Source of the DNA: Isoetes taiwanensis
Taxonomy: Eukaryota > Streptophyta > Lycopodiopsida > Isoetales > Isoetaceae
DNA: 64,000 nt
Direction: 5' to 3'
Assembly: GCA_021234155.1 (NCBI GenBank)
Contig: JAJEKV010000013.1
Span: forward strand, 9,526,031-9,590,030
Made by a program: the position numbers and the translations under genes. The number at the start of each line of letters is the position of its first letter. The stretch's first letter is position 1. Below are positions 1 to 64,000 of this stretch, one piece after another. The notes under the pieces were generated by a model. That model worked only from the letters and a program-made list of their open reading frames with translations, was not told the origin of the DNA and made no database searches.

Positions 1-480
1 CTGGTACTTCGTTCAGTTACGTATTGCTATTAGGCTGCGTTGAAGGTAACCTCCGGATTTCGCCACGTTATATTGGCTTTTTGCGAGATGCCAAAATTCC
101 ATGCCAACAATCGGATAGCGCGCAATATCCATCAATTCGGCACCCAATGCAAGCTGGTGCACCAGCCAATTGCATTTTTGAGGTTAATCGACGGCCATGT
201 CTGATCTTACCACTGGCTAAAGTCCACGGAGTTTCGTTCGGGATCTCAAAGTCTCAAGTTGCAACACACAGGCCATTCTAGAAACAAAAATTATGTGTAC
301 TTCCGTATCCATAAAAATTATGAAAGGCTTGTCTACTTGACCTATAGTGGAAATAGCAGTGACTTTCAACGTGCGGTTTCAATGTTTCACAAAGATATGG
401 GGCCCTTACTTAGTAGATATACTAAGGGGAGCCTCCTGAAATCCGACCAATTAATTGTAGACCGAGATCGTCCCAATCAA
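1..480 (-). pseudogene. Protease-region remnant of Ty3/gypsy element A
   Basis: Read on the minus strand, about 20-180 gives a broken frame containing RYPIVGMEFW, which resembles the segment around the fixed Gly/Met-x-Trp stretch of Ty3/gypsy aspartic proteases. The nucleotides match the corresponding part of E1 near 6690-6840, for example the shared CCAAAATTCCAT block. It lies directly after the gag remnant at 550-1200, as expected for gag-pro-pol order on the minus strand. No intact DTG-type active site is visible and no frame is open throughout. The rest of pol lies beyond the window start. The family assignment is fair; the exact boundaries are guesses. Confidence 0.45.
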
Positions 481-549
481 GGTAAATACATGGCGGTGGG
501 CGGTCTGTGTGACAAGGGCAGTGCACGCCAAGAGTGCCGGGCCACATAC

Positions 550-1200
550 ACACCTTAACAATACCTTCTCTTTGCGGGCTGTTCTCGGGCCTCTTTTGGG
601 AATAGGCACATAGAGGTTAGAGGCCGAGTTCTGCAAACATTGTTCGGTTTGTCAGTACGTGTTGAAGGTGACTTTCTTTTCTGGCGGCCGTGGGGATTCT
701 TGAGAGGCCCGGGACTTGGAAAACGAGGCTTATGGTGCATAGGATGAGGCTGCGAATGGGAGTAGAGACTGATCTTGGTTCTTGGTGCCTCCTCTTGAGA
801 CTCAAGGCTTTGGCCTACGCCTCTGGCGATTTGGTCTATGGCCTTAACCATTCGTTTAATTGAGGCCAACCCTTCTAATATAACCCTCCTTGCCCTCTTC
901 TCATTCATACGGCACATACAGCCTCAAGCGCATAGATTCATCCGTATGAGCAGGCGGCATGCCATACATCAACACCTTAAAATGCATGTTGTTGGCACTT
1001 GTGCATACGGGGCACATAATGCGACTTAAAAGCCTTGGCAAACTTTTTAAACTTGCATCACTCCTGTCTAGATGTTTTGGCCCCTAGCATAGCCTTTCCA
1101 CCAAATTCTGGTACTGTAAAGGTTGGTGGTGCTTAACCTTCGATGTATCCTTTTGGGTCATCCCATAGGTTCCCGACTCCTTCATCTCGTCTAACAGGGC
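550..1200 (-). pseudogene. Gag remnant of Ty3/gypsy element A (downstream part)
   Basis: Minus-strand translation near 987-1049 reads KFKKFAKAFKSHYVPRMHK, which matches the E1 gag motif RFKTFAKAFRKHYVPRSH at 7643-7951. This is the retrotransposon Gag core, a capsid-like structural protein. A further open stretch (555-917) continues downstream with a basic, Ser/Pro-rich tail. The N-terminal half of this gag lies about 16.6 kb away at 17793-18266, because E1 has inserted into the reading frame. Internal stops and indels make it non-functional as sequenced. Confidence 0.6.
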
Positions 1201-2820
1201 TGACATTCAAGCCTCCCAAGGTTTGGCTCTGCTAAACATACGGTAGCTCGGCCCGTTACACTTTCGTGAAATCCCCATCCAGGCTCGGCTTAGTAGCATG
1301 GGCTAACCGTCTCCCGCACTCACGGGTGACTCTTAGTGCGGGAGGGAAACTACTGAAGGTGTCTTGCCGCGCCCAACCCCTATGGGCTCCTATAACGTGA
1401 GCGATAACACGTCAGAACTAGCATCAACATATACAAATACTACCTCGGAGGGTGGTGCCAGCACATAAACCAGTACAAAGATGATAATCACGAATGGTAA
1501 AACTGGGAAGCTCTACCAGAAGCCGGACTACGTGGGGATGGTGACCGTAGGCCTCGAATGGGCAGAACCGAGTCATGGCAATGGCGAGGCTGGCCATAAG
1601 GCTAATGGCTGGGGTTGACCACTCCATCCGCCCCTCCATGCATACTTTGCGGATGGGCTAGATCGGGGCTACAGCGGGACTCTAGCCTTAGGATCTGTAA
1701 TCCATGGCATCACCCATCGGGACTACTCCAGTTGCATCTCCACAGTGGAGTAGAGGCGGGAAGGTTATCTCCCTTCCCGAGGTCTAGAGGTGTAGGTAGG
1801 CGGCTAGAATCGTGGCGACCTGCGATTCGTCTGTTGAACCCCCAAAATGAAATAGCCAACACTTGCGACTCTCGAGAGGCGAGAGAACAAACACCATGCC
1901 CAGGTGTCGGACCCATGCTCGGCCTGCAGTGACAGGCATAAGCCTAGCCCACTGGGATCCCAAGAAGCCCCCACTCGGCGGGATCCTCCCTCCACCCCTC
2001 CCTCTAGCCCCCGTTGCTCGGTCTTTGAGTCATATCCCATAACCTCAATAACTGGTGGGCTCCTATGCCTGAGCCGCCGCTATGGGAACCAAGGATCTAC
2101 TCTAGGCGCATACTACATATGGCTCTGGGTCTCTACCCCCCCTTCCCAATACAAGAGGAGCAAACGCAGTCAACCATCACATAATCATCACATCATGAGA
2201 ATAATAATCATAAGAAGAACATCTTAACCTAATCATACAACTAACTAATAGTTAGGGTTTCCTTGATTAGGGTTCAAGATATTGAATATGGGTTCTAGGA
2301 TAGCTCTACTCTAGATACAAAATACTAGCACATAAAATGCCCCTGGTAGATGAGCTATCACAACTACTATCCTACATACACCCCGCTCGTGCTCTCCCTC
2401 CCGGTCCAAGGCGCCTCCATGGTCTTCGACTCACAAAATGGCCCCTACTCCCAAGCACGAGTCTACCTGTGAAATTTCTTGCACCCGACCTATGCCACAG
2501 CGAGCGATGTTCAAAGCGGGGTTTCGAACGAGTAGGTGAGTCTCGCGGGTGCTGAGGGCTGGAAAGAGGTCTAGGGTTGAGTTTATGCCCTATAAGTTAG
2601 GTCCACCTAGGATGCCATGTGGCACCAATCGCGGGTGAGTCCCCGTGGGCGGTGCCCAGTTAAGGCCCACGTGGATAGCCAGCAACTATGGTTTGGCTAA
2701 GTTATGAGAATAACCATGCCCTAGTGCCATAATCTATGGTATGCAAAGATATGAAGATAGACTTGTATGGTATGGATCGAGGAATATCGTGTTGTAGGCG
2801 TATATTCCCTGAGACCATCA
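1201..2820 (-). repeat. 3' LTR of E1
   Basis: It aligns with the E1 5' LTR over its whole length: the block around TGCTAAACATACGG, the CTCTTAGTGCGGG block, the CCCATGGCATCACCCAT block and the terminal TATATTCCC-TG stretch occur in the same order at 12558-14011 plus 17589-17792. The higher-coordinate end reads, on the minus strand, TGATGGTCTCAGG, equivalent to TGTGACGGTCCAGG in the other copy. The lower-coordinate terminus is degraded, so its last bases are uncertain. Many small indels separate the two LTRs. Confidence 0.75.
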
Positions 2821-2831
2821 TTCTCCCCAAC
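2821..2831 (-). other. Polypurine tract of E1
   Basis: On the minus strand GTTGGGGAGAA lies immediately before the LTR start TGATGG. That is the expected position of the plus-strand-synthesis primer of an LTR retrotransposon. Confidence 0.55.
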
Positions 2832-3620
2832 AGGACAATCTTTGTCCTCGGCATTGCGCTAAGGTGGCGAACCTACCTTATGCTGCAACACATCAGCACA
2901 TGTCATAATCTTTGGTTTGGTTTAGCAATCAAGTTTTATTAGTTCAGAGTCAAAAATTTGGGCTATATTTGTACTTATACAAATTATATATAGCCTTAAC
3001 ACGGTATTTCTTACGATAATTCAAAACATTGTACTAAGGTTATTAGGGTTCATAATCTAATTATGGCTCCCCACATCTTCTCGTAATGCGCTCCCTCGTT
3101 GAGAGTCCACCTTCTACTTGCTGCGAAGGGGCACATTCGTGGTTAGTTAATAATTTGTGGTTTTAGGGACCACCCCCTTACCTCCTTGAGCCGAACTACA
3201 CCGGCTCAGGTTGTCTACTACCTTGCCCAAGATCATGGCCCTTTCGGTTTGAGCTTAGGATCATTAGATGCTCCTTCGCCGCCCATGATCGAGTGCTACT
3301 GTATGCTCGGTTGCACGGTGCAGTACCTAATTTCATCATGCCCCATGGGTTTGAAGCTAGGGAGCGTCTCACGATCCCATCGCCCGCGCAGTCACTTTAA
3401 CTTCACCGCGGCCCTCCCTACGGCCGGTGTGCATTACCCGCATGCGTGGCATAAGAGATCATCCGATCGATGTCATCGCCGCCCACCATGCCCTCATTCC
3501 TCCTCACATGACCTAGCGGTCCATGTAGCACCTCTTCAGTGCGTGTTGGCCTAGAGAATACCTAAAGAAACATCCACATCATCGCCCACACGATCCAAGG
3601 TTACGGCACATGCACCCTAG
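2832..3620. other. 3' untranslated region of E1, no gene recognised
   Basis: This AT- and then GC-mixed stretch lies between the end of integrase and the polypurine tract of E1. An open plus-strand frame at 3186-3554 shows no recognisable domain and runs opposite to the element, so I do not treat it as a gene. Confidence 0.4.
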
Positions 3621-3623
3621 TAA

Positions 3624-5135
3624 CTAGAATGCATGCGCGGGCAAGGCTAACCAACATATAGCTAACCACGGCAGGTCGGGAATTGACCAAGTGGAGAGCG
3701 ACTCGCCCGTAAACTCCTTCATAAACTCGGATTGCTTCTCCAAGTCTTGCTTCAATACCCATGTCATCTTCACAGATGAGTGCTTCCCATAACCAAATAT
3801 TGGAGGAGGCGGGACCTCTAGTCTTCTTGAATGACTTATCAAAAGAGCAATTCGAGGCACTATTTCTACTTGCTCCTCAGTCATTTCCAAGGTTGGAGTG
3901 TATCTAAAACCTCCTCGGAGTTGGATTGTGCCTTTTTTGTAAACTTCACATTGGAAGACCTTGTGGACCTTAAGATGGGCTGGAAGATCCAACTTGTAGG
4001 CTTGAGAGCCCCTCTCTCCAAAATCTTGAGCATTCCAGCCACCTAGGGGCAAGCTTCTTCTTGACTCCCAATCCATGACTTGGCTTGCTTCACCTTGATC
4101 TTCAACCAAGCGGTATAGCCACCTTCGCTCCCTTACGGTCCATGCTTGTCGGCTACACTCTTACTTGCGACTTCTTCGCGCCAATAAATAACCCCTTACT
4201 TCCTCTACTAGGCTATGCATGTCCCCTAACATCTGTGATACTTCTACCTTAGACCGCGAGGATTGTGCAGTGTCAAGGGTTAAACCTTTAGTGCCGTAAT
4301 TTACCATAAAGGAGACATGCGAGATGACTCACAGCAGCCATGTATTGTGGCGGGTCACAGTGGATGTACTCATCCCACTTGGATTGCTTATTCCACACAC
4401 ATAGCTCGACATGTCTTCAATGGTCAGATTAGTCCTCTCCGATCGTATACGTTTGGGGATGATATCACGATGCTCATGGAGAAACACGTGGAATAGTTAC
4501 AGAGGTCTGCCGGAAAACACTCATAACTTGGAATCCCTATCGAGATATTATCTCAAAGGGCATGCCATGGAGTCGAAAATCTCATACAAATAACTTGGCG
4601 GAGTATCTAATGCGGTGTGGGTAGTCTTACAAGGCACAAATGTGCCATCTTAGATAACATCTCGACCATAATCAATGCATCCTTGCCTCGAAGAGTTCTA
4701 GGGAGACTGTGATGAAATCCATGTATGACCTCCCACTTTGCATTGGCACCCCAGTGGCTCAAGAGCACACCGGAATCCGAGTTGCTCAGCTTTGGGAGTC
4801 TGCTTGAGCATAAGCGGCAATCCCGAGATAATAAGCTATGCACCTTCATTCTGGCGAGTAGCTGCCAGATCTTGAAATAGGTCTTCCGTGACAGCACCAC
4901 CACTATTGGGGCGTTATGTGTCATCATGAAAATTAACTGCTACCCACGATGATTGAGGCACACACAACAGCATGTTACAGCAGGTTGCCTTCCTTCTTAT
5001 AATGGCAAGAGCTGTCTTATCTGTTACGGCTTCCTTGGAAGACTTTCCCCATATTACCTCCTTGAAGTCCACATCACATTGGCAAGGACTCCTCAATCTT
5101 CTTGCCAAACTCACTCGAAAGAGTGGAAATAGCAT
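3624..5135 (-). pseudogene. Integrase of E1 (degenerate)
   Basis: Minus-strand frames carry integrase landmarks in order. They are an N-terminal segment (5135-4914) with FKEVIWGKSSKEAVTDK, a core fragment with KWEVIHGFHHSLPRT and SKMAHLCLVR (4927-4607), and a C-terminal fragment with YKLDLPAHLKVHKVF (4109-3624), the usual Ty3/gypsy lead-in to the C-terminal domain. The catalytic D,D-35-E set cannot be assembled because the core is shifted and interrupted around 4110-4600. No clear chromodomain follows. Integrase would insert element cDNA into the genome; this copy is dead. Confidence 0.75.
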
Positions 5136-5147
5136 TACAATGCGTCC

Positions 5148-6600
5148 TTATGCAGAAGCCAAGGGTCTCTGGAGGGCATCTGCTACAACATTAAGCTTAC
5201 AGGGCTTATATATAATATCAAAATCATACTCGTCAAAGGAATTCATCCACCTCCTTTGCCTTAAGTTGAGGTACCGTTTGGGTGAAAAAAATCTGAAGGC
5301 TACGGTGATCGGTATCCAAGCGAACTTCCTTCCCGGATAATGCCTCCATATCCTCAATGCCACGACAATGGCTAGCAGCTCTGATCATGGGTTGGGTACC
5401 TGGCGTTGCTCGGTACGTCGTTCATCTTCTTAGTCGTGGCGACTACCCTTCCTTCTTGCATCAAGGCCCTTTATTTATATCTTGCATCTGTTGCTACCAA
5501 CTTATCTTTACTTTCCGGATCCCAGGGAGGCAACCTTTGATCGCATTGTTAAAGAGCCTCTTTAAGCTTCTCAAAAGAAGCTTGGACTCTAACAATAGCT
5601 AGCCCAATCCTTAATCTTCTTGGCATAGTGAGGTCAAGCCCAGAGGGGCGCCCACTTAGCAAAAGTCCTTCCGCGACTCTGTAGTATCCCGCCAGCAGGA
5701 AAGCTTCTTGCGCCACATTCCTTGGTGGCCAATCAACTATTGCCTCAATCTTAAGATGGATGCAGTGGAGATTCCCTCGGCGGATGTTACATACCCCAAG
5801 TACTCCCACTCGGCTGTTGCAAAGTGGCACTTAGAGCTTCCCTGGCCTGTGGATGGCGTCTCAACTTCTCCAACACTTTCACGAGATCGACAATGCTCTT
5901 CAAGGGACTTCTTTGTAGATTAGGATGTAAACCGAAAGAAGACAATAACAAACTCATCAAGAAGTCTCACGAAGATGTGGATTTCATGAGGCGCATAAGC
6001 GTTGTTTGGGCATTCGATGGTCAAAGGGCATTCTTGTAAACTCAAAGTGACCATACGGCGTTGGCGGTCTTATGGATATCTTCTTCTTTAATTCTTATCC
6101 CGATGGTATCCACGACCTCAAATCGATTTAGAGAATACCTTTGCTCCTTGCAAGCTGGTCCATTAGGTCATCGCCCTTGGCAATGCATACTTATTCTTTA
6201 TAAATGCCGCTATTAATTTGGCGATAGTCTATCTGCACATTCTTAAGCTCCCATCTTTCTTCTTGACAAAGAGTATAGGTGCTCGAAAGGAACACACTTG
6301 CTCTTATAAATCCAAGCTCGAGCAATTCCTGCGTTGTTTCTTGAGCTCAATCAATTCCTGGGATGCTCATTCTATATGGCGCCCCTTCTTGGTAGGCTTG
6401 CGATCCGAGACCAATGTGATCTCACATTCCACACCCCTATAAGGTATAATTGCCCGATTTCATCAGGAAATACATCCTTGAACTCGAAATAAGCCTTGCT
6501 ATCTACAGGCGGTGATTTCCCTTTTGGTCACTTCCATCACGCTTGCACGGCTCAAGCGATTCCATCCTCAAGATGTAATCCACCTTATTCCTTTCTATAC
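5148..6600 (-). pseudogene. Reverse transcriptase-RNase H of E1 (degenerate)
   Basis: Minus-strand frames show the RNase H end LNLRQRRWMNSFDEYDFDI followed by NVVADALQRPLAS (5363-5148). A linker reads KIEAIVDWPPRNV and LLAGYYRVAEG (5830-5549), and upstream RT pieces include TTLMRLM near 5950-6000. These are standard Ty3/gypsy RT-RNase H blocks. The catalytic YxDD box is not intact, and there are many frameshifts. The order RT, RNase H, integrase fits Ty3/gypsy rather than Ty1/copia. Confidence 0.75.
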
Positions 6601-7138
6601 TCTTCCTTATTTTGCTTCAAAAGAAATACTGCTTTGCATAGGAGAATCTAGCTTCTTACCTTTCACTATCAACTGCCGTCCGATGTCCGTCATGGTGACT
6701 TCATTCAGTCGCTTAATCAATCATAGCTTTGTTTGGCTTCAAAATTCCATCCCCACTATCGGATCATATCTTCCGATGTCCATGACTTACTCCCATCGGC
6801 CACTTAGCCCCACTAAGGTCTATGTCAAAGGTGATCCTCCTCCCTTAGTGTTGAGATATATGGTTTGCCATAGCTCTTGGCCTGCTTTAGAACTTCAATA
6901 CCTTGTTCTTCATTAGAGCGACCAATCTAGGAGATGCAAAATTATGAGAGCTACCGTATCTATGAGGGACTACATGGGATTACTATCTATGATCCCATCA
7001 CCGCGATGACGGTTGGTGATTCTCTATATCATCGACTCAATGTTTGCACATATGTGACACTCACCATCTATGAAGTCCACGGGCCTCACGCTGGTCATCG
7101 TCCCGTAAAAACTTCGTTGGGGAGTCCCAATCCAAGGA
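6601..7138 (-). pseudogene. Protease-region remnant of E1
   Basis: This lies between the gag zinc-knuckle remnant and RT on the minus strand, where protease belongs. It shares nucleotide blocks with the protease remnant of element A at 1-260 (the CAAAATTCCAT and CATATC-CCATG surroundings). No open frame of useful length remains. The assignment is positional plus homology to A. Confidence 0.4.
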
Positions 7139-8240
7139 TTACGCTAAGGCCGACCGCATGACGAATGGACAATCATGTGTTCGGTGTTCCGGCTGGAAGC
7201 ACACTGAAACATAGCTTTTCTCAATGCATTCTGTCTCTTTTCCAGCCAGGTATCTAGGAGGCAGCTTAAAGAGCTGCCCCCGATGCATTACAGCGGGTTT
7301 ACGGTCCCCAAAAGCTTTGCTCTCGACCCTTACCTTGCCGGGCTGACTCCTGATGGTGTAGCCGCGATTGCTTACCACGATATTGTCCCCGATCATCGCT
7401 GAACTCTTACCCCGAAGGTTGGCTGCTTTTTCTGCTGGAGTTCTTGGTGCCTCTTCAAACTTATAGCTTTATCTTGCCTGCAAAGCCCGACCTTGGGTTG
7501 ATTGCTCTAACAAGCCTCTTGATATTGCTTTTTCAACCCCTCAATGTAAGTATCCGCGGCTTGCCTCACGAGACTCGGGGAACATGCGTACTGAGCCTCA
7601 TAAATTCTTCAGTATACTTAGCCAGCGATAAACTACCCCGATTCAACTGTAAAAGCTGGCGGATGCTCGTCTACTAGTATGAGACCTTGGCACATAGTGC
7701 TTGCGGAAAGCCTTGGCGAAAGTCTTAAACCTGCGATTGTTCCTCTTGACTTGTTGGATTTTAGATATCCCTTCCACGGATCCTTGCGGTCCAATAAGGT
7801 TAGGCGGAGTAACTTTCCCTATGTCCTTGTCTTTCATACCGTATGAGTTGCCAAATTCTTCCATTTCATCAAGCCATGCTTGACCTCCATGCCGATCATC
7901 TTTCCGCCGAGCTTCCTTTGTCTTCCATACATTGGTCATAGCAACATCCACCTTTTACGGTAATCACCGTCTTTCTTGCTCTTTTCCTTGCTTTAGGTGT
8001 GCTGACCGATTTGTCTGAGACTAGAGCTGTCCTCCTTTGGAAGAGCATGCGATGGTGGAGCTAGATGATGATGGGCTCTGGTTCTCCTCTTCCTTCTCCT
8101 ATCCCACAGCGTTCCCACAGTTTGCCCTCCCCTTCCTGGCGGGGGCCCGTCACCACCCGGAAAACAAGGTGGAGGTGGAGGCCCATCTTCCTGTGCATTC
8201 ATGAGAGGTGTCGCCCGATTGATGAGGTGTTGCATCGGTT
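7139..8240 (-). pseudogene. Gag of E1 (degenerate)
   Basis: Three minus-strand stretches appear in order. The first is a proline-rich N-terminal region (8235-7993) with EDGPPPPPCFPGGDGPPPG. The second is a capsid core (7951-7643) with VDVAMTNVWKTKEARRK and RFKTFAKAFRKHYVPRSH. The third (7396-7139) has a weak CCHC-like remnant, CFQPEHRTHDCP, that has lost a cysteine. Element A has the same architecture at 18266-17793, so both belong to one lineage. It is broken by frameshifts. Confidence 0.7.
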
Positions 8241-8279
8241 CCTCATCCGCACCAACCTTGCGTTGACTGCCTCACGGTG

Positions 8280-9830
8280 ACATATCTGCTCAAAATCTTC
8301 TTGTTCCACGCCAAACAAATTCCTTGGTACCCAATTGCGTGGTCGGTGCTGATCTTGAGATCCTGCACTTGAGTTCCTTGCTGCAAGGATTGATCATCAA
8401 TACATTTTATTTGGGTTAGATGTTGATCGATTTTACTTGCAAATTGAATTATCTTTAGTTATAAGAAATCATACAAAGCCTTACATTGACAAACCAGTTA
8501 ATAGTCATTAATACATAAGGATTACATGATAAAGTAGATATATCTTAGCACAATGGGTACAAGAAACATTTAGCACAAACTTAAGAAATTTTACAACTAT
8601 TCAATGGCCTCCCAAAGCTTTGAAGAAGTTCTTGACATCCCTGAATGGAGGCCTTCTGCCGCCAGGTTTGCGAAGATGTTCCTCGTTGATCTTCCTTCAA
8701 GTGCTCGGGCCATCTCGGTTCCAGGGAGTTACCTGTGTCGCTGCTACTGCCCCGAAAGTGTTGCATCCCTCGGTGCCCTCTCGCGAAAGTCGAGGCAATG
8801 GAGCCTTGGCCGCCTGTTGAAAAGAATGATGTGATCGGCATGGGGCGTATATCTTGAGTGCTTTGCCCGAAAAGCCCGAAAAGCGCTATGAGAAGTGCCA
8901 CAGTTCTTCCCCCTTGGGCTGAACTCCTTGTGGAAGACTATCATTTGCCCGGGCCGGTGGGGCGGAAGATAGTAGCGAAGTGCTGCGCCCTTCCTCGCCT
9001 CGCGATCCGGTGCCCTTCCTTTGAGGCCGCCCGTAGGCATCCACCGCCATAAGGTCTTCATGATCCCTCCACATCTTTGGTTGCGTTGTCCAAGTTAATG
9101 CCTTTGGACCCTTCCCTCATGCTCGGCTCGAACCGGTCGGCTTGAGCTTGGGCCCTTCCTCGGTTTGTAGAGTGTGCTCAGTATCTGCTGGAACTCCTCC
9201 TGAGATGATAGGCTCTCGCTGTCGATAGCTCTCCCTTATCTGGCGATAGGCTGCTATATCGACATTGTCTCCCCAAAGATAAGAGTGTCTCCATGACTCC
9301 TTGGGATCTCCCGGTATGAGTAGTCGATGATAATGCGTGTTTTCCGTGTGCTATCATACCCAAGAGCTCGTCGATTAAAAGACCTGTTCGACGATGGGAC
9401 AAATTGAGGATGTCATTTGCAAAATGTACTCCTCCCCGTCGATGACTATCGGCGACAAGGTTGTGGATGCCGATTTGGTGGGTCGGTAGGCGTTCACGCG
9501 TCGTCGTCATGCCCGGCCATATCTCCGCATTCTTGTTGCCTCCCTGCTCTCCCATTAAGGTTACGCTCCCCCTAGCTGCTCGTAGTCTTCATGGATCTGT
9601 AGAGATGGTGGTGCCCACGTCTCGTTGGTAATATTCGTGGGGGGAGGACTCTATATTCGGATTTGATCCTCGGCCCCTCTGGTATCAAGTGGCGCTAAGT
9701 CTAAGGGTTGAGCAGAGGGTTCCCCTACTTTGTTGATTGACTTATAATGCATGAGAGGGCAAAGGGCCATTCGAAATTTGAAAGGTACCCTATGCCCTAT
9801 TATGTGCGGGTCATGTAATCGGGCATGGTC
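8280..9830 (-). other. Degenerate accessory region of E1, products unassigned
   Basis: Between gag and the hairpin repeats, E1 has about 1.5 kb with broken minus-strand frames (for example 9555-9178 and 8901-8581) that resemble no family I know. In the same relative position element A has two long accessory ORFs (20556-19170 and 18997-18485). I could not align them convincingly by eye, so homology is only suspected from position. Confidence 0.35.
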
Positions 9831-10418
9831 CTAGTCCTATCCCATAGCTGCTTCTTGCCTCTGGATCCCCTTGACTCGACCTAAAGGCTTGGGTAAGTGT
9901 CTCAAGAGAAACCCAATTCCCTCCCCTAGGAGGCGGTCTAACTTCCCAAGGCGGGACCTGCTGGTCATATTGGCACATAATGTCGTGTAGTAGGGTGTTC
10001 TAGTCAAAGTTGCGTGAAGATCAAACAAGTGATCAAAACACGAGAAGGCTTGATCTCACGGGAAGCACATGGATATGGTGGCAGCATTGTACCATCTCTC
10101 AAAGTTCTTTGGCGCCATTGAGCGAGGGAAAGGGTGTAGAAAATGGCTTGCAAAGATCGGTGGAGGATCGAGAAAATCGCCCTAAGGGCTGGGAGAGCGA
10201 TTCTGTAGGAAGAAAAATGGCAAATGAGACCTATTTTTATAGACTATGGGTGACCTCGGGGTTTGTGCAAAAAGGTGCTTACCTAAGACGACCTTGGTTC
10301 TATGGCTCTGGGTGTCCAAATGAACTACCATGAAGTGCAAACTTAAGCAAAACAAAGCAAGAAACACTACATGGCAATTTGTTGGATCAAATTTGGCTAA
10401 TTTGGGCCAAAGATGGCC

Positions 10419-10705
10419 CGACCCGGGTGAATCCGCGCGGATGGCCTCCGCGTCGCGGACGCAGACGCATTTGGCGCGGTCTCACCCGGTTGGCCCGTTT
10501 TGGGTCAATTTTTGGCCAATTTAGGGAATTTGGAGATGCTAATATGGCTAATTGGGCCGATTCTAACCTAACTAGCAACTTATTTTGAGCAAAACTGACA
10601 CCAAAAAGCATGTTTTTGGGGGTAGGCGGGTGAATCCGCGCGAAACGCGCCCGCGTCGGGGACGCAGAGGCCATTGGCGCGGTCTCACCCGACTGGCCAA
10701 ATTTT
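10419..10705 (-). repeat. Two structured GC-rich repeat units of E1
   Basis: Units at about 10419-10510 and 10620-10705 each contain GGGTGAATCCGCGC, a central GCGTCGCGGACGC-like palindrome and a closing GCGCGGTCTCACCCG, so each can fold into a hairpin about 90 nt long. They lie just downstream of the H3-like ORF. E2 has three related units in the equivalent place at 38932-39426. Confidence 0.7.
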
Positions 10706-10926
10706 TGCATTTTTGATGATTTTTTTTCCAAAATTTTGTTGTAGTCATGATTTCTAGGGTGTTTCTAGGCATGCTATGAAGAATTCTACCACAATTGGGT
10801 TCTATTTCCTATCTTTCAAGCATACAATATTTTTCTAATTTACAGAGGAAAAAGACTTTTATATTACTAAGAGACATAGTTACACGAAAAATTTAATTCC
10901 TCTACAAAATTTACAAAATTTGAGGC

Positions 10927-11988
10927 CTAGGGCCTCTCCCTGCGGATTCTCCGTGCTAAGTGGATGTCCTTCGGCATGAGGGTTACCCACTTAGCATGGA
11001 TAGCTGTGAAGTTTCCCTCCTCGAAGAGCTGCACCGGCTCTGCTTGGCTGACCTCTTGCAGGCCGGGTCATTAGAGGGGGTAACCACATAATCGGTCGGG
11101 GCTGCTGCAACACCTCTCTAAGGAGACTCCAGGCCTTCCTTATCGGGAGATTCGTGCACATCACGGAAGTGCGAATCTCCCTAAACTACCGAGGCGTATG
11201 TGCTATTTGGCCCGTGGTGAACCCTCTTGGTTTTTCCGGCCTCGGTGGGGGTGGCTTGAGGGCTGGTTCTTCTTGACTGCCCCCCCTCTGACTGGCACCT
11301 CCTTCGGCAATACCACTCATTGTACCTCGTCCAGCGATGAAGGTACTCTGGTATCACCACCATCTTCCGTTTGAACTCCGGTCCTTCTTTGGGCGAATGC
11401 GCTCCCCTACCTTTTGTTTCTTCACCACCTTAGGTGGTTCAAGCCCTAGGGTGCAGGGTGGCCTAAGCGTCCGGGGTCCTGCTGCCCCTCCTCTCCTCTT
11501 CCTCCCACTGCGGCTCCTCTTACGGCGGGGCTCTTGAATCTTGACCCGGTCCCGTGAGGGCCCGTCGTTCCTTCGTCGCCTCTCCTCCTCCCTCGGCTCC
11601 CTCTCACGCTCCGCTTCTTCTGGCGGCCCTCTCCTCCCACTCACTGCTACTTTTTCCTTTCCCTTCTTCTTGGGCCTTTGAAGGCCCGCTTCCTCCACTG
11701 CTGCACCTGCTCCTCCCCTCTTCTTCCACCTCGGTGTCCGAGGGGCAGAAATGGCGAGACTTCGCCGGTCCTCTCGAGTGCTGCCGATGGAGAGCTGCTT
11801 CTTTGGGAGTCTCCTGGCGTCATGGAAGGAGGCTTCCTTCTGCTAGCTTCTTTCTGGGGGAAGCTCCTCTTCCCCTTTCTTGGGTGGGAGGTGCTCGGGA
11901 TCTTCTTCACATGTAAGCCTGCTTGCCTGCGCCATGGAGAGGGTAGGTCTTGTTCAGGCTTCCTGTAGGTTTGTTTGGTGCGAGCCAT
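10927..11988 (-). pseudogene. Histone H3-like ORF of E1 with H3-tail N-terminus
   Basis: The ATG at 11988 opens 113 codons starting MARTKQTYRKPEQD, against MARTKQTARKSTG in histone H3: H3 positions 1-6, 8 and 9 are kept and A7 is Y. A long Arg/Lys/Glu/Ser-rich linker follows in shifting frames (11698-11354 includes PPKVVKKQK). The 3' end at about 11160-10927 reads NLPIRKAWSLLREVLQQ, then in another frame [20 protein letters not shown] and [13 protein letters not shown] before a TAG. These correspond to the H3 segments [18 protein letters not shown] and [19 protein letters not shown]. The ORF lies about 0.55 kb downstream of the PBS and upstream of gag. As sequenced only the tail plus part of the linker is translatable. 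A chance match is unlikely because both ends match H3 in the right order and three sister copies exist. Function is not known. Confidence 0.85.
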
Positions 11989-12117
11989 ATCTTATGGTTG
12001 AGAAAATGGGGTGAAGGGTTGGGCAAAGAGGGTTGGAGGTGAAGGGTTGAGAGAAAAAATGAGGTGTCGATAAAAAAAAAGGAGGGTCCACGGGAATATT
12101 CTCCTACCATAATTACC

Positions 12118-12131
12118 CCTATTTATTAGCC
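12118..12131 (-). promoter_or_regulatory. Candidate TATA box upstream of the E1 H3-like ORF
   Basis: GGCTAATAAATAGG on the minus strand lies about 130 bp before the ATG at 11988. E2 has the same GGCTAATAAATAG at 47242-47227, about 145 bp before its ATG. The conservation suggests a private promoter, but these are AT-rich leaders and no transcript data exist. Confidence 0.4.
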
Positions 12132-12544
12132 CCCCCTTATTAATTACAAGATATTTAATTAATTATTTAACTATTAATGTATATATTAACCTATATTAAT
12201 TGATATTATCTTTAAATTTTCGAATTTTCCTAATGGTTCGAAGTGCACTTTATGAATTTGCGCCATTTTTCACCTGGGTCTCCGATTGGCATGATTCTTC
12301 GACCCATTTTAGGTGAAATTTGATGCAGATGCATAATTTTCACTCCAAATTTACTAGAAGGTTCGTTTGACTCCCTCAGATCTTCGTCTAACACTTAGCC
12401 TAATTCCTGACCCACTACCTAGGAGAAAAATTTTCCCCCATTTTCGCGGTTCGATGGTGGAAATGTTTATTTCACACCCCTATAGGCCTGTTAGACTACT
12501 TCATGGTTATGGTCAGTGCTAGTTCTTGGTCAACCAAGAACATC

Positions 12545-12556
12545 GCTCTGATACCA
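12545..12556 (-). other. Primer-binding site of E1 (initiator Met tRNA)
   Basis: TGGTATCAGAGC on the minus strand is the classic plant retrotransposon PBS complementary to the 3' end of initiator methionine tRNA. It starts one base after the LTR end (GCGTCACA). It fixes the minus orientation of E1. Confidence 0.9.
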
Positions 12557-14570
12557 TTGTGACGCTCCCTGCTAAACATACGGCGCTTGGCCGTACACTC
12601 GGCAGAAATCCCCATCCGGCAAAGAACCATGGGCCCGCCCGTCTACCCGCACTCGAGGTGACTCTTAGTGCGGGGAGGGAACACGAAGGTGTCTTGCGCG
12701 CCCTTCCCCTATGGGCTCCTATAACAGCGGAAGCGATAACACGTCAGAACTAGCATCAACATATACAAATACTACCTCGGAGGGTAGTGCATCGCACATA
12801 AACCAATGCAAAGATGATAATCACGAATAGTAAAACATGAGAGCTCCTACCCTACTCCGGACTGTCGTGAGGATGACTGACCGCTAGGGCCTCAAGATAG
12901 AGCAGACCGAAGTCATGGCAATGGGCAGGGGCGGGTATAGAACAATGGCTAGGGTTGACCACTCCATCCGCCCCCCCTGTGCATACTTTGTGGATGGGCT
13001 AGATCGGGGCTCGACGGGACTCTAGCCTTCCGGATCACGCAATCCCATGGCATCACCCATCGGGACTACTCCAGTTGCATCTCCTGGTCCGATGAGGCGG
13101 GAAGGGTTACATCTCCCCTTCCCGGGGTCTAGAGGTGCCGTGGGCGGCTAGAGAATCGCGGGCGACACCGCGATTCTGCACCCGGACCGAACCCCCAAAG
13201 CGAGAGCCAAGCCAACACTTGCAGCTCTCAAGAGGCGGGGGCAACACCATTGCCCCGGAGGTGTCGGACCCATGCTCGCCCACCCTGAAGTGACCGGAGC
13301 CATAAGCCTAGCCCACTATGGGATCCCCGAAGCCCCCACTCGGCAGGGATCCTCCCTCCACTTTCCCTCTAGCCCGTTATCCGGTCTTTGAGTCATATCA
13401 TAGCCTCAATAGCACGGTGGGCTCCTATGCCACAAAGCCGCAACTAATAGGAACTAAGGGATCTACTCTAGGTGCATACTACATATGGCTCTAGGTCTCT
13501 ACCCCCCTTCCCAATACAAGAGGAGCAAACATGATCAACCATCATCACATAATCATCACATCATGAGAATAATCATGAAAGACATCTTAACCCTAATCCC
13601 ATACAACTAACTGCTAGCCGGTTAGGAGTTCCCTTTGATTAGGAGTTCAGATATTGAATATATGGAATTTCTAGGATGGCTCTACTCTAGATACAAAATA
13701 CTACTTACATGCAAATGCTATTCGGGTGACTATCCCGCATTCTATCCTCATACACGCTCTGATGCTCTCCCTCGGTCCGACATCGGTGTAGCCGACTCAC
13801 AGAGCTGCTGATTCTGCTCCAAGCGCGAGTCTACCTGCTTTGCGGGGAATGCTTTGCGCAGCCTATGCCACAGCGAGGCGATGTTGAGAAGCGGGGTTCG
13901 AGCGGTAGGTCGATCTCACGGGTGCTAGAATTTGGAAAGAGGTCTAGGGTTAGGGTTTATGCCTATAAGTTAGGTCCACCTAGGATGCCGCGTGGCAATC
14001 CGGGTGAGGCTCAAGGTGGCGGATCAAAGCGCACTAATGACGCAGTGCGCTAATAAAAGCATGCTGAAGATTCCTAAGATTCCCTTAAATTCGGCGACTT
14101 TTCGGTCTTTTAAAAATGGACCACAAATTTAGATTTGAGGTGCCATTTTGATTCAAGATTTTAATAAATGAAAGTCTTTAGACTTGTAGATTACATCGAT
14201 ATAGGGTAGAAAATAAAAGTAGTTTTTGTAAAAAGTAGCACATCACGGAAATCTACAATGCAGAAAACACCACTAGAATCTAAATTAAGTAGATTAGTTA
14301 ACAACTATCAAGAAGGGGCCGAATCAAGGTTCACCGAATAGGCTAAAGGAAAAAAACAAAACACAAAGAGGCTATCTCTTGGCTATAGACAGTAAAAACG
14401 AGGAAGGCTGGGTTTTTGGTGGAACACAAAATGCTACAAAATCCTGCATACTTGACAGACAAGCAACTTAAGTACGTCGACCTCCTCTTAGAAGGTGACC
14501 GGAAAGACGAAGAAGAGAAGCATAACAGACTATATGCATGTAAGAAATTCTTGTTTTTCCTGTGTCTATG

Positions 14571-17241
14571 GCTATGCACGCATAGCACAATATAAAATCT
14601 TGTTACTTGTGGCTATGCACGCCTAGCAGAACATAAAATGGTGTTGCCTGCATCTATGCAAGCATAGCATAAAACATCTAACTGAGGCCACATAAGATAA
14701 AAAGCCTTTGTATGAGGTATTAATCCATGCTCTCGTTGCTCATGGATTTTTGGAATCTTCCTAATCTAGTATCCACATTCAAAATTTCAAAATGAAGCCC
14801 CAATAGTTCCTGTTAATCCATGGCATAAGATAATGGTTCATTCAGCTTTGAAAATGTTTTCCAGCAGTGAAGTGAAGTGATATCAACTGATATATCAACT
14901 GGTCTTGAACAACGGCTAAAAAATAAGAATAGGTGCTAAGTTTGCATACAAGTCCAAAAGTTGGACTTCTGCAGCCGAATCATGATAAGATAATACCACC
15001 AGAAGGCAGATTCCTCACTAACGATGCCGCAATGTATGCCTGGAACTGCTAGCTAGCAAAGAAGCCAAAATTGACATTACAATAAAACCATGAGGAGCAT
15101 GAACTTAAAATTGTTTCACTACCTTAAGCCCAACGGACATATTGATGCCAAAGATTGGAATTCCCATCTATGATAGCTCTTCTAACTCCATTAAGTTAAC
15201 CACCTGAAAGATGAAAGATGAAAGAGCTCAACTTTAATAGTCATGAGATTGACCAAAATCTATATGGTTCTAACAAAACATAATTACATTGGACCAACCT
15301 ACCTCAACCATTGCATCTAAACCTACTGATCCAGCAATTTTGACCAATGAACTTGTTCCTGTATTATTGATCCCCATGTCAACTGACTGATTAATCACAA
15401 AAATCATAAAATGTACATAAATACCTTTCTTGAGCACAATATGAATTACTGTGATGGCAGAAGCACCAGATTCCCTTGTTTCTGCAATCTTGAAAATGTG
15501 AAACCGACAAGTAAGCAAAAATTCTAGTTGGGACAACTGCCTTATAAGATAAATTGTTCCATCGCCTACCTGAATAGGATGGATGATCCAGTCTTTCAAA
15601 GAACGAGGCACATCCACAAATTGTAACATCAATTGGGAACGATGATCGTTTAAAATTAGCATTGACATCATGCAGCATAAAATAGACCCTAAGTCTTTGT
15701 GTAAAGCTCCAAAGCCGTGGCAAAGCTCAGCGGCAAACATAAAATAGAAGAAGGGCTCCGTTGTTGTGCAAAGAAGATTAACCTATTCATCATTATCTAC
15801 TCACGAAATCAGAAGTTTGAGGCTTTTTCTTTGGATTCATGCTCCAACTTGAGAAAAATCTAAACCGAAAGATGCAAAAAGAACCCCAATCGATGTTTTC
15901 CATCACAAATAATGGCACAAAAATTTCACAAAAGCCCCATTTTTTTCACAAATCTTACCTCCAACTTTCTTCTTTATGACCGCCAAGAACACTTTAGAAC
16001 ACAAAGGTGCCTAAAATCGTCAAATCGTCACGATACTTGAAGACAAAAAAAAAGGAAAAAAAAAAAGTCACTGTTGCTATGCGCGCATAGCAAAAAGATT
16101 TTTTTGTCTATGCGCGCATAGACACGACCTACCAGGTAAATTTCTACCTACCCATTTTTTTTACAACCTACTAATTTGTACCTACGCAATATTTTCCTAC
16201 CTATTTATTTTACCAATGGTTATTTCAGTAGAAATGGTTTCTAGACCATTTCTATTGTTTAGTTCATTGCAGATGTTACGAGGTATTTATGGTTTGAAAA
16301 GCTTCTAACATAGTGGCAACCTTAACCATAGCTATATCTTTTTTTTTGCCTCAACGTTGATTATGTGCACATAACTTGGGTCTCTTTTTTTGCACCTTTT
16401 AGATTATGCAGGCTTAGCTTGAAAAATTATTTATCCTTCTAGGCAAAAGCCTGGCAACCTTCTTTTTCCTTCTAGTTGGCTCTAGGAGCCTAGCTCACCA
16501 ACATTTCCTCTGGAATTGAAGCATTGAAGCCATTAAAATGATGTAGTTGGATGAGGGTAGACAATTCCCCTTTTTATTTTTGTGCTTTGGAATTTTACTT
16601 GTGTTTTACACCATCTCAGATAGCGAACTCATGCTTTCCAGAATTAAAGGGACTGATTGGATTTGTGTCAACATTACAAAAATTGAATTGGAAGTAAAGC
16701 CAGGAGATTAATTTGTTTTGCTTGGCATTGAATGTATTCTTGAGAACGACGTAGAAGCTTGAGGATATCAAAAATTGAGTATTTGGCTCAAGATAGATAC
16801 ATAAGCATTAATGGTAATTTGTAAAAGAAGGTTATACAATATACAGTTTGGAAGCCGTCAAAGTCAATATAGAACTAGTATGGCTGCATCGCTACTTGTT
16901 CTTTTTCTGATGTAGACTCTTCTTATTGGAAATACAAAGGATAATTATTGTATGCTTTGTATTCACATTTGGACAAAGTCATGAAAGCCGACCATGTTTA
17001 CAGAATTCTTCCAGGCTTTTTAATTTAGTTGCCCCTTGTGCAGACAATGTTTCAAAAGTTTTTTTAATGATGTTTCAGATCTTTGTCTATGCGCTCATAG
17101 ACAAACATTAAGGTTTATGCGCACGCAAGGACAAACACTATGCTGACTGTGAACAGAAAAAACATTATTTATTATTAATTATTGAATTTTCAAACAATGG
17201 TTTGTAAAAAAAATGTGCATGTCTATGCGCGCATAGACATG
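14571..17241. repeat. Dispersed palindromes with core CTATGCGCGCATAG
   Basis: Palindromes or near-palindromes occur at 14571-14586, 14612-14627, 14653-14669, 16073-16092, 16105-16122, 17084-17103 and 17218-17241. The last is a perfect 24-bp palindrome around GTCTATGCGCGCATAGAC. A degraded one lies near 17115-17132. All are inside the TIR element and I saw none elsewhere in the window. Confidence 0.8.
15270..15740 (-). other. Unassigned coding-like stretch in the TIR element
   Basis: A 156-codon minus-strand frame starting MFAAELCHGFGALHKDLG, overlapped by a second long frame (15723-15391), stands out from the AT-rich surroundings. Splice-like signals (CAG/GTAGG near 15570, an AAGGTATTT donor near 15420) suggest captured host exons. 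I recognise no domain. A Pack-MULE-type captured gene fragment is a possibility, not a finding. Confidence 0.3.
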
Positions 17242-17792
17242 CTTATCTGTTTAACTTTACATTTTGGCCGAAAAGGCCCTTGCATCATTATTTGCAGTTT
17301 CTTTGATGCTTCTAACTGTTCATCGTATTGTGTTTGTGTGTACGTGCACCCAGGTCAAGTGCATAAACGTTTAAAATACTACAGAAAACGACCTCCCTTT
17401 TAATTATAAATGTTGTATTTTGTTTGTTTGTTCCAAAAAATGCACCTTTTTTAAGGTCAAAGGACCGTTTCTCTAAATTTTTTCTTAAGATATGCCAAAA
17501 GTACCGAATTTTGGGGTTTTTTTAAAAGGAATCTTTTTGTGTGCGCAATCGCACTACAGGTCATTAGTGCGATTGATCCGTCACCTTGTTGTGAGTCCTG
17601 TGTGGCGGTGCCCCAATAGGTTAAGGCCACGTGGATAATGGCTTAAACTATGGTTGGCTAAGTTATGAGAATAACTTAGCCATGCCCCCTAGTGCCACAA
17701 TCTATGGTATACAAGGCTATGAAGATAGACTTGTATGGTGACGGATCCAGGAATATACGTATTTATGGCGTATATTCCCCTGGACCGTCACA

Positions 17793-18266
17793 GATTTTCC
17801 ATCAAACTGAGCCAATTTCCTGTTTTTCCATGTACTGGTAATTGCGGTGTCCACGATCTTGCGGTACTCCTTATCTTTTTCTAGCATGGTGACCTAACGA
17901 CACAGAGGATTGTGAAGATTCAGAGGTGTTGGTCTGTGAAGAGGTGTCACTTTCGCTAGAAGAGCTTCTTCGATGCTTGTCATGGTGTCTCTTTTGTACA
18001 GTCACGGGTGCTGGTGCCGGTGCGGGTGGCTGCTCGGTTGGTGGACTTGGCAGTGGTGGCGGTAACTCGGGTCTAATTTCCGGTGCGAACGGCGGAGGAT
18101 TTGTGTTCAACACATAGGTCTGCAGCTCTACCAATTGTCTCTTTATCAACAAGAGCTCTTGCTCGGGTGTCAATCTGCCCGCATCCGAGGGGGTGTGCCA
18201 AGAAGCATTACGTACACCGTCTATATTGACAATAAGAAGGTATAAGCGGACGTAATGTGATACCAA
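17793..18266 (-). pseudogene. Gag N-terminal part of element A
   Basis: The frame 18266-17871 contains LTPEQELLLIKRQLVELQTY, then a Pro-rich stretch and a His/Ser-rich stretch. An overlapping frame up to the E1 junction reads KDKEYRKIVDTAITSTWK followed by NRKLAQFDGK. That matches E1 gag VDVAMTNVWKTKEARRK. The E1 LTR begins right after the FDGKS codons, so E1 truncated this gag. The rest is at 1200-550. Confidence 0.65.
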
Positions 18267-18484
18267 GTGTCACAATGAAGGTCATTTTAAATAGTACCAC
18301 GAAATAGCAATAAGGACAATACAAGAGAATGAAGGAAAGTAACTTTATTAAAAAGCCAAAGTGACAATTACATTGGAGGGTCGTTTTAACAAAAAAAACT
18401 TGAGGCTATACAAAACTTAAGATTATACATTGGACAATTTTAACCAACACGCACTTAGCCATAAAAAGGCTGTAGGGGGCAGGC

Positions 18485-18997
18485 CTAGGGCTGCGTGAAA
18501 GGGTACAGGATAGAGTAGCGAATACTCTCCCGTACTGCCCTCACTACCTTGTAGCGAGCCCATGCCTGGACGATAACATACTGGTAATCTAACGTAGGAT
18601 TAACAATGAGCAAATTGAAGAGGTCTCTTAATGCGTAGAAGATCTGCCATAGATGATCATTTGCGTCGGCAAAAGCCTCATGCTTCGTCATATCCCAATA
18701 ATTCTAGGTACGACGGAGAGTCTGTTCTAGATGCTCGAAGGCGCGCTCACGGAGGATAGTGACAATTTCAAACCCCTTAGTTGGATCATAGGGCTCTCCT
18801 TCATCTACGGGTTCCTCTGCTTCATGGTCGACATCCCCAAAATGCCAGTCTACATACTCTTGACCATAATCCTGCTCTGGAGGTAGCTGATCCTCCCCTC
18901 GCAGTGCTTCGGGTATTTTGTCCTCGTTTTCTTCCACCTCATCGTCTGTAAGACGACAATAATGAATATACCAAATGGAATGATTTTTATATTCCAA
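18485..18997 (-). pseudogene. Accessory ORF of element A, acidic, unassigned
   Basis: Two stretches (18997-18704 and 18691-18485) are in the same frame, separated by a single TAG at 18706-18704. The first is strongly acidic (DDEVEENEDKIPEALRGEDQ) and the second begins MTKHEAFADANDHLWQIF. Acceptor-like CTCTTTTAG and CTTACAG sites near its start hint that it could be spliced to the ORF at 19170-20556. No known domain is seen. Its place between the H3 ORF and gag makes it part of the extra coding cargo. Confidence 0.5.
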
Positions 18998-19169
18998 ACC
19001 CTAAAAGAGACAAACAAGTATCATAGGGAAACAATTTAATTGTACCCAACGATACAATAATCATAAAACATAAGAAAATAGCATATATATTATATGATGG
19101 CTTAAAAAAATTGCCAATCAAAGATTACATCTATACGCAATACAAAGATTTATAATTGTAAAAAGATAT

Positions 19170-20556
19170 CTAAGAACTAGATTCCTCATCTTCGTCCATA
19201 GGCTGAGGAGGTGGCCGGTAGCGCATCAAGGTGGTGCTGGGACTAGCAGAGAGGGCAGCTCGAGCTGCTGCCTCTGGTGGTAAGCAAGTGGCCAAGGGTG
19301 CTGCCACAAGGAGTCGCATACTAGCGCAGCCCGCCACGTCCCTCAATGCCACGATATCCAAATCTCGTCGGACCAAGGTGATAGTGGTGATAGTCAATCT
19401 TCTTATGGCCCGCCAAAGTGGATAACGCGCGGAGCGCCCACCAAGATGCTTCAGAAGAAGGCCCCAAGTTCTTGGAGAAGAACAAGACCTCACCTTGCCG
19501 GAAGGCTGAAAGGAAGAATCGGGTCAAATGGTTGCCCATTGCCCTAATTTGCGGATCCTTGGAGGTCTCTGCTTCCTTTTCCAAGTTGACAGGGATCTTC
19601 TCCTGCTCTGCTTCTTCTTTGTCATCCTGGAGACATATTTTTCTATCCAAAAGATCCTCCTCACCCATGTCTACTTCTGCCATGGTGATTTGTAATGGCT
19701 GACTTGTTGAAGGAGGTCGCCTGTGAGCTGCAAACTGCTCCTCCGGAGGTTGGGGATCGTCGGTCATTAGAACCTGCCGGAGAGTCAAAAGGGTCTCAAC
19801 GGACTCTAGCTCTTCTGGCCGAAATACTAACAAGTTCTCGACTTGTGGCGGATGCACAACAGGTGTTGTAAAGTTGAAGAAGTCATCCTGGCAGTACTCC
19901 GCAAGGTCATAGAGGACCTCTATCTTTCGGCGGCCCCGCATATCAGCAATGATGCGGTAAGCCCACATGATATCCTCCAAGATGAGATACTCTTGGTTGT
20001 TCAAGAGTATGGTAGGGAGGAGATTTAGCCCTTCAAGCTTGAGGGCTTTATCCCGACTTGCCGGTGCTTCCGTAGCTAGCTCCTTCCATCTTGCAAAGTC
20101 CTGCTCGTCGACGACTTCATCGTCCTCCGGGTCAGGGGGTACTGGTGTGGTAGAATGCTCTGTGGCTATCTGCTCATCCTCTATGTACTGGTCCATGATG
20201 ATGGCCAGCGCAAATCGAGCCTCAAAGCAGAGTTCCCGATCTATAGTGATGATAGGGAGGTCGGTCCCTCTCCTCCTAATGCCCTTAATGACATTCCGGG
20301 CATGGTCATCGCCTCCCAACATCTCGAGCAAGGTGTGGAAGTCAAGGTAGAGCTGTGAGTCATCTTCATTGAGGACACAAGCAGGCACGATCTCTTCAGA
20401 GTAAAACTGAAGAAAAGCAGCGTAGTCGGGGTGCGCCTGCATGTTGTGGATGAGATCCACTTGCTGGCGCAGATAAGGATGAAGAACATCAAAGGGAACC
20501 GCGGGGTCCCAGTGCTCACCATCCAGGTACCACTGTTGTAGAGTCGGGCGAGCCAT
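19170..20556 (-). CDS. Large accessory ORF of element A, unassigned (about 0.46 kb lies in a second frame)
   Basis: From ATG 20556, 411 codons are open and begin MARPTLQQWYLDGEHWDP. The frame ends at 19321, but a better continuation, in another frame, runs 19493-19170 and ends in an acidic tail, QPMDEDEESSS, so one indel near 19420-19440 is likely. The protein is rich in Glu, Asp and Leu and looks globular in its first 300 residues. I recognise no family. The MAR- start faintly recalls the H3-like ORFs. A TATA box and telo-box lie about 60-85 bp upstream. It is the longest intact ORF in the window, longer than any gag or pol piece. Confidence 0.6.
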
Positions 20557-20611
20557 GAGGAAGAAGGCGTAAGGGAGGAGGAGGAAAACGCTGAAAGCAA
20601 AAACGAAAATG

Positions 20612-20642
20612 AAACCCTAATGGGCCAAAAAGTGGCTTTATA
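20612..20642 (-). promoter_or_regulatory. TATA box and telo-box upstream of the 20556 ORF
   Basis: On the minus strand TATAAAGCC (20642-20634) is followed by GGCCCATTAGGGTTTC, which contains TTAGGGTTT (20620-20612), the telo-box of plant promoters active in dividing cells. The ATG is at 20556. E3 has the equivalent TATAAATAG and CATTAGGGTTCC ahead of its H3-like ORF. Confidence 0.55.
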
Positions 20643-20819
20643 CTTTTCGGCACGTTTTCCTAGGTTATAAAAAAATTATTATTTACTTAATAATTTACAT
20701 TTAAATATACACCAAGTGGCAAAAAGACACGATTTTGAGTTTATAGCTTCAAACAAAAAATATTTTACATAGATATAGATCACAAAATTTTTACAATAGA
20801 ACAAAGAAAGTTCCAACAG

Positions 20820-22010
20820 TCAGTGAAATTCCCCTCGGATCCTTCTTACGAGCTGGATATCCTTGGGCATTATGGTGACTCTTTTAGCATGAATTGCACA
20901 GAGATTAGCATCACTCACGATCTCAATGAGGTAGGCCTCGGCAGCTTCCTGGAGTGCGAGTATAGCAAAAGCCTGAAACCTCAGGTCGGTCTTGAATTCT
21001 TGAGCAATTTCCCGGACAAGACGCTGAAAGGGCAGCCGGCGTATCAATGGCTCAGTAGTCTTCTGATACTTACGTATCTCGCGAAGAGCTACTGTGCCCG
21101 GTTGGAACCTATGGGGCTTCCTCTGCTTGACAGTTGCCTTAAGCAATGGCAAGGACTTCCCGCCGGTCGAGGGATGTTTCGCCCTTTGCACGATCTGCTC
21201 CCGACGCTATGCCGACGTTTTCTTGCCAATCGCCGCGTCCTTCTGCAGTTGGGTCTTGTAACCGACACCTCCCGTTGTGGGCTTCGTAAGCTTCCTCTTC
21301 CTATTACCCCATCTTCCCTCTGTCTCCTGTGCAACCCGTTGATCTCCCTCCTGATCAACATTTTGATCTGCGCCCTGCTGTATTTGGGCAACCTCCTCTG
21401 CTCTACGGATCCGCTCTGTCTCCGCATCCCGGGCCTCCCTGTCCTGGCGCACTCGTATTCGCCTTGCAATCTCCGTATGGTACCGGTCCGTGTGAGCTCG
21501 CATGTCGGCTTACACGAGGTCCATGCGGTCTTGTGTGAAGCTAGGTGGAACATTTTCGAAGATAAAGCTATGTAGTTCTTCGTTCCAATAAAAAGGGGGA
21601 AGATTATAATGGTCCCTGTACAAAAGCACATGACCTCTACCAAGGTAATAAAAACGGCTAGCTCGCTCTTCTGGGAGGTTGCTAGCTATTTGCTGGAGGT
21701 CCTCTATCCTAGCAAGGTGCAAAATTCTTTGGGCCTCAGTTCGGATAAGCTCCACGGGATCCTCCTCTGGGCTCGGCGACGGGTAAACAATAATGTAAGG
21801 TTGGTCTGCAGCATTCAGCTTCATAAGGAACCGCTCGTTAAAGTGAAGAATAGGGTACGGTATTCTGTGGTTCTCAGTAAAATGGGTCACGAGCAGGTCT
21901 AAAACAGTGTCGACCATGGAGCTATCATCTGCGAGATGGTCTACTAGCACGCTATACAGCTGGAAGACATTCGCCTTCTTTAGGTCTACTGTAAGCTTGA
22001 AGCGCGGCAT
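20820..22010 (-). pseudogene. Histone H3 fold on a long N-terminal extension (element A)
   Basis: One reading frame runs 22010 to 20820, interrupted only by in-frame stops TAA (21512-21510) and TAG (21209-21207). Part 1 (166 codons) begins MPRFKLTVDLKKANVFQLYS and is unassigned. Part 2 is charged and ends RKRKLTKPTTGGV...KKTSA. Part 3 is H3: [78 protein letters not shown] and RRIRGE. The fold is close to canonical H3 with no long loop 1 of the CENH3 type. The usual ARTKQTAR tail is absent. It lies between PBS and gag of element A. Readthrough, sequence error or decay are all possible for the two stops. Confidence 0.85.
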
Positions 22011-22192
22011 GGTGATGTCTAGCGATGGATAGCAAGAGAAGAAGTAGGGCGCTCAGGCTAAGATAGATGGCGCTAGAGACTAGCCGAAGGCGCTAGATGG
22101 TTAGGGTAGTTGCAGGGTGGCAGTGGAGGTCGGCTATGGCGACAAGAATGCTCAACTCCGGCGGCTATGGCGGCAGAAGGCATCCCAACTAA

Positions 22193-22743
22193 CCATTAGG
22201 ATTTTTTTGAGATTCAAAAAGGGCCTTCAAAACATGCCAACTAAGCCAAATGAAGATAAATGAACTACCAATCAGAAATCAGAGCCTGACGGGTCCAGTC
22301 AGCAAAACTGTTATAACTAACTCACTGGATCACATTTTCTAGTATAACTATTGATAGAAAAGTCCAAATGAGCTCTCCTTTAGTGCAATAGATAGATCTC
22401 ATTGAGATCTTTCCAACCTTGGGTGCTTTGCACATACTTTAACCACTTATGATTGTCAAAACTCCAAAAAATATGGTTTTTACCATTTTTTACTATCCCA
22501 TGGGGATAAAAGATATACAAACCACCCAAGGTTGGAAAGATCTCAATGAGATCTATCTATTGCGCCAAACAAGAGCTCATTTAGACTTTTCTATCAACAC
22601 TTATGCTAGAAAATGTGATCCAGTGAGTTAGTTATAACTGTTTTGCTGACTGGATTACCAGTTCTGTTTTCTGATTGGTAGTTCATATAGCTTAGTCAGC
22701 AATTCTTAGAAGGCCCTTTTATGATCTCAAAAAATCCCTAATG
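22193..22743. repeat. Foldback (long inverted repeat) in the leader of element A
   Basis: Arms 22193-22431 and 22508-22743 are inverted copies about 240 bp long with a spacer of about 75 bp. Shared blocks include CATTAGGGATTTTTT, GAACTACCAATCAGAAA, TTATAACTAACTCACTGGAT and AGATAGATCTCATTGAGATC. Transcribed from the element it would form a long hairpin RNA. It may be a MITE that inserted in the leader; no clear target duplication is visible. Confidence 0.8.
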
Positions 22744-22857
22744 ACACTTTTCAGAAAAAGTAACACAAATTTGAATCTACTTTTTAACTTTTTTGAAAAG
22801 TTTCTATTTTTTTTTTTTTTTTTAAACGGACGCGTATTTTTATACACAGGACCGTAT

Positions 22858-22925
22858 GGGGCGCTGCTAGCGTTATACGCTAATATTTTTTCGAGAAAAA
22901 CACTCCATCCGACAGCAGCGCCCCT
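22858..22925. repeat. Short inverted repeat GGGGCGCTGCT / AGCAGCGCCCC
   Basis: Eleven-base perfect arms at 22858-22868 and 22915-22925 enclose a smaller palindrome, TAGCGTTATACGCTA. It lies between the foldback and the PBS of element A and could form a stem in the leader RNA. Confidence 0.6.
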
Positions 22926-23235
22926 TTTGCTTTTCCGCCTTGCTGTCGCCATTTCGCCCTCGGGTAACGTGTCCCCTAGGGTATTTGTGAGGTGCCCGAT
23001 CCATTGAAACCATTTTTGCCTTCATCCGAGCTACCTACAAAAAGTTATGGCCCTTCCAAACTTGGGTTCTCTAGTCGCCCTAAACTTCTTAAAACTTACA
23101 ATTTATTACATCAACCTAGCACAGAACCAAACATCGAAGAGTTAAACAGTCCAACTAGCTTAAACTCCCACCTAACTACCGAACTAACGAGTTAGGGGTT
23201 TGGTCCGTGCTATGATTTCGGGCTACCAAAATCAT

Positions 23236-23248
23236 GGCTCTGATACCA
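23236..23248 (-). other. Primer-binding site of element A
   Basis: TGGTATCAGAGCC on the minus strand, one base after the LTR end GCGTCACA, matches the 3' end of initiator Met tRNA. It is the same primer class as E1. Confidence 0.9.
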
Positions 23249-23249
23249 C

Positions 23250-24823
23250 TGTGACGCTCCCTGAACATATACGGCACTCCGGACGTATACATACGGGGAC
23301 TTTCCCCTCCCAAGGCAACCAACTCGTCTTGAGCAGGGCCCTCCGTCTAATTTGGACCATCTATGAAAAGATGCCCGGGTGAAGAACACGGAGGTGTCAT
23401 TCGGCCCACGCCTTCAATGGGACTCCTATGTCGCGGACGCGTGAATACAAGTTAGTATACAACATAATCATATCATAAATAATAACCACCACGAAGGGTG
23501 GCACGTCCATCCAACAGATAATAACAGAGGAAATACATTTAATACTAGAGAAAACTCCCCAAACCCAAGGCTCTACCCCGGCTCAGACCCCAGTGAGGTT
23601 CGACTGACGGCTAGGTCTCAAGAGATCAGGAGACCGAATCTTGGCATGGCGTTGGCTGGCATAGAACATCAGCTAGGGTTGTCCACTCCATCCGCCCCTC
23701 CTGTGCACACTTTGCAGATGAGTCGAATCATGCTATGGCATCACTGTAGCCTTCCGGAGATGCAGACTCAAGGTACCACCCTTCGAGCCTACTCCAGGTT
23801 ACATCTCCCTGGTCCGATGAGGCAGGTCGGGGAAGTGTCCCCTTCCAGGATCGCAGCGGTTCCATGGGTGAGCTAGAGAATACGTGCCGCATCAGCGACC
23901 CCCGCATCCATACCCGACCTACTCCCCTATTATCATCAAAGTACAGGATGCCCCATACGGGTCACACCTCTGCACTCAGGGAGTGTCAGACCCATACCCG
24001 GCCCTCTACGTGACCGGCTATCAGGCCTAGCCCACTGTAGGAGTCTCAGGAGCCTTTTATGTTCGTGCAAGACCCCACCCCCACTTCACCACAGTGTCCC
24101 TTCTCTGGTGCTGAGCAATTCCATAGCATCCACGGCCCGATGGTCTCTTGTGCACAGGCCGCATATACTGGGTACTAGGGGAACTACTAGGAGCATACTA
24201 AGAACATAAGGTACAGAGGTCTCTACCCCCCTTTAATCCCTGCTTTATGGAAGACTAACAAAGATGCTACCATAGATTCATCCATCCATACATAACAAAG
24301 CATAATCCATAATCGAAACACAATCCTAAGTATCAAAGAAGGGTTAATCCTAGACAAAGACAACCAGAGAAGACTGACTGAGGCGCTAGCCCTAGAAATA
24401 TCAAACTAGTCTATCCACTAACCCGAATTCCTGCTAGATCCATTATCATATGGCACTTCCATCTTCAATCAACCTGGGCACTCAGCAGCTCTTCCTCTTG
24501 GGTCGATTTGGGGTCCAAATGGGATAGGGATCCAATTTGATGCCCCAAGTTAGAATTCTCCTGCTGGCCAATCGAATTTGGCCAGGTGGCACCTTTCTAA
24601 TTAATCAATTATCTTAACTTAATTAACTTAATTGAGTTAATTAGATAATGCTTCCTTACTTATAGGTAATTATCCTTTAATCAACCCCTTTGTTAATTTA
24701 GCATAGCTAAATTAATCCCTTTTAGGTCAACCCCCTAGGTTAACATACCCCATGGTGGCGTATCCCTACTTCGTGACGTGTCAGTATATTTATATGCATA
24801 CCGTATAAATATGTGGAACATCA
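23250..24823 (-). repeat. 5' LTR of element A
   Basis: On the minus strand it starts TGATGTTCCACATATT (24823) and ends AGCGTCACA (23250), about 1.57 kb with TG...CA ends. It shares ordered blocks with the E1 LTR (CTCCATCCGCCCCTCCTGTG, TCTCCCTGGTCCGATGAGGC, a terminal ATATTTATACGG-type stretch), so A and E1 are related but distinct subfamilies. Confidence 0.8.
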
Positions 24824-24863
24824 TAGAAACTCTTTATAAATTGAAAGTTTGAGTAAAAAAGGG

Positions 24864-24934
24864 GCGACCCCTCACAGAGTGCGCCCTGGGCATTTCCAAA
24901 AATTTTGAAAGTGCTTCTCGCGTATTGTGTGAGT
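24864..24934 (+). repeat. Direct repeat upstream of the E3 H3-like ORF
   Basis: The block CCCCTCACAGAGTGCGCC, ATTTCCAAAAATTTTGAAAG, TGCTTCTCGCG recurs at 26443-26516. The two copies bracket the H3-like ORF about 1.58 kb apart. Each contains inverted GAGTGCGC / GCGCACT-like arms, clearer in the second copy. Confidence 0.7.
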
Positions 24935-25046
24935 GGTGGACACTTTTTTGCCTAAACAAACCTAATGTATTTATCCTACAAACACTAATGCTTTACAGAA
25001 TGGTACGACATGAAATTGCAGGTCCAAACCATAAAATCCCCAGACC

Positions 25047-25070
25047 TATAAATAGACCATTAGGGTTCCT
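25047..25070 (+). promoter_or_regulatory. TATA box and telo-box upstream of the E3 H3-like ORF
   Basis: TATAAATAG (25047-25055) is followed by CCATTAGGGTTCC, then a pyrimidine-rich leader. The ATG is at 25159, about 110 bp on. The arrangement matches the accessory ORF of element A at 20642-20612, including CATTAGGGTT and a following CATTTTC. Confidence 0.6.
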
Positions 25071-25158
25071 CATTTTCACTTTCCTTCTCCAGTGAGCTGC
25101 TCTCTGTCCAACAAGGCGATTTTTTGGTGCTCGAAAGGCGATCACCCTATTTCTAAAC

Positions 25159-26302
25159 ATGGCCCGCACCAAACAAACTGCTCGGATGGTAGTATTCGAT
25201 GATTATATCAGCGGCCTCGCTTCTCAACAGAAGGCCAGAGAGGCTCAGGAGCGAGCCGGACAAGAACAAGATCTTGACGCGAACCCTGACGCCCAAGAGG
25301 AGGATCAGGAGCACCAGGAGGAGGAGGGATACGACCAGAATACTAAAGAGCAGGAAAACCCTGAGAATCAGGGTGATGGAGGAGATAACGAGGAGGACGA
25401 GGACAAAGCGCTACGGGAGGAGCTGGTGCGTAAGATAAAGAAGATGGGGAAGAGGAAGAGGGCAGCAAAGAGAAAGAGAATCGAAGAGAAGCTGGAGAGG
25501 AAGAGGCTGAGGGAGGAGCGCCAGAAGCGGAAAGAGGACAAAGGGAAGGATCCGGAGGTGCCTAAGAAACCCCAGCGCAAGACGAAGTCAACTCCGGCTA
25601 AGGGGGTCACCATATAACGGAGCAGGAGCTCGATAGACCACCATCATCATCCTCAGACCCTGAGTCAGAAGAGGATGAGACAAGGGTCCCCCGCCCAACA
25701 GAAGGCTCGGGACCTTCGAATGTGCCGAGGAGGAGGAATCGGCAGCAGCAGCGCCACCATACCCCAAATGACCGAAGCCGACAACAGATCCCAAGAATGG
25801 CAGGCCGGCACGAGAGTCTTATGTACTCAAGCATGAGCAAGAGTACAGGAAGAAACTGGAGGAGTACAATGAGTACATGAAAATGTACGAGGAGTACTCC
25901 AAATGTTACGAAGAACACAAGATAACATATGTGGAGGGAGGAAGGCCATCAAAGAAGAACACACTGAAGCCCCGGAGAGACCCACACCCCCGAAGAAGCC
26001 GTTGAAGAGAAAGGCAGACTCCTATTTTGCGCGAGCTGCTCGGGAGATCTGTCATTTTCAGAGGAGGTACGGGCTGTTGATACCACGAGCTGCCTTTCTG
26101 AGATTGACCCGCAAGATCCTGCAACAATTCGACAGCACCAAAAGAGTAACAGAAGACATATTACTCGCATTGCAGGAGGCAGCAGAGCAAAGACTAGTCC
26201 AACATTTTGAACTCTCTAGCATGTGCCCTCCATGTGAAGAGAGTAACTTGTATGCCTAGGGACATGAAATTAGCTAGATTTATTAAAAAGAAAGATTGTT
26301 GA
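25159..26302 (+). pseudogene. Histone H3-like ORF of E3 with K9-to-M tail
   Basis: ATG 25159 opens 152 codons starting MARTKQTARMVVFDD: H3 residues 1-8 are exact and position 9 is Met (codon 25186-25188). Residues 30-85 are very acidic and 90-140 very basic (KRKRAAKRKRIEEKLERKR, nuclear-localisation-like). The frame stops at 25617. Coding continues in other frames, including EYRKKLEEYNEYMKMYEEY near 25830-25890. Frame 25903-26259 carries the H3 helices: [49 protein letters not shown]. One missing base near 26228 shifts the end; the neighbouring frame from 26231 reads HVKRVTCMPRDMKLA up to a TGA at 26300-26302. As sequenced, the product would be tail plus acidic/basic linker only. Confidence 0.85.
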
Positions 26303-26442
26303 CTTATTGTAACAACCTAACTTTTTTGTAAAGACAAAAATAAGTTTTGATCATGTTAAAGTGTAAAATTTAAGTAACTAGGTTATAGTAATGATATCTG
26401 CATTTGGAATTACCCAATTTGGACCAAAAGTTAGTGTTTTTG

Positions 26443-26516
26443 ACCCCACCCCTCACAGAGTGCGCCATGAGCCATTCCGAAAATTTTGAAAGTGCCTCTC
26501 GCGCACTGCGTGTGGG
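26443..26516 (+). repeat. Direct repeat downstream of the E3 H3-like ORF
   Basis: This is the second copy of the 24864-24934 block. Its arms GAGTGCGCC and GCGCACTGC are inverted, so it can form a hairpin. It sits in the same relative place as the hairpin repeats downstream of the E1 and E2 H3-like ORFs, although the base sequence differs. Confidence 0.65.
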
Positions 26517-26570
26517 CAAGGCATGAGCTCGACACCTCTTGGATGATGCGTCACCTTCAATGAGGTTCAA

Positions 26571-26890
26571 ATGAATACGGGCAGTGGCCCTCTAGCCGCC
26601 TGTGATGGGCATGCATGCCACTGGAGGGGAGGTGACTCTTCTCCTGCCTCATCGGGACTAGGGAGTAGTAGCCCTCTTGGCTATGCACCCGGCAGGCTAC
26701 GATTCGGTCCCAAGGCTTTTCAACCTACTCTGCAAAGTGTGCACGGGAGGGGCGAATGGACTGGACTACCCAACATCCATGTTCTTATGCCAGCCCAATC
26801 CAATTGCTACAAATTCGCATTGACTTCTGGAGACCCAAGCCGTCAGTCGATCCCCCATGAGTCTGAGCCTTGGGTAGGATTCCCTTTCAG
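26571..26890 (+). repeat. Partial LTR, plus orientation
   Basis: Blocks CTCCTGCCTCATCGG, CTGCAAAGTGTGCACGGGAG, the GACTACCCAAC surroundings and GAGCCTTGGGT match the reverse complement of the element A LTR (about 23560-23830) in the same order. It is about 60-75% similar by eye and truncated at both ends. It could be the decayed 3' LTR of E3. Confidence 0.55.
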
Positions 26891-26984
26891 GGATAGGTTC
26901 TGTACGTACGAAATTATTTTTCTGGACGTATAAAGTCCAAAGATACGTATTTTTCGTATTTTTCCCTCGTCGGTCAGAAAAAAA

Positions 26985-27180
26985 ACATTTCGCGTAAGCG
27001 AAACCTTCTGTTTCCTTACGAGAAAATTCAAAAAAAAAAAAATTCGGATTTTATGTTTCGCATAAGCAAAACCTCTGTTTCGCTTATGCGGAAAAAAAAA
27101 AATTACAGTTTCTGAAGGTTTCGCTTACGCGGATTTTTTTTTTCCGCCCGCGAAAAAAGTTTCGCGTAAGCGAAACTGCG
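26985..27180. repeat. Cluster of TTTCGCGTAAGCGAAA hairpin motifs
   Basis: Motifs at 26988-27005, 27055-27071, 27078-27091, 27117-27133 and 27159-27176 are variants of GTTTCGCGTAAGCGAAAC in both orientations, separated by A- or T-runs. The last has perfect 7-bp arms around GTAA. Confidence 0.75.
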
Positions 27181-27258
27181 CGACAAATTCTTGACGCCAG
27201 AATTTTTTTTTGCCGTATTTTTGACGTATTATACTTCAAACTTGTGCTGTATCATTCT

Positions 27259-27582
27259 GGGGTAAAAGCATGCTACGGTGTACCACTTTTGGAACCCTCA
27301 AAAGTACCTACACTGGGTACTTTTAAAACTGGTACTTTCTGTTTTTTCTTTCCATTAAAATCAATCGAAATTTTTTGAATTGAGGGTCAATAACATGTCA
27401 ATCTATAGTACTAGAGGATAACAATACTACTAATGACTAAAATAAATGAATTAACTTTCAAACTTATTGTTTATTGCGGCATTTTTGCAAGTTCCCAGTA
27501 CCCAGTGCTGGGTACTTTTCTGGGTAGTTTTGTACTACCTAAATAGGTACTTTAGATGGTACACCCTAGCATGCTTTCACCC
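27259..27582. mobile_element. MITE with 26-bp TIRs
   Basis: The left end GGGGTAAAAGCATGCTACGG continues TGTACCA. The right end, reversed, reads GGGTGAAAGCATGCTAGGGT then GTACCA. Inside, inverted CCCAGTACCCAGTGCTGGGT-type blocks recur. Length is about 324 bp with no coding capacity. No clean target duplication is visible, so the superfamily is not assigned. Confidence 0.65.
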
Positions 27583-27689
27583 ATTGAGTATAAAACATAT
27601 ACAGTATTGAACCTATCCCTATTCCCTTTTGTTGCTATTATTTATGTTGTTGTTGTTACGCATGTTATGTTATGATGTATTCACCCGTT

Positions 27690-29160
27690 GAGGTGACTTT
27701 ATTGATGTATTGATGTCATATGCTCATATTTATTTGCGCTTCCGTAGCTAGGTCGATCCCAAAGAAAGACGGGGCAAATGACCCATCCACTCTTCCTCAC
27801 TGACCCAGTTCTTGGGATTGGCATCAGGTGGATGGCCCCTGCCAGTTTGGCTGTCAGGGGGATGAACTCCGCCTTCTGATACGATGGGAGCATCGTAGAG
27901 GAAGTAGGGGATGTCACACATACTTCCTTGAATTCTTCACTTGAGTGCAAAACCTCTTCAATCTTTTTGCCGAATTCATTGGACAAGGTGGAGAGGGCAT
28001 TGCAATGCACTCGGACCTCCAATGGTCATTGAGATAGTGTGTCATCAACCACATTTAGTTTACCTGGTTTATAGACTATCTCGAAGTCATACTCTTCGAG
28101 GAATTCCATCTAGCATCTTCACCTCAAATTGAAGATATATTCGAGGTTTTGGTGGTCTGTATCCAACTGAAATCGCCTCTAAGCAAATAATGCCTCATAT
28201 GCGTAAAGCTCTTATAACCCTTAAACATTCATGATCATGGATGAAGCAATGTTGCTCGACATTGTTCATCTTTTTAAAGTCATATGAAATTACTCTTCCT
28301 TCTTGCATGAGGACTCCTCCAGTTGCCACTCACTTGCATCTGTTGGTAATGTGCAAACCCAATCTGAATCGTCACATCATTGAAAGACAAGTTCCAGTTT
28401 AGAGATAATCATCCATGGAACTGTAAGCTGAAAAGTCATTATAAAAAACTTGAAGAAAGACATTATCTTTCATGTATCTTGAAAAACAAAAACGCATTCA
28501 AAAGTAAAAGGAGAATTTAATGAACCCAAAGAACCATTTTGTAGATATAAGTGCGATAAAGGTAGTTTTAAGTTGATACTCTGGCTGAATAGAAACTTCA
28601 TTGTAACCAAGAAAACCATCCATGAAAGAATACATTTCATGACCCACAACCTCTTCAAGAACTTGATCTATGAACAATAAGGGAAGATGGTCATGTTACG
28701 TGACCAAATTGAGCTTGTGGTACTCCATGCAACCGTTATATTTGAGGGCAATGATTATGGGCTCATCCATCGAGAATATTTGACTTCGTAAATAAAAGCC
28801 AGTGAGAAGCCTATCAATCTAAACGCCTTGACAGTCCACAATTATTGGGGTTGAGTCAGATCATTATTGCTAGGTGGGGCCTGAGTCAGGTTTGGTAGAA
28901 ATAGTCAATTCCTCTATCTCTTTCTTAATATTTCTTAAACATTTATAGCTCCAAGCAAAGGTGTGTTTGAACTCCTTAAATAAATTGATGGCATGGCTAT
29001 GATAGGGTGAAAGACATGCTACTGCACGAATAGGTTGACTATTTTCTACGTCAATAATCTCAACTTTTCGAGTTTGAATATGAAAAAAGCGCGGAGATGG
29101 TGAGACCGATGTGGCAAAACGTTGTTGAGTGCGCAGTAGTAGCATGAACAATAGCAAGAG
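27690..29160 (-). pseudogene. Ty3/gypsy RT-RNase H relic
   Basis: Minus-strand frames show, in order, FKEFKHTFAWSYKCLRNIKK (pre-RT, 29157-28870), GHEMYSFMDGFLGYNEV and PEYQLKTTF (RT, about 28690-28560), and AIGAVLMQEGRVISYDFKKM (RNase H, about 28320-28260). A later block is SNEFGKKIEEVLHSSEEFKE (28022-27699). The RT flavour differs from E1. It is full of stops, and no LTRs could be matched to it. Confidence 0.7.
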
Positions 29161-31184
29161 TGCATCCTTCTAAGACCTTGCATGAGATGGAGGAGACATC
29201 GACGGGTTAGGGAATGACATAAGGCATGGGGGTCTCCAATTCGTTTTGAATGAAATAAGTTTTATCGGCGGATCCTGTGGAAAGGCGGCCTCTTGCATGA
29301 CAGGCGTATTCCGTGTCTTGTAGTGTGAGACAGTGTGGTCGTTTATCATGCGCTTGGCATGAGACGAGACCTATCCAATTTAACTGTTGGACCGGAGGAT
29401 TAAGAGCATGAAGCGGTCTCTTCACGGGCTTATTGGTGGGGAGGAGCTTCAACAGGAGCTTGATTTTGTTGCTATGGCTACAGACCGCATGGTTGGGCGA
29501 TACAGGTTGGGTTGTAGGCCTTGGTCGCCATTCGCAACCCAGAGTTGATAGGCTGTGAGTCAGCTTACAAAGAAAATGCAAAAGTTGGCAGCATTAAATG
29601 CAGTTTTTGTCATTAGTTTTAGAGTTTATGGGCAAAAAATTGCTACGAAAATATAGATAGTACTTTTTAGGTCATACCACATGGCAACATCCCATAGGGA
29701 CTTGCTAAAAAGTCCTCTAAGTGTCCCGAAGAGAATTGAACATAAGACCTCCCAATTGGTAAACCAAAGGACTAGCACTATAGGAAGGAACGTGAAAGAA
29801 ATAAAGATTATGTAACTATTCAAATTTGAGCAAAAACCAAGCAAAATGGGAGAAAAATGAAAATGAAAAACTTGCAAGGAAAAAAAAAGGAAATGGAAAA
29901 ATTTATATGTTTTTATTTAGGTTAGACAACCATTGTATTTAAGGTCCAAGGAGGAGATTTATGATTGATCAACGAGTTGTCACTGATATTATGAATATAA
30001 TGGGATTTCTTGGGGTTTGGAGTGGATTGATGGGAGTGCTAGCAAAGCAAATTCAGATTGAGGGTGGCTCAATTTAAAGCTTCTATGGTCATATGACATG
30101 CTATGAGTGAGCTATGGAGGCAAGTGCATGAGGTTATGAAACTGGATAAAAGGACATGGGAATAACAAGGGATATGTGAGTATATAGTGATGTAAGATGA
30201 CAGGCATTGTTAGGTAAAATGCCAGAGGGTTCCGGGTGCATAGGAATGCATAGGGGCAAGGCACCAAATAATAATGGGGGCTAAGAAAATGGACAAGAAA
30301 ATTATACAACACACCAATACAAAATCATGGCAACCAAATTGAACACGGCATTTACAAAATGGAGGCAAGAGGGATCACAGATTACGTGAGCACATGTAAT
30401 GCATGCATGTTAAGAATAATTAACAGTGACGTGCAAAAGCGCTCACAGTAATCCTCTGTTTTGGGCCAAGAGCCTTTCATCATTCTGAGCTCCTCTTTAA
30501 ATTAAAAACCTCCATCCATCCAATCCTTACTACGGCAGCTAGCCAAGCAGCCAAACAAGGACGCCAATGTCGTTACCATAGCTCGCCTTTTTAATGCTTT
30601 ACCGGTTCCTTGTTGGACCCTTTTGGCTTTTTTTTTTTTTTGAATTGGATGGATGGATGTTGACTGAGCTTTTTGGCCCGATCTTTGTCTCCATACATTT
30701 GCCTTTGCATCTCATTTCAAGTAAGACATGAAGTGGGATCGTTGCATTGCCGCCCTGTTTTTCCTCTTCTTGGGCGCTTGTCATTGCCACCAAGGTTGTA
30801 AATATTATCACCTTTCTTTTCTTTGGTTGCTGTAATTTGTGGCTTGAATCCCTGTTTAGAGCTCGAATTTTTCGTTTGTTATTCTGTACATCTTGTCCTC
30901 AAGGTTTCTTGACAATTTGCATCTTCAGTAATGCATTCACGTAGATGAACACCCTGCTACATGTTTTTGACAAGTCTTGTAGCTTCTTTTGGTGTAGAAC
31001 TCTTGGGTACATCTGTAATGTGCTGATTTTGAGGACATAGATTGGGAAAAACATGTTGGCCAATTTGTTCACAATTTTATGTTAAGAAACGAGTAGTATG
31101 AGCACTCTGTTCTTCCTGAGTTGAGAACTCAAGGTACCTGAGACTTTATACACCCATCTAAAGGATCCTGTTTCTTCTGCGCAG
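29161..31184. other. Intergenic-like stretch, no gene recognised
   Basis: Open frames such as 29581-29207 (minus) have no recognisable domain. From about 30480 base composition becomes less repetitive, and splice-like sites appear near 31130 (CAAG/GTACCTG), so earlier exons of the feature at 31185-31735 may lie here. Confidence 0.3.
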
Positions 31185-31735
31185 GTTCGAGCTGGATCAG
31201 GAGCTCAGTGCAGTTGAGAGGTCCCACTTCACATTGTGACAGCATCAGCCGTGAAAATGCACCACCGTCTGATACAAATTTCAGGACCAGGACCCAGTTT
31301 CAGGTACGAACTGCAGACTGAGAAACAAAGAATGAGAAATAAACTAAAGCTCATATGATGCATTACTAAAGCTCGTATGATATTACTGGACTTAATCTGC
31401 TTATATGCAAAGGAAAGCTCTAACCACTTGATTCCAATCATATGATATTACTGAACATTTAATCTGCTTATATGCAAAGGAAAGCTCTCTAACAACTTGA
31501 TTCCTGTTTATTTCAGGCCAACCGACATAAGATAGCAGATGGCAGACAAATGTCTGAGCTACATGAAAATGTAGGCCTAAAGGGAGCCCTACATTTCAAA
31601 TTGGACCAGTCAACTCCAAGCTTCAAGTCGGAGATATGCAACCAGAAAGATCTGTTCCTGCTGGCCCAGATCCCCTGCATCATCGATCTACTCCACCTTC
31701 TAGGGTCCCTTGATGTCTTCAACATGTTAAACTAA
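31185..31735 (+). CDS. Two 3' exons of an unassigned host-like gene
   Basis: Exon a (31185-31303) follows TTCTTCTGCGCAG and ends CAG/GTACGA. Exon b (31517-31735) follows TTTATTTCAG and ends in TAA. Read in one phase they give 39 plus 72 codons without a stop: exon a ends RTRTQFQ and exon b starts ANRHKIADGRQMSELHENV and contains LFLLAQIPCIIDLLHLLGSL. Both splice sites are canonical and in phase, which supports a real gene. I do not recognise the protein. The intron (31304-31516) contains a recent 65-bp tandem duplication. Confidence 0.5.
31376..31507. repeat. 65-bp tandem duplication in the intron
   Basis: Copies at 31376-31440 and 31441-31507 share ATCTGCTTATATGCAAAGGA and flanking sequence with few differences. 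They lie just before the acceptor of exon b and include a second possible branch/pyrimidine context. Confidence 0.8.
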
Positions 31736-31739
31736 TCTT

Positions 31740-34700
31740 ATGCCTTACCGATCCGCACCGCGACGCGGGTTTTTGTAAAATTTTGTCTAGTTTTTTATCT
31801 GCAAACAAAATTTTGAGCACATCCTTGCATGCATCAACTGTGCAATTTGTGCAAATTGCTACTGTTGCCCTTAATATTAAAATGAAATATTCTTCGATTC
31901 ATAGTGTTTGGATTTTCAATGAAACAAATCATTTGACGTTGTCTGCAGTGATAAGACAGAAAAATTCGGTCTCTTGTTACTTTCCAAATTGTGCATAAAA
32001 CGAAAGGTCCGTGACATGCTAGACAGGAAGACAGGCCTGGTTGAATACGATCAAGGATCTAAAAGGATGATGGGGAGAGACCAAGGGACAAAAAGAGGAG
32101 GATTAGGGTTTTAATGTCTGAACTCAAAAAAATGCTAAGAAAAAGGCAAGGTTTAAACATCTCAATGCAATGCAAATATGAACAGATTTTGTTTGATGTT
32201 AAAGGCACTGCTTTGTTCCATCCTAGCTAATTACTGAAAAGGCAAAATTCTGCAGGATAATTGCTGAAAAGGCGAATTCTGCAGGGCAGCAAATTAGGGT
32301 TCTAAATTTCTAATCAGCCAGATAAGATTCACTGCCACAGAAAATTGATGCCTGAGCACATTAAGATTAGAATGATTAACATACAGTGCAAGAAACAGAA
32401 TGATTAGGATTCTAATAACTGTGGCAGATGCAAACCTGGCGGAAAAGGATGTGAAGATGATGATCACTCACTCGTGCATGGCACAATATATAAAGATTTG
32501 TAGCCCTGTAGTGATTCCAGCGATGCATTGTTTTGAGAGAGCTTCTTGGGGCTGCGGCAGCAGACAAACGTCAAATCCGACAAGCTATGGCTTTTCGATG
32601 CAGCACACACGAATCTTGGTTGGATTTCGAATCCTTTAACGATATGGCTGTCCCTGTTGCCCCACACTGCCAAATACCTCCTCCGCCATAGCCTGTACCC
32701 TTTCTGTCTTGATATGACTCTCTATCTTGGTTAGGGTTCTCCCACGTGGCTGCATTTAAAAGTAACTTCCTTTTTGGGTAATCCTCTAAAAAAAATGCAT
32801 GCCTCGCTCCTTTAGGCCAATGAAGTTTCCTTGGTCATTGCTGAAAGATCCTAACATGAGATGTCCAATTATTTAGGAAAGAAATGAAAGGAAACAACGT
32901 GCTAACGCATCAATGATCAATGGGTTGCCCTTTACTTTAGAGGAGCCATTGATGCGATTTGGGATATGAAATGGTGGCAGACCTTCGTCGTGCCACAAGA
33001 GCTCTAAATCTACTGGTGGTAATGGCTGATAAATGTGTGGCCACGTTAAAAGGGGTAATTTTAAAACTCATACGGGCATTTTGGTAATTACATAAACTCA
33101 TAGGGGCATTTTGGTAGTTTTCCTTAAATAATATCACCATGAAGTGCAAGCCGATCACATTGTGCAAAGGTCAGCAATGATAGACGAGCAAGACAAAGGA
33201 TGGATGATTGGGAGGACATGAAAGGGGGCAAGAGAGTCTTGGTAACAAAAAATTGTTGAATAACTTGAACTTATAAATTGATATAGCAGTTTTATGAACT
33301 TGAATAGTTGAGCAAAGACTTAAAGGGAACCGCTAGTGCTCGACATCAACTTTACATAGTATTTGTTATAAGCTTTTTAAAATGGGTTGTGCTTGAAATT
33401 AATTCCATATAGTATTATTTGTTGTGAGATGGTGGAGGGCATCTATAATGACTGATACAAATATGTACCCAGGAAAGCACTATCTTTGTGGTACAAACTT
33501 AAACAACTCAACAAACTTTGACATGCTAAACCGCAAAAAAATTGAGCAATACATGCATCATAGGCAAGTTCCTACTCAATAAATTGTGGCATCCTCGAGC
33601 AATTTATCACCTACACCCTGCAGTGTGTATTTCGAGTCTCTGGAACCACGCCAGCAGCTATAAATGTTCGTCTGAGGCAAGCTCTAGATTTGACAAATCA
33701 TCGTCCGCCAGGTGGAGTGATTATGTGTAAAGTCTTTGAAGGACAAGTGTTTTTGTTTTGAGAGAATGCTTTCGGATATTGTTCGAAAGGCGTTGGCAAA
33801 ATTTGCATTCACAGGGGAATCACATGAAGGGAGGTAAATCAGCGAGCGGCTTGAGTGTGGGAAGAACTTGTATGCACTGTCACGGTGCGGGTGAGATCAA
33901 GCTTTAATCGTAGTTTTGGATAACATGAACTTGCTCGGTCGTGGGAGCCATTTTGTATTATATCATGGGAGACGGGCAAAGAACTCCCGATCTGTGCTAC
34001 ACAATTGCATGGATGTTGCGAGGCTGGAAAATTCATTTTGTTTGCATGGGTCCTCCTTGAAATTCTACTAGAATTAGTTACTATAGAGTAGAGGTTGCGT
34101 GGAGGCTTACCACGGATCCAAGCCAAGCGATCGTCATTTATGGATTGCCTCTGGGAAGAGCCAATAGAAAAGGGCAGGCGGCATAGCTTTTGGGACGATG
34201 TCTTTGGCGTCACGAGGAGCTAGATAAGCTTGATGCAATGCTAGAAGAGGATGAAAATAGCGATTACTCGATGATGATGATGCGATTGACATCGTCGATT
34301 ATCCTATTGATGAGAAGTATCATGAGGAGGCACCCGCTTTTATTCCTCTTGTAGATGGCAGCCAGTCTTATTTTCAAGACTATCTTCCTTTAGATATGCC
34401 TGATCGTGGCTTTCATAATCGATAGTATGAGCTCTTAAATTGTTTGTTCATGTTCACGTTGCATCTTGCTAATTGATTGAATGTTGTGTTTTAGGGCCAC
34501 ATGTTGATGGCGGGGACCCGGTAGGGGAGAGAGGGATGCCACTCCTCCTCCTCCATTCTCTACCTTTATTTCGTTGGATGTTGAATCCGTAGAGTGGCGT
34601 GCCATTGAAGAGGTGGCTCCTCTATTTGCTCAATTTTTTTATGTTGGCGGATGAAATCACGGACTTGACGAATTGTGCATGCTTTATTTCATTTGCTTTA

Positions 34701-34870
34701 ACCAATGCGTGGACATCTTAGAAGAAGCTTTGGTTGCTGATGGAATTATCGGACATTGACATTTGAAAGGCGGGACATAAGAGTGTTTAGAGGGAGGTGA
34801 ATCACGCGGCGAGCTATGCTCTTGTCTAAGCTGGCGGCTTCATCAACTTGCGGTAGCTCATCCCAACACT
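31740..34870. other. Unassigned AT-rich region with coding-like debris
   Basis: No complete gene is seen. A plus-strand stretch at about 34205-34430 reads LDAMLEEDENSD and, in another frame, DGSQSYFQDYLPLDMPDRGF, and may be the end of a decayed protein gene. I cannot place it in a family. Confidence 0.25.
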
Positions 34871-34879
34871 TTCGGTTAG

Positions 34880-35290
34880 TACCGGTACTTCGTCAGCCGT
34901 GACGTTAATAAAGATGCGTAATGCAGCGTCTGACGGGGTAACGTCGATGGCCGGTTTAACGCATAAAGCGTGCGTCAAAAGTTGTTGTTTAAAGTACGGC
35001 GATGGTAGTGCGTGATTTGCCATAAAATACGTGCGATACGTCACGTTAACCGAAAAAATTTTTTTTTTTTTATTTTTTTTGAAAAGTACTTGTACCGTAC
35101 CTATAAAGTACGTACCGTACCTGTACCGTACTTATAAAGTACGTACCGTACGCGTACGTAAACAACAAACCAAAATTTTTTTTTTCTTATTTGATGCATA
35201 AAATGAATAAGTAAATGCGTGCGATGCGATATGGGTACAAGACGTTAAGTATGGAAAAGCGTAACGCGACGGCGTTTTAACCTACACTGC
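34880..35290. repeat. GTAC-rich short-repeat patch
   Basis: At 35085-35165 a unit of about 32 bp built from TACCGTACTTATAAAGTACG is repeated twice with extra GTAC steps. The flanks (34900-35040 and 35210-35280) are unusually rich in CG-containing words such as GTGCGATGCGAT. It may be part of a degraded MITE; partial inverted CGTGACGTTAA / GTCACGTTAAC ends are at about 34898 and 35040. Confidence 0.45.
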
Positions 35291-35639
35291 CAACACTATG
35301 CGAGCATGATCTGGCATTGTCCTCTATAGGCATGGAGCGCCTTGTTGTATATAGAGTTTTGTTGGTTCTGTTGCGTTTGTAGCAAGCGAGCTTTCAGCAG
35401 GATGGTTTATCTTTGTATATTAGTTTGGGTGACGTCCTCTATATTAGTTTGGTGACGTTGCTTTTGTACTCGGGAGTTTCATAAATGGTGTGTAATTTTT
35501 AATGTAATGTTTGGATCATTTGCTTCAGTTTCATTCTCAATTGCAATTATCACTCTCTTCTTGTTCTTGGGTTGCGGTGAGGGTACGTGTAAGGTTGAGA
35601 TGTATTTAATTTTGCCAATGGGTGAAATATGGAGGACTA

Positions 35640-36690
35640 AATTTTTTTTAGATTAGAGGGGGTGGACCGATTAGATTAGAGAGTGTGGACCGATTAGATT
35701 AGAAGGAAACCCATAACACACCCAAACAAAGATTTGAAAAGACAAGAGTTTCCAGTTGAAAATATTACCTCATATTAAAAAGATAAAAACCACCTTGAAA
35801 ATAGTACCAATTTTTCACTAAAAAAAGTTATTCAAAAGTCTTCTTTGCTCATCATTTTTGGATTTATTACCTTGTTTTAAGAGATAAAAACCACATAGTA
35901 CCAATTTTTCCCCAAAAAAAAAAAAGTTATAAAGAAATATTCTTTGCTCATCATACATACCTTAAATGTATACGCCTTTACAAAAGTGATCTTTGCGGTT
36001 TTAGGTTTGTGCTACGACCGGGCTAATAGCATCAAATCTTCCTAGTTGCTTGGATCAATTTTGACCAAATACCTAAGCCGTTGATTAAATAAAATCTCCA
36101 AACTAATTATTGTGAGAGAAACAATAAACTGCACAATATGGAATAGAAGTTAGAATCTTGTCAAAATCTTGTCAAATCCTCCTGGTTGCTTGGATCAATT
36201 TCGAGAACCAATGGCAACACCAAATACCCAAGCCATTGATTAAATAAAATCTCCAAACTAATTATTGTGAAAAATAATAAACTGCGGAGTATGAAATGGA
36301 AGTTAAGATCTGCCATTTGAGAGGGGAGAAACAATTGAGAGGGGAGAAACAATAGAATGTAAAGTATGAGGAGCCCCTAAGGATCTGCCATTTGAGAGGG
36401 GAGAAATAATACAATGGGGCAATATGAGATGAGCTTAGAGCCCATAAGGATCTCTACCCCTAGGATGGTTAGCACTCATTTTGTCTATCAATTAGACTCA
36501 TTCGGTCAAAGAACCAACATTTCAATAAAGAGTATACTACTTAGTAGTGAAGACTCATTCCGTCAAAGAACAACATTTCATTAAAGACTATACTACTTAG
36601 TAGTGACTAGAATGTTCCACTCCTTTATGAATCTAAAATATACAAGGATGTTCCACTCCTAAGAAGGCATTGGTTAAGCAAGACCTTAAA
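35640..36690. repeat. Nested tandem duplications
   Basis: Several duplicated blocks follow each other: GGTGGACCGATTAGATTAGA twice (35660-35705); a block of about 120 bp with AGTACCAATTTTT and TTCTTTGCTCATCAT (about 35805 and 35900); a block of about 135 bp with TTGCTTGGATCAATTT and CTCCAAACTAATTATTGTGA (36044 and 36184); GATCTGCCATTTGAGAGGGG (36307 and 36382); and TATACTACTTAGTAGTGA (36531 and 36589). No gene is seen. Confidence 0.75.
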
Positions 36691-37560
36691 ACTGGAGGAA
36701 TCAACTGAATAAACATAAAACATAAACACTTAACGCCGAGGACAATTTGTTAGAAAGAAGTGTAGCAATTACCAGCATGAGAGTGTACAAAAGAAAGAAG
36801 AAAGCAAGATAATAACAAGAGCAAGCAACAAGGGTGGAGACAAGGAAGCTACTGTGGCAGAGCTTGTAGCAACGGAAGTTATGGCGCATTTGCTTCAACG
36901 TTCTTTGCAAAAGCTTGGCGACATCATGATGTCCAAAGGTACCCGATATAAAATACCAAAGCACTGCCGATCCAGTTTGATACTATTCATTCGAAGTATT
37001 CCTGCATGCACCATAGTTCTGCTTCGACACCACCATCACGTTGTGCATGCCTTTGGTATAATTGAACACTGCAATATGCATGAACCCAAATCAGTTTGTC
37101 GTCCACATACTTAGTACACAGAAGTAAAGATAAAAAACTTACAGAGGGTGTCTCCTAAAGCCCCCATAAATTGTCACAGCAAGTTATCACTAAGGCGATA
37201 TGTTGAATTGATGGGCTGTTGCAATATAAAACCAAAGCCAAAAACAATATAGAGCAATCAATTTACCTGCATACGTTTTGGACTCCTAAACTTCAAAAGA
37301 GGCACTGGTACTAAAAGAGGTGTAACCAATAGGACCTGTGAGGGTGATAGAATTTTATGCCGTGAATCCTTGAGCATCTATAGTCTGTGAAATCTCTCCA
37401 ACCTTCACAAGTGGCAAACCTGTTGCAAAAAAGGGGGTAAGTTCTGGAAAGGAAGTGTACCTGGATTTAAGGCATACGGGGGACTCTATAGAAACCAGTT
37501 ATAAATGTGAAATCAAAAGGGCCTAGAAATTAAAAAACCTACGTTTAAATCTATTTTCCA

Positions 37561-37947
37561 TCAAGCAATTGAAATTGTACAGAAAGGCGGTGTAGGATTC
37601 TTTGCTTCAAGGCGATTAATGAGTTCTATAATCCATGGGGGTTTCCTTTGGTACCTTTCAGCCCAAGTTCGGAACCCGGCAAGAGAGTCTATTAGTGCCC
37701 TCTTCAACCTTAACACATCCATGAACTTTTCTAGAGTTTCTGAGTTGGAGTTATATATTTGCGGTATAAGGATCTTGATTATTTCCTTCCCATTCATTAT
37801 CGCCATAAGCTGAAATTGCCAAATTTTTACAAGCAGTAGAAGGCAGGAGCCCAATTCTAAATGAGGGAAAATGAGTGCTTCTTTAAATGAAATTATGCCT
37901 CTTAGAGGCAAAAGGAGCCTCAGCGCAACATCCATGACTCGCTTCAA
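37561..37947 (-). CDS. Unassigned 128-codon ORF
   Basis: It opens MKRVMDVALRLLLPLRGI and includes LRLKRALIDSLAGFRTWAER and PPWIIELINRLEAKN. Composition looks protein-like and the surrounding 37100-38300 shows possible splice sites, so it may be an exon of a host gene on the minus strand. No known domain is seen, and the start is uncertain. Confidence 0.35.
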   Translation of the reverse strand: MKRVMDVALRLLLPLRGIISFKEALIFPHLELGSCLLLLVKIWQFQLMAIMNGKEIIKILIPQIYNSNSETLEKFMDVLRLKRALIDSLAGFRTWAERYQRKPPWIIELINRLEAKNPTPPFCTISIA

Positions 37948-38931
37948 TGTAGCTATAGCCCTCGCTCATGCCACTTGTCATTCTTAGGAGGGGATTACAT
38001 AGCTAAAATCCCAAACAATCTCTACCGGTCAAAACATCCCAAAATTCTCATTAGTCAAAAGTGTCCGGCGTCACAAAAACCCTAAAAAGCCCGGAGCCAA
38101 TCAAAGCGTGCATAGAATATTTTTATGGCATATTATGCACCGAACAAATGAGGCCTTCTATCGTCCTCCACCCCTCCAACAAGGCGTTTGCCCTCTACGA
38201 GCAACCCAAATGTGGAAATTTGGCCCTTTTAAACTCTGATTTTTTAAGGATGAAAACAAATTTGATTAATATAATTTAAGCTAGGAATTGTCTAGGGTAT
38301 GGTCGCAATGTTTTGCGCACTTAAGAGACAAACTTAAAAATAGAAGTGCGGTCACCAAAATCTTAAAAACATGTGAACAAAAAATCGCCTGATTCTGACA
38401 TGTCTACAAAAAGTTATAGGTAGAAGAGGAGGGGGTCTGATGGCCCCCTCCATGAGGCGGGTCCCCTTCCTAGCGCATGAGAGGTTTCCATCAACTTCTG
38501 TGAAGCTTTTCAAGAGATTTAAGAGGCAAACATGGCAGATTTCTACATCCTCAAAAAACTCTTTCAAATAGCTTTCAAATACACGCGTCCATGTGCTAAA
38601 CAGAGATGGGAAAGGGAAGTTATGACACTTTCACTGAGGAGCCCATAAATCGTGGGGGATGGGCCCATAAATTGTGGTGGATGGGCCTTGTTATCATGAC
38701 ATCAAATCTTAGCCAGAGATTTTAACGACCTACAACATATGTTCAAAGGCAAATGAGGTCCCTTATATAGACTAGAGTTGCCTAGGTTTCTGTGCCGGAA
38801 CTGCCTGCTCAGAAAAATCTATGTTCTAAGAACTATAGGTGTCCAATCTAGCTAATATGAAGTGCTAATCTAACTAGAACAAGTCAAGAAACATATTAGA
38901 GTAGTTTGTTGGGCAAAATTTAGACAATATT

Positions 38932-39426
38932 GGGTCGAATACAAGTGACTCGGGTTGCTCCTCGTGGAAGGGCTCTGCGTTCTCGACGCAAGGACGTTTT
39001 GCGCGGAGTGATCCGAGTGGGTCAAACTTGGCAGTTCTACAACCTTGTGGGGAAATTTAAAATACTAGAATGCAAGGCTTGCTCTATTCTAGGGTATTTA
39101 GCATCTTATCTCATGTTAATCTAGCAAGTAGAAGTACTAAAATGGGCGACTCAGGTTACTCCGCATGGAACGGCTCTGCGTTCGCGATGCAGGGGCTTTT
39201 ACATGGAGTGACCCGAGTGGGCCAATTTTGTCTAATTTTGGTATTTTTGACAAATTTAAGTTGCTAGAATGCAAGATTTAATTCTAAACAATCTAACAAT
39301 TTTCTTATGATAATTCATCAACTTTTAAGTACAAAATAGGTCGACTCGGGTTATTCCGTGCAAAACGGCTCTGCGTTCGCGATGCAGGGGGCTTTTGCGT
39401 CGAGTGACCCGAGTGGGTCAATTTTG
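38932..39426 (-). repeat. Three structured repeat units of E2
   Basis: Units at about 38932-39025, 39140-39232 and 39337-39426 share GACTCGGGTT, GGCTCTGCGTTCGCGATGCA and GAGTGACCCGAGTGGG. Each begins ACTCGGGT and ends ACCCGAGT, so each can fold. Spacing is about 200 bp. They are homologous to the E1 units at 10419-10705. Confidence 0.8.
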
Positions 39427-39433
39427 ACCTAAA

Positions 39434-39939
39434 TGTGACGACCATATGGGTATTCATATCATACAAGCATTATACTCGTATATGGTCGTCACATGAATGC
39501 AAAAAAGTAGTTGCACTGAGCAAGGTTTGAACTTGCAACCTTCTAGTTGGGAGTCGAGCACCTTTACCAAGTGCACTACCAATACTTATTAAAGACATTT
39601 CATTACGTCCATCTCATATGCAAGACCATTCCCAGGAGGTCCTAAAACATTCTAGAACCTGCATGCATGATACTTGGCGTGATCTCATCCATTGGAGTGG
39701 TGCGATCCTGACCGTCGGTCTAGATATATAAAGAGGCATCTCCTTCTTGTCGAACCATTCCAGTTCAATGCCAGTCTTGAGTCTTCTAGGCATTTGTCTC
39801 GTGTTCCTGCTTGCCTTCGGGCTATTGTACTCTTGATTCCTGTTTATATATCAGATTCTTTGCCGATCTTGGCGTATTTCTTCCGTATCTCTTGCATATT
39901 TTCCACATATTTCCCTTATTTTCGCATAGGATCTTGACA
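39434..39939 (+). repeat. 5' LTR of E4
   Basis: It is 506 bp. Relative to the 3' LTR it has an extra block of about 30 bp ending in TATGGTCGTCACA, the reverse complement of its own first bases, so the LTR now starts with an inverted repeat. A tRNA-like segment lies at about 39521-39592 on the minus strand. After the LTR no standard TGG-type PBS is seen; the next bases are GTTCGAACCGGAATCCC. Confidence 0.85.
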
Positions 39940-40239
39940 GTTCGAACCGGAATCCCTTACCGGTTCTTGCCTGCTTTCGATCCTAAGGATTTCTTTACAT
40001 CTTGGGCAGTTCTTGTCTCTATGGAGGAGGTTTCATCTTTATTCAACAAGTCCAACAACTTGTTCAAGTATGCAGCAATTCTTGGTTGGATAACAAGGAC
40101 TCAGAATGGATAGCTTCTCATGAGTCAACCTCTAGCTCAGGGAGGTCGCCGGAGCCTAAGATTAACACCGAGGAAAAATTGATGGCACTAGATCCAAGCT
40201 TCAAGTTTTTTTGAATCAGATTAAACTTTGTTATTGGCT

Positions 40240-40870
40240 CCACCCTCCGCGGGTATATTACGGTCAGGAACAGGTGGATTCTCTTCTTTACGGGTCAGCC
40301 TTGAGGTTGGTTAAGCCCCCCTACTAGAAAGGGGCTCCCGAGTTGCAAAATTTTTGCTTTGCATTTCTTGCTGAACAGGCGTGTTTGGAGGAGCGATGCG
40401 ACCGCAGCGAAGTAACCAAGCTTGGCAACCTAGGGCAAGATTCGTCAAACTAGGTTTATGCTTTTGAGGTTCGACAGTTGCCATAGATGCGGCCTAGGAA
40501 GATGAGGCTCTTTGGGACTGTTTTGGGAGGGGCTCCGCGAGGATATAAAGGATATGTTGCTGACTATGGAGGATCCTAGGACCTTGGGTGAAGCTATAAA
40601 GTTTGCGGTTCGTTGTGATAGCCGTCTTTTTGAGCCGAGGCAAGAAAAGCCGAAATCGACATGTTTCTTTACTTCCTCAAGCTCCGGCGACCACAATAGT
40701 TTTGCCTTGCCCGTCCCAGAAATCAATTGGCCGATCTTGGATACAAATTGATGGTGTGGTTCGAGGGCCCTTGTGCGCGGTGAGAAGCACTTGAAGAAGA
40801 GGCTAATCTCTGCCTCTATTGTGGAGGGGTTAGCCATATTGCTTGTGAATGTCCTGCTAAGCGATCAAAC
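40240..40870 (+). pseudogene. Gag remnant of E4 with zinc knuckle
   Basis: The CCHC knuckle LCLYCGGVSHIACECPAK (about 40805-40860) has the spacing CX2CX4HX4C typical of nucleocapsid. Upstream gag-like pieces are interrupted by stops and shifts. Confidence 0.7.
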
Positions 40871-41099
40871 CGTTCGAGTCCCACCCGAGTAGTAGGAGTC
40901 TCCGGCGCCTGCTGGCGCTCCTCAACTCCTCCCACATATGTGAAGGTTTTATTCCCTCGGACAAAGGTCAATAAAATTTTTTTATCTCTATTTCATTGGA
41001 GTCGGGAGGTTGGGAGGATAGAGGCGTTGGCGCGCCAATTGATTGGTGGTGAATGCTGCTTCATGGATAGTATGTTCGCTACTAACTTGCGCCATTCCT

Positions 41100-42540
41100 A
41101 GAAGCGGTCGAGCATCCTAGCCCTGTTAATGTGATTGATGGCGTGAGATCTCTTGGCGCAATCACAAAATGTCTTGCACCTCTTCATGTTTTGTTCGAGG
41201 GAGCTTCTTGTAGCATTTCCTTCAATCCCATTAGCCCACATGCACTAATAGTCTTGGGTCTGCCACGGCTCGACTACATAACCCCGCAGTTGATTGGCGT
41301 ACTAGACCTTTCCAATTTCTTTGTTGAACTCTAGTTCATCTGATTCGGGCCCTGCACCAATATCTACTTCAGCCCATACGATATCGTGGGCTCGATTCTG
41401 TCCCTTGCTACTCATTTGCTGCTCCCGTCAAATTAAAGCTCTTGTCTACCGCTCCGGGGTTATATCTGGATTCGACCATGTTCTAGATGATGTACTCTAG
41501 TTCTTGTTCGGTTTGCTCCGGTTCCTAGTCCAGTTCCTATTCGATTCTTCTTCTTACGCTCCCGTTCTGCTCTTACTCATGTTCTTGCTCACTTCTATAG
41601 AGGCTCCTTATGCCCTCAGCTCCGTATCTCGAAGATCTCTCTTCGCAAGTTTATCAGATCTAGTAGGCAAGATCCTAGTTCAACATTTGCAATCCAAGTT
41701 CATCCTTCAACTAGCTAAACTTGAAATATGCGCTCTGTCCTTCACGATAAGTACAAGGATTTTGATGATGTTTTTTGATCAATAAGCACGACATCGTCCC
41801 TATATTTGCCTCATTGATCTTGACCGGGGACAACTCACCATTTGGCTATAGCTTTGCATGTAAGGTGGAGACTTTGCGGACCTATATCGAGGAGAATCTT
41901 GCAATTTGGATTTATCCGACACTCGATCACCCATGAAGCGCCATCTTCTTTGTTTCAAAGAAAGAAAAGATAGTTCTTTCTTTGCGATTAGTTATGGATT
42001 ATTACTTGACTCAACAAGATCATGTGCGTGTCGGTATCCTCTCCCTCTAATTCGAGTTACTTACTTGGCTATAAGGTGCACAATGCTTTTCTGTCGATCT
42101 TGAGGTGCCTATCATCTTATCACGGATCGAGAAAAGGTGATGAGTGGAAAACGACCTTAGAACTTCGGTATGGTCATTTGAGTATACCATCATGCCTTTT
42201 GGATCTCTTTGTTATCATCTATTTGGATGATATTACAGTTTATTCGAAGACTTTGGAGGAACATGAAGAACATGTCGAGAAGATCCTTGAAGCTTCTGAA
42301 CATGGACTAGTGCCGATTCGGCCCGGGACAATGTCGAGTTTCTTGGCTATCGCATCACACCTCGGGGTGTTGCCATGGATGTAGAAAGGTCGGCCCGGTT
42401 CTTGATTGGGAAACACCTTCCTCGGATAAAGATGTGCAATGCTTCTTGAGGTTTGCCAATTTTTATCGCCGTTTCATCAAGGACTATTTGGAGATCATCT
42501 TGCCTTTGACACATCTCACCAGGAAGGATGTTCCCTTTGA
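41100..42540 (+). pseudogene. Protease and reverse transcriptase remnant of E4
   Basis: RT blocks include YIEENLAIWIYPTLDHP (about 41885), IFFVSKKEK and VMDYYLTQQD, then the catalytic YLDD box in VIIYLDDITVYSKTLEEHEE (about 42213-42272). Protease is only inferred from the interval 41040-41340. The frame ends at DVPFE followed by TAG at about 42541, where other pol genes have Trp. Confidence 0.75.
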
Positions 42541-44515
42541 GTAGCAAAAATCTACAAAAGCATATTAATAAGAATATAGCTCGGGGAATCATGCTAGCTT
42601 AGCGAAAGCTAAGCAAATATGGAAAAGAGAAAGCAAGTAGCACGAGAGATGTGCTACAAGAAGAAATTACCCATGAGAAAAATATGGGAAGGAATGATAT
42701 GGCAACATGGGTTGTTGTGGGAAGAGCCCCATAGAAGAAAAATACCTATGGTGGTAAAATGGAGATAATGTGGCAAAATAAAGGCCTCAAATAAAAAGGG
42801 TCAAGTCACGAGAATTAAAGGGACAAATTCCTTGGAAGAATCATGGAAGTTATAGTGCTTATGGGAGAAAGAGGGATTGTCATTGGGCCAAATTGGGCCG
42901 GGCAAGAATAAGAGAAAAATACAAAAGAAAGTGATGAAAGTCGGGGTTACAAAGGGATACAAGGAGCAATGATGAGGGAATTTGGGAAAAGACATTGGGT
43001 TAAGTCATGGAATTCAGAGGGAATAAGTGCTTGAAGGAAGCCCGAGGAATTGAAGTTATGGCGGTGACAACAATGGGCTACAAGTAATAAACATTGAATG
43101 AAAAACTTTGGGAAGCATATGCATAAAGGGGCAAGTTGAAGAAAACCAAAGGAACAAAGATTTGTTAACAAATGTTAACAAAGGGCAACAAAATGTGAAC
43201 CCGAACAGAAGAGTAGCGACCTGAGAAGCGGCGATTTAGCCCGGAATCAATTAAAGCGAGGAAGGGATGTGTTCCCGAGCAGTAGGAAAAAGCAAGATGC
43301 TGGAGCAAATCGGGTCTATGAACCGCATCACAAAAAATAAATTTTAGAAGAATCGGTTGGAATCATCTTGAATTGACCATGGCGGAAGGAATCTAGAAGA
43401 AGGGTAAATCTAGAGGTCCGGATCCGAGAAAGGGATCGGGCTGAACTTGGCAACATGAATTCGAGTCTCTGATTATTGGCCGAGTTGCCGGGCGGCCTAT
43501 TCTTGCTTGAAAAAACCGATATGGGGCATGGCATTGCCAAGAACTACCGGCTTCAAAGGATCAGGCCAGATTTGACCAACATCAGGCCATGGTCATGCAA
43601 GAAATTATATCGAGGTCGTCCGGGGGTTGATTGGGAAGAAAAAATGGGCCCCATTAGGTTGAGAAAAGATCCGAAAATTTTGCCGAGATCTGAAGATTTG
43701 GCAGCAACAACAGTAAAGAAGGATTTGAAAACCACAGCCATACGGTAGGAATTCGATCTCGAGAGGGCAAGGCCGATCTTACGCTTTCTGAGCGTAAAAG
43801 CAGAGAGAAGGGAGATATTACAGAAAAGAAGGGATACAAGGGAATCGAAAAGGAAACAGGACCCATTGAAATTGAATTGTTTAGACTTTGCAATCATGGG
43901 AAGGTTGCAAAAACCCCCCTTTGGGGAGGTAACCTACGAAGGCCAGCTCATTATGTCTAATCAGGGAGAAGGATGGTTTGTGGCAGAAGCTTTGCTCACC
44001 CGGTAGAAGGGCCAGATGCGAGTGGGGGAAGAATTTATGAGACGCATGGTTATGCTAACCCACCCAACCACCACTTACTTTCGAGCTTATAAGCTCATAC
44101 CCTATCGAAAGCGCCCTGTGGCCAAGAGATCCTGGCCAGCAGGTTGTGGGCCAAGGAAACGCTATGGAGAGGGTACCTCGACCCATGCCTCTCAAGAAGA
44201 ATGCGACATAGGAGAAATGATGCCGTGGCATGTCCAATTGGCAAATTTGATGACATGGCGATCCGGTGATGCATTAGGTGCCACCGAGGCGATCCGCCTA
44301 GGTGTAAATCACGAAAATTCAAAAAGGTATGCACAATTGAAGGGTGCGATGATGTGGCGGTATTATGGCTATGATGTGGCGGGGGCTATAAATATGTAAC
44401 CGCGGTTGGGGTTTTCCAACCATAACCATATGCAATAAAGTTGGATTCTTCGTTCTAGTTTCCTTGGGTGTTCTCTTTCACAATGCTACACTTCTACGGG
44501 GTCGCGAGCTGCTAG
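42541..44515 (+). mobile_element. Insertion within E4 pol, solo-LTR-like
   Basis: Pol is continuous in meaning from DVPFE (42540) to KHAFIAAPILAHPDHV (about 44565), so about 1.95 kb is inserted. Near its end it has TATAAATATG (44388-44397) and AATAAA (about 44435), spaced like the U3-R-U5 of an LTR. No coding region is recognised. I could not fix termini or target duplication, so the identity as a solo LTR is an inference. Confidence 0.4.
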
Positions 44516-45410
44516 AATTCGACAAGACAATTGAAAGCGAATCGGTATTCATCACTTTCTGAAGCATGCTTTTATAGCAGCACCTATTCTTGCTCACCCG
44601 GATCATGTGTCTCTATATATATTCTTGAAGCGGATGCATGAATTTTGCTTTCTGGCGGCATCTTGTCGCAAAGAGGTGATGATCATGAGCTGCACCCGAT
44701 CACCTATCATTCCCGAAAAGTTCTAGGCTACAAAAATCAACTATCCTATTTCACGATAAGGAGCTTTTTGGCAATTGTTGACTCTTTTAGGGGAGTGGCG
44801 GCGATTTCTTGAAGGTTTCTCCTCATGAGGTATTTGTGTATACCGGAACATGCATCCTCGGTGGTCTTTCATTGCTCTGGATATGACTTTCAGTCAATCC
44901 CGATCTTGCGAGACGAGGCTTCGAGAAGCTCAGAATTGCTCGGGATGATCTTTACTTCCATCGCTCGGGCTCAAACGCGTTATCATTATCATGTAAAAAT
45001 CGGCACCGCTAGGATGCTCCCTCATTTTGCGGTTGGTGATCTTGTTTGGCTCTTGCATGCCGGGATTTGCCAACTGACTCACCACAGCTCTTAGGTCCCT
45101 ATCGGATCATTGAGCGAGTTGGTGATCTGCTTCGTCACGGAGCTTACGCCATCGAGTTCGACTTCACCCGGTGTTCCATGTGTCTTTGTTGGAACCCTAT
45201 ATGGCGAATCCATTTCTAGATCGAGTACCTCCACCTCCACCACCAGTCGAGATGGATGATCATAAGGAATTTGAAGTCCGAGAAATTTTGGACTCCAAGT
45301 ATCTACGACGTCGTCTTTGTTATTTGGTCGATTGGGAAGGTTACTCACCAAGTGATAGAACCTGGGAGCCTGCTGCAAATCTGACTAACACTCCAAGTTT
45401 CCCTCGATAA
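44516..45410 (+). pseudogene. RNase H, integrase end and chromodomain of E4
   Basis: Pieces run RNase H (HAFIAAPILAHPDHV, then ITYHSRKVLGYKNQLSYF), a gap where the integrase core is deleted, the integrase C-terminal domain (near 44990-45060, with FAVGDLVWL), and at 45171-45410 a link followed by a chromodomain with EFEVREILDSK and CYLVDWEGYSPSDRTWEPA. Chromodomains of this type direct integration towards methylated histone H3. The stop follows at 45408-45410. Confidence 0.85.
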
Positions 45411-45451
45411 GCCAAGTTTGAGTACTCCAGCTCCAAAGACTCGTCGCTGTC

Positions 45452-45466
45452 ATAGGAGGGGGATGG
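45452..45466 (+). other. Polypurine tract of E4
   Basis: ATAGGAGGGGGATGG lies immediately before the 3' LTR start TGTGACG. Confidence 0.75.
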
Positions 45467-45915
45467 TGTGACGACCATATGGGTATTTGTATCATACGAA
45501 TGCAAAAAGGTAGTTGCACTGAGCAAGGTTTGAACTCGCAACCTTCTAGTTGAGAGTCGAACACCTTTGTCAAGCGCACTACCAATACTTATTAAAGACA
45601 TTCCATCACGTCTTTCTTATATGCAAGGCTGTTCCCAGGAGGTCCTAGAACATTCTAGACCTGCATGCATGCATGACACTTGGCGTGATCCCATCCATGG
45701 GAGTGGCGTGATCCTGACCATCGGTCTAGATATATAAGGAGGCATCTCCTTCTTGTCGAACCATTTCTTCTCTGTCTCATGTTTTTGTTTGCCTTGGACC
45801 CATTGTACTCTTGATTCTGCTCATATATCAGATTTTTTTAGATCTTGGCATATTTCTTCCGTATTTCTTGCATATTTTTCACGTATTTTCCTTGTTTTCG
45901 CGTAGGTTCTTGACA
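45467..45915 (+). repeat. 3' LTR of E4
   Basis: It is 449 bp, TGTGACG...CTTGACA, followed by the target duplication CTAAA. It contains the same tRNA-like segment (about 45514-45590, minus strand). Confidence 0.9.
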
Positions 45916-45998
45916 CTAAAAGTCAAATTTTTAATATTATATTCATCCAAAAGGTTCTACATACATTTATTACAATTTCTATACAAAATTTCAAGCTT

Positions 45999-47084
45999 CT
46001 AGAGCTTGTCCTTCCTAATTCTCTAGGCCAGGTGGAGATCCTTGGGCATCACCGTGACCCTCTTCGCATGGATGGCGCACAAATTGCCCTCCTCAAAAAG
46101 TTGCACGTGAGGCTCGGCGTCGGTGCCTCTTGGAGATCGGTTGTCGGGGGTCAGAAGTCTTGCATTATTCCTGGAGGAGCCATTAAAATGGCCTTTAGGG
46201 ATCAGGAGATTAGTGCCTTTGTTGAAAGTGCCTAATCTCTCCCAAAAGACCTAAGCTTGTCTAGAATTGGGTCCATGCCTGGACCCTCTTTGGAGCTTCG
46301 GGCCGAGGTGGAGGTGGCTTTGGCTGATTCTTGGGTCTGCCTTGACATACTTATAGACATTTTGCTTATAGTACCAATGCGTTGTATACGTCCATCTCCG
46401 TAAGTAGTCCTAGTGCATTTTGCTTGAGCTTGAACTCCCTCTCCCCCACCTTGCTTCTTGACCACCTTTGGTGGCAGGGCCACTTTGGATAAGGTGGTGG
46501 GCATTGGAGTTTGAGGTTTCTCCAACTTTCCCTTGAGCTCCCTCTTCCTCCTGCTCCCGTTTTCGTTGACCCTCCTCCTCCGTCTTCTTGCTTTCGTCAT
46601 CGGTTAGCCTCCGTGAGGGTTCTTGATATGCATGGTGCCTCTTGGTGGGTCCTAGTCCCTCTTGGACCTTTTCTCCTGTAGCCTAAACTTCTTGCTCCAT
46701 CTCCCTCTTCTTCATGGCTGCTCTGTTTTCTGGCCACTCCGTCACCTCCTTCCCCTTCTTCTTATTGGGGCCTACCTGCTCTTGTTGGTGCTCCCCCTCC
46801 TCCTGCTGCCCTTCTTGCTGCTGCTGCTGTTGGCTCCCGAGGCGTGGTGGTGGAACCGGTTTGCTGTCTGGCTACAGCGTGCTCTCGGTAGAAGCTACGG
46901 GAACTGCTGGGAGGTATGGAAGGTCTCGTTAGTGGAGCTGGATGTGTTGTGCTCCTCCTCGTCCTCCACTCGGGCCTCAGGTGCTCTAGGATCTTTTTGC
47001 CGCTTCACGTAGCTATCTCATCCATCTTGGACCTCTCTGCCTAGGGCTTCTATACTTTCTCGCTGTGCATTTGGTATGAGCCAT
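45999..47084 (-). pseudogene. Histone H3-like ORF of E2
   Basis: ATG 47084 starts MAHTKCTARKYRSP: H3 K4, R8 and K9 are kept, while R2 is H and Q5 is C. The frame stops after 23 codons. Linker pieces follow, including 46600-46232 with KVALPPKVVKKQGGG, shared with the E1 linker (PPKVVKKQ). The 3' end has EIRHFQQ and LLIPKGHF (about 46235-46160), then [20 protein letters not shown] and PKDLHLA, a TAG at 46025-46023, and RIRKDKL before a TAG at 46001-45999. These match the H3 alpha-N/alpha-1 and C-terminal helices. It lies next to its LTR, as in E1. It is non-functional as sequenced. Confidence 0.85.
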
Positions 47085-47226
47085 GTCTTACGGTCAAAGA
47101 AATGGATTGGCTTAAGTTGGGGATCGAGAGAGAGAGGTTTAGGATGATTTAGGGAGAGTGGGACCCAAAATGATAGTTAAAAAGGAAAGATACTCTCTTG
47201 TTAGCGAATATTCCTTTACCATTAAT

Positions 47227-47242
47227 GCACTATTTATTAGCC
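47227..47242 (-). promoter_or_regulatory. Candidate TATA box upstream of the E2 H3-like ORF
   Basis: GGCTAATAAATAGTGC on the minus strand is the counterpart of the E1 motif at 12131-12118, with homologous sequence (GAATATTC near 47210) between it and the ATG. Confidence 0.4.
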
Positions 47243-47309
47243 ATCTTAATTTATGGTTAGACCCTTATTATTATATATATATATATTTTTTAAAATTTGA
47301 ATTCTTTTT

Positions 47310-48837
47310 GGACATCTCTAATGCAGGAAGGACACGAAGGTATCTTGGCGCCCTTCCCCTATGGGCTCCTATAATAGCAGAAGCATAACATAACGTTAGT
47401 ACTAGCACAAAATAATACAACGAAGCTATCTCAAGGGTAGCACATCCATACAACTATAGATACATCAAAGATATCAACATGCAGTAAAACATATGAGCTC
47501 ATACCCAAGCTTCGGACTCGTAGGGTAAGTAGGCCCGGGTTGGGCCTCAAGGTAGAAGCAGAGAACAGAATATGATAATGGCGAAGCTGGCTATAAACAA
47601 AGGGTAAGGGTTGACCACTCCATCCACCCTCCTATGCATACTTTGTAGGCGGGCTACGCTCCGGACTCTGGCGTGACCATAAACTGTCGGGATCACGTAA
47701 TCTCATGGTATCACCCATCAAGACTACTGCGGGTTGCATCTCTCGGGTCCAGATGAGGGTAGGAAGGGTTGCATCTCTTCTTCGAGTCTAGTGGTACCAT
47801 GGGCAGCTAGAAAAATCGTGGCGACACCACGATTAGTATCGACTAAACTCCCAAAACAAGAGCCGGGCCAACACCGCAACTCTCGAGTCCGGCGACATTA
47901 TTGACTTCGGGGTGTCGGACCCATACTGCCTGTTTTCGAAGTGACTGACTATAGACCTAGTCCACTATGGGTCCCCAGTAGCCACCCTCAACAGGACCTC
48001 CCTCCACTCTGCCATTAGCCCCATTGTATAGTGCTAAGTCACTTCATAGCCCCATAGCAGGTGGGTTCTATGCAGGTAGCATAATAATAGGAATTAAGGG
48101 GTATAAGCTAGGAGCATCATCTAGATAATGGCCACTAGGTCTCTACTCCCCTTCCCAATACACAAGAGGTTGAAACATGATCAACCAGCATCCGTATCCA
48201 CATAACATGATAAATAATGAGAATAACATCCAATCTAATCACATGCATCTAACTTACGATTCACGGTTCATTGATTAGGGGTTCAAAACTGGATTGAGGG
48301 GCCTAGGAAGGCTCTACTAGCAAGATAAGATACTAGCTCATGCGGAATCCTAGGTTCCCAATGAATCTACCTATGAAGCTACTTGAATTCGCCTGCAGGC
48401 GAACTTCCTCCGGTTTACGGGGTCTCCATGAGTTGATGATGAGTGGTGGTTCCTCCTCGCCGATTGGTGCTTTGCTTGGGGCTATTGATTTGAGCTACGC
48501 GCAATGAGCGGTGTTGAAGCGGAGGAGTTAGATGCAAAGAACAGGTCTCAAGGCAAGTGAAGCAACAAAGTGGCCTAGGATTAGGGTTAGGGTACTTATA
48601 AGTTAGGGTTCCATGTCTGCGCCCGCGTGGCTCCAATTGGATGCTTCCATGTGGGGGGAACCCAATAGGGTAAGAACCCCGTGGAAATGGCCTTAAAGCC
48701 TAAGGTTGGCTAAGGTATGTGAATAACTTAGCCATGCTCCACCCATTATGGTGTACAAGGCTATAATGGTAGACTTGTATGGTGATGTGGCCGAGAAATA
48801 TACATATTTATGGCGTATATTTTCGGGAAACTTCACA
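47310..48837 (-). repeat. 5' LTR of E2
   Basis: On the minus strand it starts TGTGAAGTTTCCCG (48837) and shares with the E1 LTR the blocks GCCATAAATATGTATAT, CCATACAAGTCTA, GAGTGGTCAACC and AGGAGCCCATAGGGGAAGGG. The low-coordinate end lacks the terminal bases and PBS. Confidence 0.75.
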
Positions 48838-50707
48838 GTAACATTCAGAGCAATTACTTAGCGATCATTGTCAAAAAGATAATTCTTTAGGACTGTCTAG
48901 ATAATTAGAGAACCTTTAGAATAACAATACTTATGTGGTAAGTGTTGAGAATAAGGTCCTTGAATTATAGGAAGGAATTCTGAAGGGATCTAAAGGTTTT
49001 GTGCCTTGTATTGTATGCTTTCTTATGAATATCAAGTATAGTCTTGGTTGAGTTAAGGGGGGTTGGCAATCCATAAAAGGTTAACTAGCTTGAGGTATGA
49101 AAATTCCTTTGAGATGTTTCAAAGGTTGTAGATAAGGTTAGTTGATATATACAATCTTGGATTGTTCGGTCAAGAAACTAACCTTTATGGATGTACTATA
49201 GTAAAAAATGCCAGCTAATGTATCTAGAGAATAGAGTGTAACTCTATATATAAAGTTGCAGCATGGTAAGGTCGAGAACTTATCATGTAAGAACTATAAG
49301 CTAGTAATTGCAAAGCAACTTATTAGCTACTTTAAGGAGTTCTTTTGGAAAGAGCATTAAAACATTGCATGCAAAGCTGCAAGTTGATGATCCGTGTAAA
49401 GCCAATAAGAGTTATCTTAAGTGAGGCTTAAGGTGATAGAACTCAGGCTAATAAAGAAGCATGCGGCTTCAAGTAAGGATCATATGGTATCCTGCAATAA
49501 AATATTACATTCGTTTCAATTGATTTTAGAGGGTGCCTCTAAGAGGATCAATCAATGTATAAATAGGGCTACAATATTAATTAGAATATAAGGTTGATTG
49601 GACTTTGTGGTTCTATATAAGGTTGATTGGACTTATGTTCAAAGGCAATTCTTGAGATTGGTTAAAAAATCTCAATATCTCTTGTTTGGAAAAAGAATGT
49701 TAGTTGAGTTATTCTGAAGGAACTAACTCTATATACACAACTAGGAGTTGTGAAATTCCTATACCCAAGGGAACTTACATCTTATTGTCCGGTATGTTCA
49801 AGCGGCGCTTGGGATAAAAATATAGGTTGCAATATATAAGTTGGCCTTGTATAGATATTGTACTAATACCTTATTCTATAAAGCAAGATCTATATTACAC
49901 TTTGTAACGTTGGATTGGCAAAGCAGTGATTATATGTTAGAACAAGTAGTAAAAAAAATGACTTTTGGGGCACATAATTCAAGTCGAAAGGAGGTGTAAA
50001 CTTTCAAGTTTAATAATAAGTGGATCATATGTATGGTTACATTGGCAAATACTTTTACAAAAATTTTGGTTGGAAAAAAGGGTTTTAATTTAAAATAGAT
50101 TTTTATGCTTTTTAACCATTGGCAAAAACAAAAAGCTCTCAAACAAAACGGACCATTGGTTTGTGATATTTTCTTCCCTTAACAAGGGTGCGAGGCGGCT
50201 GACCCGAGCAAAAGCGGGGCGGGGCCATCATCTCCCGACTTCCTTGCACTCTTGGTTCTTGGGGAAAGGGACTTCTTGGTTCTTGCTCAAAAAAAGCTTA
50301 GGGTTACGGAAGCCACGGGCATAGGGTTTTGCATGGGCTTATGGCCTTTGAGCGCAAATGCGGCGAATTTACATCGCGATTGTAAAGCTACCATAAATGT
50401 CAGGAAGCAGGTGTTTGCCAAGAAGTTGTGAATGTATTATGAATTTCTTAGAGCTTCAGTCCCTAATTAGTAGACCTTAACTGCCCGACACCGCTATAAC
50501 TGCGATTTAAGCCAATTGAATTTTGGGGAGTCTTCTCTTCCCTTGGAGACCCAACCACAACGTTTATTCTCCTCTCCTTTTTCTCTGTGTCTCTTCTTTT
50601 TTGGCCACAAGTATTCAAGGTGGTTGCGGTGCTGCATTGGAGTCCTCCCAGAGGTTTTCTTTTGCATCATTTGTGGTTAAACCCTCGTATTTCTTATATA
50701 AGCATAG
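48838..50707. other. No gene recognised
   Basis: AT-rich noncoding DNA. A short duplication, TATAAGGTTGATTGGACTT, occurs near 49590 and 49617. Around 50461, CCCTAATTAGTAGACCTT recurs at 51781 as CCCTAATTAGTAGGCCTT, which may mark the limits of a repeat about 1.3 kb long. Confidence 0.35.
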
Positions 50708-51250
50708 GGCCCTGCCGTGGAATAATTTAAGGGCTAAACTTAGCTATTTGGCGATTTTTTGGCACATTTTCAAAAAAATTTGGCTAAAGTAAATGGAAAA
50801 AATTGGGAAAAAAATAATAATTTTAGCTTAACTTTTTTCGGGACAGCATCAACCCTGGAGCTCTTTAGCCAAACGCTATAAAGTAAGAGCGTGAAATGTT
50901 GTAGTGTTTAGCTAAACCATAGAAACTTTTAGAATGAATTTTGGGCTAGTTTAGCTAACATCATTCTAGTTTATATGAAATATATGACTAGTAGTGTAGT
51001 TTCTAGCATTATGAATTATAGTGGAATATATTGAAAAAAAGTATAGTAATTTGGTTTAATATTTTCTGTTGGCCACACCATAGAAATTTTTGGGATGTAG
51101 CTTAGCTAAACGCTAGAAAGTATGAGAGGAAAAATGTATAGAGTTTAGCTAAACCACAGAAAGTTTTGGGATTAATATTGAGAAAGTTTAGCTAAAGTCA
51201 TTCTGGCTAATAAGAAATATGCAATTAGTAATTTATTCCCTGGGCCCTGC
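50708..51250. mobile_element. Possible MITE with GGGCCC ends
   Basis: The left end GGGCCCTGCCGTGGAATAAT and the reversed right end GGGCCCAGGGAATAAATT are loosely inverted. The interior holds two related blocks of about 150 bp with TTTAGCTAAACCA (about 50870 and 51105). No target duplication is clear. Weak call. Confidence 0.3.
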
Positions 51251-51259
51251 TTCATTTCG

Positions 51260-52772
51260 TTGTTCAAATTTCAATGGCTCCGTTCATTTTGAATAGCCCT
51301 GTGCAATGGCCCATATCCATTTCGATGGATTACCTGGTTGGATCATTGTTGGGACAACACAACATGCATAGGGGGGCATGTTTTCATGCCATGCCTTGGC
51401 TGTGACTCCTTTTGGTCACACTTAATCTAAGATTTAGCTTTTCTTAGAATGAATCTAGGTAGCATAAATGAATGGGAAAGCATCCTTCATACGCATACCC
51501 CGCTTTTGGGGTTGCTCACATTTATCTTATAAATAAAATGGATGCGTCCTTCTTAGAAAATTTAAGTTTTTTTGCTTATGTATCTGTGTAGCCACTCTTT
51601 GCTTTGAAATTACAGTTACAAGCGGGTAAAATATCAAGCGTGGGTCAATTGCAAATCAACGAGATACTTCTACAATCGATGATAATTTGATTTTCTTCAA
51701 TTAAATCTCAATAAGATTTATGTTTTGCTTATATATCTATTGCTTATGGATTTACATTTTTCCTTATGTCTCTAGTGTATCCCTAATTAGTAGGCCTTCA
51801 GCACCGACAGCGCCACTAATTAGCGTTCATTATCTTTTCTTGTGACCGCATAAACCGGTCAAATTTGCACAAAATGATTGCGGCGATCCGCACGGAGGGT
51901 TGGTTGAAAAAAAGATATAGATCGGGGGAGACCCTAGCCTCAAGGGGGCTGCCGATAGCCATACGAAATGGAGATATGCAATACTGTATTGAGTTGCCTG
52001 TTTCAATGGATGCTTGAGCTTCAAAAGATGCTGTTCAAAACTTACAGTCAGAATAGATGAGAAAATGAAGGATGGATCTTTGCCTCTTCCTCAAAACTTC
52101 TGTTGGATATGCTTGTTTCATCTACTTTCAGACTTGTGAGTGGATCAATCTGTCCAAAATCTATTAAGCTCGATCTATCAATCTGTTTGGCCTTCTAGTT
52201 CTAGGCCCAGTGACTGCCATTCCTATTTTTTGGCCCCTTTATCATCCCTCTGTCCTGACGATCATAATTGTGTCCTCCGACACCCAAGGCATGAAGAAGA
52301 GGTGTATCCTGCCATTTTCGTATCAAAAAGGTTAGAATCCCTCCAGCAGAAAAAGGAAAGGGATTATCACATAGCCATAGCTGCCTATAGTCCCGCAGTC
52401 TGCTATAGCCGCCCTCGAGGCTTTGTTGGAAAAAAAATTACAATTCTTTGTTTTGGTGTGTTATGGGAGATGAGGTTTTTTTTGTTTGAAAAAAATAAAA
52501 ATTCAAAAAACGTTAACAAGTTCATAAATAACATATAAACCATCAAATATACCACAAATCTCGTAACACACCAAAACAAAAAGTTTCAATTTTTTTTTTC
52601 CGATACAAGATGCGTCCATGATAACATCATATCCTCAATATCTTCATAAAAGCTTACTGCATTACAATGATGCAAGACAAAGGACATGATCAGAACGATC
52701 AACTCGACAGAGAATCAAGTAGTGGGGTATAAAACCCTACCAAATTTGCCCAGAAATTTATTGTTATTGCAA
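51260..52772. other. No gene recognised
   Basis: Noncoding-looking sequence. The frame at 52140-52538 has no recognisable domain and its last third is low-complexity A-rich sequence. Confidence 0.3.
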
Positions 52773-53420
52773 AAAACTTAATCAAATATGATCATATCAT
52801 ACATCATTAGAAAGAACTTGGAGAGAGCTTTGTAAAGCAATAAAAAGCACTCAAAATGGAGTCTAAACTCAAACGTCATAATCAAAAAAAAAATTACCAT
52901 CAAATCTACATAGCATGCACAAAATGTATCCGGATTGAAAAGTATAAAAAGCATGTATCTATTTTGATAGACATGGGTCAAACATATGTCAATGGAAAGC
53001 TCAGATATCTAAATAGTCCAAGATCATCTGAATCTGACCTCTGTAGCTCAAGTTATGAGCATAGAAACATCACCAAATCTGCCTGGAAATTTGCTGTTTT
53101 TACCCATAAATTTTAACCAAGTATGAGCATATCATACATCATTAAAAAGATCCCAAAGAGAGCTTTCTAAGCAATAAAAAACACTCAAAATGGGCTCCGA
53201 ATTCAAACATTATAATAAAAAACGTATTACCATCAAATCTTCATGGCATGCACTTTGCAAAAATGCATCTGTATTAAAAAGTATAAAAAATGGGTACTTA
53301 TCTTGATAGATCTGCATCAAAACCATATGCCAATGGAAAGCTCTTTATATAATCTTTCTAAAGAGCCCAAGATCATCTGAATCTGACCTTTGTAGCTCAT
53401 ATTATGAGCGCAGGAACAAT
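52773..53420. repeat. Two-copy tandem repeat of about 330 bp
   Basis: Copy 1 (52773-53085) and copy 2 (53105-53420) share CATATCATACATCATTA, GCAATAAAAAACACTCAAAA-type and CCAAGATCATCTGAATCTGA blocks in order. The segment before copy 1 (ACCAAATTTGCCCAGAAATTT) matches the segment between the copies, so a third, partial unit lies upstream. Confidence 0.75.
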
Positions 53421-54009
53421 TGATATTCTCTCTCTAGTACTTCTCTTCTTTTTGGATTGCCCCTAGGTGGGCAAATTCTTGTTTATATGGGTTTGTGGCA
53501 TATCTTAGGTATATGCCAGAATATGCTTAGGATATGCTTGTGACTGCTCCAAAACCTACTGCTCCGTGTAAATTGGCGGTCATCTGCGTTCTCGATCGCT
53601 GGTGTTTCAATCGGATAACTGGCATGCAACTGCAGGTATCCGAGCAGGATTTGGCCTATCCTGTTAGAATGGACTAGAACACGGCATGTTTTCTGTTAAA
53701 GGTGAGCTCAATTCGAAAAATATGGATTTATTTGTGACCTCTTTGATCCAAAGTCTTGTAATCCAATGCGAACATTGGGGACCGAAACTTATCTCTATGT
53801 GGTTTCCCTCTACATTGACATATTCCTCTCTCCTCACATGGATCTATGGAACCGGAAAAACGCTGCCTCAACCGCATCTTTCTTCTTCAGGTAAGCATGT
53901 TCGTATCTATTTCTGTCCATAATTATGATACCTACTTCTCACTATCTTATTGCACTTGGCATAATGCAGGTTGTGGAGACTTTGAATTTCAAGACATGAG
54001 ACACATTGT

Positions 54010-55287
54010 TTGGAATTAAATTTCATTAGTCGTGAGACATTTCTGGACATTCAACTTTCTTGCCATTTTGTTGTGTTACTTATAAGGTTTTTTAGAGATT
54101 TCTGCAAAGAGCTTGCTGTCCCATTGGATGCCACAGGGTCAAATGCATGTGAGAATTTCTTCTCGAAGATAGGCGAAATAGTAAGGAACGAAAGATCCTA
54201 CACAGGTGCAGATGTACTTGACAGTGCAAGTGCTCTCAATAGAGTGGCAGAATTTCAGTCAATTGGAGAATTGGTATTTCCAGCAGTCCATGCCAAGCAG
54301 GAGAACATTTGGCAAGTCTTGGAGAAGAAGTTGGATGGGGATGGCAAGGAGTTGAGGTGTGACTTAAGTGATTAAACCTTTGTAGACACGGATGAGATGA
54401 TAGTAGAAGCATAAGAAGCAGGACTCAAACATGCATCAGAATTATGTGCACGTGTAGGAATCACTTGTGAGGAAAGTGGAGAAGAAACTTGGTGGAGCAA
54501 ACCTTGGAAGCATGAAGATTTCTTCAACAAGGACTACTTCAAGGAACTAGACACGGCCATGCTTGGAGATGAGTCAGATGATGTGAGTTTAGAACAAGGG
54601 AATGATTGTATTCCAACAATCAATAATGACCTGCCCAGTGAGATTACAGCAGAATTAGAGCTAAAGCATACTTTTGATTCCATGGTAGATGAGATATATG
54701 CACCATCTTTCAAAAAGATAGAAAGAAATGTCATGCTTGATAATAAACTTATTTGGAAAGGCACTTTGGTTAGCCAACTAAATGGTAATCCATGGCTGTC
54801 CAAAGACAGATTGACTAAGGTGAAGCTACCGTCTCTTATAAGCCATGAGGGCAAGTGCATGAATGCAGCAACCTCTCTTGGTATCGGGTCAGATTGTGCA
54901 ATCTACTTTGAGATGGATGTTAGGAGTGAGAAAGAGCTAAGAAACAGAAATAAGAAAGACACGATGCAATCATAGTACTTGGGAAGAGTGCTTAGTATGC
55001 GCAGGAAACTTGGAAGAGCATTTAAGGAAACAAGAGAGCCAGTACATTTGGTTGACAGACCATCATACCCTGTAGAGCTTAACTTGGATTGGTATAATGA
55101 ACATAAAGCAGGTAGAAAGTTGTGGTTCAGTTTTGATCTATCAGACAGTCAATCAATCTCATTAGATTCCGTGATAGCACTAGCTTCTTTAACGTATAAC
55201 TCAGACAATGGTAGATACCAGCTTGATGATCATGATATGTTGCAATTTAATAAGTTTTTGGCTGATCAGAAAAAAGGTGTCTATTAG
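54010..55287 (+). pseudogene. Decayed transposase-like or host gene, single frame with stops
   Basis: One frame runs 54010-55287 with stops only at 54373 (TAA), about 54412 (TAA) and 54973 (TAG). Features are AVPLDATGSNACENFFSKIG followed by ADVLDSASALNRVAEF, then a charged middle (54559-54975), then VHLVDRPSYPVELNLDWYNE and LDSVIALASLTYNSDNGRY. The NACENFFS stretch recalls the C-terminal part of some plant transposase-derived proteins, but I cannot name the family. An upstream exon ending TCTTCAG/GTAAGC (about 53891) may belong to it. The absence of frameshifts suggests recent inactivation or readthrough. Confidence 0.45.
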
Positions 55288-55924
55288 GTTTATGTTGGCT
55301 TAGTTGTATTCCTGAATTTTTGTCTGATAAAACAATGTTTGTGGCAGGAAATAAAAGCAAGGCAAAGCTTCTTTGAAGTTTGATTCAAGGCCTCTTCACA
55401 AATTGTAGACAGGTTCACTTCAAGTTTTTAATGCAACTTGTCTTACAACTGAATCTGTGGTACAATTTATGTTGAGACATCTGGTTTCTAATTGTTGGAT
55501 TTGCTATGTTTACAGTTTGCTTCCAACATGAAGGGACATGAATTATGAGAAGACGTGCTCAGAATAAGAACTTTTGATTCATAAGCAGGGTTCTTTAGCT
55601 TATACTATTTTGTATGATTGCAGAATGGAGACTTCTTTGTATAGACATATCCTCCAAGTTTTGTATTCATCTCCAGCCATTTCAACTTGCTTCAAAATTT
55701 GCTTTGGCAAGCTTATAAGAAAGTCTTGAAAAACGAAATGTAAGAAGTGCTGTATATGAACATCTGCAAACCGCAATACAAATTCCAGTATTTTTTTGTT
55801 GTGTTTGCATTAACGTGTATTAATTCTTTTCTTTGTTCCTTTCTTTGCTTTCTAATTCAGTTCATTCATTTGTTTGCATTGAGGTGTATTAGTATGTGTG
55901 CTTTGTTCCTTTGTTTGCTGCTTT

Positions 55925-56045
55925 GTTTGCAATGGTTCATTTTATTCATTTGTTTGCAATGGTTCATTTTATTCATTTCTTTGCAATGGTTCGGTTTATT
56001 CATTTGTTTGCAATGATTCAGTTTATTCATTTGTTTGCAATGGTT
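55925..56045 (+). repeat. Minisatellite, unit of about 27 bp
   Basis: Four to five copies of TTCATTTGTTTGCAATGGTT plus a short AT tail occur in a row, with a degraded extension back to 55860. Confidence 0.8.
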
Positions 56046-56561
56046 TCTGAAATGGTTTACATGTTTGTGAAATGGTTCCTATGTTCCATCATTCTTTAAT
56101 ATATCTGCTTGGGATTTGCTTGTAGTAGATAAATAGGAAGTACATAAAAGAAAGTACAAAACAATCTGATATAACAAACCTAGAAATCTGATACAAGAAA
56201 CAATCTGTTAACAACGAATTACAGTGATAAACCTTGTTATCTTTCTCATTGAATTTATATTTTAACAGATTACACTATTAGAAAAACTGTATTTCAGATG
56301 AAGAAGACTGCCAGATTCAAAAACCATGTTATATTAATACTTAAGCATGTTTTTAACAAAAAACTTCACAAAAAGCCTGTAGATTAGGAGCCGGACTTCG
56401 GCCTTTTTACAAAAAAAGCTTGGACATTTTTTAGAAACCCAGAAAGAGATCAAACAGAGGGATATCTGATTTCTGTGCACACTTTACATCCTTTATATGA
56501 TTTAGTCACTACTTTGAACTGTACAGCAAAAAGAAAACTTAGTATTCAGAGGATTTCATCA

Positions 56562-56834
56562 CTAAAAGTAATCGGGAGGGGACATCTTCAGAGCCACACG
56601 AAGGTAAATTCCATCAGCTTCCATATTCATCTGCAAAAGATGCTCATCTTCAGGATTAACACGATCAACCCACTGCTGCACTTTATCCAAAATTGAAGCT
56701 CCTTGTCTCTGCAATCGCTCCACCTCCAAGGCTGAGAATTTTGCCACAAAGGTCATTTGCATGCCCGGATGGCTGGAAGAAGAGGACTCATTCTCTTGTT
56801 TGGGCTTCCAGGCAGTATACTTGAGCCTCGCCAT
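56562..56834 (-). CDS. Small ORF starting MARLKYTAWKPKQ
   Basis: ATG 56834 opens 90 codons; a longer start at 56867 adds 11 residues. The first residues MARLKYTAWKPKQEN recall MARTKQTYRKPEQD of E1. The rest (FVAKFSALEVERLQRQGASI, VDRVNPEDEHLLQMNMEADG) is not an H3 fold and looks like a small helical protein. There is no LTR nearby. It could be an unrelated host gene or a far-diverged relative of the H3-tail ORFs. Confidence 0.4.
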   Translation of the reverse strand: MARLKYTAWKPKQENESSSSSHPGMQMTFVAKFSALEVERLQRQGASILDKVQQWVDRVNPEDEHLLQMNMEADGIYLRVALKMSPPDYF

Positions 56835-56944
56835 GAAGAAGCGGCTGAAGAAAGGAAGATCAAACAATCTGGCCGAGAAAATGAAGAAGGGAGAAGAGAA
56901 AATGAAATCTGGCGAGAAGAGAAGATGAAGAATTTTCTCTTATA

Positions 56945-56997
56945 GGAGAGGGAGGGAGGGAGGGAGGGAGGGAGGGAGGAAGGAAGGAAGGAAGGGT
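56945..56997 (+). repeat. GGGA/GGAA microsatellite
   Basis: A simple-sequence run of GAGG units followed by GGAA units, immediately upstream of the preceding ORF on its strand (CCCT/TTCC in sense). Confidence 0.95.
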
Positions 56998-57630
56998 CCA
57001 ATCAAAGGGTTTATGAATGCCATTATGTTCATAATGCTGCATGCAGAATTGGGGCTCGAAACCCGAGCCATGCAATAATAGTTTTTATTTTGTGTTTCTG
57101 TAATAGGCAAATTACTTATATGCCATATTATATTATGGGGTTATTATGCCAAATATACCCCCAACATAACATTGAGGTATACCATACGTATTCCTTAACA
57201 TATACCCTACCCATTAAGTATTTCTAAATATTCCAATATGCCATCCATATGTCTTCCCAACAATCCAACCATTTCCAACCATTCTTTGCAAGCAATATCC
57301 ATGAAAAACATTATGAAATTTCTCTAAACACCATTTTTCCTTTAAATAAGCCTTGGGTATGCAAACGTCAGTACAAGATCGGGTAGGGGTATGTAAAAAC
57401 GAAGATATTCCATAAGTACATCTACGGTAGGGCGCTTCGAAACTGGCTTTTTCCATTTACGCATGTAGGGGTTTTCCACCTCCAAAAAGTCATACAGGGG
57501 TTTTCTAGTGACCCCTTGCACGCAGATGAGGTATCCCCATATGCCTAGGTGAAATCCCTGGGGCTAGTTCTAGAATAACGTTATTTTAATATCGAATTTC
57601 TCGTATAAGATCTTTAAGATATGCAAGTGT

Positions 57631-57730
57631 TTGTGTTGTGTGAATGTGGTTATATTTGGTATTTGAAAGATGCATAGTCATTGTGTTGTGTGAATGTGGT
57701 TATATTTGGTATTTGAAGGATGCATAGTCA
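57631..57730. repeat. 50-bp tandem duplication
   Basis: The unit TGTGTTGTGTGAATGTGGTT continues to GATGCATAGTCA and is present twice with one substitution. Confidence 0.9.
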
Positions 57731-57739
57731 TTGTGTCGC

Positions 57740-59070
57740 GAAGTTCTAAGACTGAACCAAATTTGTAAAACTTTGTATTTGCTTTAAACTTTTTAGTTGC
57801 TCTAGAAAAGAAGAAGAAGCAAGTGTTATCAAATGTAAGGAGACCCCATCTTCTGAAGTGAAAGAGAAATTTGAAATAATAGAGTGTGAAATTGGAAAGA
57901 AAGAGAGATCAGGATACATTCTTAAGCAATGTAGAATTCAAAGTCGACCACTACAGTCATAAGAGCCCAGACTGCATTCTTTATCATGCTTAATCTTGGG
58001 AATTCAATATCAGAGTTTAAAGAAAGAGCATGGCTACTTTAGCTCGGATCTGCCTCTCCGGTTTGCCATGTACATTTGATGAGGATGCAAAGAATGCATC
58101 ATTTAACCTTCTGAATTTGCCACCATTTCTGATCCATCATTTTTTCTCGCTTAATGTTGGCACGATCTTCACTTCCATTATCGCCATACCCGACCTTTGG
58201 CACTCAAGCTTGCAAAAATAGGCCAAAGATATGAAAAAGGTGATGTGCAAAATGCATGAAACTCCTTAATTAATACGTCCAGTGAAATTTGCAGCGCCTT
58301 GAGACCACAGCAAGACCGTGGTTGGAAGAGGAAGATATGTACAAATTTAAAAAACATTTCTTATTCTTAAAAAGTGGTTTATTTTACGGCCTATAGTTGT
58401 TTTATCTGGCCTATAATTCATCTTCAAAACAAGACCCAATTCCTGATAGTAAGATCATTATCGAAATTATAGGTACACCATTATTGATCCAATTATCTTA
58501 GATGGTAAATCGAAATAGATGGTCTTTTTGAATGCCAGGAAATCTGCCATTTGGGGCCTTTTGTCTCAAAATAGCCTGATGTTGTGCTTAAATATCGGTA
58601 GTATTTCAAGAAAAATTTTGGGCTATAGTTTCTTGAGCACCGAAATCAGGTGCTTGTCTCAAACCCAAAATTTAAAACCAGATATTTGCTTATTAAATGT
58701 TCCAGAGTGAGGTTTCTTGAATGCTAAGAAATCCAAGGTCTTGAAGCTATCTATTTAATGCATTGAATGTCGTTATCAAGTTTCTTCAGTATACACGTGT
58801 TAGTTTTTAGAAAAACTAAAGCTGAAAATTAAACCCTCCCAATCTTCCAAAACAATTCACCTGGTGGAAACACCTCAAAGATGCTTCAACCAAACTCAAT
58901 TACTCAAAATCAAGTTTGAGAACTATTCTAATATTGTCCATTTTAAAGTTATGATCTTTCACTCTAAGTTCAATGAGTGAATGCATGCATGCATGTATAT
59001 CATTTACCATATAAATCTAATATACTGAACATTCTTGTAGAGATATACTACACTTAAAGAGAAAGAAAGT
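57740..59070. other. No gene recognised
   Basis: Mixed AT-rich sequence. The short frame at 58030-58221 (MATLARICLSGLPCTF) has no recognisable domain. It may be 5' flank of the oxidase-like fragment that follows. Confidence 0.3.
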
Positions 59071-59075
59071 GCAAG

Positions 59076-59700
59076 ATGAGGAAGTACAACATCTTGTTTA
59101 TTGGAGCTGGGATCACAGGCCTGACCACGGCCCACGTCCTCATTGACAAAGGACATCATGTCGATGTCCTTGCACAAAACTATGTCGGAGGCACACGTCG
59201 TTTGACGTTTGAAATTGCTGGCGTGTTATGGGAATGGCCTCCTGCTATGTATGGCAACAATACCTACACTATGTCAATGTATTTTTGTGTTTATGGCAAT
59301 TTAAACTCTAAACATGTTATGTTTCCCTAGAGCGCCATACAAATAAAATATCCCTACAAAAGTCAAAAGTTTGGTGCATGGTTTCTAATAAAAGATTCAA
59401 GGAATTGGCAATTGTGCAAAATTCTGGAGTAAAAATGAGAATGTCCAATTTCTTCTTCACAAAAAGCATTGATAGTTGTCCGCACCAAGTCAAGAAGATG
59501 CAAGAAATTGCTAGCCACGTAGAAGGATTTACGTCATGATCCACGGATCATTCGGGAGGCGAGCATAATTCCTTCCTATGGACTAGTAGATGCTTACCAG
59601 CATCTAGCATCGACAATTGATGCAGAAGCATACATGGCCTTTGTGACTACATTAATCATGCCAAGTGGATGGCCGACATTTGCTCAACAAATTATAAAAT
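59076..59700 (+). pseudogene. D-amino-acid-oxidase-like FAD protein fragment
   Basis: ATG 59076 opens MRKYNILFIGAGITGLTTAH with the dinucleotide-binding GxGxxG motif at residues 10-15, then VLIDKGHHVDVLAQNY. This is typical of the FAD-binding start of D-amino-acid oxidases, which deaminate D-amino acids. The frame stops at 59330. Farther on are SNKRFKELAIVQNSGVKMRM, a shift near 59540, then DLRHDPRIIREA, SYGLVDAYQHLASTIDAEAY and MAFVTTLIMPSGW, matching the family's middle. The catalytic C-terminus is not found. 59333-59380 may be a short intron. A few later pieces near 60020-60150 may also belong. It is a broken copy or an exon-intron gene with damage. Confidence 0.6.
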
Positions 59701-60189
59701 CTTGAGGGAACTTGCTCTCCTCCTCTTTGGCCTCTTGAATTTCCATGGAAAAAGGGTAGTGGCAAGCCCGGAGAAGAGAGGTGAAAGATCTCTTCCCTCA
59801 TGTGAAGGTTCCTTGAAGCCTTGTATTTCCATAAGTGGTGCACCCCATTTTTTTCCCATATCTTTTCTATTGTTCCTTTTTTATACTATTCCATTTTCTA
59901 TATTTTCGTACTGTTCCCTTGATGATTTTTCCTTTTCCAAAATTTCTCTTCCACTTTTTACATCTTTCTTTTGCCTTGGAGCAACATTAAATTTGGTCTC
60001 AATCTTTGCCTTTGAGGTGAATGATGGGGATGTGGGGAAATCTGTCATCAAAGACTTAGGATTGAGATTATTAGATTGCAGTTAGTGTTAGGCGGCCAGC
60101 GACCCATATGTGCCCTCAAGATTAGACATCCCAGATTATCAAAAGGTCCTTGAATGGTCCAGACTCACTTAACTTGATGGCCTAGAGTC

Positions 60190-60440
60190 ATTCAATTCGA
60201 TAGTAAAAGGGTGAAGAGGAAAGGAAAAAGGGTAAATGAAAAAGGGAAAAGGAAGGGGGAAATGAAAAAGGAATGGGAAAGGAAAAAATGAAAGGGAAAA
60301 CAAAAATGGGAAAAGGGGATGCGAAAAAAGAGAAAGAGAAAATGAAAAAAGGGAAAGAATATGGAGGAAATGGGATATGAAAATAGGAAGGGGGAAAATA
60401 TAAAAGGAAGGAGCTAGGCAGGGCAAAAAAAGGGGGAAAA
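60190..60440 (+). repeat. Purine-rich low-complexity tract
   Basis: About 250 bp of almost pure A/G on the plus strand made of GGGAAAAGG-like words. It resembles a degenerated microsatellite; the long minus frame through it is a composition artefact. Confidence 0.85.
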
Positions 60441-60863
60441 GTGGTTGAATGCTCTTCATTGTGTAGTTACAGCTCCTAGATTATGCCCAAGTTGGAAACC
60501 ATTTCTATAGTAAAATTTATGACATATGTCTCTTATGCCATAAGTCAGATATTTTTTTTTGTAATATCATATATGAGATATGTCACACGGTACATGTAAT
60601 GTCATATAGCATATGTCTCATAAGTCATATATATGTCTTTGTACGGGGAATTTTTCTTGGAGGATATTTTCTTTATTGGTTAAGAGGGTTTTTTTTATTT
60701 CTGGTAGACGAAATTGTGAATTTTTTGGTGGCATTAACATATAGATAGGATCTTTGGTGCCTAGGATTATAACTTGAATGGACAGTTGATTTAAATGGAG
60801 AATAACTTGGCACACATTTATTTAACGAAGTAATTGAAAGAAAACATAGAAAATGAACATGTT

Positions 60864-62547
60864 TCAAAGGATTGTAACTACAGGTTGGATGATGTCAATA
60901 GTCAATCTTGGATCTTGGTTTAATAGCCTTGCAAAGACATACATTATATGCTTGCATGGAGTATACTGCTTCTTCATTGTTCTAGCCTGGAAACCTGCAC
61001 ATGTGCATGTTGGATATTTGCAAATGCTTACCTTGTAAAGTTTCGTTTGGCCGTCTAATACAATACTCAACATGTAAGTGAGGTATGATGAATCTCGTTG
61101 AAAGCAGTTCACATTCCAAATGTAGAGCTTGTTCAAGTCTGATTTCTGCATCCTTCCCCAATTTTGTCCTTCTATTCATGTTTTTTGCAAACCGCTCCAT
61201 AACTGTCATGGGCTTACTTGCCATAGTGCAATCATTGTGCTCACTAGAAGCTGTAGCATTGCATGAATTGATCCCTCTAATAGAGAAACTTCCTCTCTCC
61301 AATATTGCCAACTCTTCGCTGTTTAGATTGATCCCGGCCAATCAACAGGTCTAACTGGCACATGTACTATATTGGTAGAGGGATACCATGTGTGTTGCAT
61401 ATGATCAGGGCAAAACCAAAAATTTTGTACGACATCCCTTCCATTTGCTTTCCTTACCCCTGTAAAACATGGTGCTGCTTGGGCCGGCTTTGAGCTCTTC
61501 AACATCATTACATTATTAAGCTTCTTCCAGAACTTTGCTTGCTTTTATCTTGAGTTTTCATCTCACAAGTTGCTATTGTCAATAAACAACGATACCGAAA
61601 ATTATAGAGAAAAGAAGTAAATATGTGTCATTAAAATGAATAAAATAGAAGTCCAATGAGTACCTAGGGTCATAAATATGACAAGCCAAAGTTGTCCATC
61701 CAAGTATACGTTTAACATGATCAAAATGAACCCAAGAATTTTCCAAGTCACCTCCAGGGCGCATTCTGTGAACAAGCTCCACTCCAGATCCAGGACCAAT
61801 TGTGGACATTTTGAATATATAACATCGACCAGTATGTTCATTGTGAAGTTGGTAGGGAAACTTGGATCCATGAAAGAATTGATATCTGCGATCTTTGCTT
61901 TTAGGTAAAGAATCTTCCCAATCTCATCTTTTTATGTGGTGCGACGCTCCAATGTCTTATTTATCCATTGACGTATCATTTAGAACCAAGAAAATTGTCA
62001 AAAGACAAAAGAGATATATATTAAAAGCAATATCTATATTAAGAAAAGTAGCTTCGTTTATTGCAAAGAGGCTCCAATTGTCATCAATTTTATCTCGATC
62101 CGACATGTGAATGTCAAGAAGCTTCCTCTGTTGATATCAAACTATTGATTGTTATTTCCATGGCAATCTCTTTCTCTATTTCTTTTGGCCCTTTCCTAAG
62201 AAGCAGCTCCTAATCGGACTTTGATTGAACCATTTTTTTGCATTTGCACTAGTGCTTCCGCGACTTGGTAGTGATCTAAGCTGGGTGTTCATGCCTACCA
62301 ATATGAATGGCCAATCTAGTGTACACGAAATTGTCGGACAAACGTAATAGATTATACATTGGCATAATGCGATGCATGAAGGTTGTTCATCACAATATTC
62401 ACAAGCCAATACACCTGCATCCTTAGACAACGGACCAATAAGAGGTTGCCTTTTCAGAGTTCCCTTCCATTGAACATCATTTTCAAAACCTCTAGAAAGA
62501 AAATAATCACATCTTATGTGCCCACAACATTTGGAATACTTAACCAC
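60864..62547 (-). pseudogene. SWIM zinc-finger protein gene relic, multi-exon
   Basis: Minus-strand exons appear in order. Exon 1 (62547-62176) has KCCGHIRCDYFLSRGFENDV, QWKGTLKRQPLIGPLS and CEYCDEQPSCIALCQC. Exon 2 (about 61830-61640) has GSGVELVHRMRPGGDLENSW and ILGWTTLACHIYDPRY. Exon 3 (61508-61330) has APCFTGVRKANGRDVVQNF and CPDHMQHTWYPSTNIVHV. Exon 4 (61341-61050) has ERFAKNMNRRTKLGKDAEIR. Exon 5 (about 61050-60864) has CTCAGFQARTMKKQYTPCKH, a CxC...CxH SWIM zinc finger as in MULE-derived transposases and nuclear proteins. Between exons are AT-rich introns. I cannot tell whether it is a host gene or a domesticated transposase. Boundaries are approximate. Confidence 0.6.
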
Positions 62548-62584
62548 ACCATCAAATGCTTGACTTGTTTTCTCTGGCTTGCTC

Positions 62585-64000
62585 CAGAGTCGTCGGATCT
62601 GTCAATCCTACGGCCCAGACTGTATGTTGAAGTCTCTGGACACCTCTCGTTTCGATTATGCTCATTTATGCTCATTTATGATTGGGGACTCCTATGATTT
62701 TAAGATGTCAAATACGAGTTTGCCTAAGGTTTTGATGGTATATCGAGCCTCTATACGGTTTTAGAATATGAAATACGGGGATTCGAACCTCTACCAAAAT
62801 AACTCAATGTCCTAATAAGACTACTTTAACCAATCTAAGTAGTGAGCTAATGTGATTTTTTTTAATCTTAAATCCATGTTTTTTTTTATAATAACCCATT
62901 GAATTGTTTTAGGGATATGGTCTATGGTTTCAAGAATTATATCTATATCAAATCCCACGGAACCCCGTTATTTTGCTACATATTCTAAAGCGAGGTGCAC
63001 CCTGGACAACCGTCGTCGGATACGTCAATCCTACCCCGCATCAGATATGTTGAAGTCTCACGGACACCTCTCGTTTCGATTATGCTCATTTATGCTCATT
63101 TATGATTGGGGACTCCTATGATTTTAAGATGTCAAATCTGAGTTTGCCTAAGGTTTTGATGGTATGGGAGCCTCTATACGGTTTTAGAATATGAAATCTG
63201 GGATTGAACCTCTACCAAAATAACTCAATGTCCTAATAAGACTACTTTAACCAATCTAACTAGTGAGCTAATGTGATTTTTTTTTATCTTAAATCCATGT
63301 TTTTTTTATAATAACCCATTGAATTGTTTTAGGGATATGGTCTATGGTTTCAAGAATTATATCTATATCAAATCCCCCTGAACCCCCCATTTATTTTGCT
63401 ACATATTCTAAACGAGGTGCACCCGGACAACCATGCCGTCGGATCATCAATCCTACGCCCAGGTATGTTGAAGTCTCTGGACACCTCTCGTTCGATTATG
63501 CTCATTTATGCTCATTTATGATTGGGGACTCCTATGATTTTAAGATGTCAAATACGAGAGTTTGCCTAAGGTTTTGATGGTATATCGAGCCTCTATCACG
63601 GTTTTAGAATATGAAATGCTGAGGATTAGAACCTCTACCAAAATAACTCAATGTCCTAATAAGACTACTTTAACCAATCTAACTAGTGAGCTAATGTGAT
63701 TTTTTTTATCTTAAATCCATTTTTTTATAATAACCCATTGAATTGTTTTAGGGATATGGTCTATGGTTTCAAGAATTATATCTATATCAAATCCCACGAA
63801 CCCCCTCGTTATTTTGCTACATATTCTAAGCGAGGTGCACCACGGACAACCCACCGATCGTCGGATCTGTCAATCCTCGGCCCGGGTGTATGTTGAAGTC
63901 TCTGGACACCTCTCGTTTCGATTATGCTCATTTATGATTGGGGACTCCTATGATTTTAAGATGTCAAATACAGAGTTTGCCTAAGGTTTTTTGATGGTAT
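62585..64000. repeat. Satellite array, unit about 423 bp
   Basis: Units start near 62590, 63011, 63436 and 63859, each at GTCGGAT..GTCAATCCTA, and share TATGTTGAAGTCTCTGGACA, GATTGGGGACTCCTATGATT and GGGATATGGTCTATGGTTTC. The array runs off the window end. On the minus strand each unit holds a tRNA-like block: TAGTTAGATTGG (A-box-like) and, in unit 1, GGTTCGAATCC (perfect B box, 62781-62791). Units 1-3 have a CTCATTTATG doublet where unit 4 has one copy. Confidence 0.9.

Follow-up and report, generated by a model that had tools for sequence, protein, structure and literature searches.

A histone H3-derived gene placed first after the primer-binding site in abundant Ty3/gypsy chromoviruses of the quillwort Isoetes taiwanensis

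The window analysed here, a stretch of 64,000 nucleotides from the genome of Isoetes taiwanensis, contains four H3-like genes together with parts of the LTR retrotransposons that carry them. We refer to the four copies as E1, A, B and E2, and to the primer-binding site as the PBS. The features are as follows:

1220..2824, minus strand: E1 3' LTR, found by self-BLAST, 78.7% identical to the E1 5' LTR
3624..4160, minus strand: E1 integrase C-terminal remnant (SH3_Tf2-1, E 4.4e-4, below the curated cut-off)
10927..11988, minus strand: E1 H3-like gene, type II, with a MARTKQTYRK start, a charged linker and an H3 fold, broken by frameshifts
12545..12556, minus strand: E1 PBS, an exact match, reading TGGTATCAGAGC on the minus strand
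12557..14010, minus strand: E1 5' LTR, from LTR comparison
17591..17793, minus strand: A 3' LTR, outer piece only, 81% identical to the E1 3' LTR
19321..20559, minus strand: A ORF2, open, encoding an orphan protein of 412 aa, aligned with eight ORF2 relatives
20820..22010, minus strand: A ORF1, type I, with an orphan N-domain, a linker and an H3 fold in a single frame with two in-frame stops
20820..21206, minus strand: H3 part of A ORF1, open (PF00125, E 6.4e-43)
23237..23248, minus strand: A PBS, an exact match
23249..24368, minus strand: A 5' LTR, which may extend to about 24525
25159..26302, plus strand: B H3-like gene, type III, frameshifted, with a MARTKQTARM start, a charged linker and a divergent H3 fold; open relatives exist
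26504..27918, plus strand: B 3' LTR, with an insert of about 0.7 kb inside it
45999..47084, minus strand: E2 H3-like gene, type II, broken, with a MAHTKCTARK start
47319..48841, minus strand: E2 5' LTR, from LTR comparison

The original prediction had named these four H3-like regions, and each of them was confirmed: A and B by PF00125 (for B, E 1.9e-9 over 25873-26259 of the plus strand), and E1 and E2 by translation and DNA alignment. E1 and E2 are frame-broken, and both end in a C-terminal AIHAKxVTxMPKD block. Their DNA is alignable over the whole gene (nhmmer, E 1.8e-33), and the E1 gene was also matched when the A fold served as the query. All four copies in the window are broken.

The H3 gene lies just inside an LTR element, following the PBS in E1, in A and in one relative of B, and following the LTR in E2, where the 5' LTR alone is seen and no PBS was found at up to two mismatches. 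The prediction that E1, A and E2 sit between a 5' LTR and gag holds for the LTRs of all three, but not for gag in A, where ORF2 is followed by 1.5 kb and then by the 3' LTR piece. Since this interval is too short for gag-pol, copy A looks like a non-autonomous element; an ORF within the interval (17871-18269) has no Pfam match. B, which had passed without remark in this respect, is an LTR element too, as its 3' LTR lies directly downstream and a relative shows the order LTR-PBS-H3. The 65-base repeats flanking B (24867-24931 and 26448-26512) were considered as LTRs and dropped, being a short palindromic repeat that is also present in locus L044.

The H3-carrying lineage consists of abundant Ty3/gypsy chromoviruses in which the H3-derived gene comes first after the PBS. 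In two frames of relative L012 (883 and 600 aa), Pfam finds Ty3_capsid, RVP_2, RVT_1, RT_RNaseH, Integrase_H2C2 and rve in order (rve below cut-off), and the order gag-PR-RT-RNaseH-INT is also seen across the adjoining stretches L021 and L029. The LTR pair of L021 is 96.7% identical (TGTGACG...GCGTCACA) and is flanked on each side by GTGGC, a target-site duplication. A chromodomain (PF00385, E 6.2e-9) is present in L031, the stretch adjoining L012; L030 matches at E 1.1e-4, below the cut-off, and the two L029 frames scanned gave no chromodomain match. Because open relatives carry gag-pol, and one of them a clear chromodomain, we assign the lineage to the chromoviruses; Tat/Ogre elements, whose pol lacks a chromodomain, were thereby rejected.

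Many copies carry the H3-derived ORF and a second orphan ORF, both before gag. For ORF2 of copy A, the PDB gave no match and Pfam none below E 0.12, and for the two orphan proteins (N-domain and ORF2) the best E values were 0.5 in PDB and 0.087 in Pfam. The N-domain of copy A, used as a protein-search query, returned 210 candidates, none at E 1e-3; in two other protein searches, it is the H3 part that accounts for the match in each of the 120 best listed. Single-sequence AlphaFold models of the window N-domain and ORF2 were of little use (mean pLDDT 45.6 and 35.1, respectively).

Exact LTR-PBS junctions number 1,688 in the genome. Eight of these (L033-L040) were fetched blind to H3, by taking every fifth junction among the first 100 listed and then eight of those 20; all eight lie on contigs shorter than 0.74 Mb. 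An H3-like gene is found within 2.2 kb of the junction in seven, and none was found in the 2.2 kb past the junction of L033. Of the seven, L035, L036 and L039 (type II; L036 without its first part) and, as read, L037 have an open fold; L034, L038 and L040 have a broken or shifted one. A further 20 loci (L009-L028) were selected out of 150 scored matches for long open H3-like frames, and their conservation is flattered by this choice. All 20 have a complete H3 fold behind the linker and the orphan N-domain, the latter partial in two. Thirteen have an exact PBS after the LTR end; the other seven lack an exact PBS. In 12 of those 13, ORF1 starts 596-779 nt beyond the PBS; the exception is L010, whose open frame starts within the N-domain. 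It looks as if H3-bearing elements number more than a thousand copies.

Among the chosen type I loci, the median dN/dS is 0.040 for the fold, 0.130 for the N-domain and 0.203 for the linker (78 pairs, group 1), making the fold the most constrained part of ORF1. In a codon model of the fold, a free omega is better than an omega of 1 by 337 lnL units; these fits used 18 of the 20 loci, with L010 and L016 excluded for their truncated starts and kept in the pairwise comparison. Blind-sampled type II folds gave pN/pS of 0.06-0.10 (three pairs), and type III gave 0.15-0.38. The dN/dS comparison proposed with the original prediction thus reveals strong purifying selection: the H3-derived gene has been maintained, its tail and N-terminus having meanwhile been remodelled. 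We regard the identity, position and selection of the element H3, taken jointly, as practically certain. The prediction had also named what would speak against it, namely H3 pieces at unrelated positions or an ORF missing from other copies. A chance origin, whether by insertion of host H3 pseudogenes or as spurious similarity, has on its side that four of four window copies are broken. However, the order LTR-PBS-H3 is constant, the ORF is present and open in every one of the 20 chosen loci and recurs at seven of eight blind junctions, and selection is purifying; pseudogene insertion is excluded on these grounds, and a chance origin overall is left with next to no probability.

The element genes fall into three types. 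Type I is an N-domain fusion that lacks the K27 segment of the tail; type II starts with ARTKQTAR(K); type III is a short element whose H3 starts with ARTKQTARM (K9M), and in which no other gene is visible. PF00125 matches reach E 2.6e-41 (L027), 4.5e-42 (L020) and 3.3e-20 (L043). No gaps are needed to align the type I fold with host H3, and the best BLAST matches of the chosen loci to host H3 cover 95-119 residues at 74-87% identity. In CENH3, the fold is divergent and loop 1 is longer. Judged by comparison with host H3 and by this description of CENH3, a CENH3 origin was rejected on the gap-free fold and the high identity to host H3.

We tabulated type I residues that we take to be likely DNA, H4 or dimer contacts. 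R49, R69, R72, R83, F84, L109, C110, H113, R116, T118, D123, L126 and R129 are invariant in 20/20 loci, R63 is kept in 19/20 and R42 in 15/20; K64 is changed to R in 13/20 and S87 is altered in 20/20. In the type I tail, which some 300 residues precede, K27/S28 are gapped in 20/20 and K36 is R in 19/20, and the alignment is ambiguous (P at K9 by local reading, with MAFFT placing the columns elsewhere). The canonical tail with K4, K9, K27 and K36 is absent from the other types as well: in types II and III, a preserved ARTKQTAR or ARTKQTARK is followed by a long linker. K9 is retained in the type II copies read. ARTKQTARM occurs in B and three relatives (L041, L042 and L043) with residues 10-11 altered, and residues 10-14 are not conserved in those copies of types II and III that were read. 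MARTKQTA[R/S] is encoded at 1,888 genome sites, host H3 genes included; the first 50 listed hold 32 synonymous spellings, again with host H3 included and with a pattern conditioned on the residues.

In a phylogenetic tree, a single branch (support 92/76) separates all the element H3s from the host and reference H3s. This is compatible with a single capture of H3, as originally proposed, although the tree, being unrooted, fits two captures as well.

Plants restrain transposons by chromatin silencing. Selection on the element H3 sequence suggests that these parasites may act directly on host chromatin, and the best explanation, which we consider somewhat likely, is an element-encoded H3 variant that would pair with host H4 and hinder silencing. 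The ORF1 protein would enter the nucleus, pair with host H4 through its conserved histone fold, and be deposited on element DNA or host chromatin. Its variant tail, which lacks the K27 segment in type I and carries M9 in type III, would not be methylatable in the usual way, and H3K9/K27-based silencing would be hindered. The PF00125 matches of types I and III, the retained contact residues, the constant LTR-PBS-H3 order and the selection all support the H3-variant explanation. In fission yeast, according to the available part of the source, H3K9M dominantly blocks H3K9 methylation (PMC5030085). Type III likewise has M at position 9 behind an exact ARTKQTAR; as far as that part goes, however, the yeast allele is a mutation put into an ordinary H3 gene, whereas type III is element-encoded, with a long linker, a divergent fold and changed residues 10-11.

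Several observations weigh against the H3-variant explanation. The differences at residues 10-11 may weaken enzyme binding in type III, the fold of which is divergent. The type II copies read keep K9, and M stands at residue 9 in only 80 of the 1,888 sites. For type I, the long extension ahead of the H3 part may make its fit into a nucleosome doubtful, the tail alignment is ambiguous, and K64 and S87 are changed within the fold. That an anti-silencing variant would be the main job of the protein is a proposition to which we give slightly less than even credence. The fullest version, a retrotransposon lineage with its own inhibitory histones, their methylated lysines removed or replaced, that would disarm host H3K9/K27 silencing in trans and would include a short non-autonomous element carrying an inhibitory histone as its sole gene, seems unlikely to hold in its entirety.

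The fold, as the most constrained part, would also fit a tether, in which histone chaperones, importins or nucleosomes would hold on to the H3 part, bringing the element's complex into the nucleus and steering integration, with the modification state of the H3 part irrelevant. The large N-domain and linker suit such an adaptor, and the chromodomain at the pol end provides another chromatin contact. Nevertheless, an integration factor is not expected as a separate ORF before gag, and the ARTKQTA[R/S] start, with its 1,888 sites and many synonymous spellings (host H3 included, pattern residue-conditioned), is difficult to account for by the fold alone; we give this tether a minor, though real, chance of being right. 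In a decoy reading, types II and III would display a free H3 N-terminus, borne on a long linker, that binds and occupies H3-tail enzymes or readers, with the M9 of type III trapping H3K9 methyltransferases. ARTKQTAR is exact in B and its three relatives while most other H3 residues have changed, type III has the pN/pS given above, the 80 sites with M at residue 9 use several codon spellings, and trapping by K9M is known, on the available part of the source (PMC5030085). Such a decoy would not extend to type I, which has no free ARTK tail, and it sits poorly with the lack of conservation at residues 10-14; we rate it as rather improbable. The DNA-binding fold and basic linkers could also belong to a protein that condenses the element's RNA or cDNA, either inside the particle or ahead of integration, in the manner of the histones known to be encoded by DNA viruses (PMC11222145, as far as the available part describes them). 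Yet H3 by itself would not be expected to wrap DNA, and the Pfam scan, which covered ORF2 and gag-pol frames, gave no second histone; we consider packaging very unlikely. The H3 variant hindering silencing remains our preferred explanation.

The quillwort elements share LTRs, PBS, gag-PR-RT-RNaseH-INT and an integrase-end chromodomain with the plant Ty3/gypsy chromoviruses described by Neumann et al. 2019 (PMC6317226). The quillwort elements differ in having an H3-derived ORF before gag, in many copies joined by a second orphan ORF; the word "histone" appears once in the main text of that survey, in reference to the targets of chromodomains. Orchid Ty3/gypsy elements with an AlkB RNA demethylase likewise carry a host regulatory domain as an extra ORF with a proposed anti-surveillance role, but the protein and the hosts differ; the available part of that report describes 121 angiosperm genomes screened and 15 uncommon domains, and none of the nine that it names is a histone (PMC9289625). 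The DNA-virus histones (PMC11222145) are similarly histone-fold proteins encoded by a genetic parasite; they are described, in the part available, as histone repeats, with several paralogues in one protein, in contrast to the H3 alone of the quillwort retroelement. A literature search, in the parts of the sources available, found no histone-encoding retrotransposon.

In genomes of this kind, element-encoded H3 can confound counts of H3 genes as well as the use of H3 antibodies and ChIP. Furthermore, the elements would constitute a natural experiment on which parts of H3 matter, with the fold kept and the tail rebuilt in three ways. An abundant element that encodes, under selection, H3, the very substrate of silencing, would, if the proposed function is true, be a direct counter-weapon against its host.

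An H3-derived gene (ORF1) is present in LTR elements of Isoetes taiwanensis at a position behind the PBS, its LTR-PBS junction and its tail motif are abundant in the genome, and its coding sequence is under selection. In the window, all four H3-like regions were translated and scanned with profiles. Their coordinates in the original prediction proved correct by translation, PF00125 scan and DNA alignment. They belong to three types: type I (element A) joins an N-domain and a linker to the H3 fold, type II (E1 and E2) has an ARTKQTAR(K)-like start, and type III (B) is a short element with an ARTKQTARM start.

Features of the H3-carrying elements in the window
1220-2824 and 12557-14010, minus strand: LTRs of E1, 78.7% identity between the pair
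12545, minus strand: PBS of E1
17591-17793: 3' LTR piece of A
19321-20559: ORF2 of A (a second orphan ORF), open
20820-21206, minus strand: H3 part of A, PF00125 E 6.4e-43
23237: PBS of A; a 5' LTR is also present
25873-26259, plus strand: H3 part of B, PF00125 E 1.9e-9
26504-27918, directly behind the B gene (plus strand): 3' LTR of B, containing an insertion

E1 is a 12.8 kb minus-strand element with the order LTR, PBS, H3-like gene, behind which weak matches to gag (E 0.11), RNase H (0.006) and the integrase end (4.4e-4) all fall below Pfam cut-offs. Its gene and that of E2 are frame-broken, starting with MARTKQTYRK and MAHTKCTARK, respectively; the H3 C-terminal blocks are present in translation, and the DNA of the two aligns over the whole gene (E 1.8e-33). 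E2 has a 5' LTR, with no match to a PBS and no 3' LTR within the window. Just behind its gene lies a direct repeat (39489-39939 and 45492-45915, 82% identity, 6 kb apart) that may represent the LTRs of another element. Also downstream, a minus-strand frame with X at stops (36965-37459) matches PAP_fibrillin (E 8.3e-9) and, below cut-off, Cu_bind_like (E 0.0013), as host-gene-like pieces.

The H3-fusion gene of A has two in-frame stops, and this copy looks non-autonomous, since the 1.5 kb between ORF2 and the 3' LTR piece is too short for gag-pol. Its leader contains an inverted repeat (22294-22654; 178-nt arms, 86% complementary, 5-nt spacer) that looks like a hairpin (MITE-like) insertion. 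Given that some 200 bases separate gene and 3' LTR in B, the whole element appears to be very short, with the order LTR-H3-LTR. No 5' LTR belonging to B was detected in the window; in the B relative L044, the 5' flank shows a same-family LTR (88% to the window's B LTR), then TGGTATCAGAGC, then the gene. A 65-base palindromic repeat flanks gene B (24867-24931 and 26448-26512) and also occurs at about L044:3697-3769. At the window's right end (62589-64000), units of about 420 bases are repeated in tandem.

Open copies were found elsewhere in the genome. Twenty loci of 10 kb, centred on matches with long frames and thus chosen for openness, each carry a single open ORF1, 367-494 codons long between stops, in which the N-domain is followed by the linker, what remains of the tail and the complete H3 fold; the N-domain start is cut short in L010 and L016, and the N-domain of L028 has a gap. 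Thirteen of the 20 show, upstream of ORF1, the LTR end GGGAGCGTCACA with an exact PBS behind it; the distance from PBS to ORF1 start is 596-779 nt in 12 of them, and in L010 the open frame starts further in. The N-domains fall into three mutually alignable sub-groups, all represented among the at least eight loci in which an ORF2 that aligns with the window's ORF2 lies behind ORF1. In L012, gag lies directly behind ORF1, with a gag-PR-RT frame and an RNase H-integrase frame, and a chromodomain (E 6.2e-9) stands at the start of the adjoining L031. A further frame stands between ORF2 and gag at L028:2541-3038, with similar-sized ones (about 165-184 aa) in L010, L015, L022, L026 and L027; the one frame tested has no Pfam match.

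Compared with E1, the insertions at these loci are much more recent. The LTR pair of L021 is 96.7% identical, with GTGGC flanking both sides; that of L027 is 95.4% identical, and that of L012 93.7% and 96.9% in two larger pieces. The repeat pair of L009 (95.6% over 2,270 bases) extends beyond the LTR into the leader. At L009:1489-9523 (oriented), this 2.2 kb LTR-and-leader repeat brackets ORF1-ORF2, an arrangement resembling that of a tandem or recombined element, and the frames listed include no long one from ORF2 to the repeat's second copy. For L028, 8 kb of sequence yielded no 3' LTR.

Across the 1,658,258,908-base assembly (1,110 contigs), PF00125 gave 8,705 first-look candidates, and all 150 that were scored passed the cut-off; some 15 look like ordinary H3 genes and the other 135 or so like H3-like copies, and in five of the 150 a stop lies inside the match. 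A search with one ORF1 protein gave 12,536 candidates (88 scored, 96 matches), and one for type III 8,035 (150 scored, 156 matches). The exact LTR-PBS junction occurs at 874 + 814 = 1,688 sites (control 0). The MARTKQTA[R/S] tail is encoded at 904 + 984 = 1,888 sites (control 0), a total that includes host H3 genes and is not split by type, with 32 different synonymous spellings among the first 50 matches listed. To avoid choosing by H3, eight LTR-PBS junctions were picked by list position; an H3-like gene lies within 2.2 kb in seven, and none within that distance in L033. Five of these loci are type II by leader, with MARTKQTARK in open frame in L036, L038 and L039.

The original prediction had suggested a dN/dS comparison of element copies, and this favours constraint. 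Median pairwise values in group 1 (78 pairs) are 0.040 for the fold, 0.124 for the tail, 0.130 for the N-domain and 0.203 for the linker, the fold being consistent in group 2 (0.014, 10 pairs) and group 3 (0.007, 1 pair). Codon models on 18 of the 20 chosen sequences prefer a free omega to omega 1 for the fold (lnL -1766.6 versus -2104.0), the N-domain (-5938.3 versus -6288.3) and the linker (-4047.5 versus -4170.8). Blind-sampled type II folds give pS 0.71-0.81 and pN 0.05-0.07 (three pairs, 77 codons), and type III gives pN/pS 0.15-0.38 over six pairs, with one sequence shifted in the middle and another limited to the first part.

In the type I fold, K56, K79, R83, F84, L109, C110, H113, R116, T118, D123 and R129 are unchanged in 20/20, K64 is R in 13/20, R42 is K in 5/20 and S87 is altered in 20/20; the residues compared are likely DNA, H4 or H3-H3 contacts. 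In the tail, K27 and S28 are gapped in all 20 and K36 is R in 19. Aligned by eye on STGGK, the remnant HPxTGGK has P at K9, a replacement that is only suggestive because the global alignment placed the remnant otherwise. ARTKQTARM is read in B of the window and in its relatives L041, L042 and L043, and ATG is the next codon at 80 of the 1,888 tail sites.

The original prediction had proposed one capture of H3 followed by diversification. In an unrooted tree of 54 folds, a single branch separates every element H3 from the host (2) and reference (25) sequences (support 92/76); types II and III are jointly set off (99/97) and type I forms one group (86/80), the bootstrap not having settled. The shared side of the tree is compatible with a single capture without proving it, and two captures would fit as well if the root falls between types II/III and the rest. 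The leaders of L036 and L039 are 89-91% identical (first 400 columns) and their gene regions 55-76% (columns 600-1800); leaders far more alike than the H3 gene are also seen in L035, L038 and L040. Such a disparity hints that elements may exchange parts.

The literature searched, in which subscription papers and preprints are mostly absent, lists no retrotransposon with a histone gene. The word 'histone' is absent from the main text of the I. taiwanensis genome paper (PMC8566536). One section of a survey that looked through 121 angiosperm genomes for additional domains in LTR elements names AlkB, PMD, G-patch and others, with no histone among them (PMC9289625). LTR elements with an acquired host gene are known; here the acquired gene is a histone. 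The element H3 protein would enter the nucleus, pair with H4 and affect silencing; it may instead serve as a chromatin tether, a decoy tail or a packaging protein, the main alternatives for its role.
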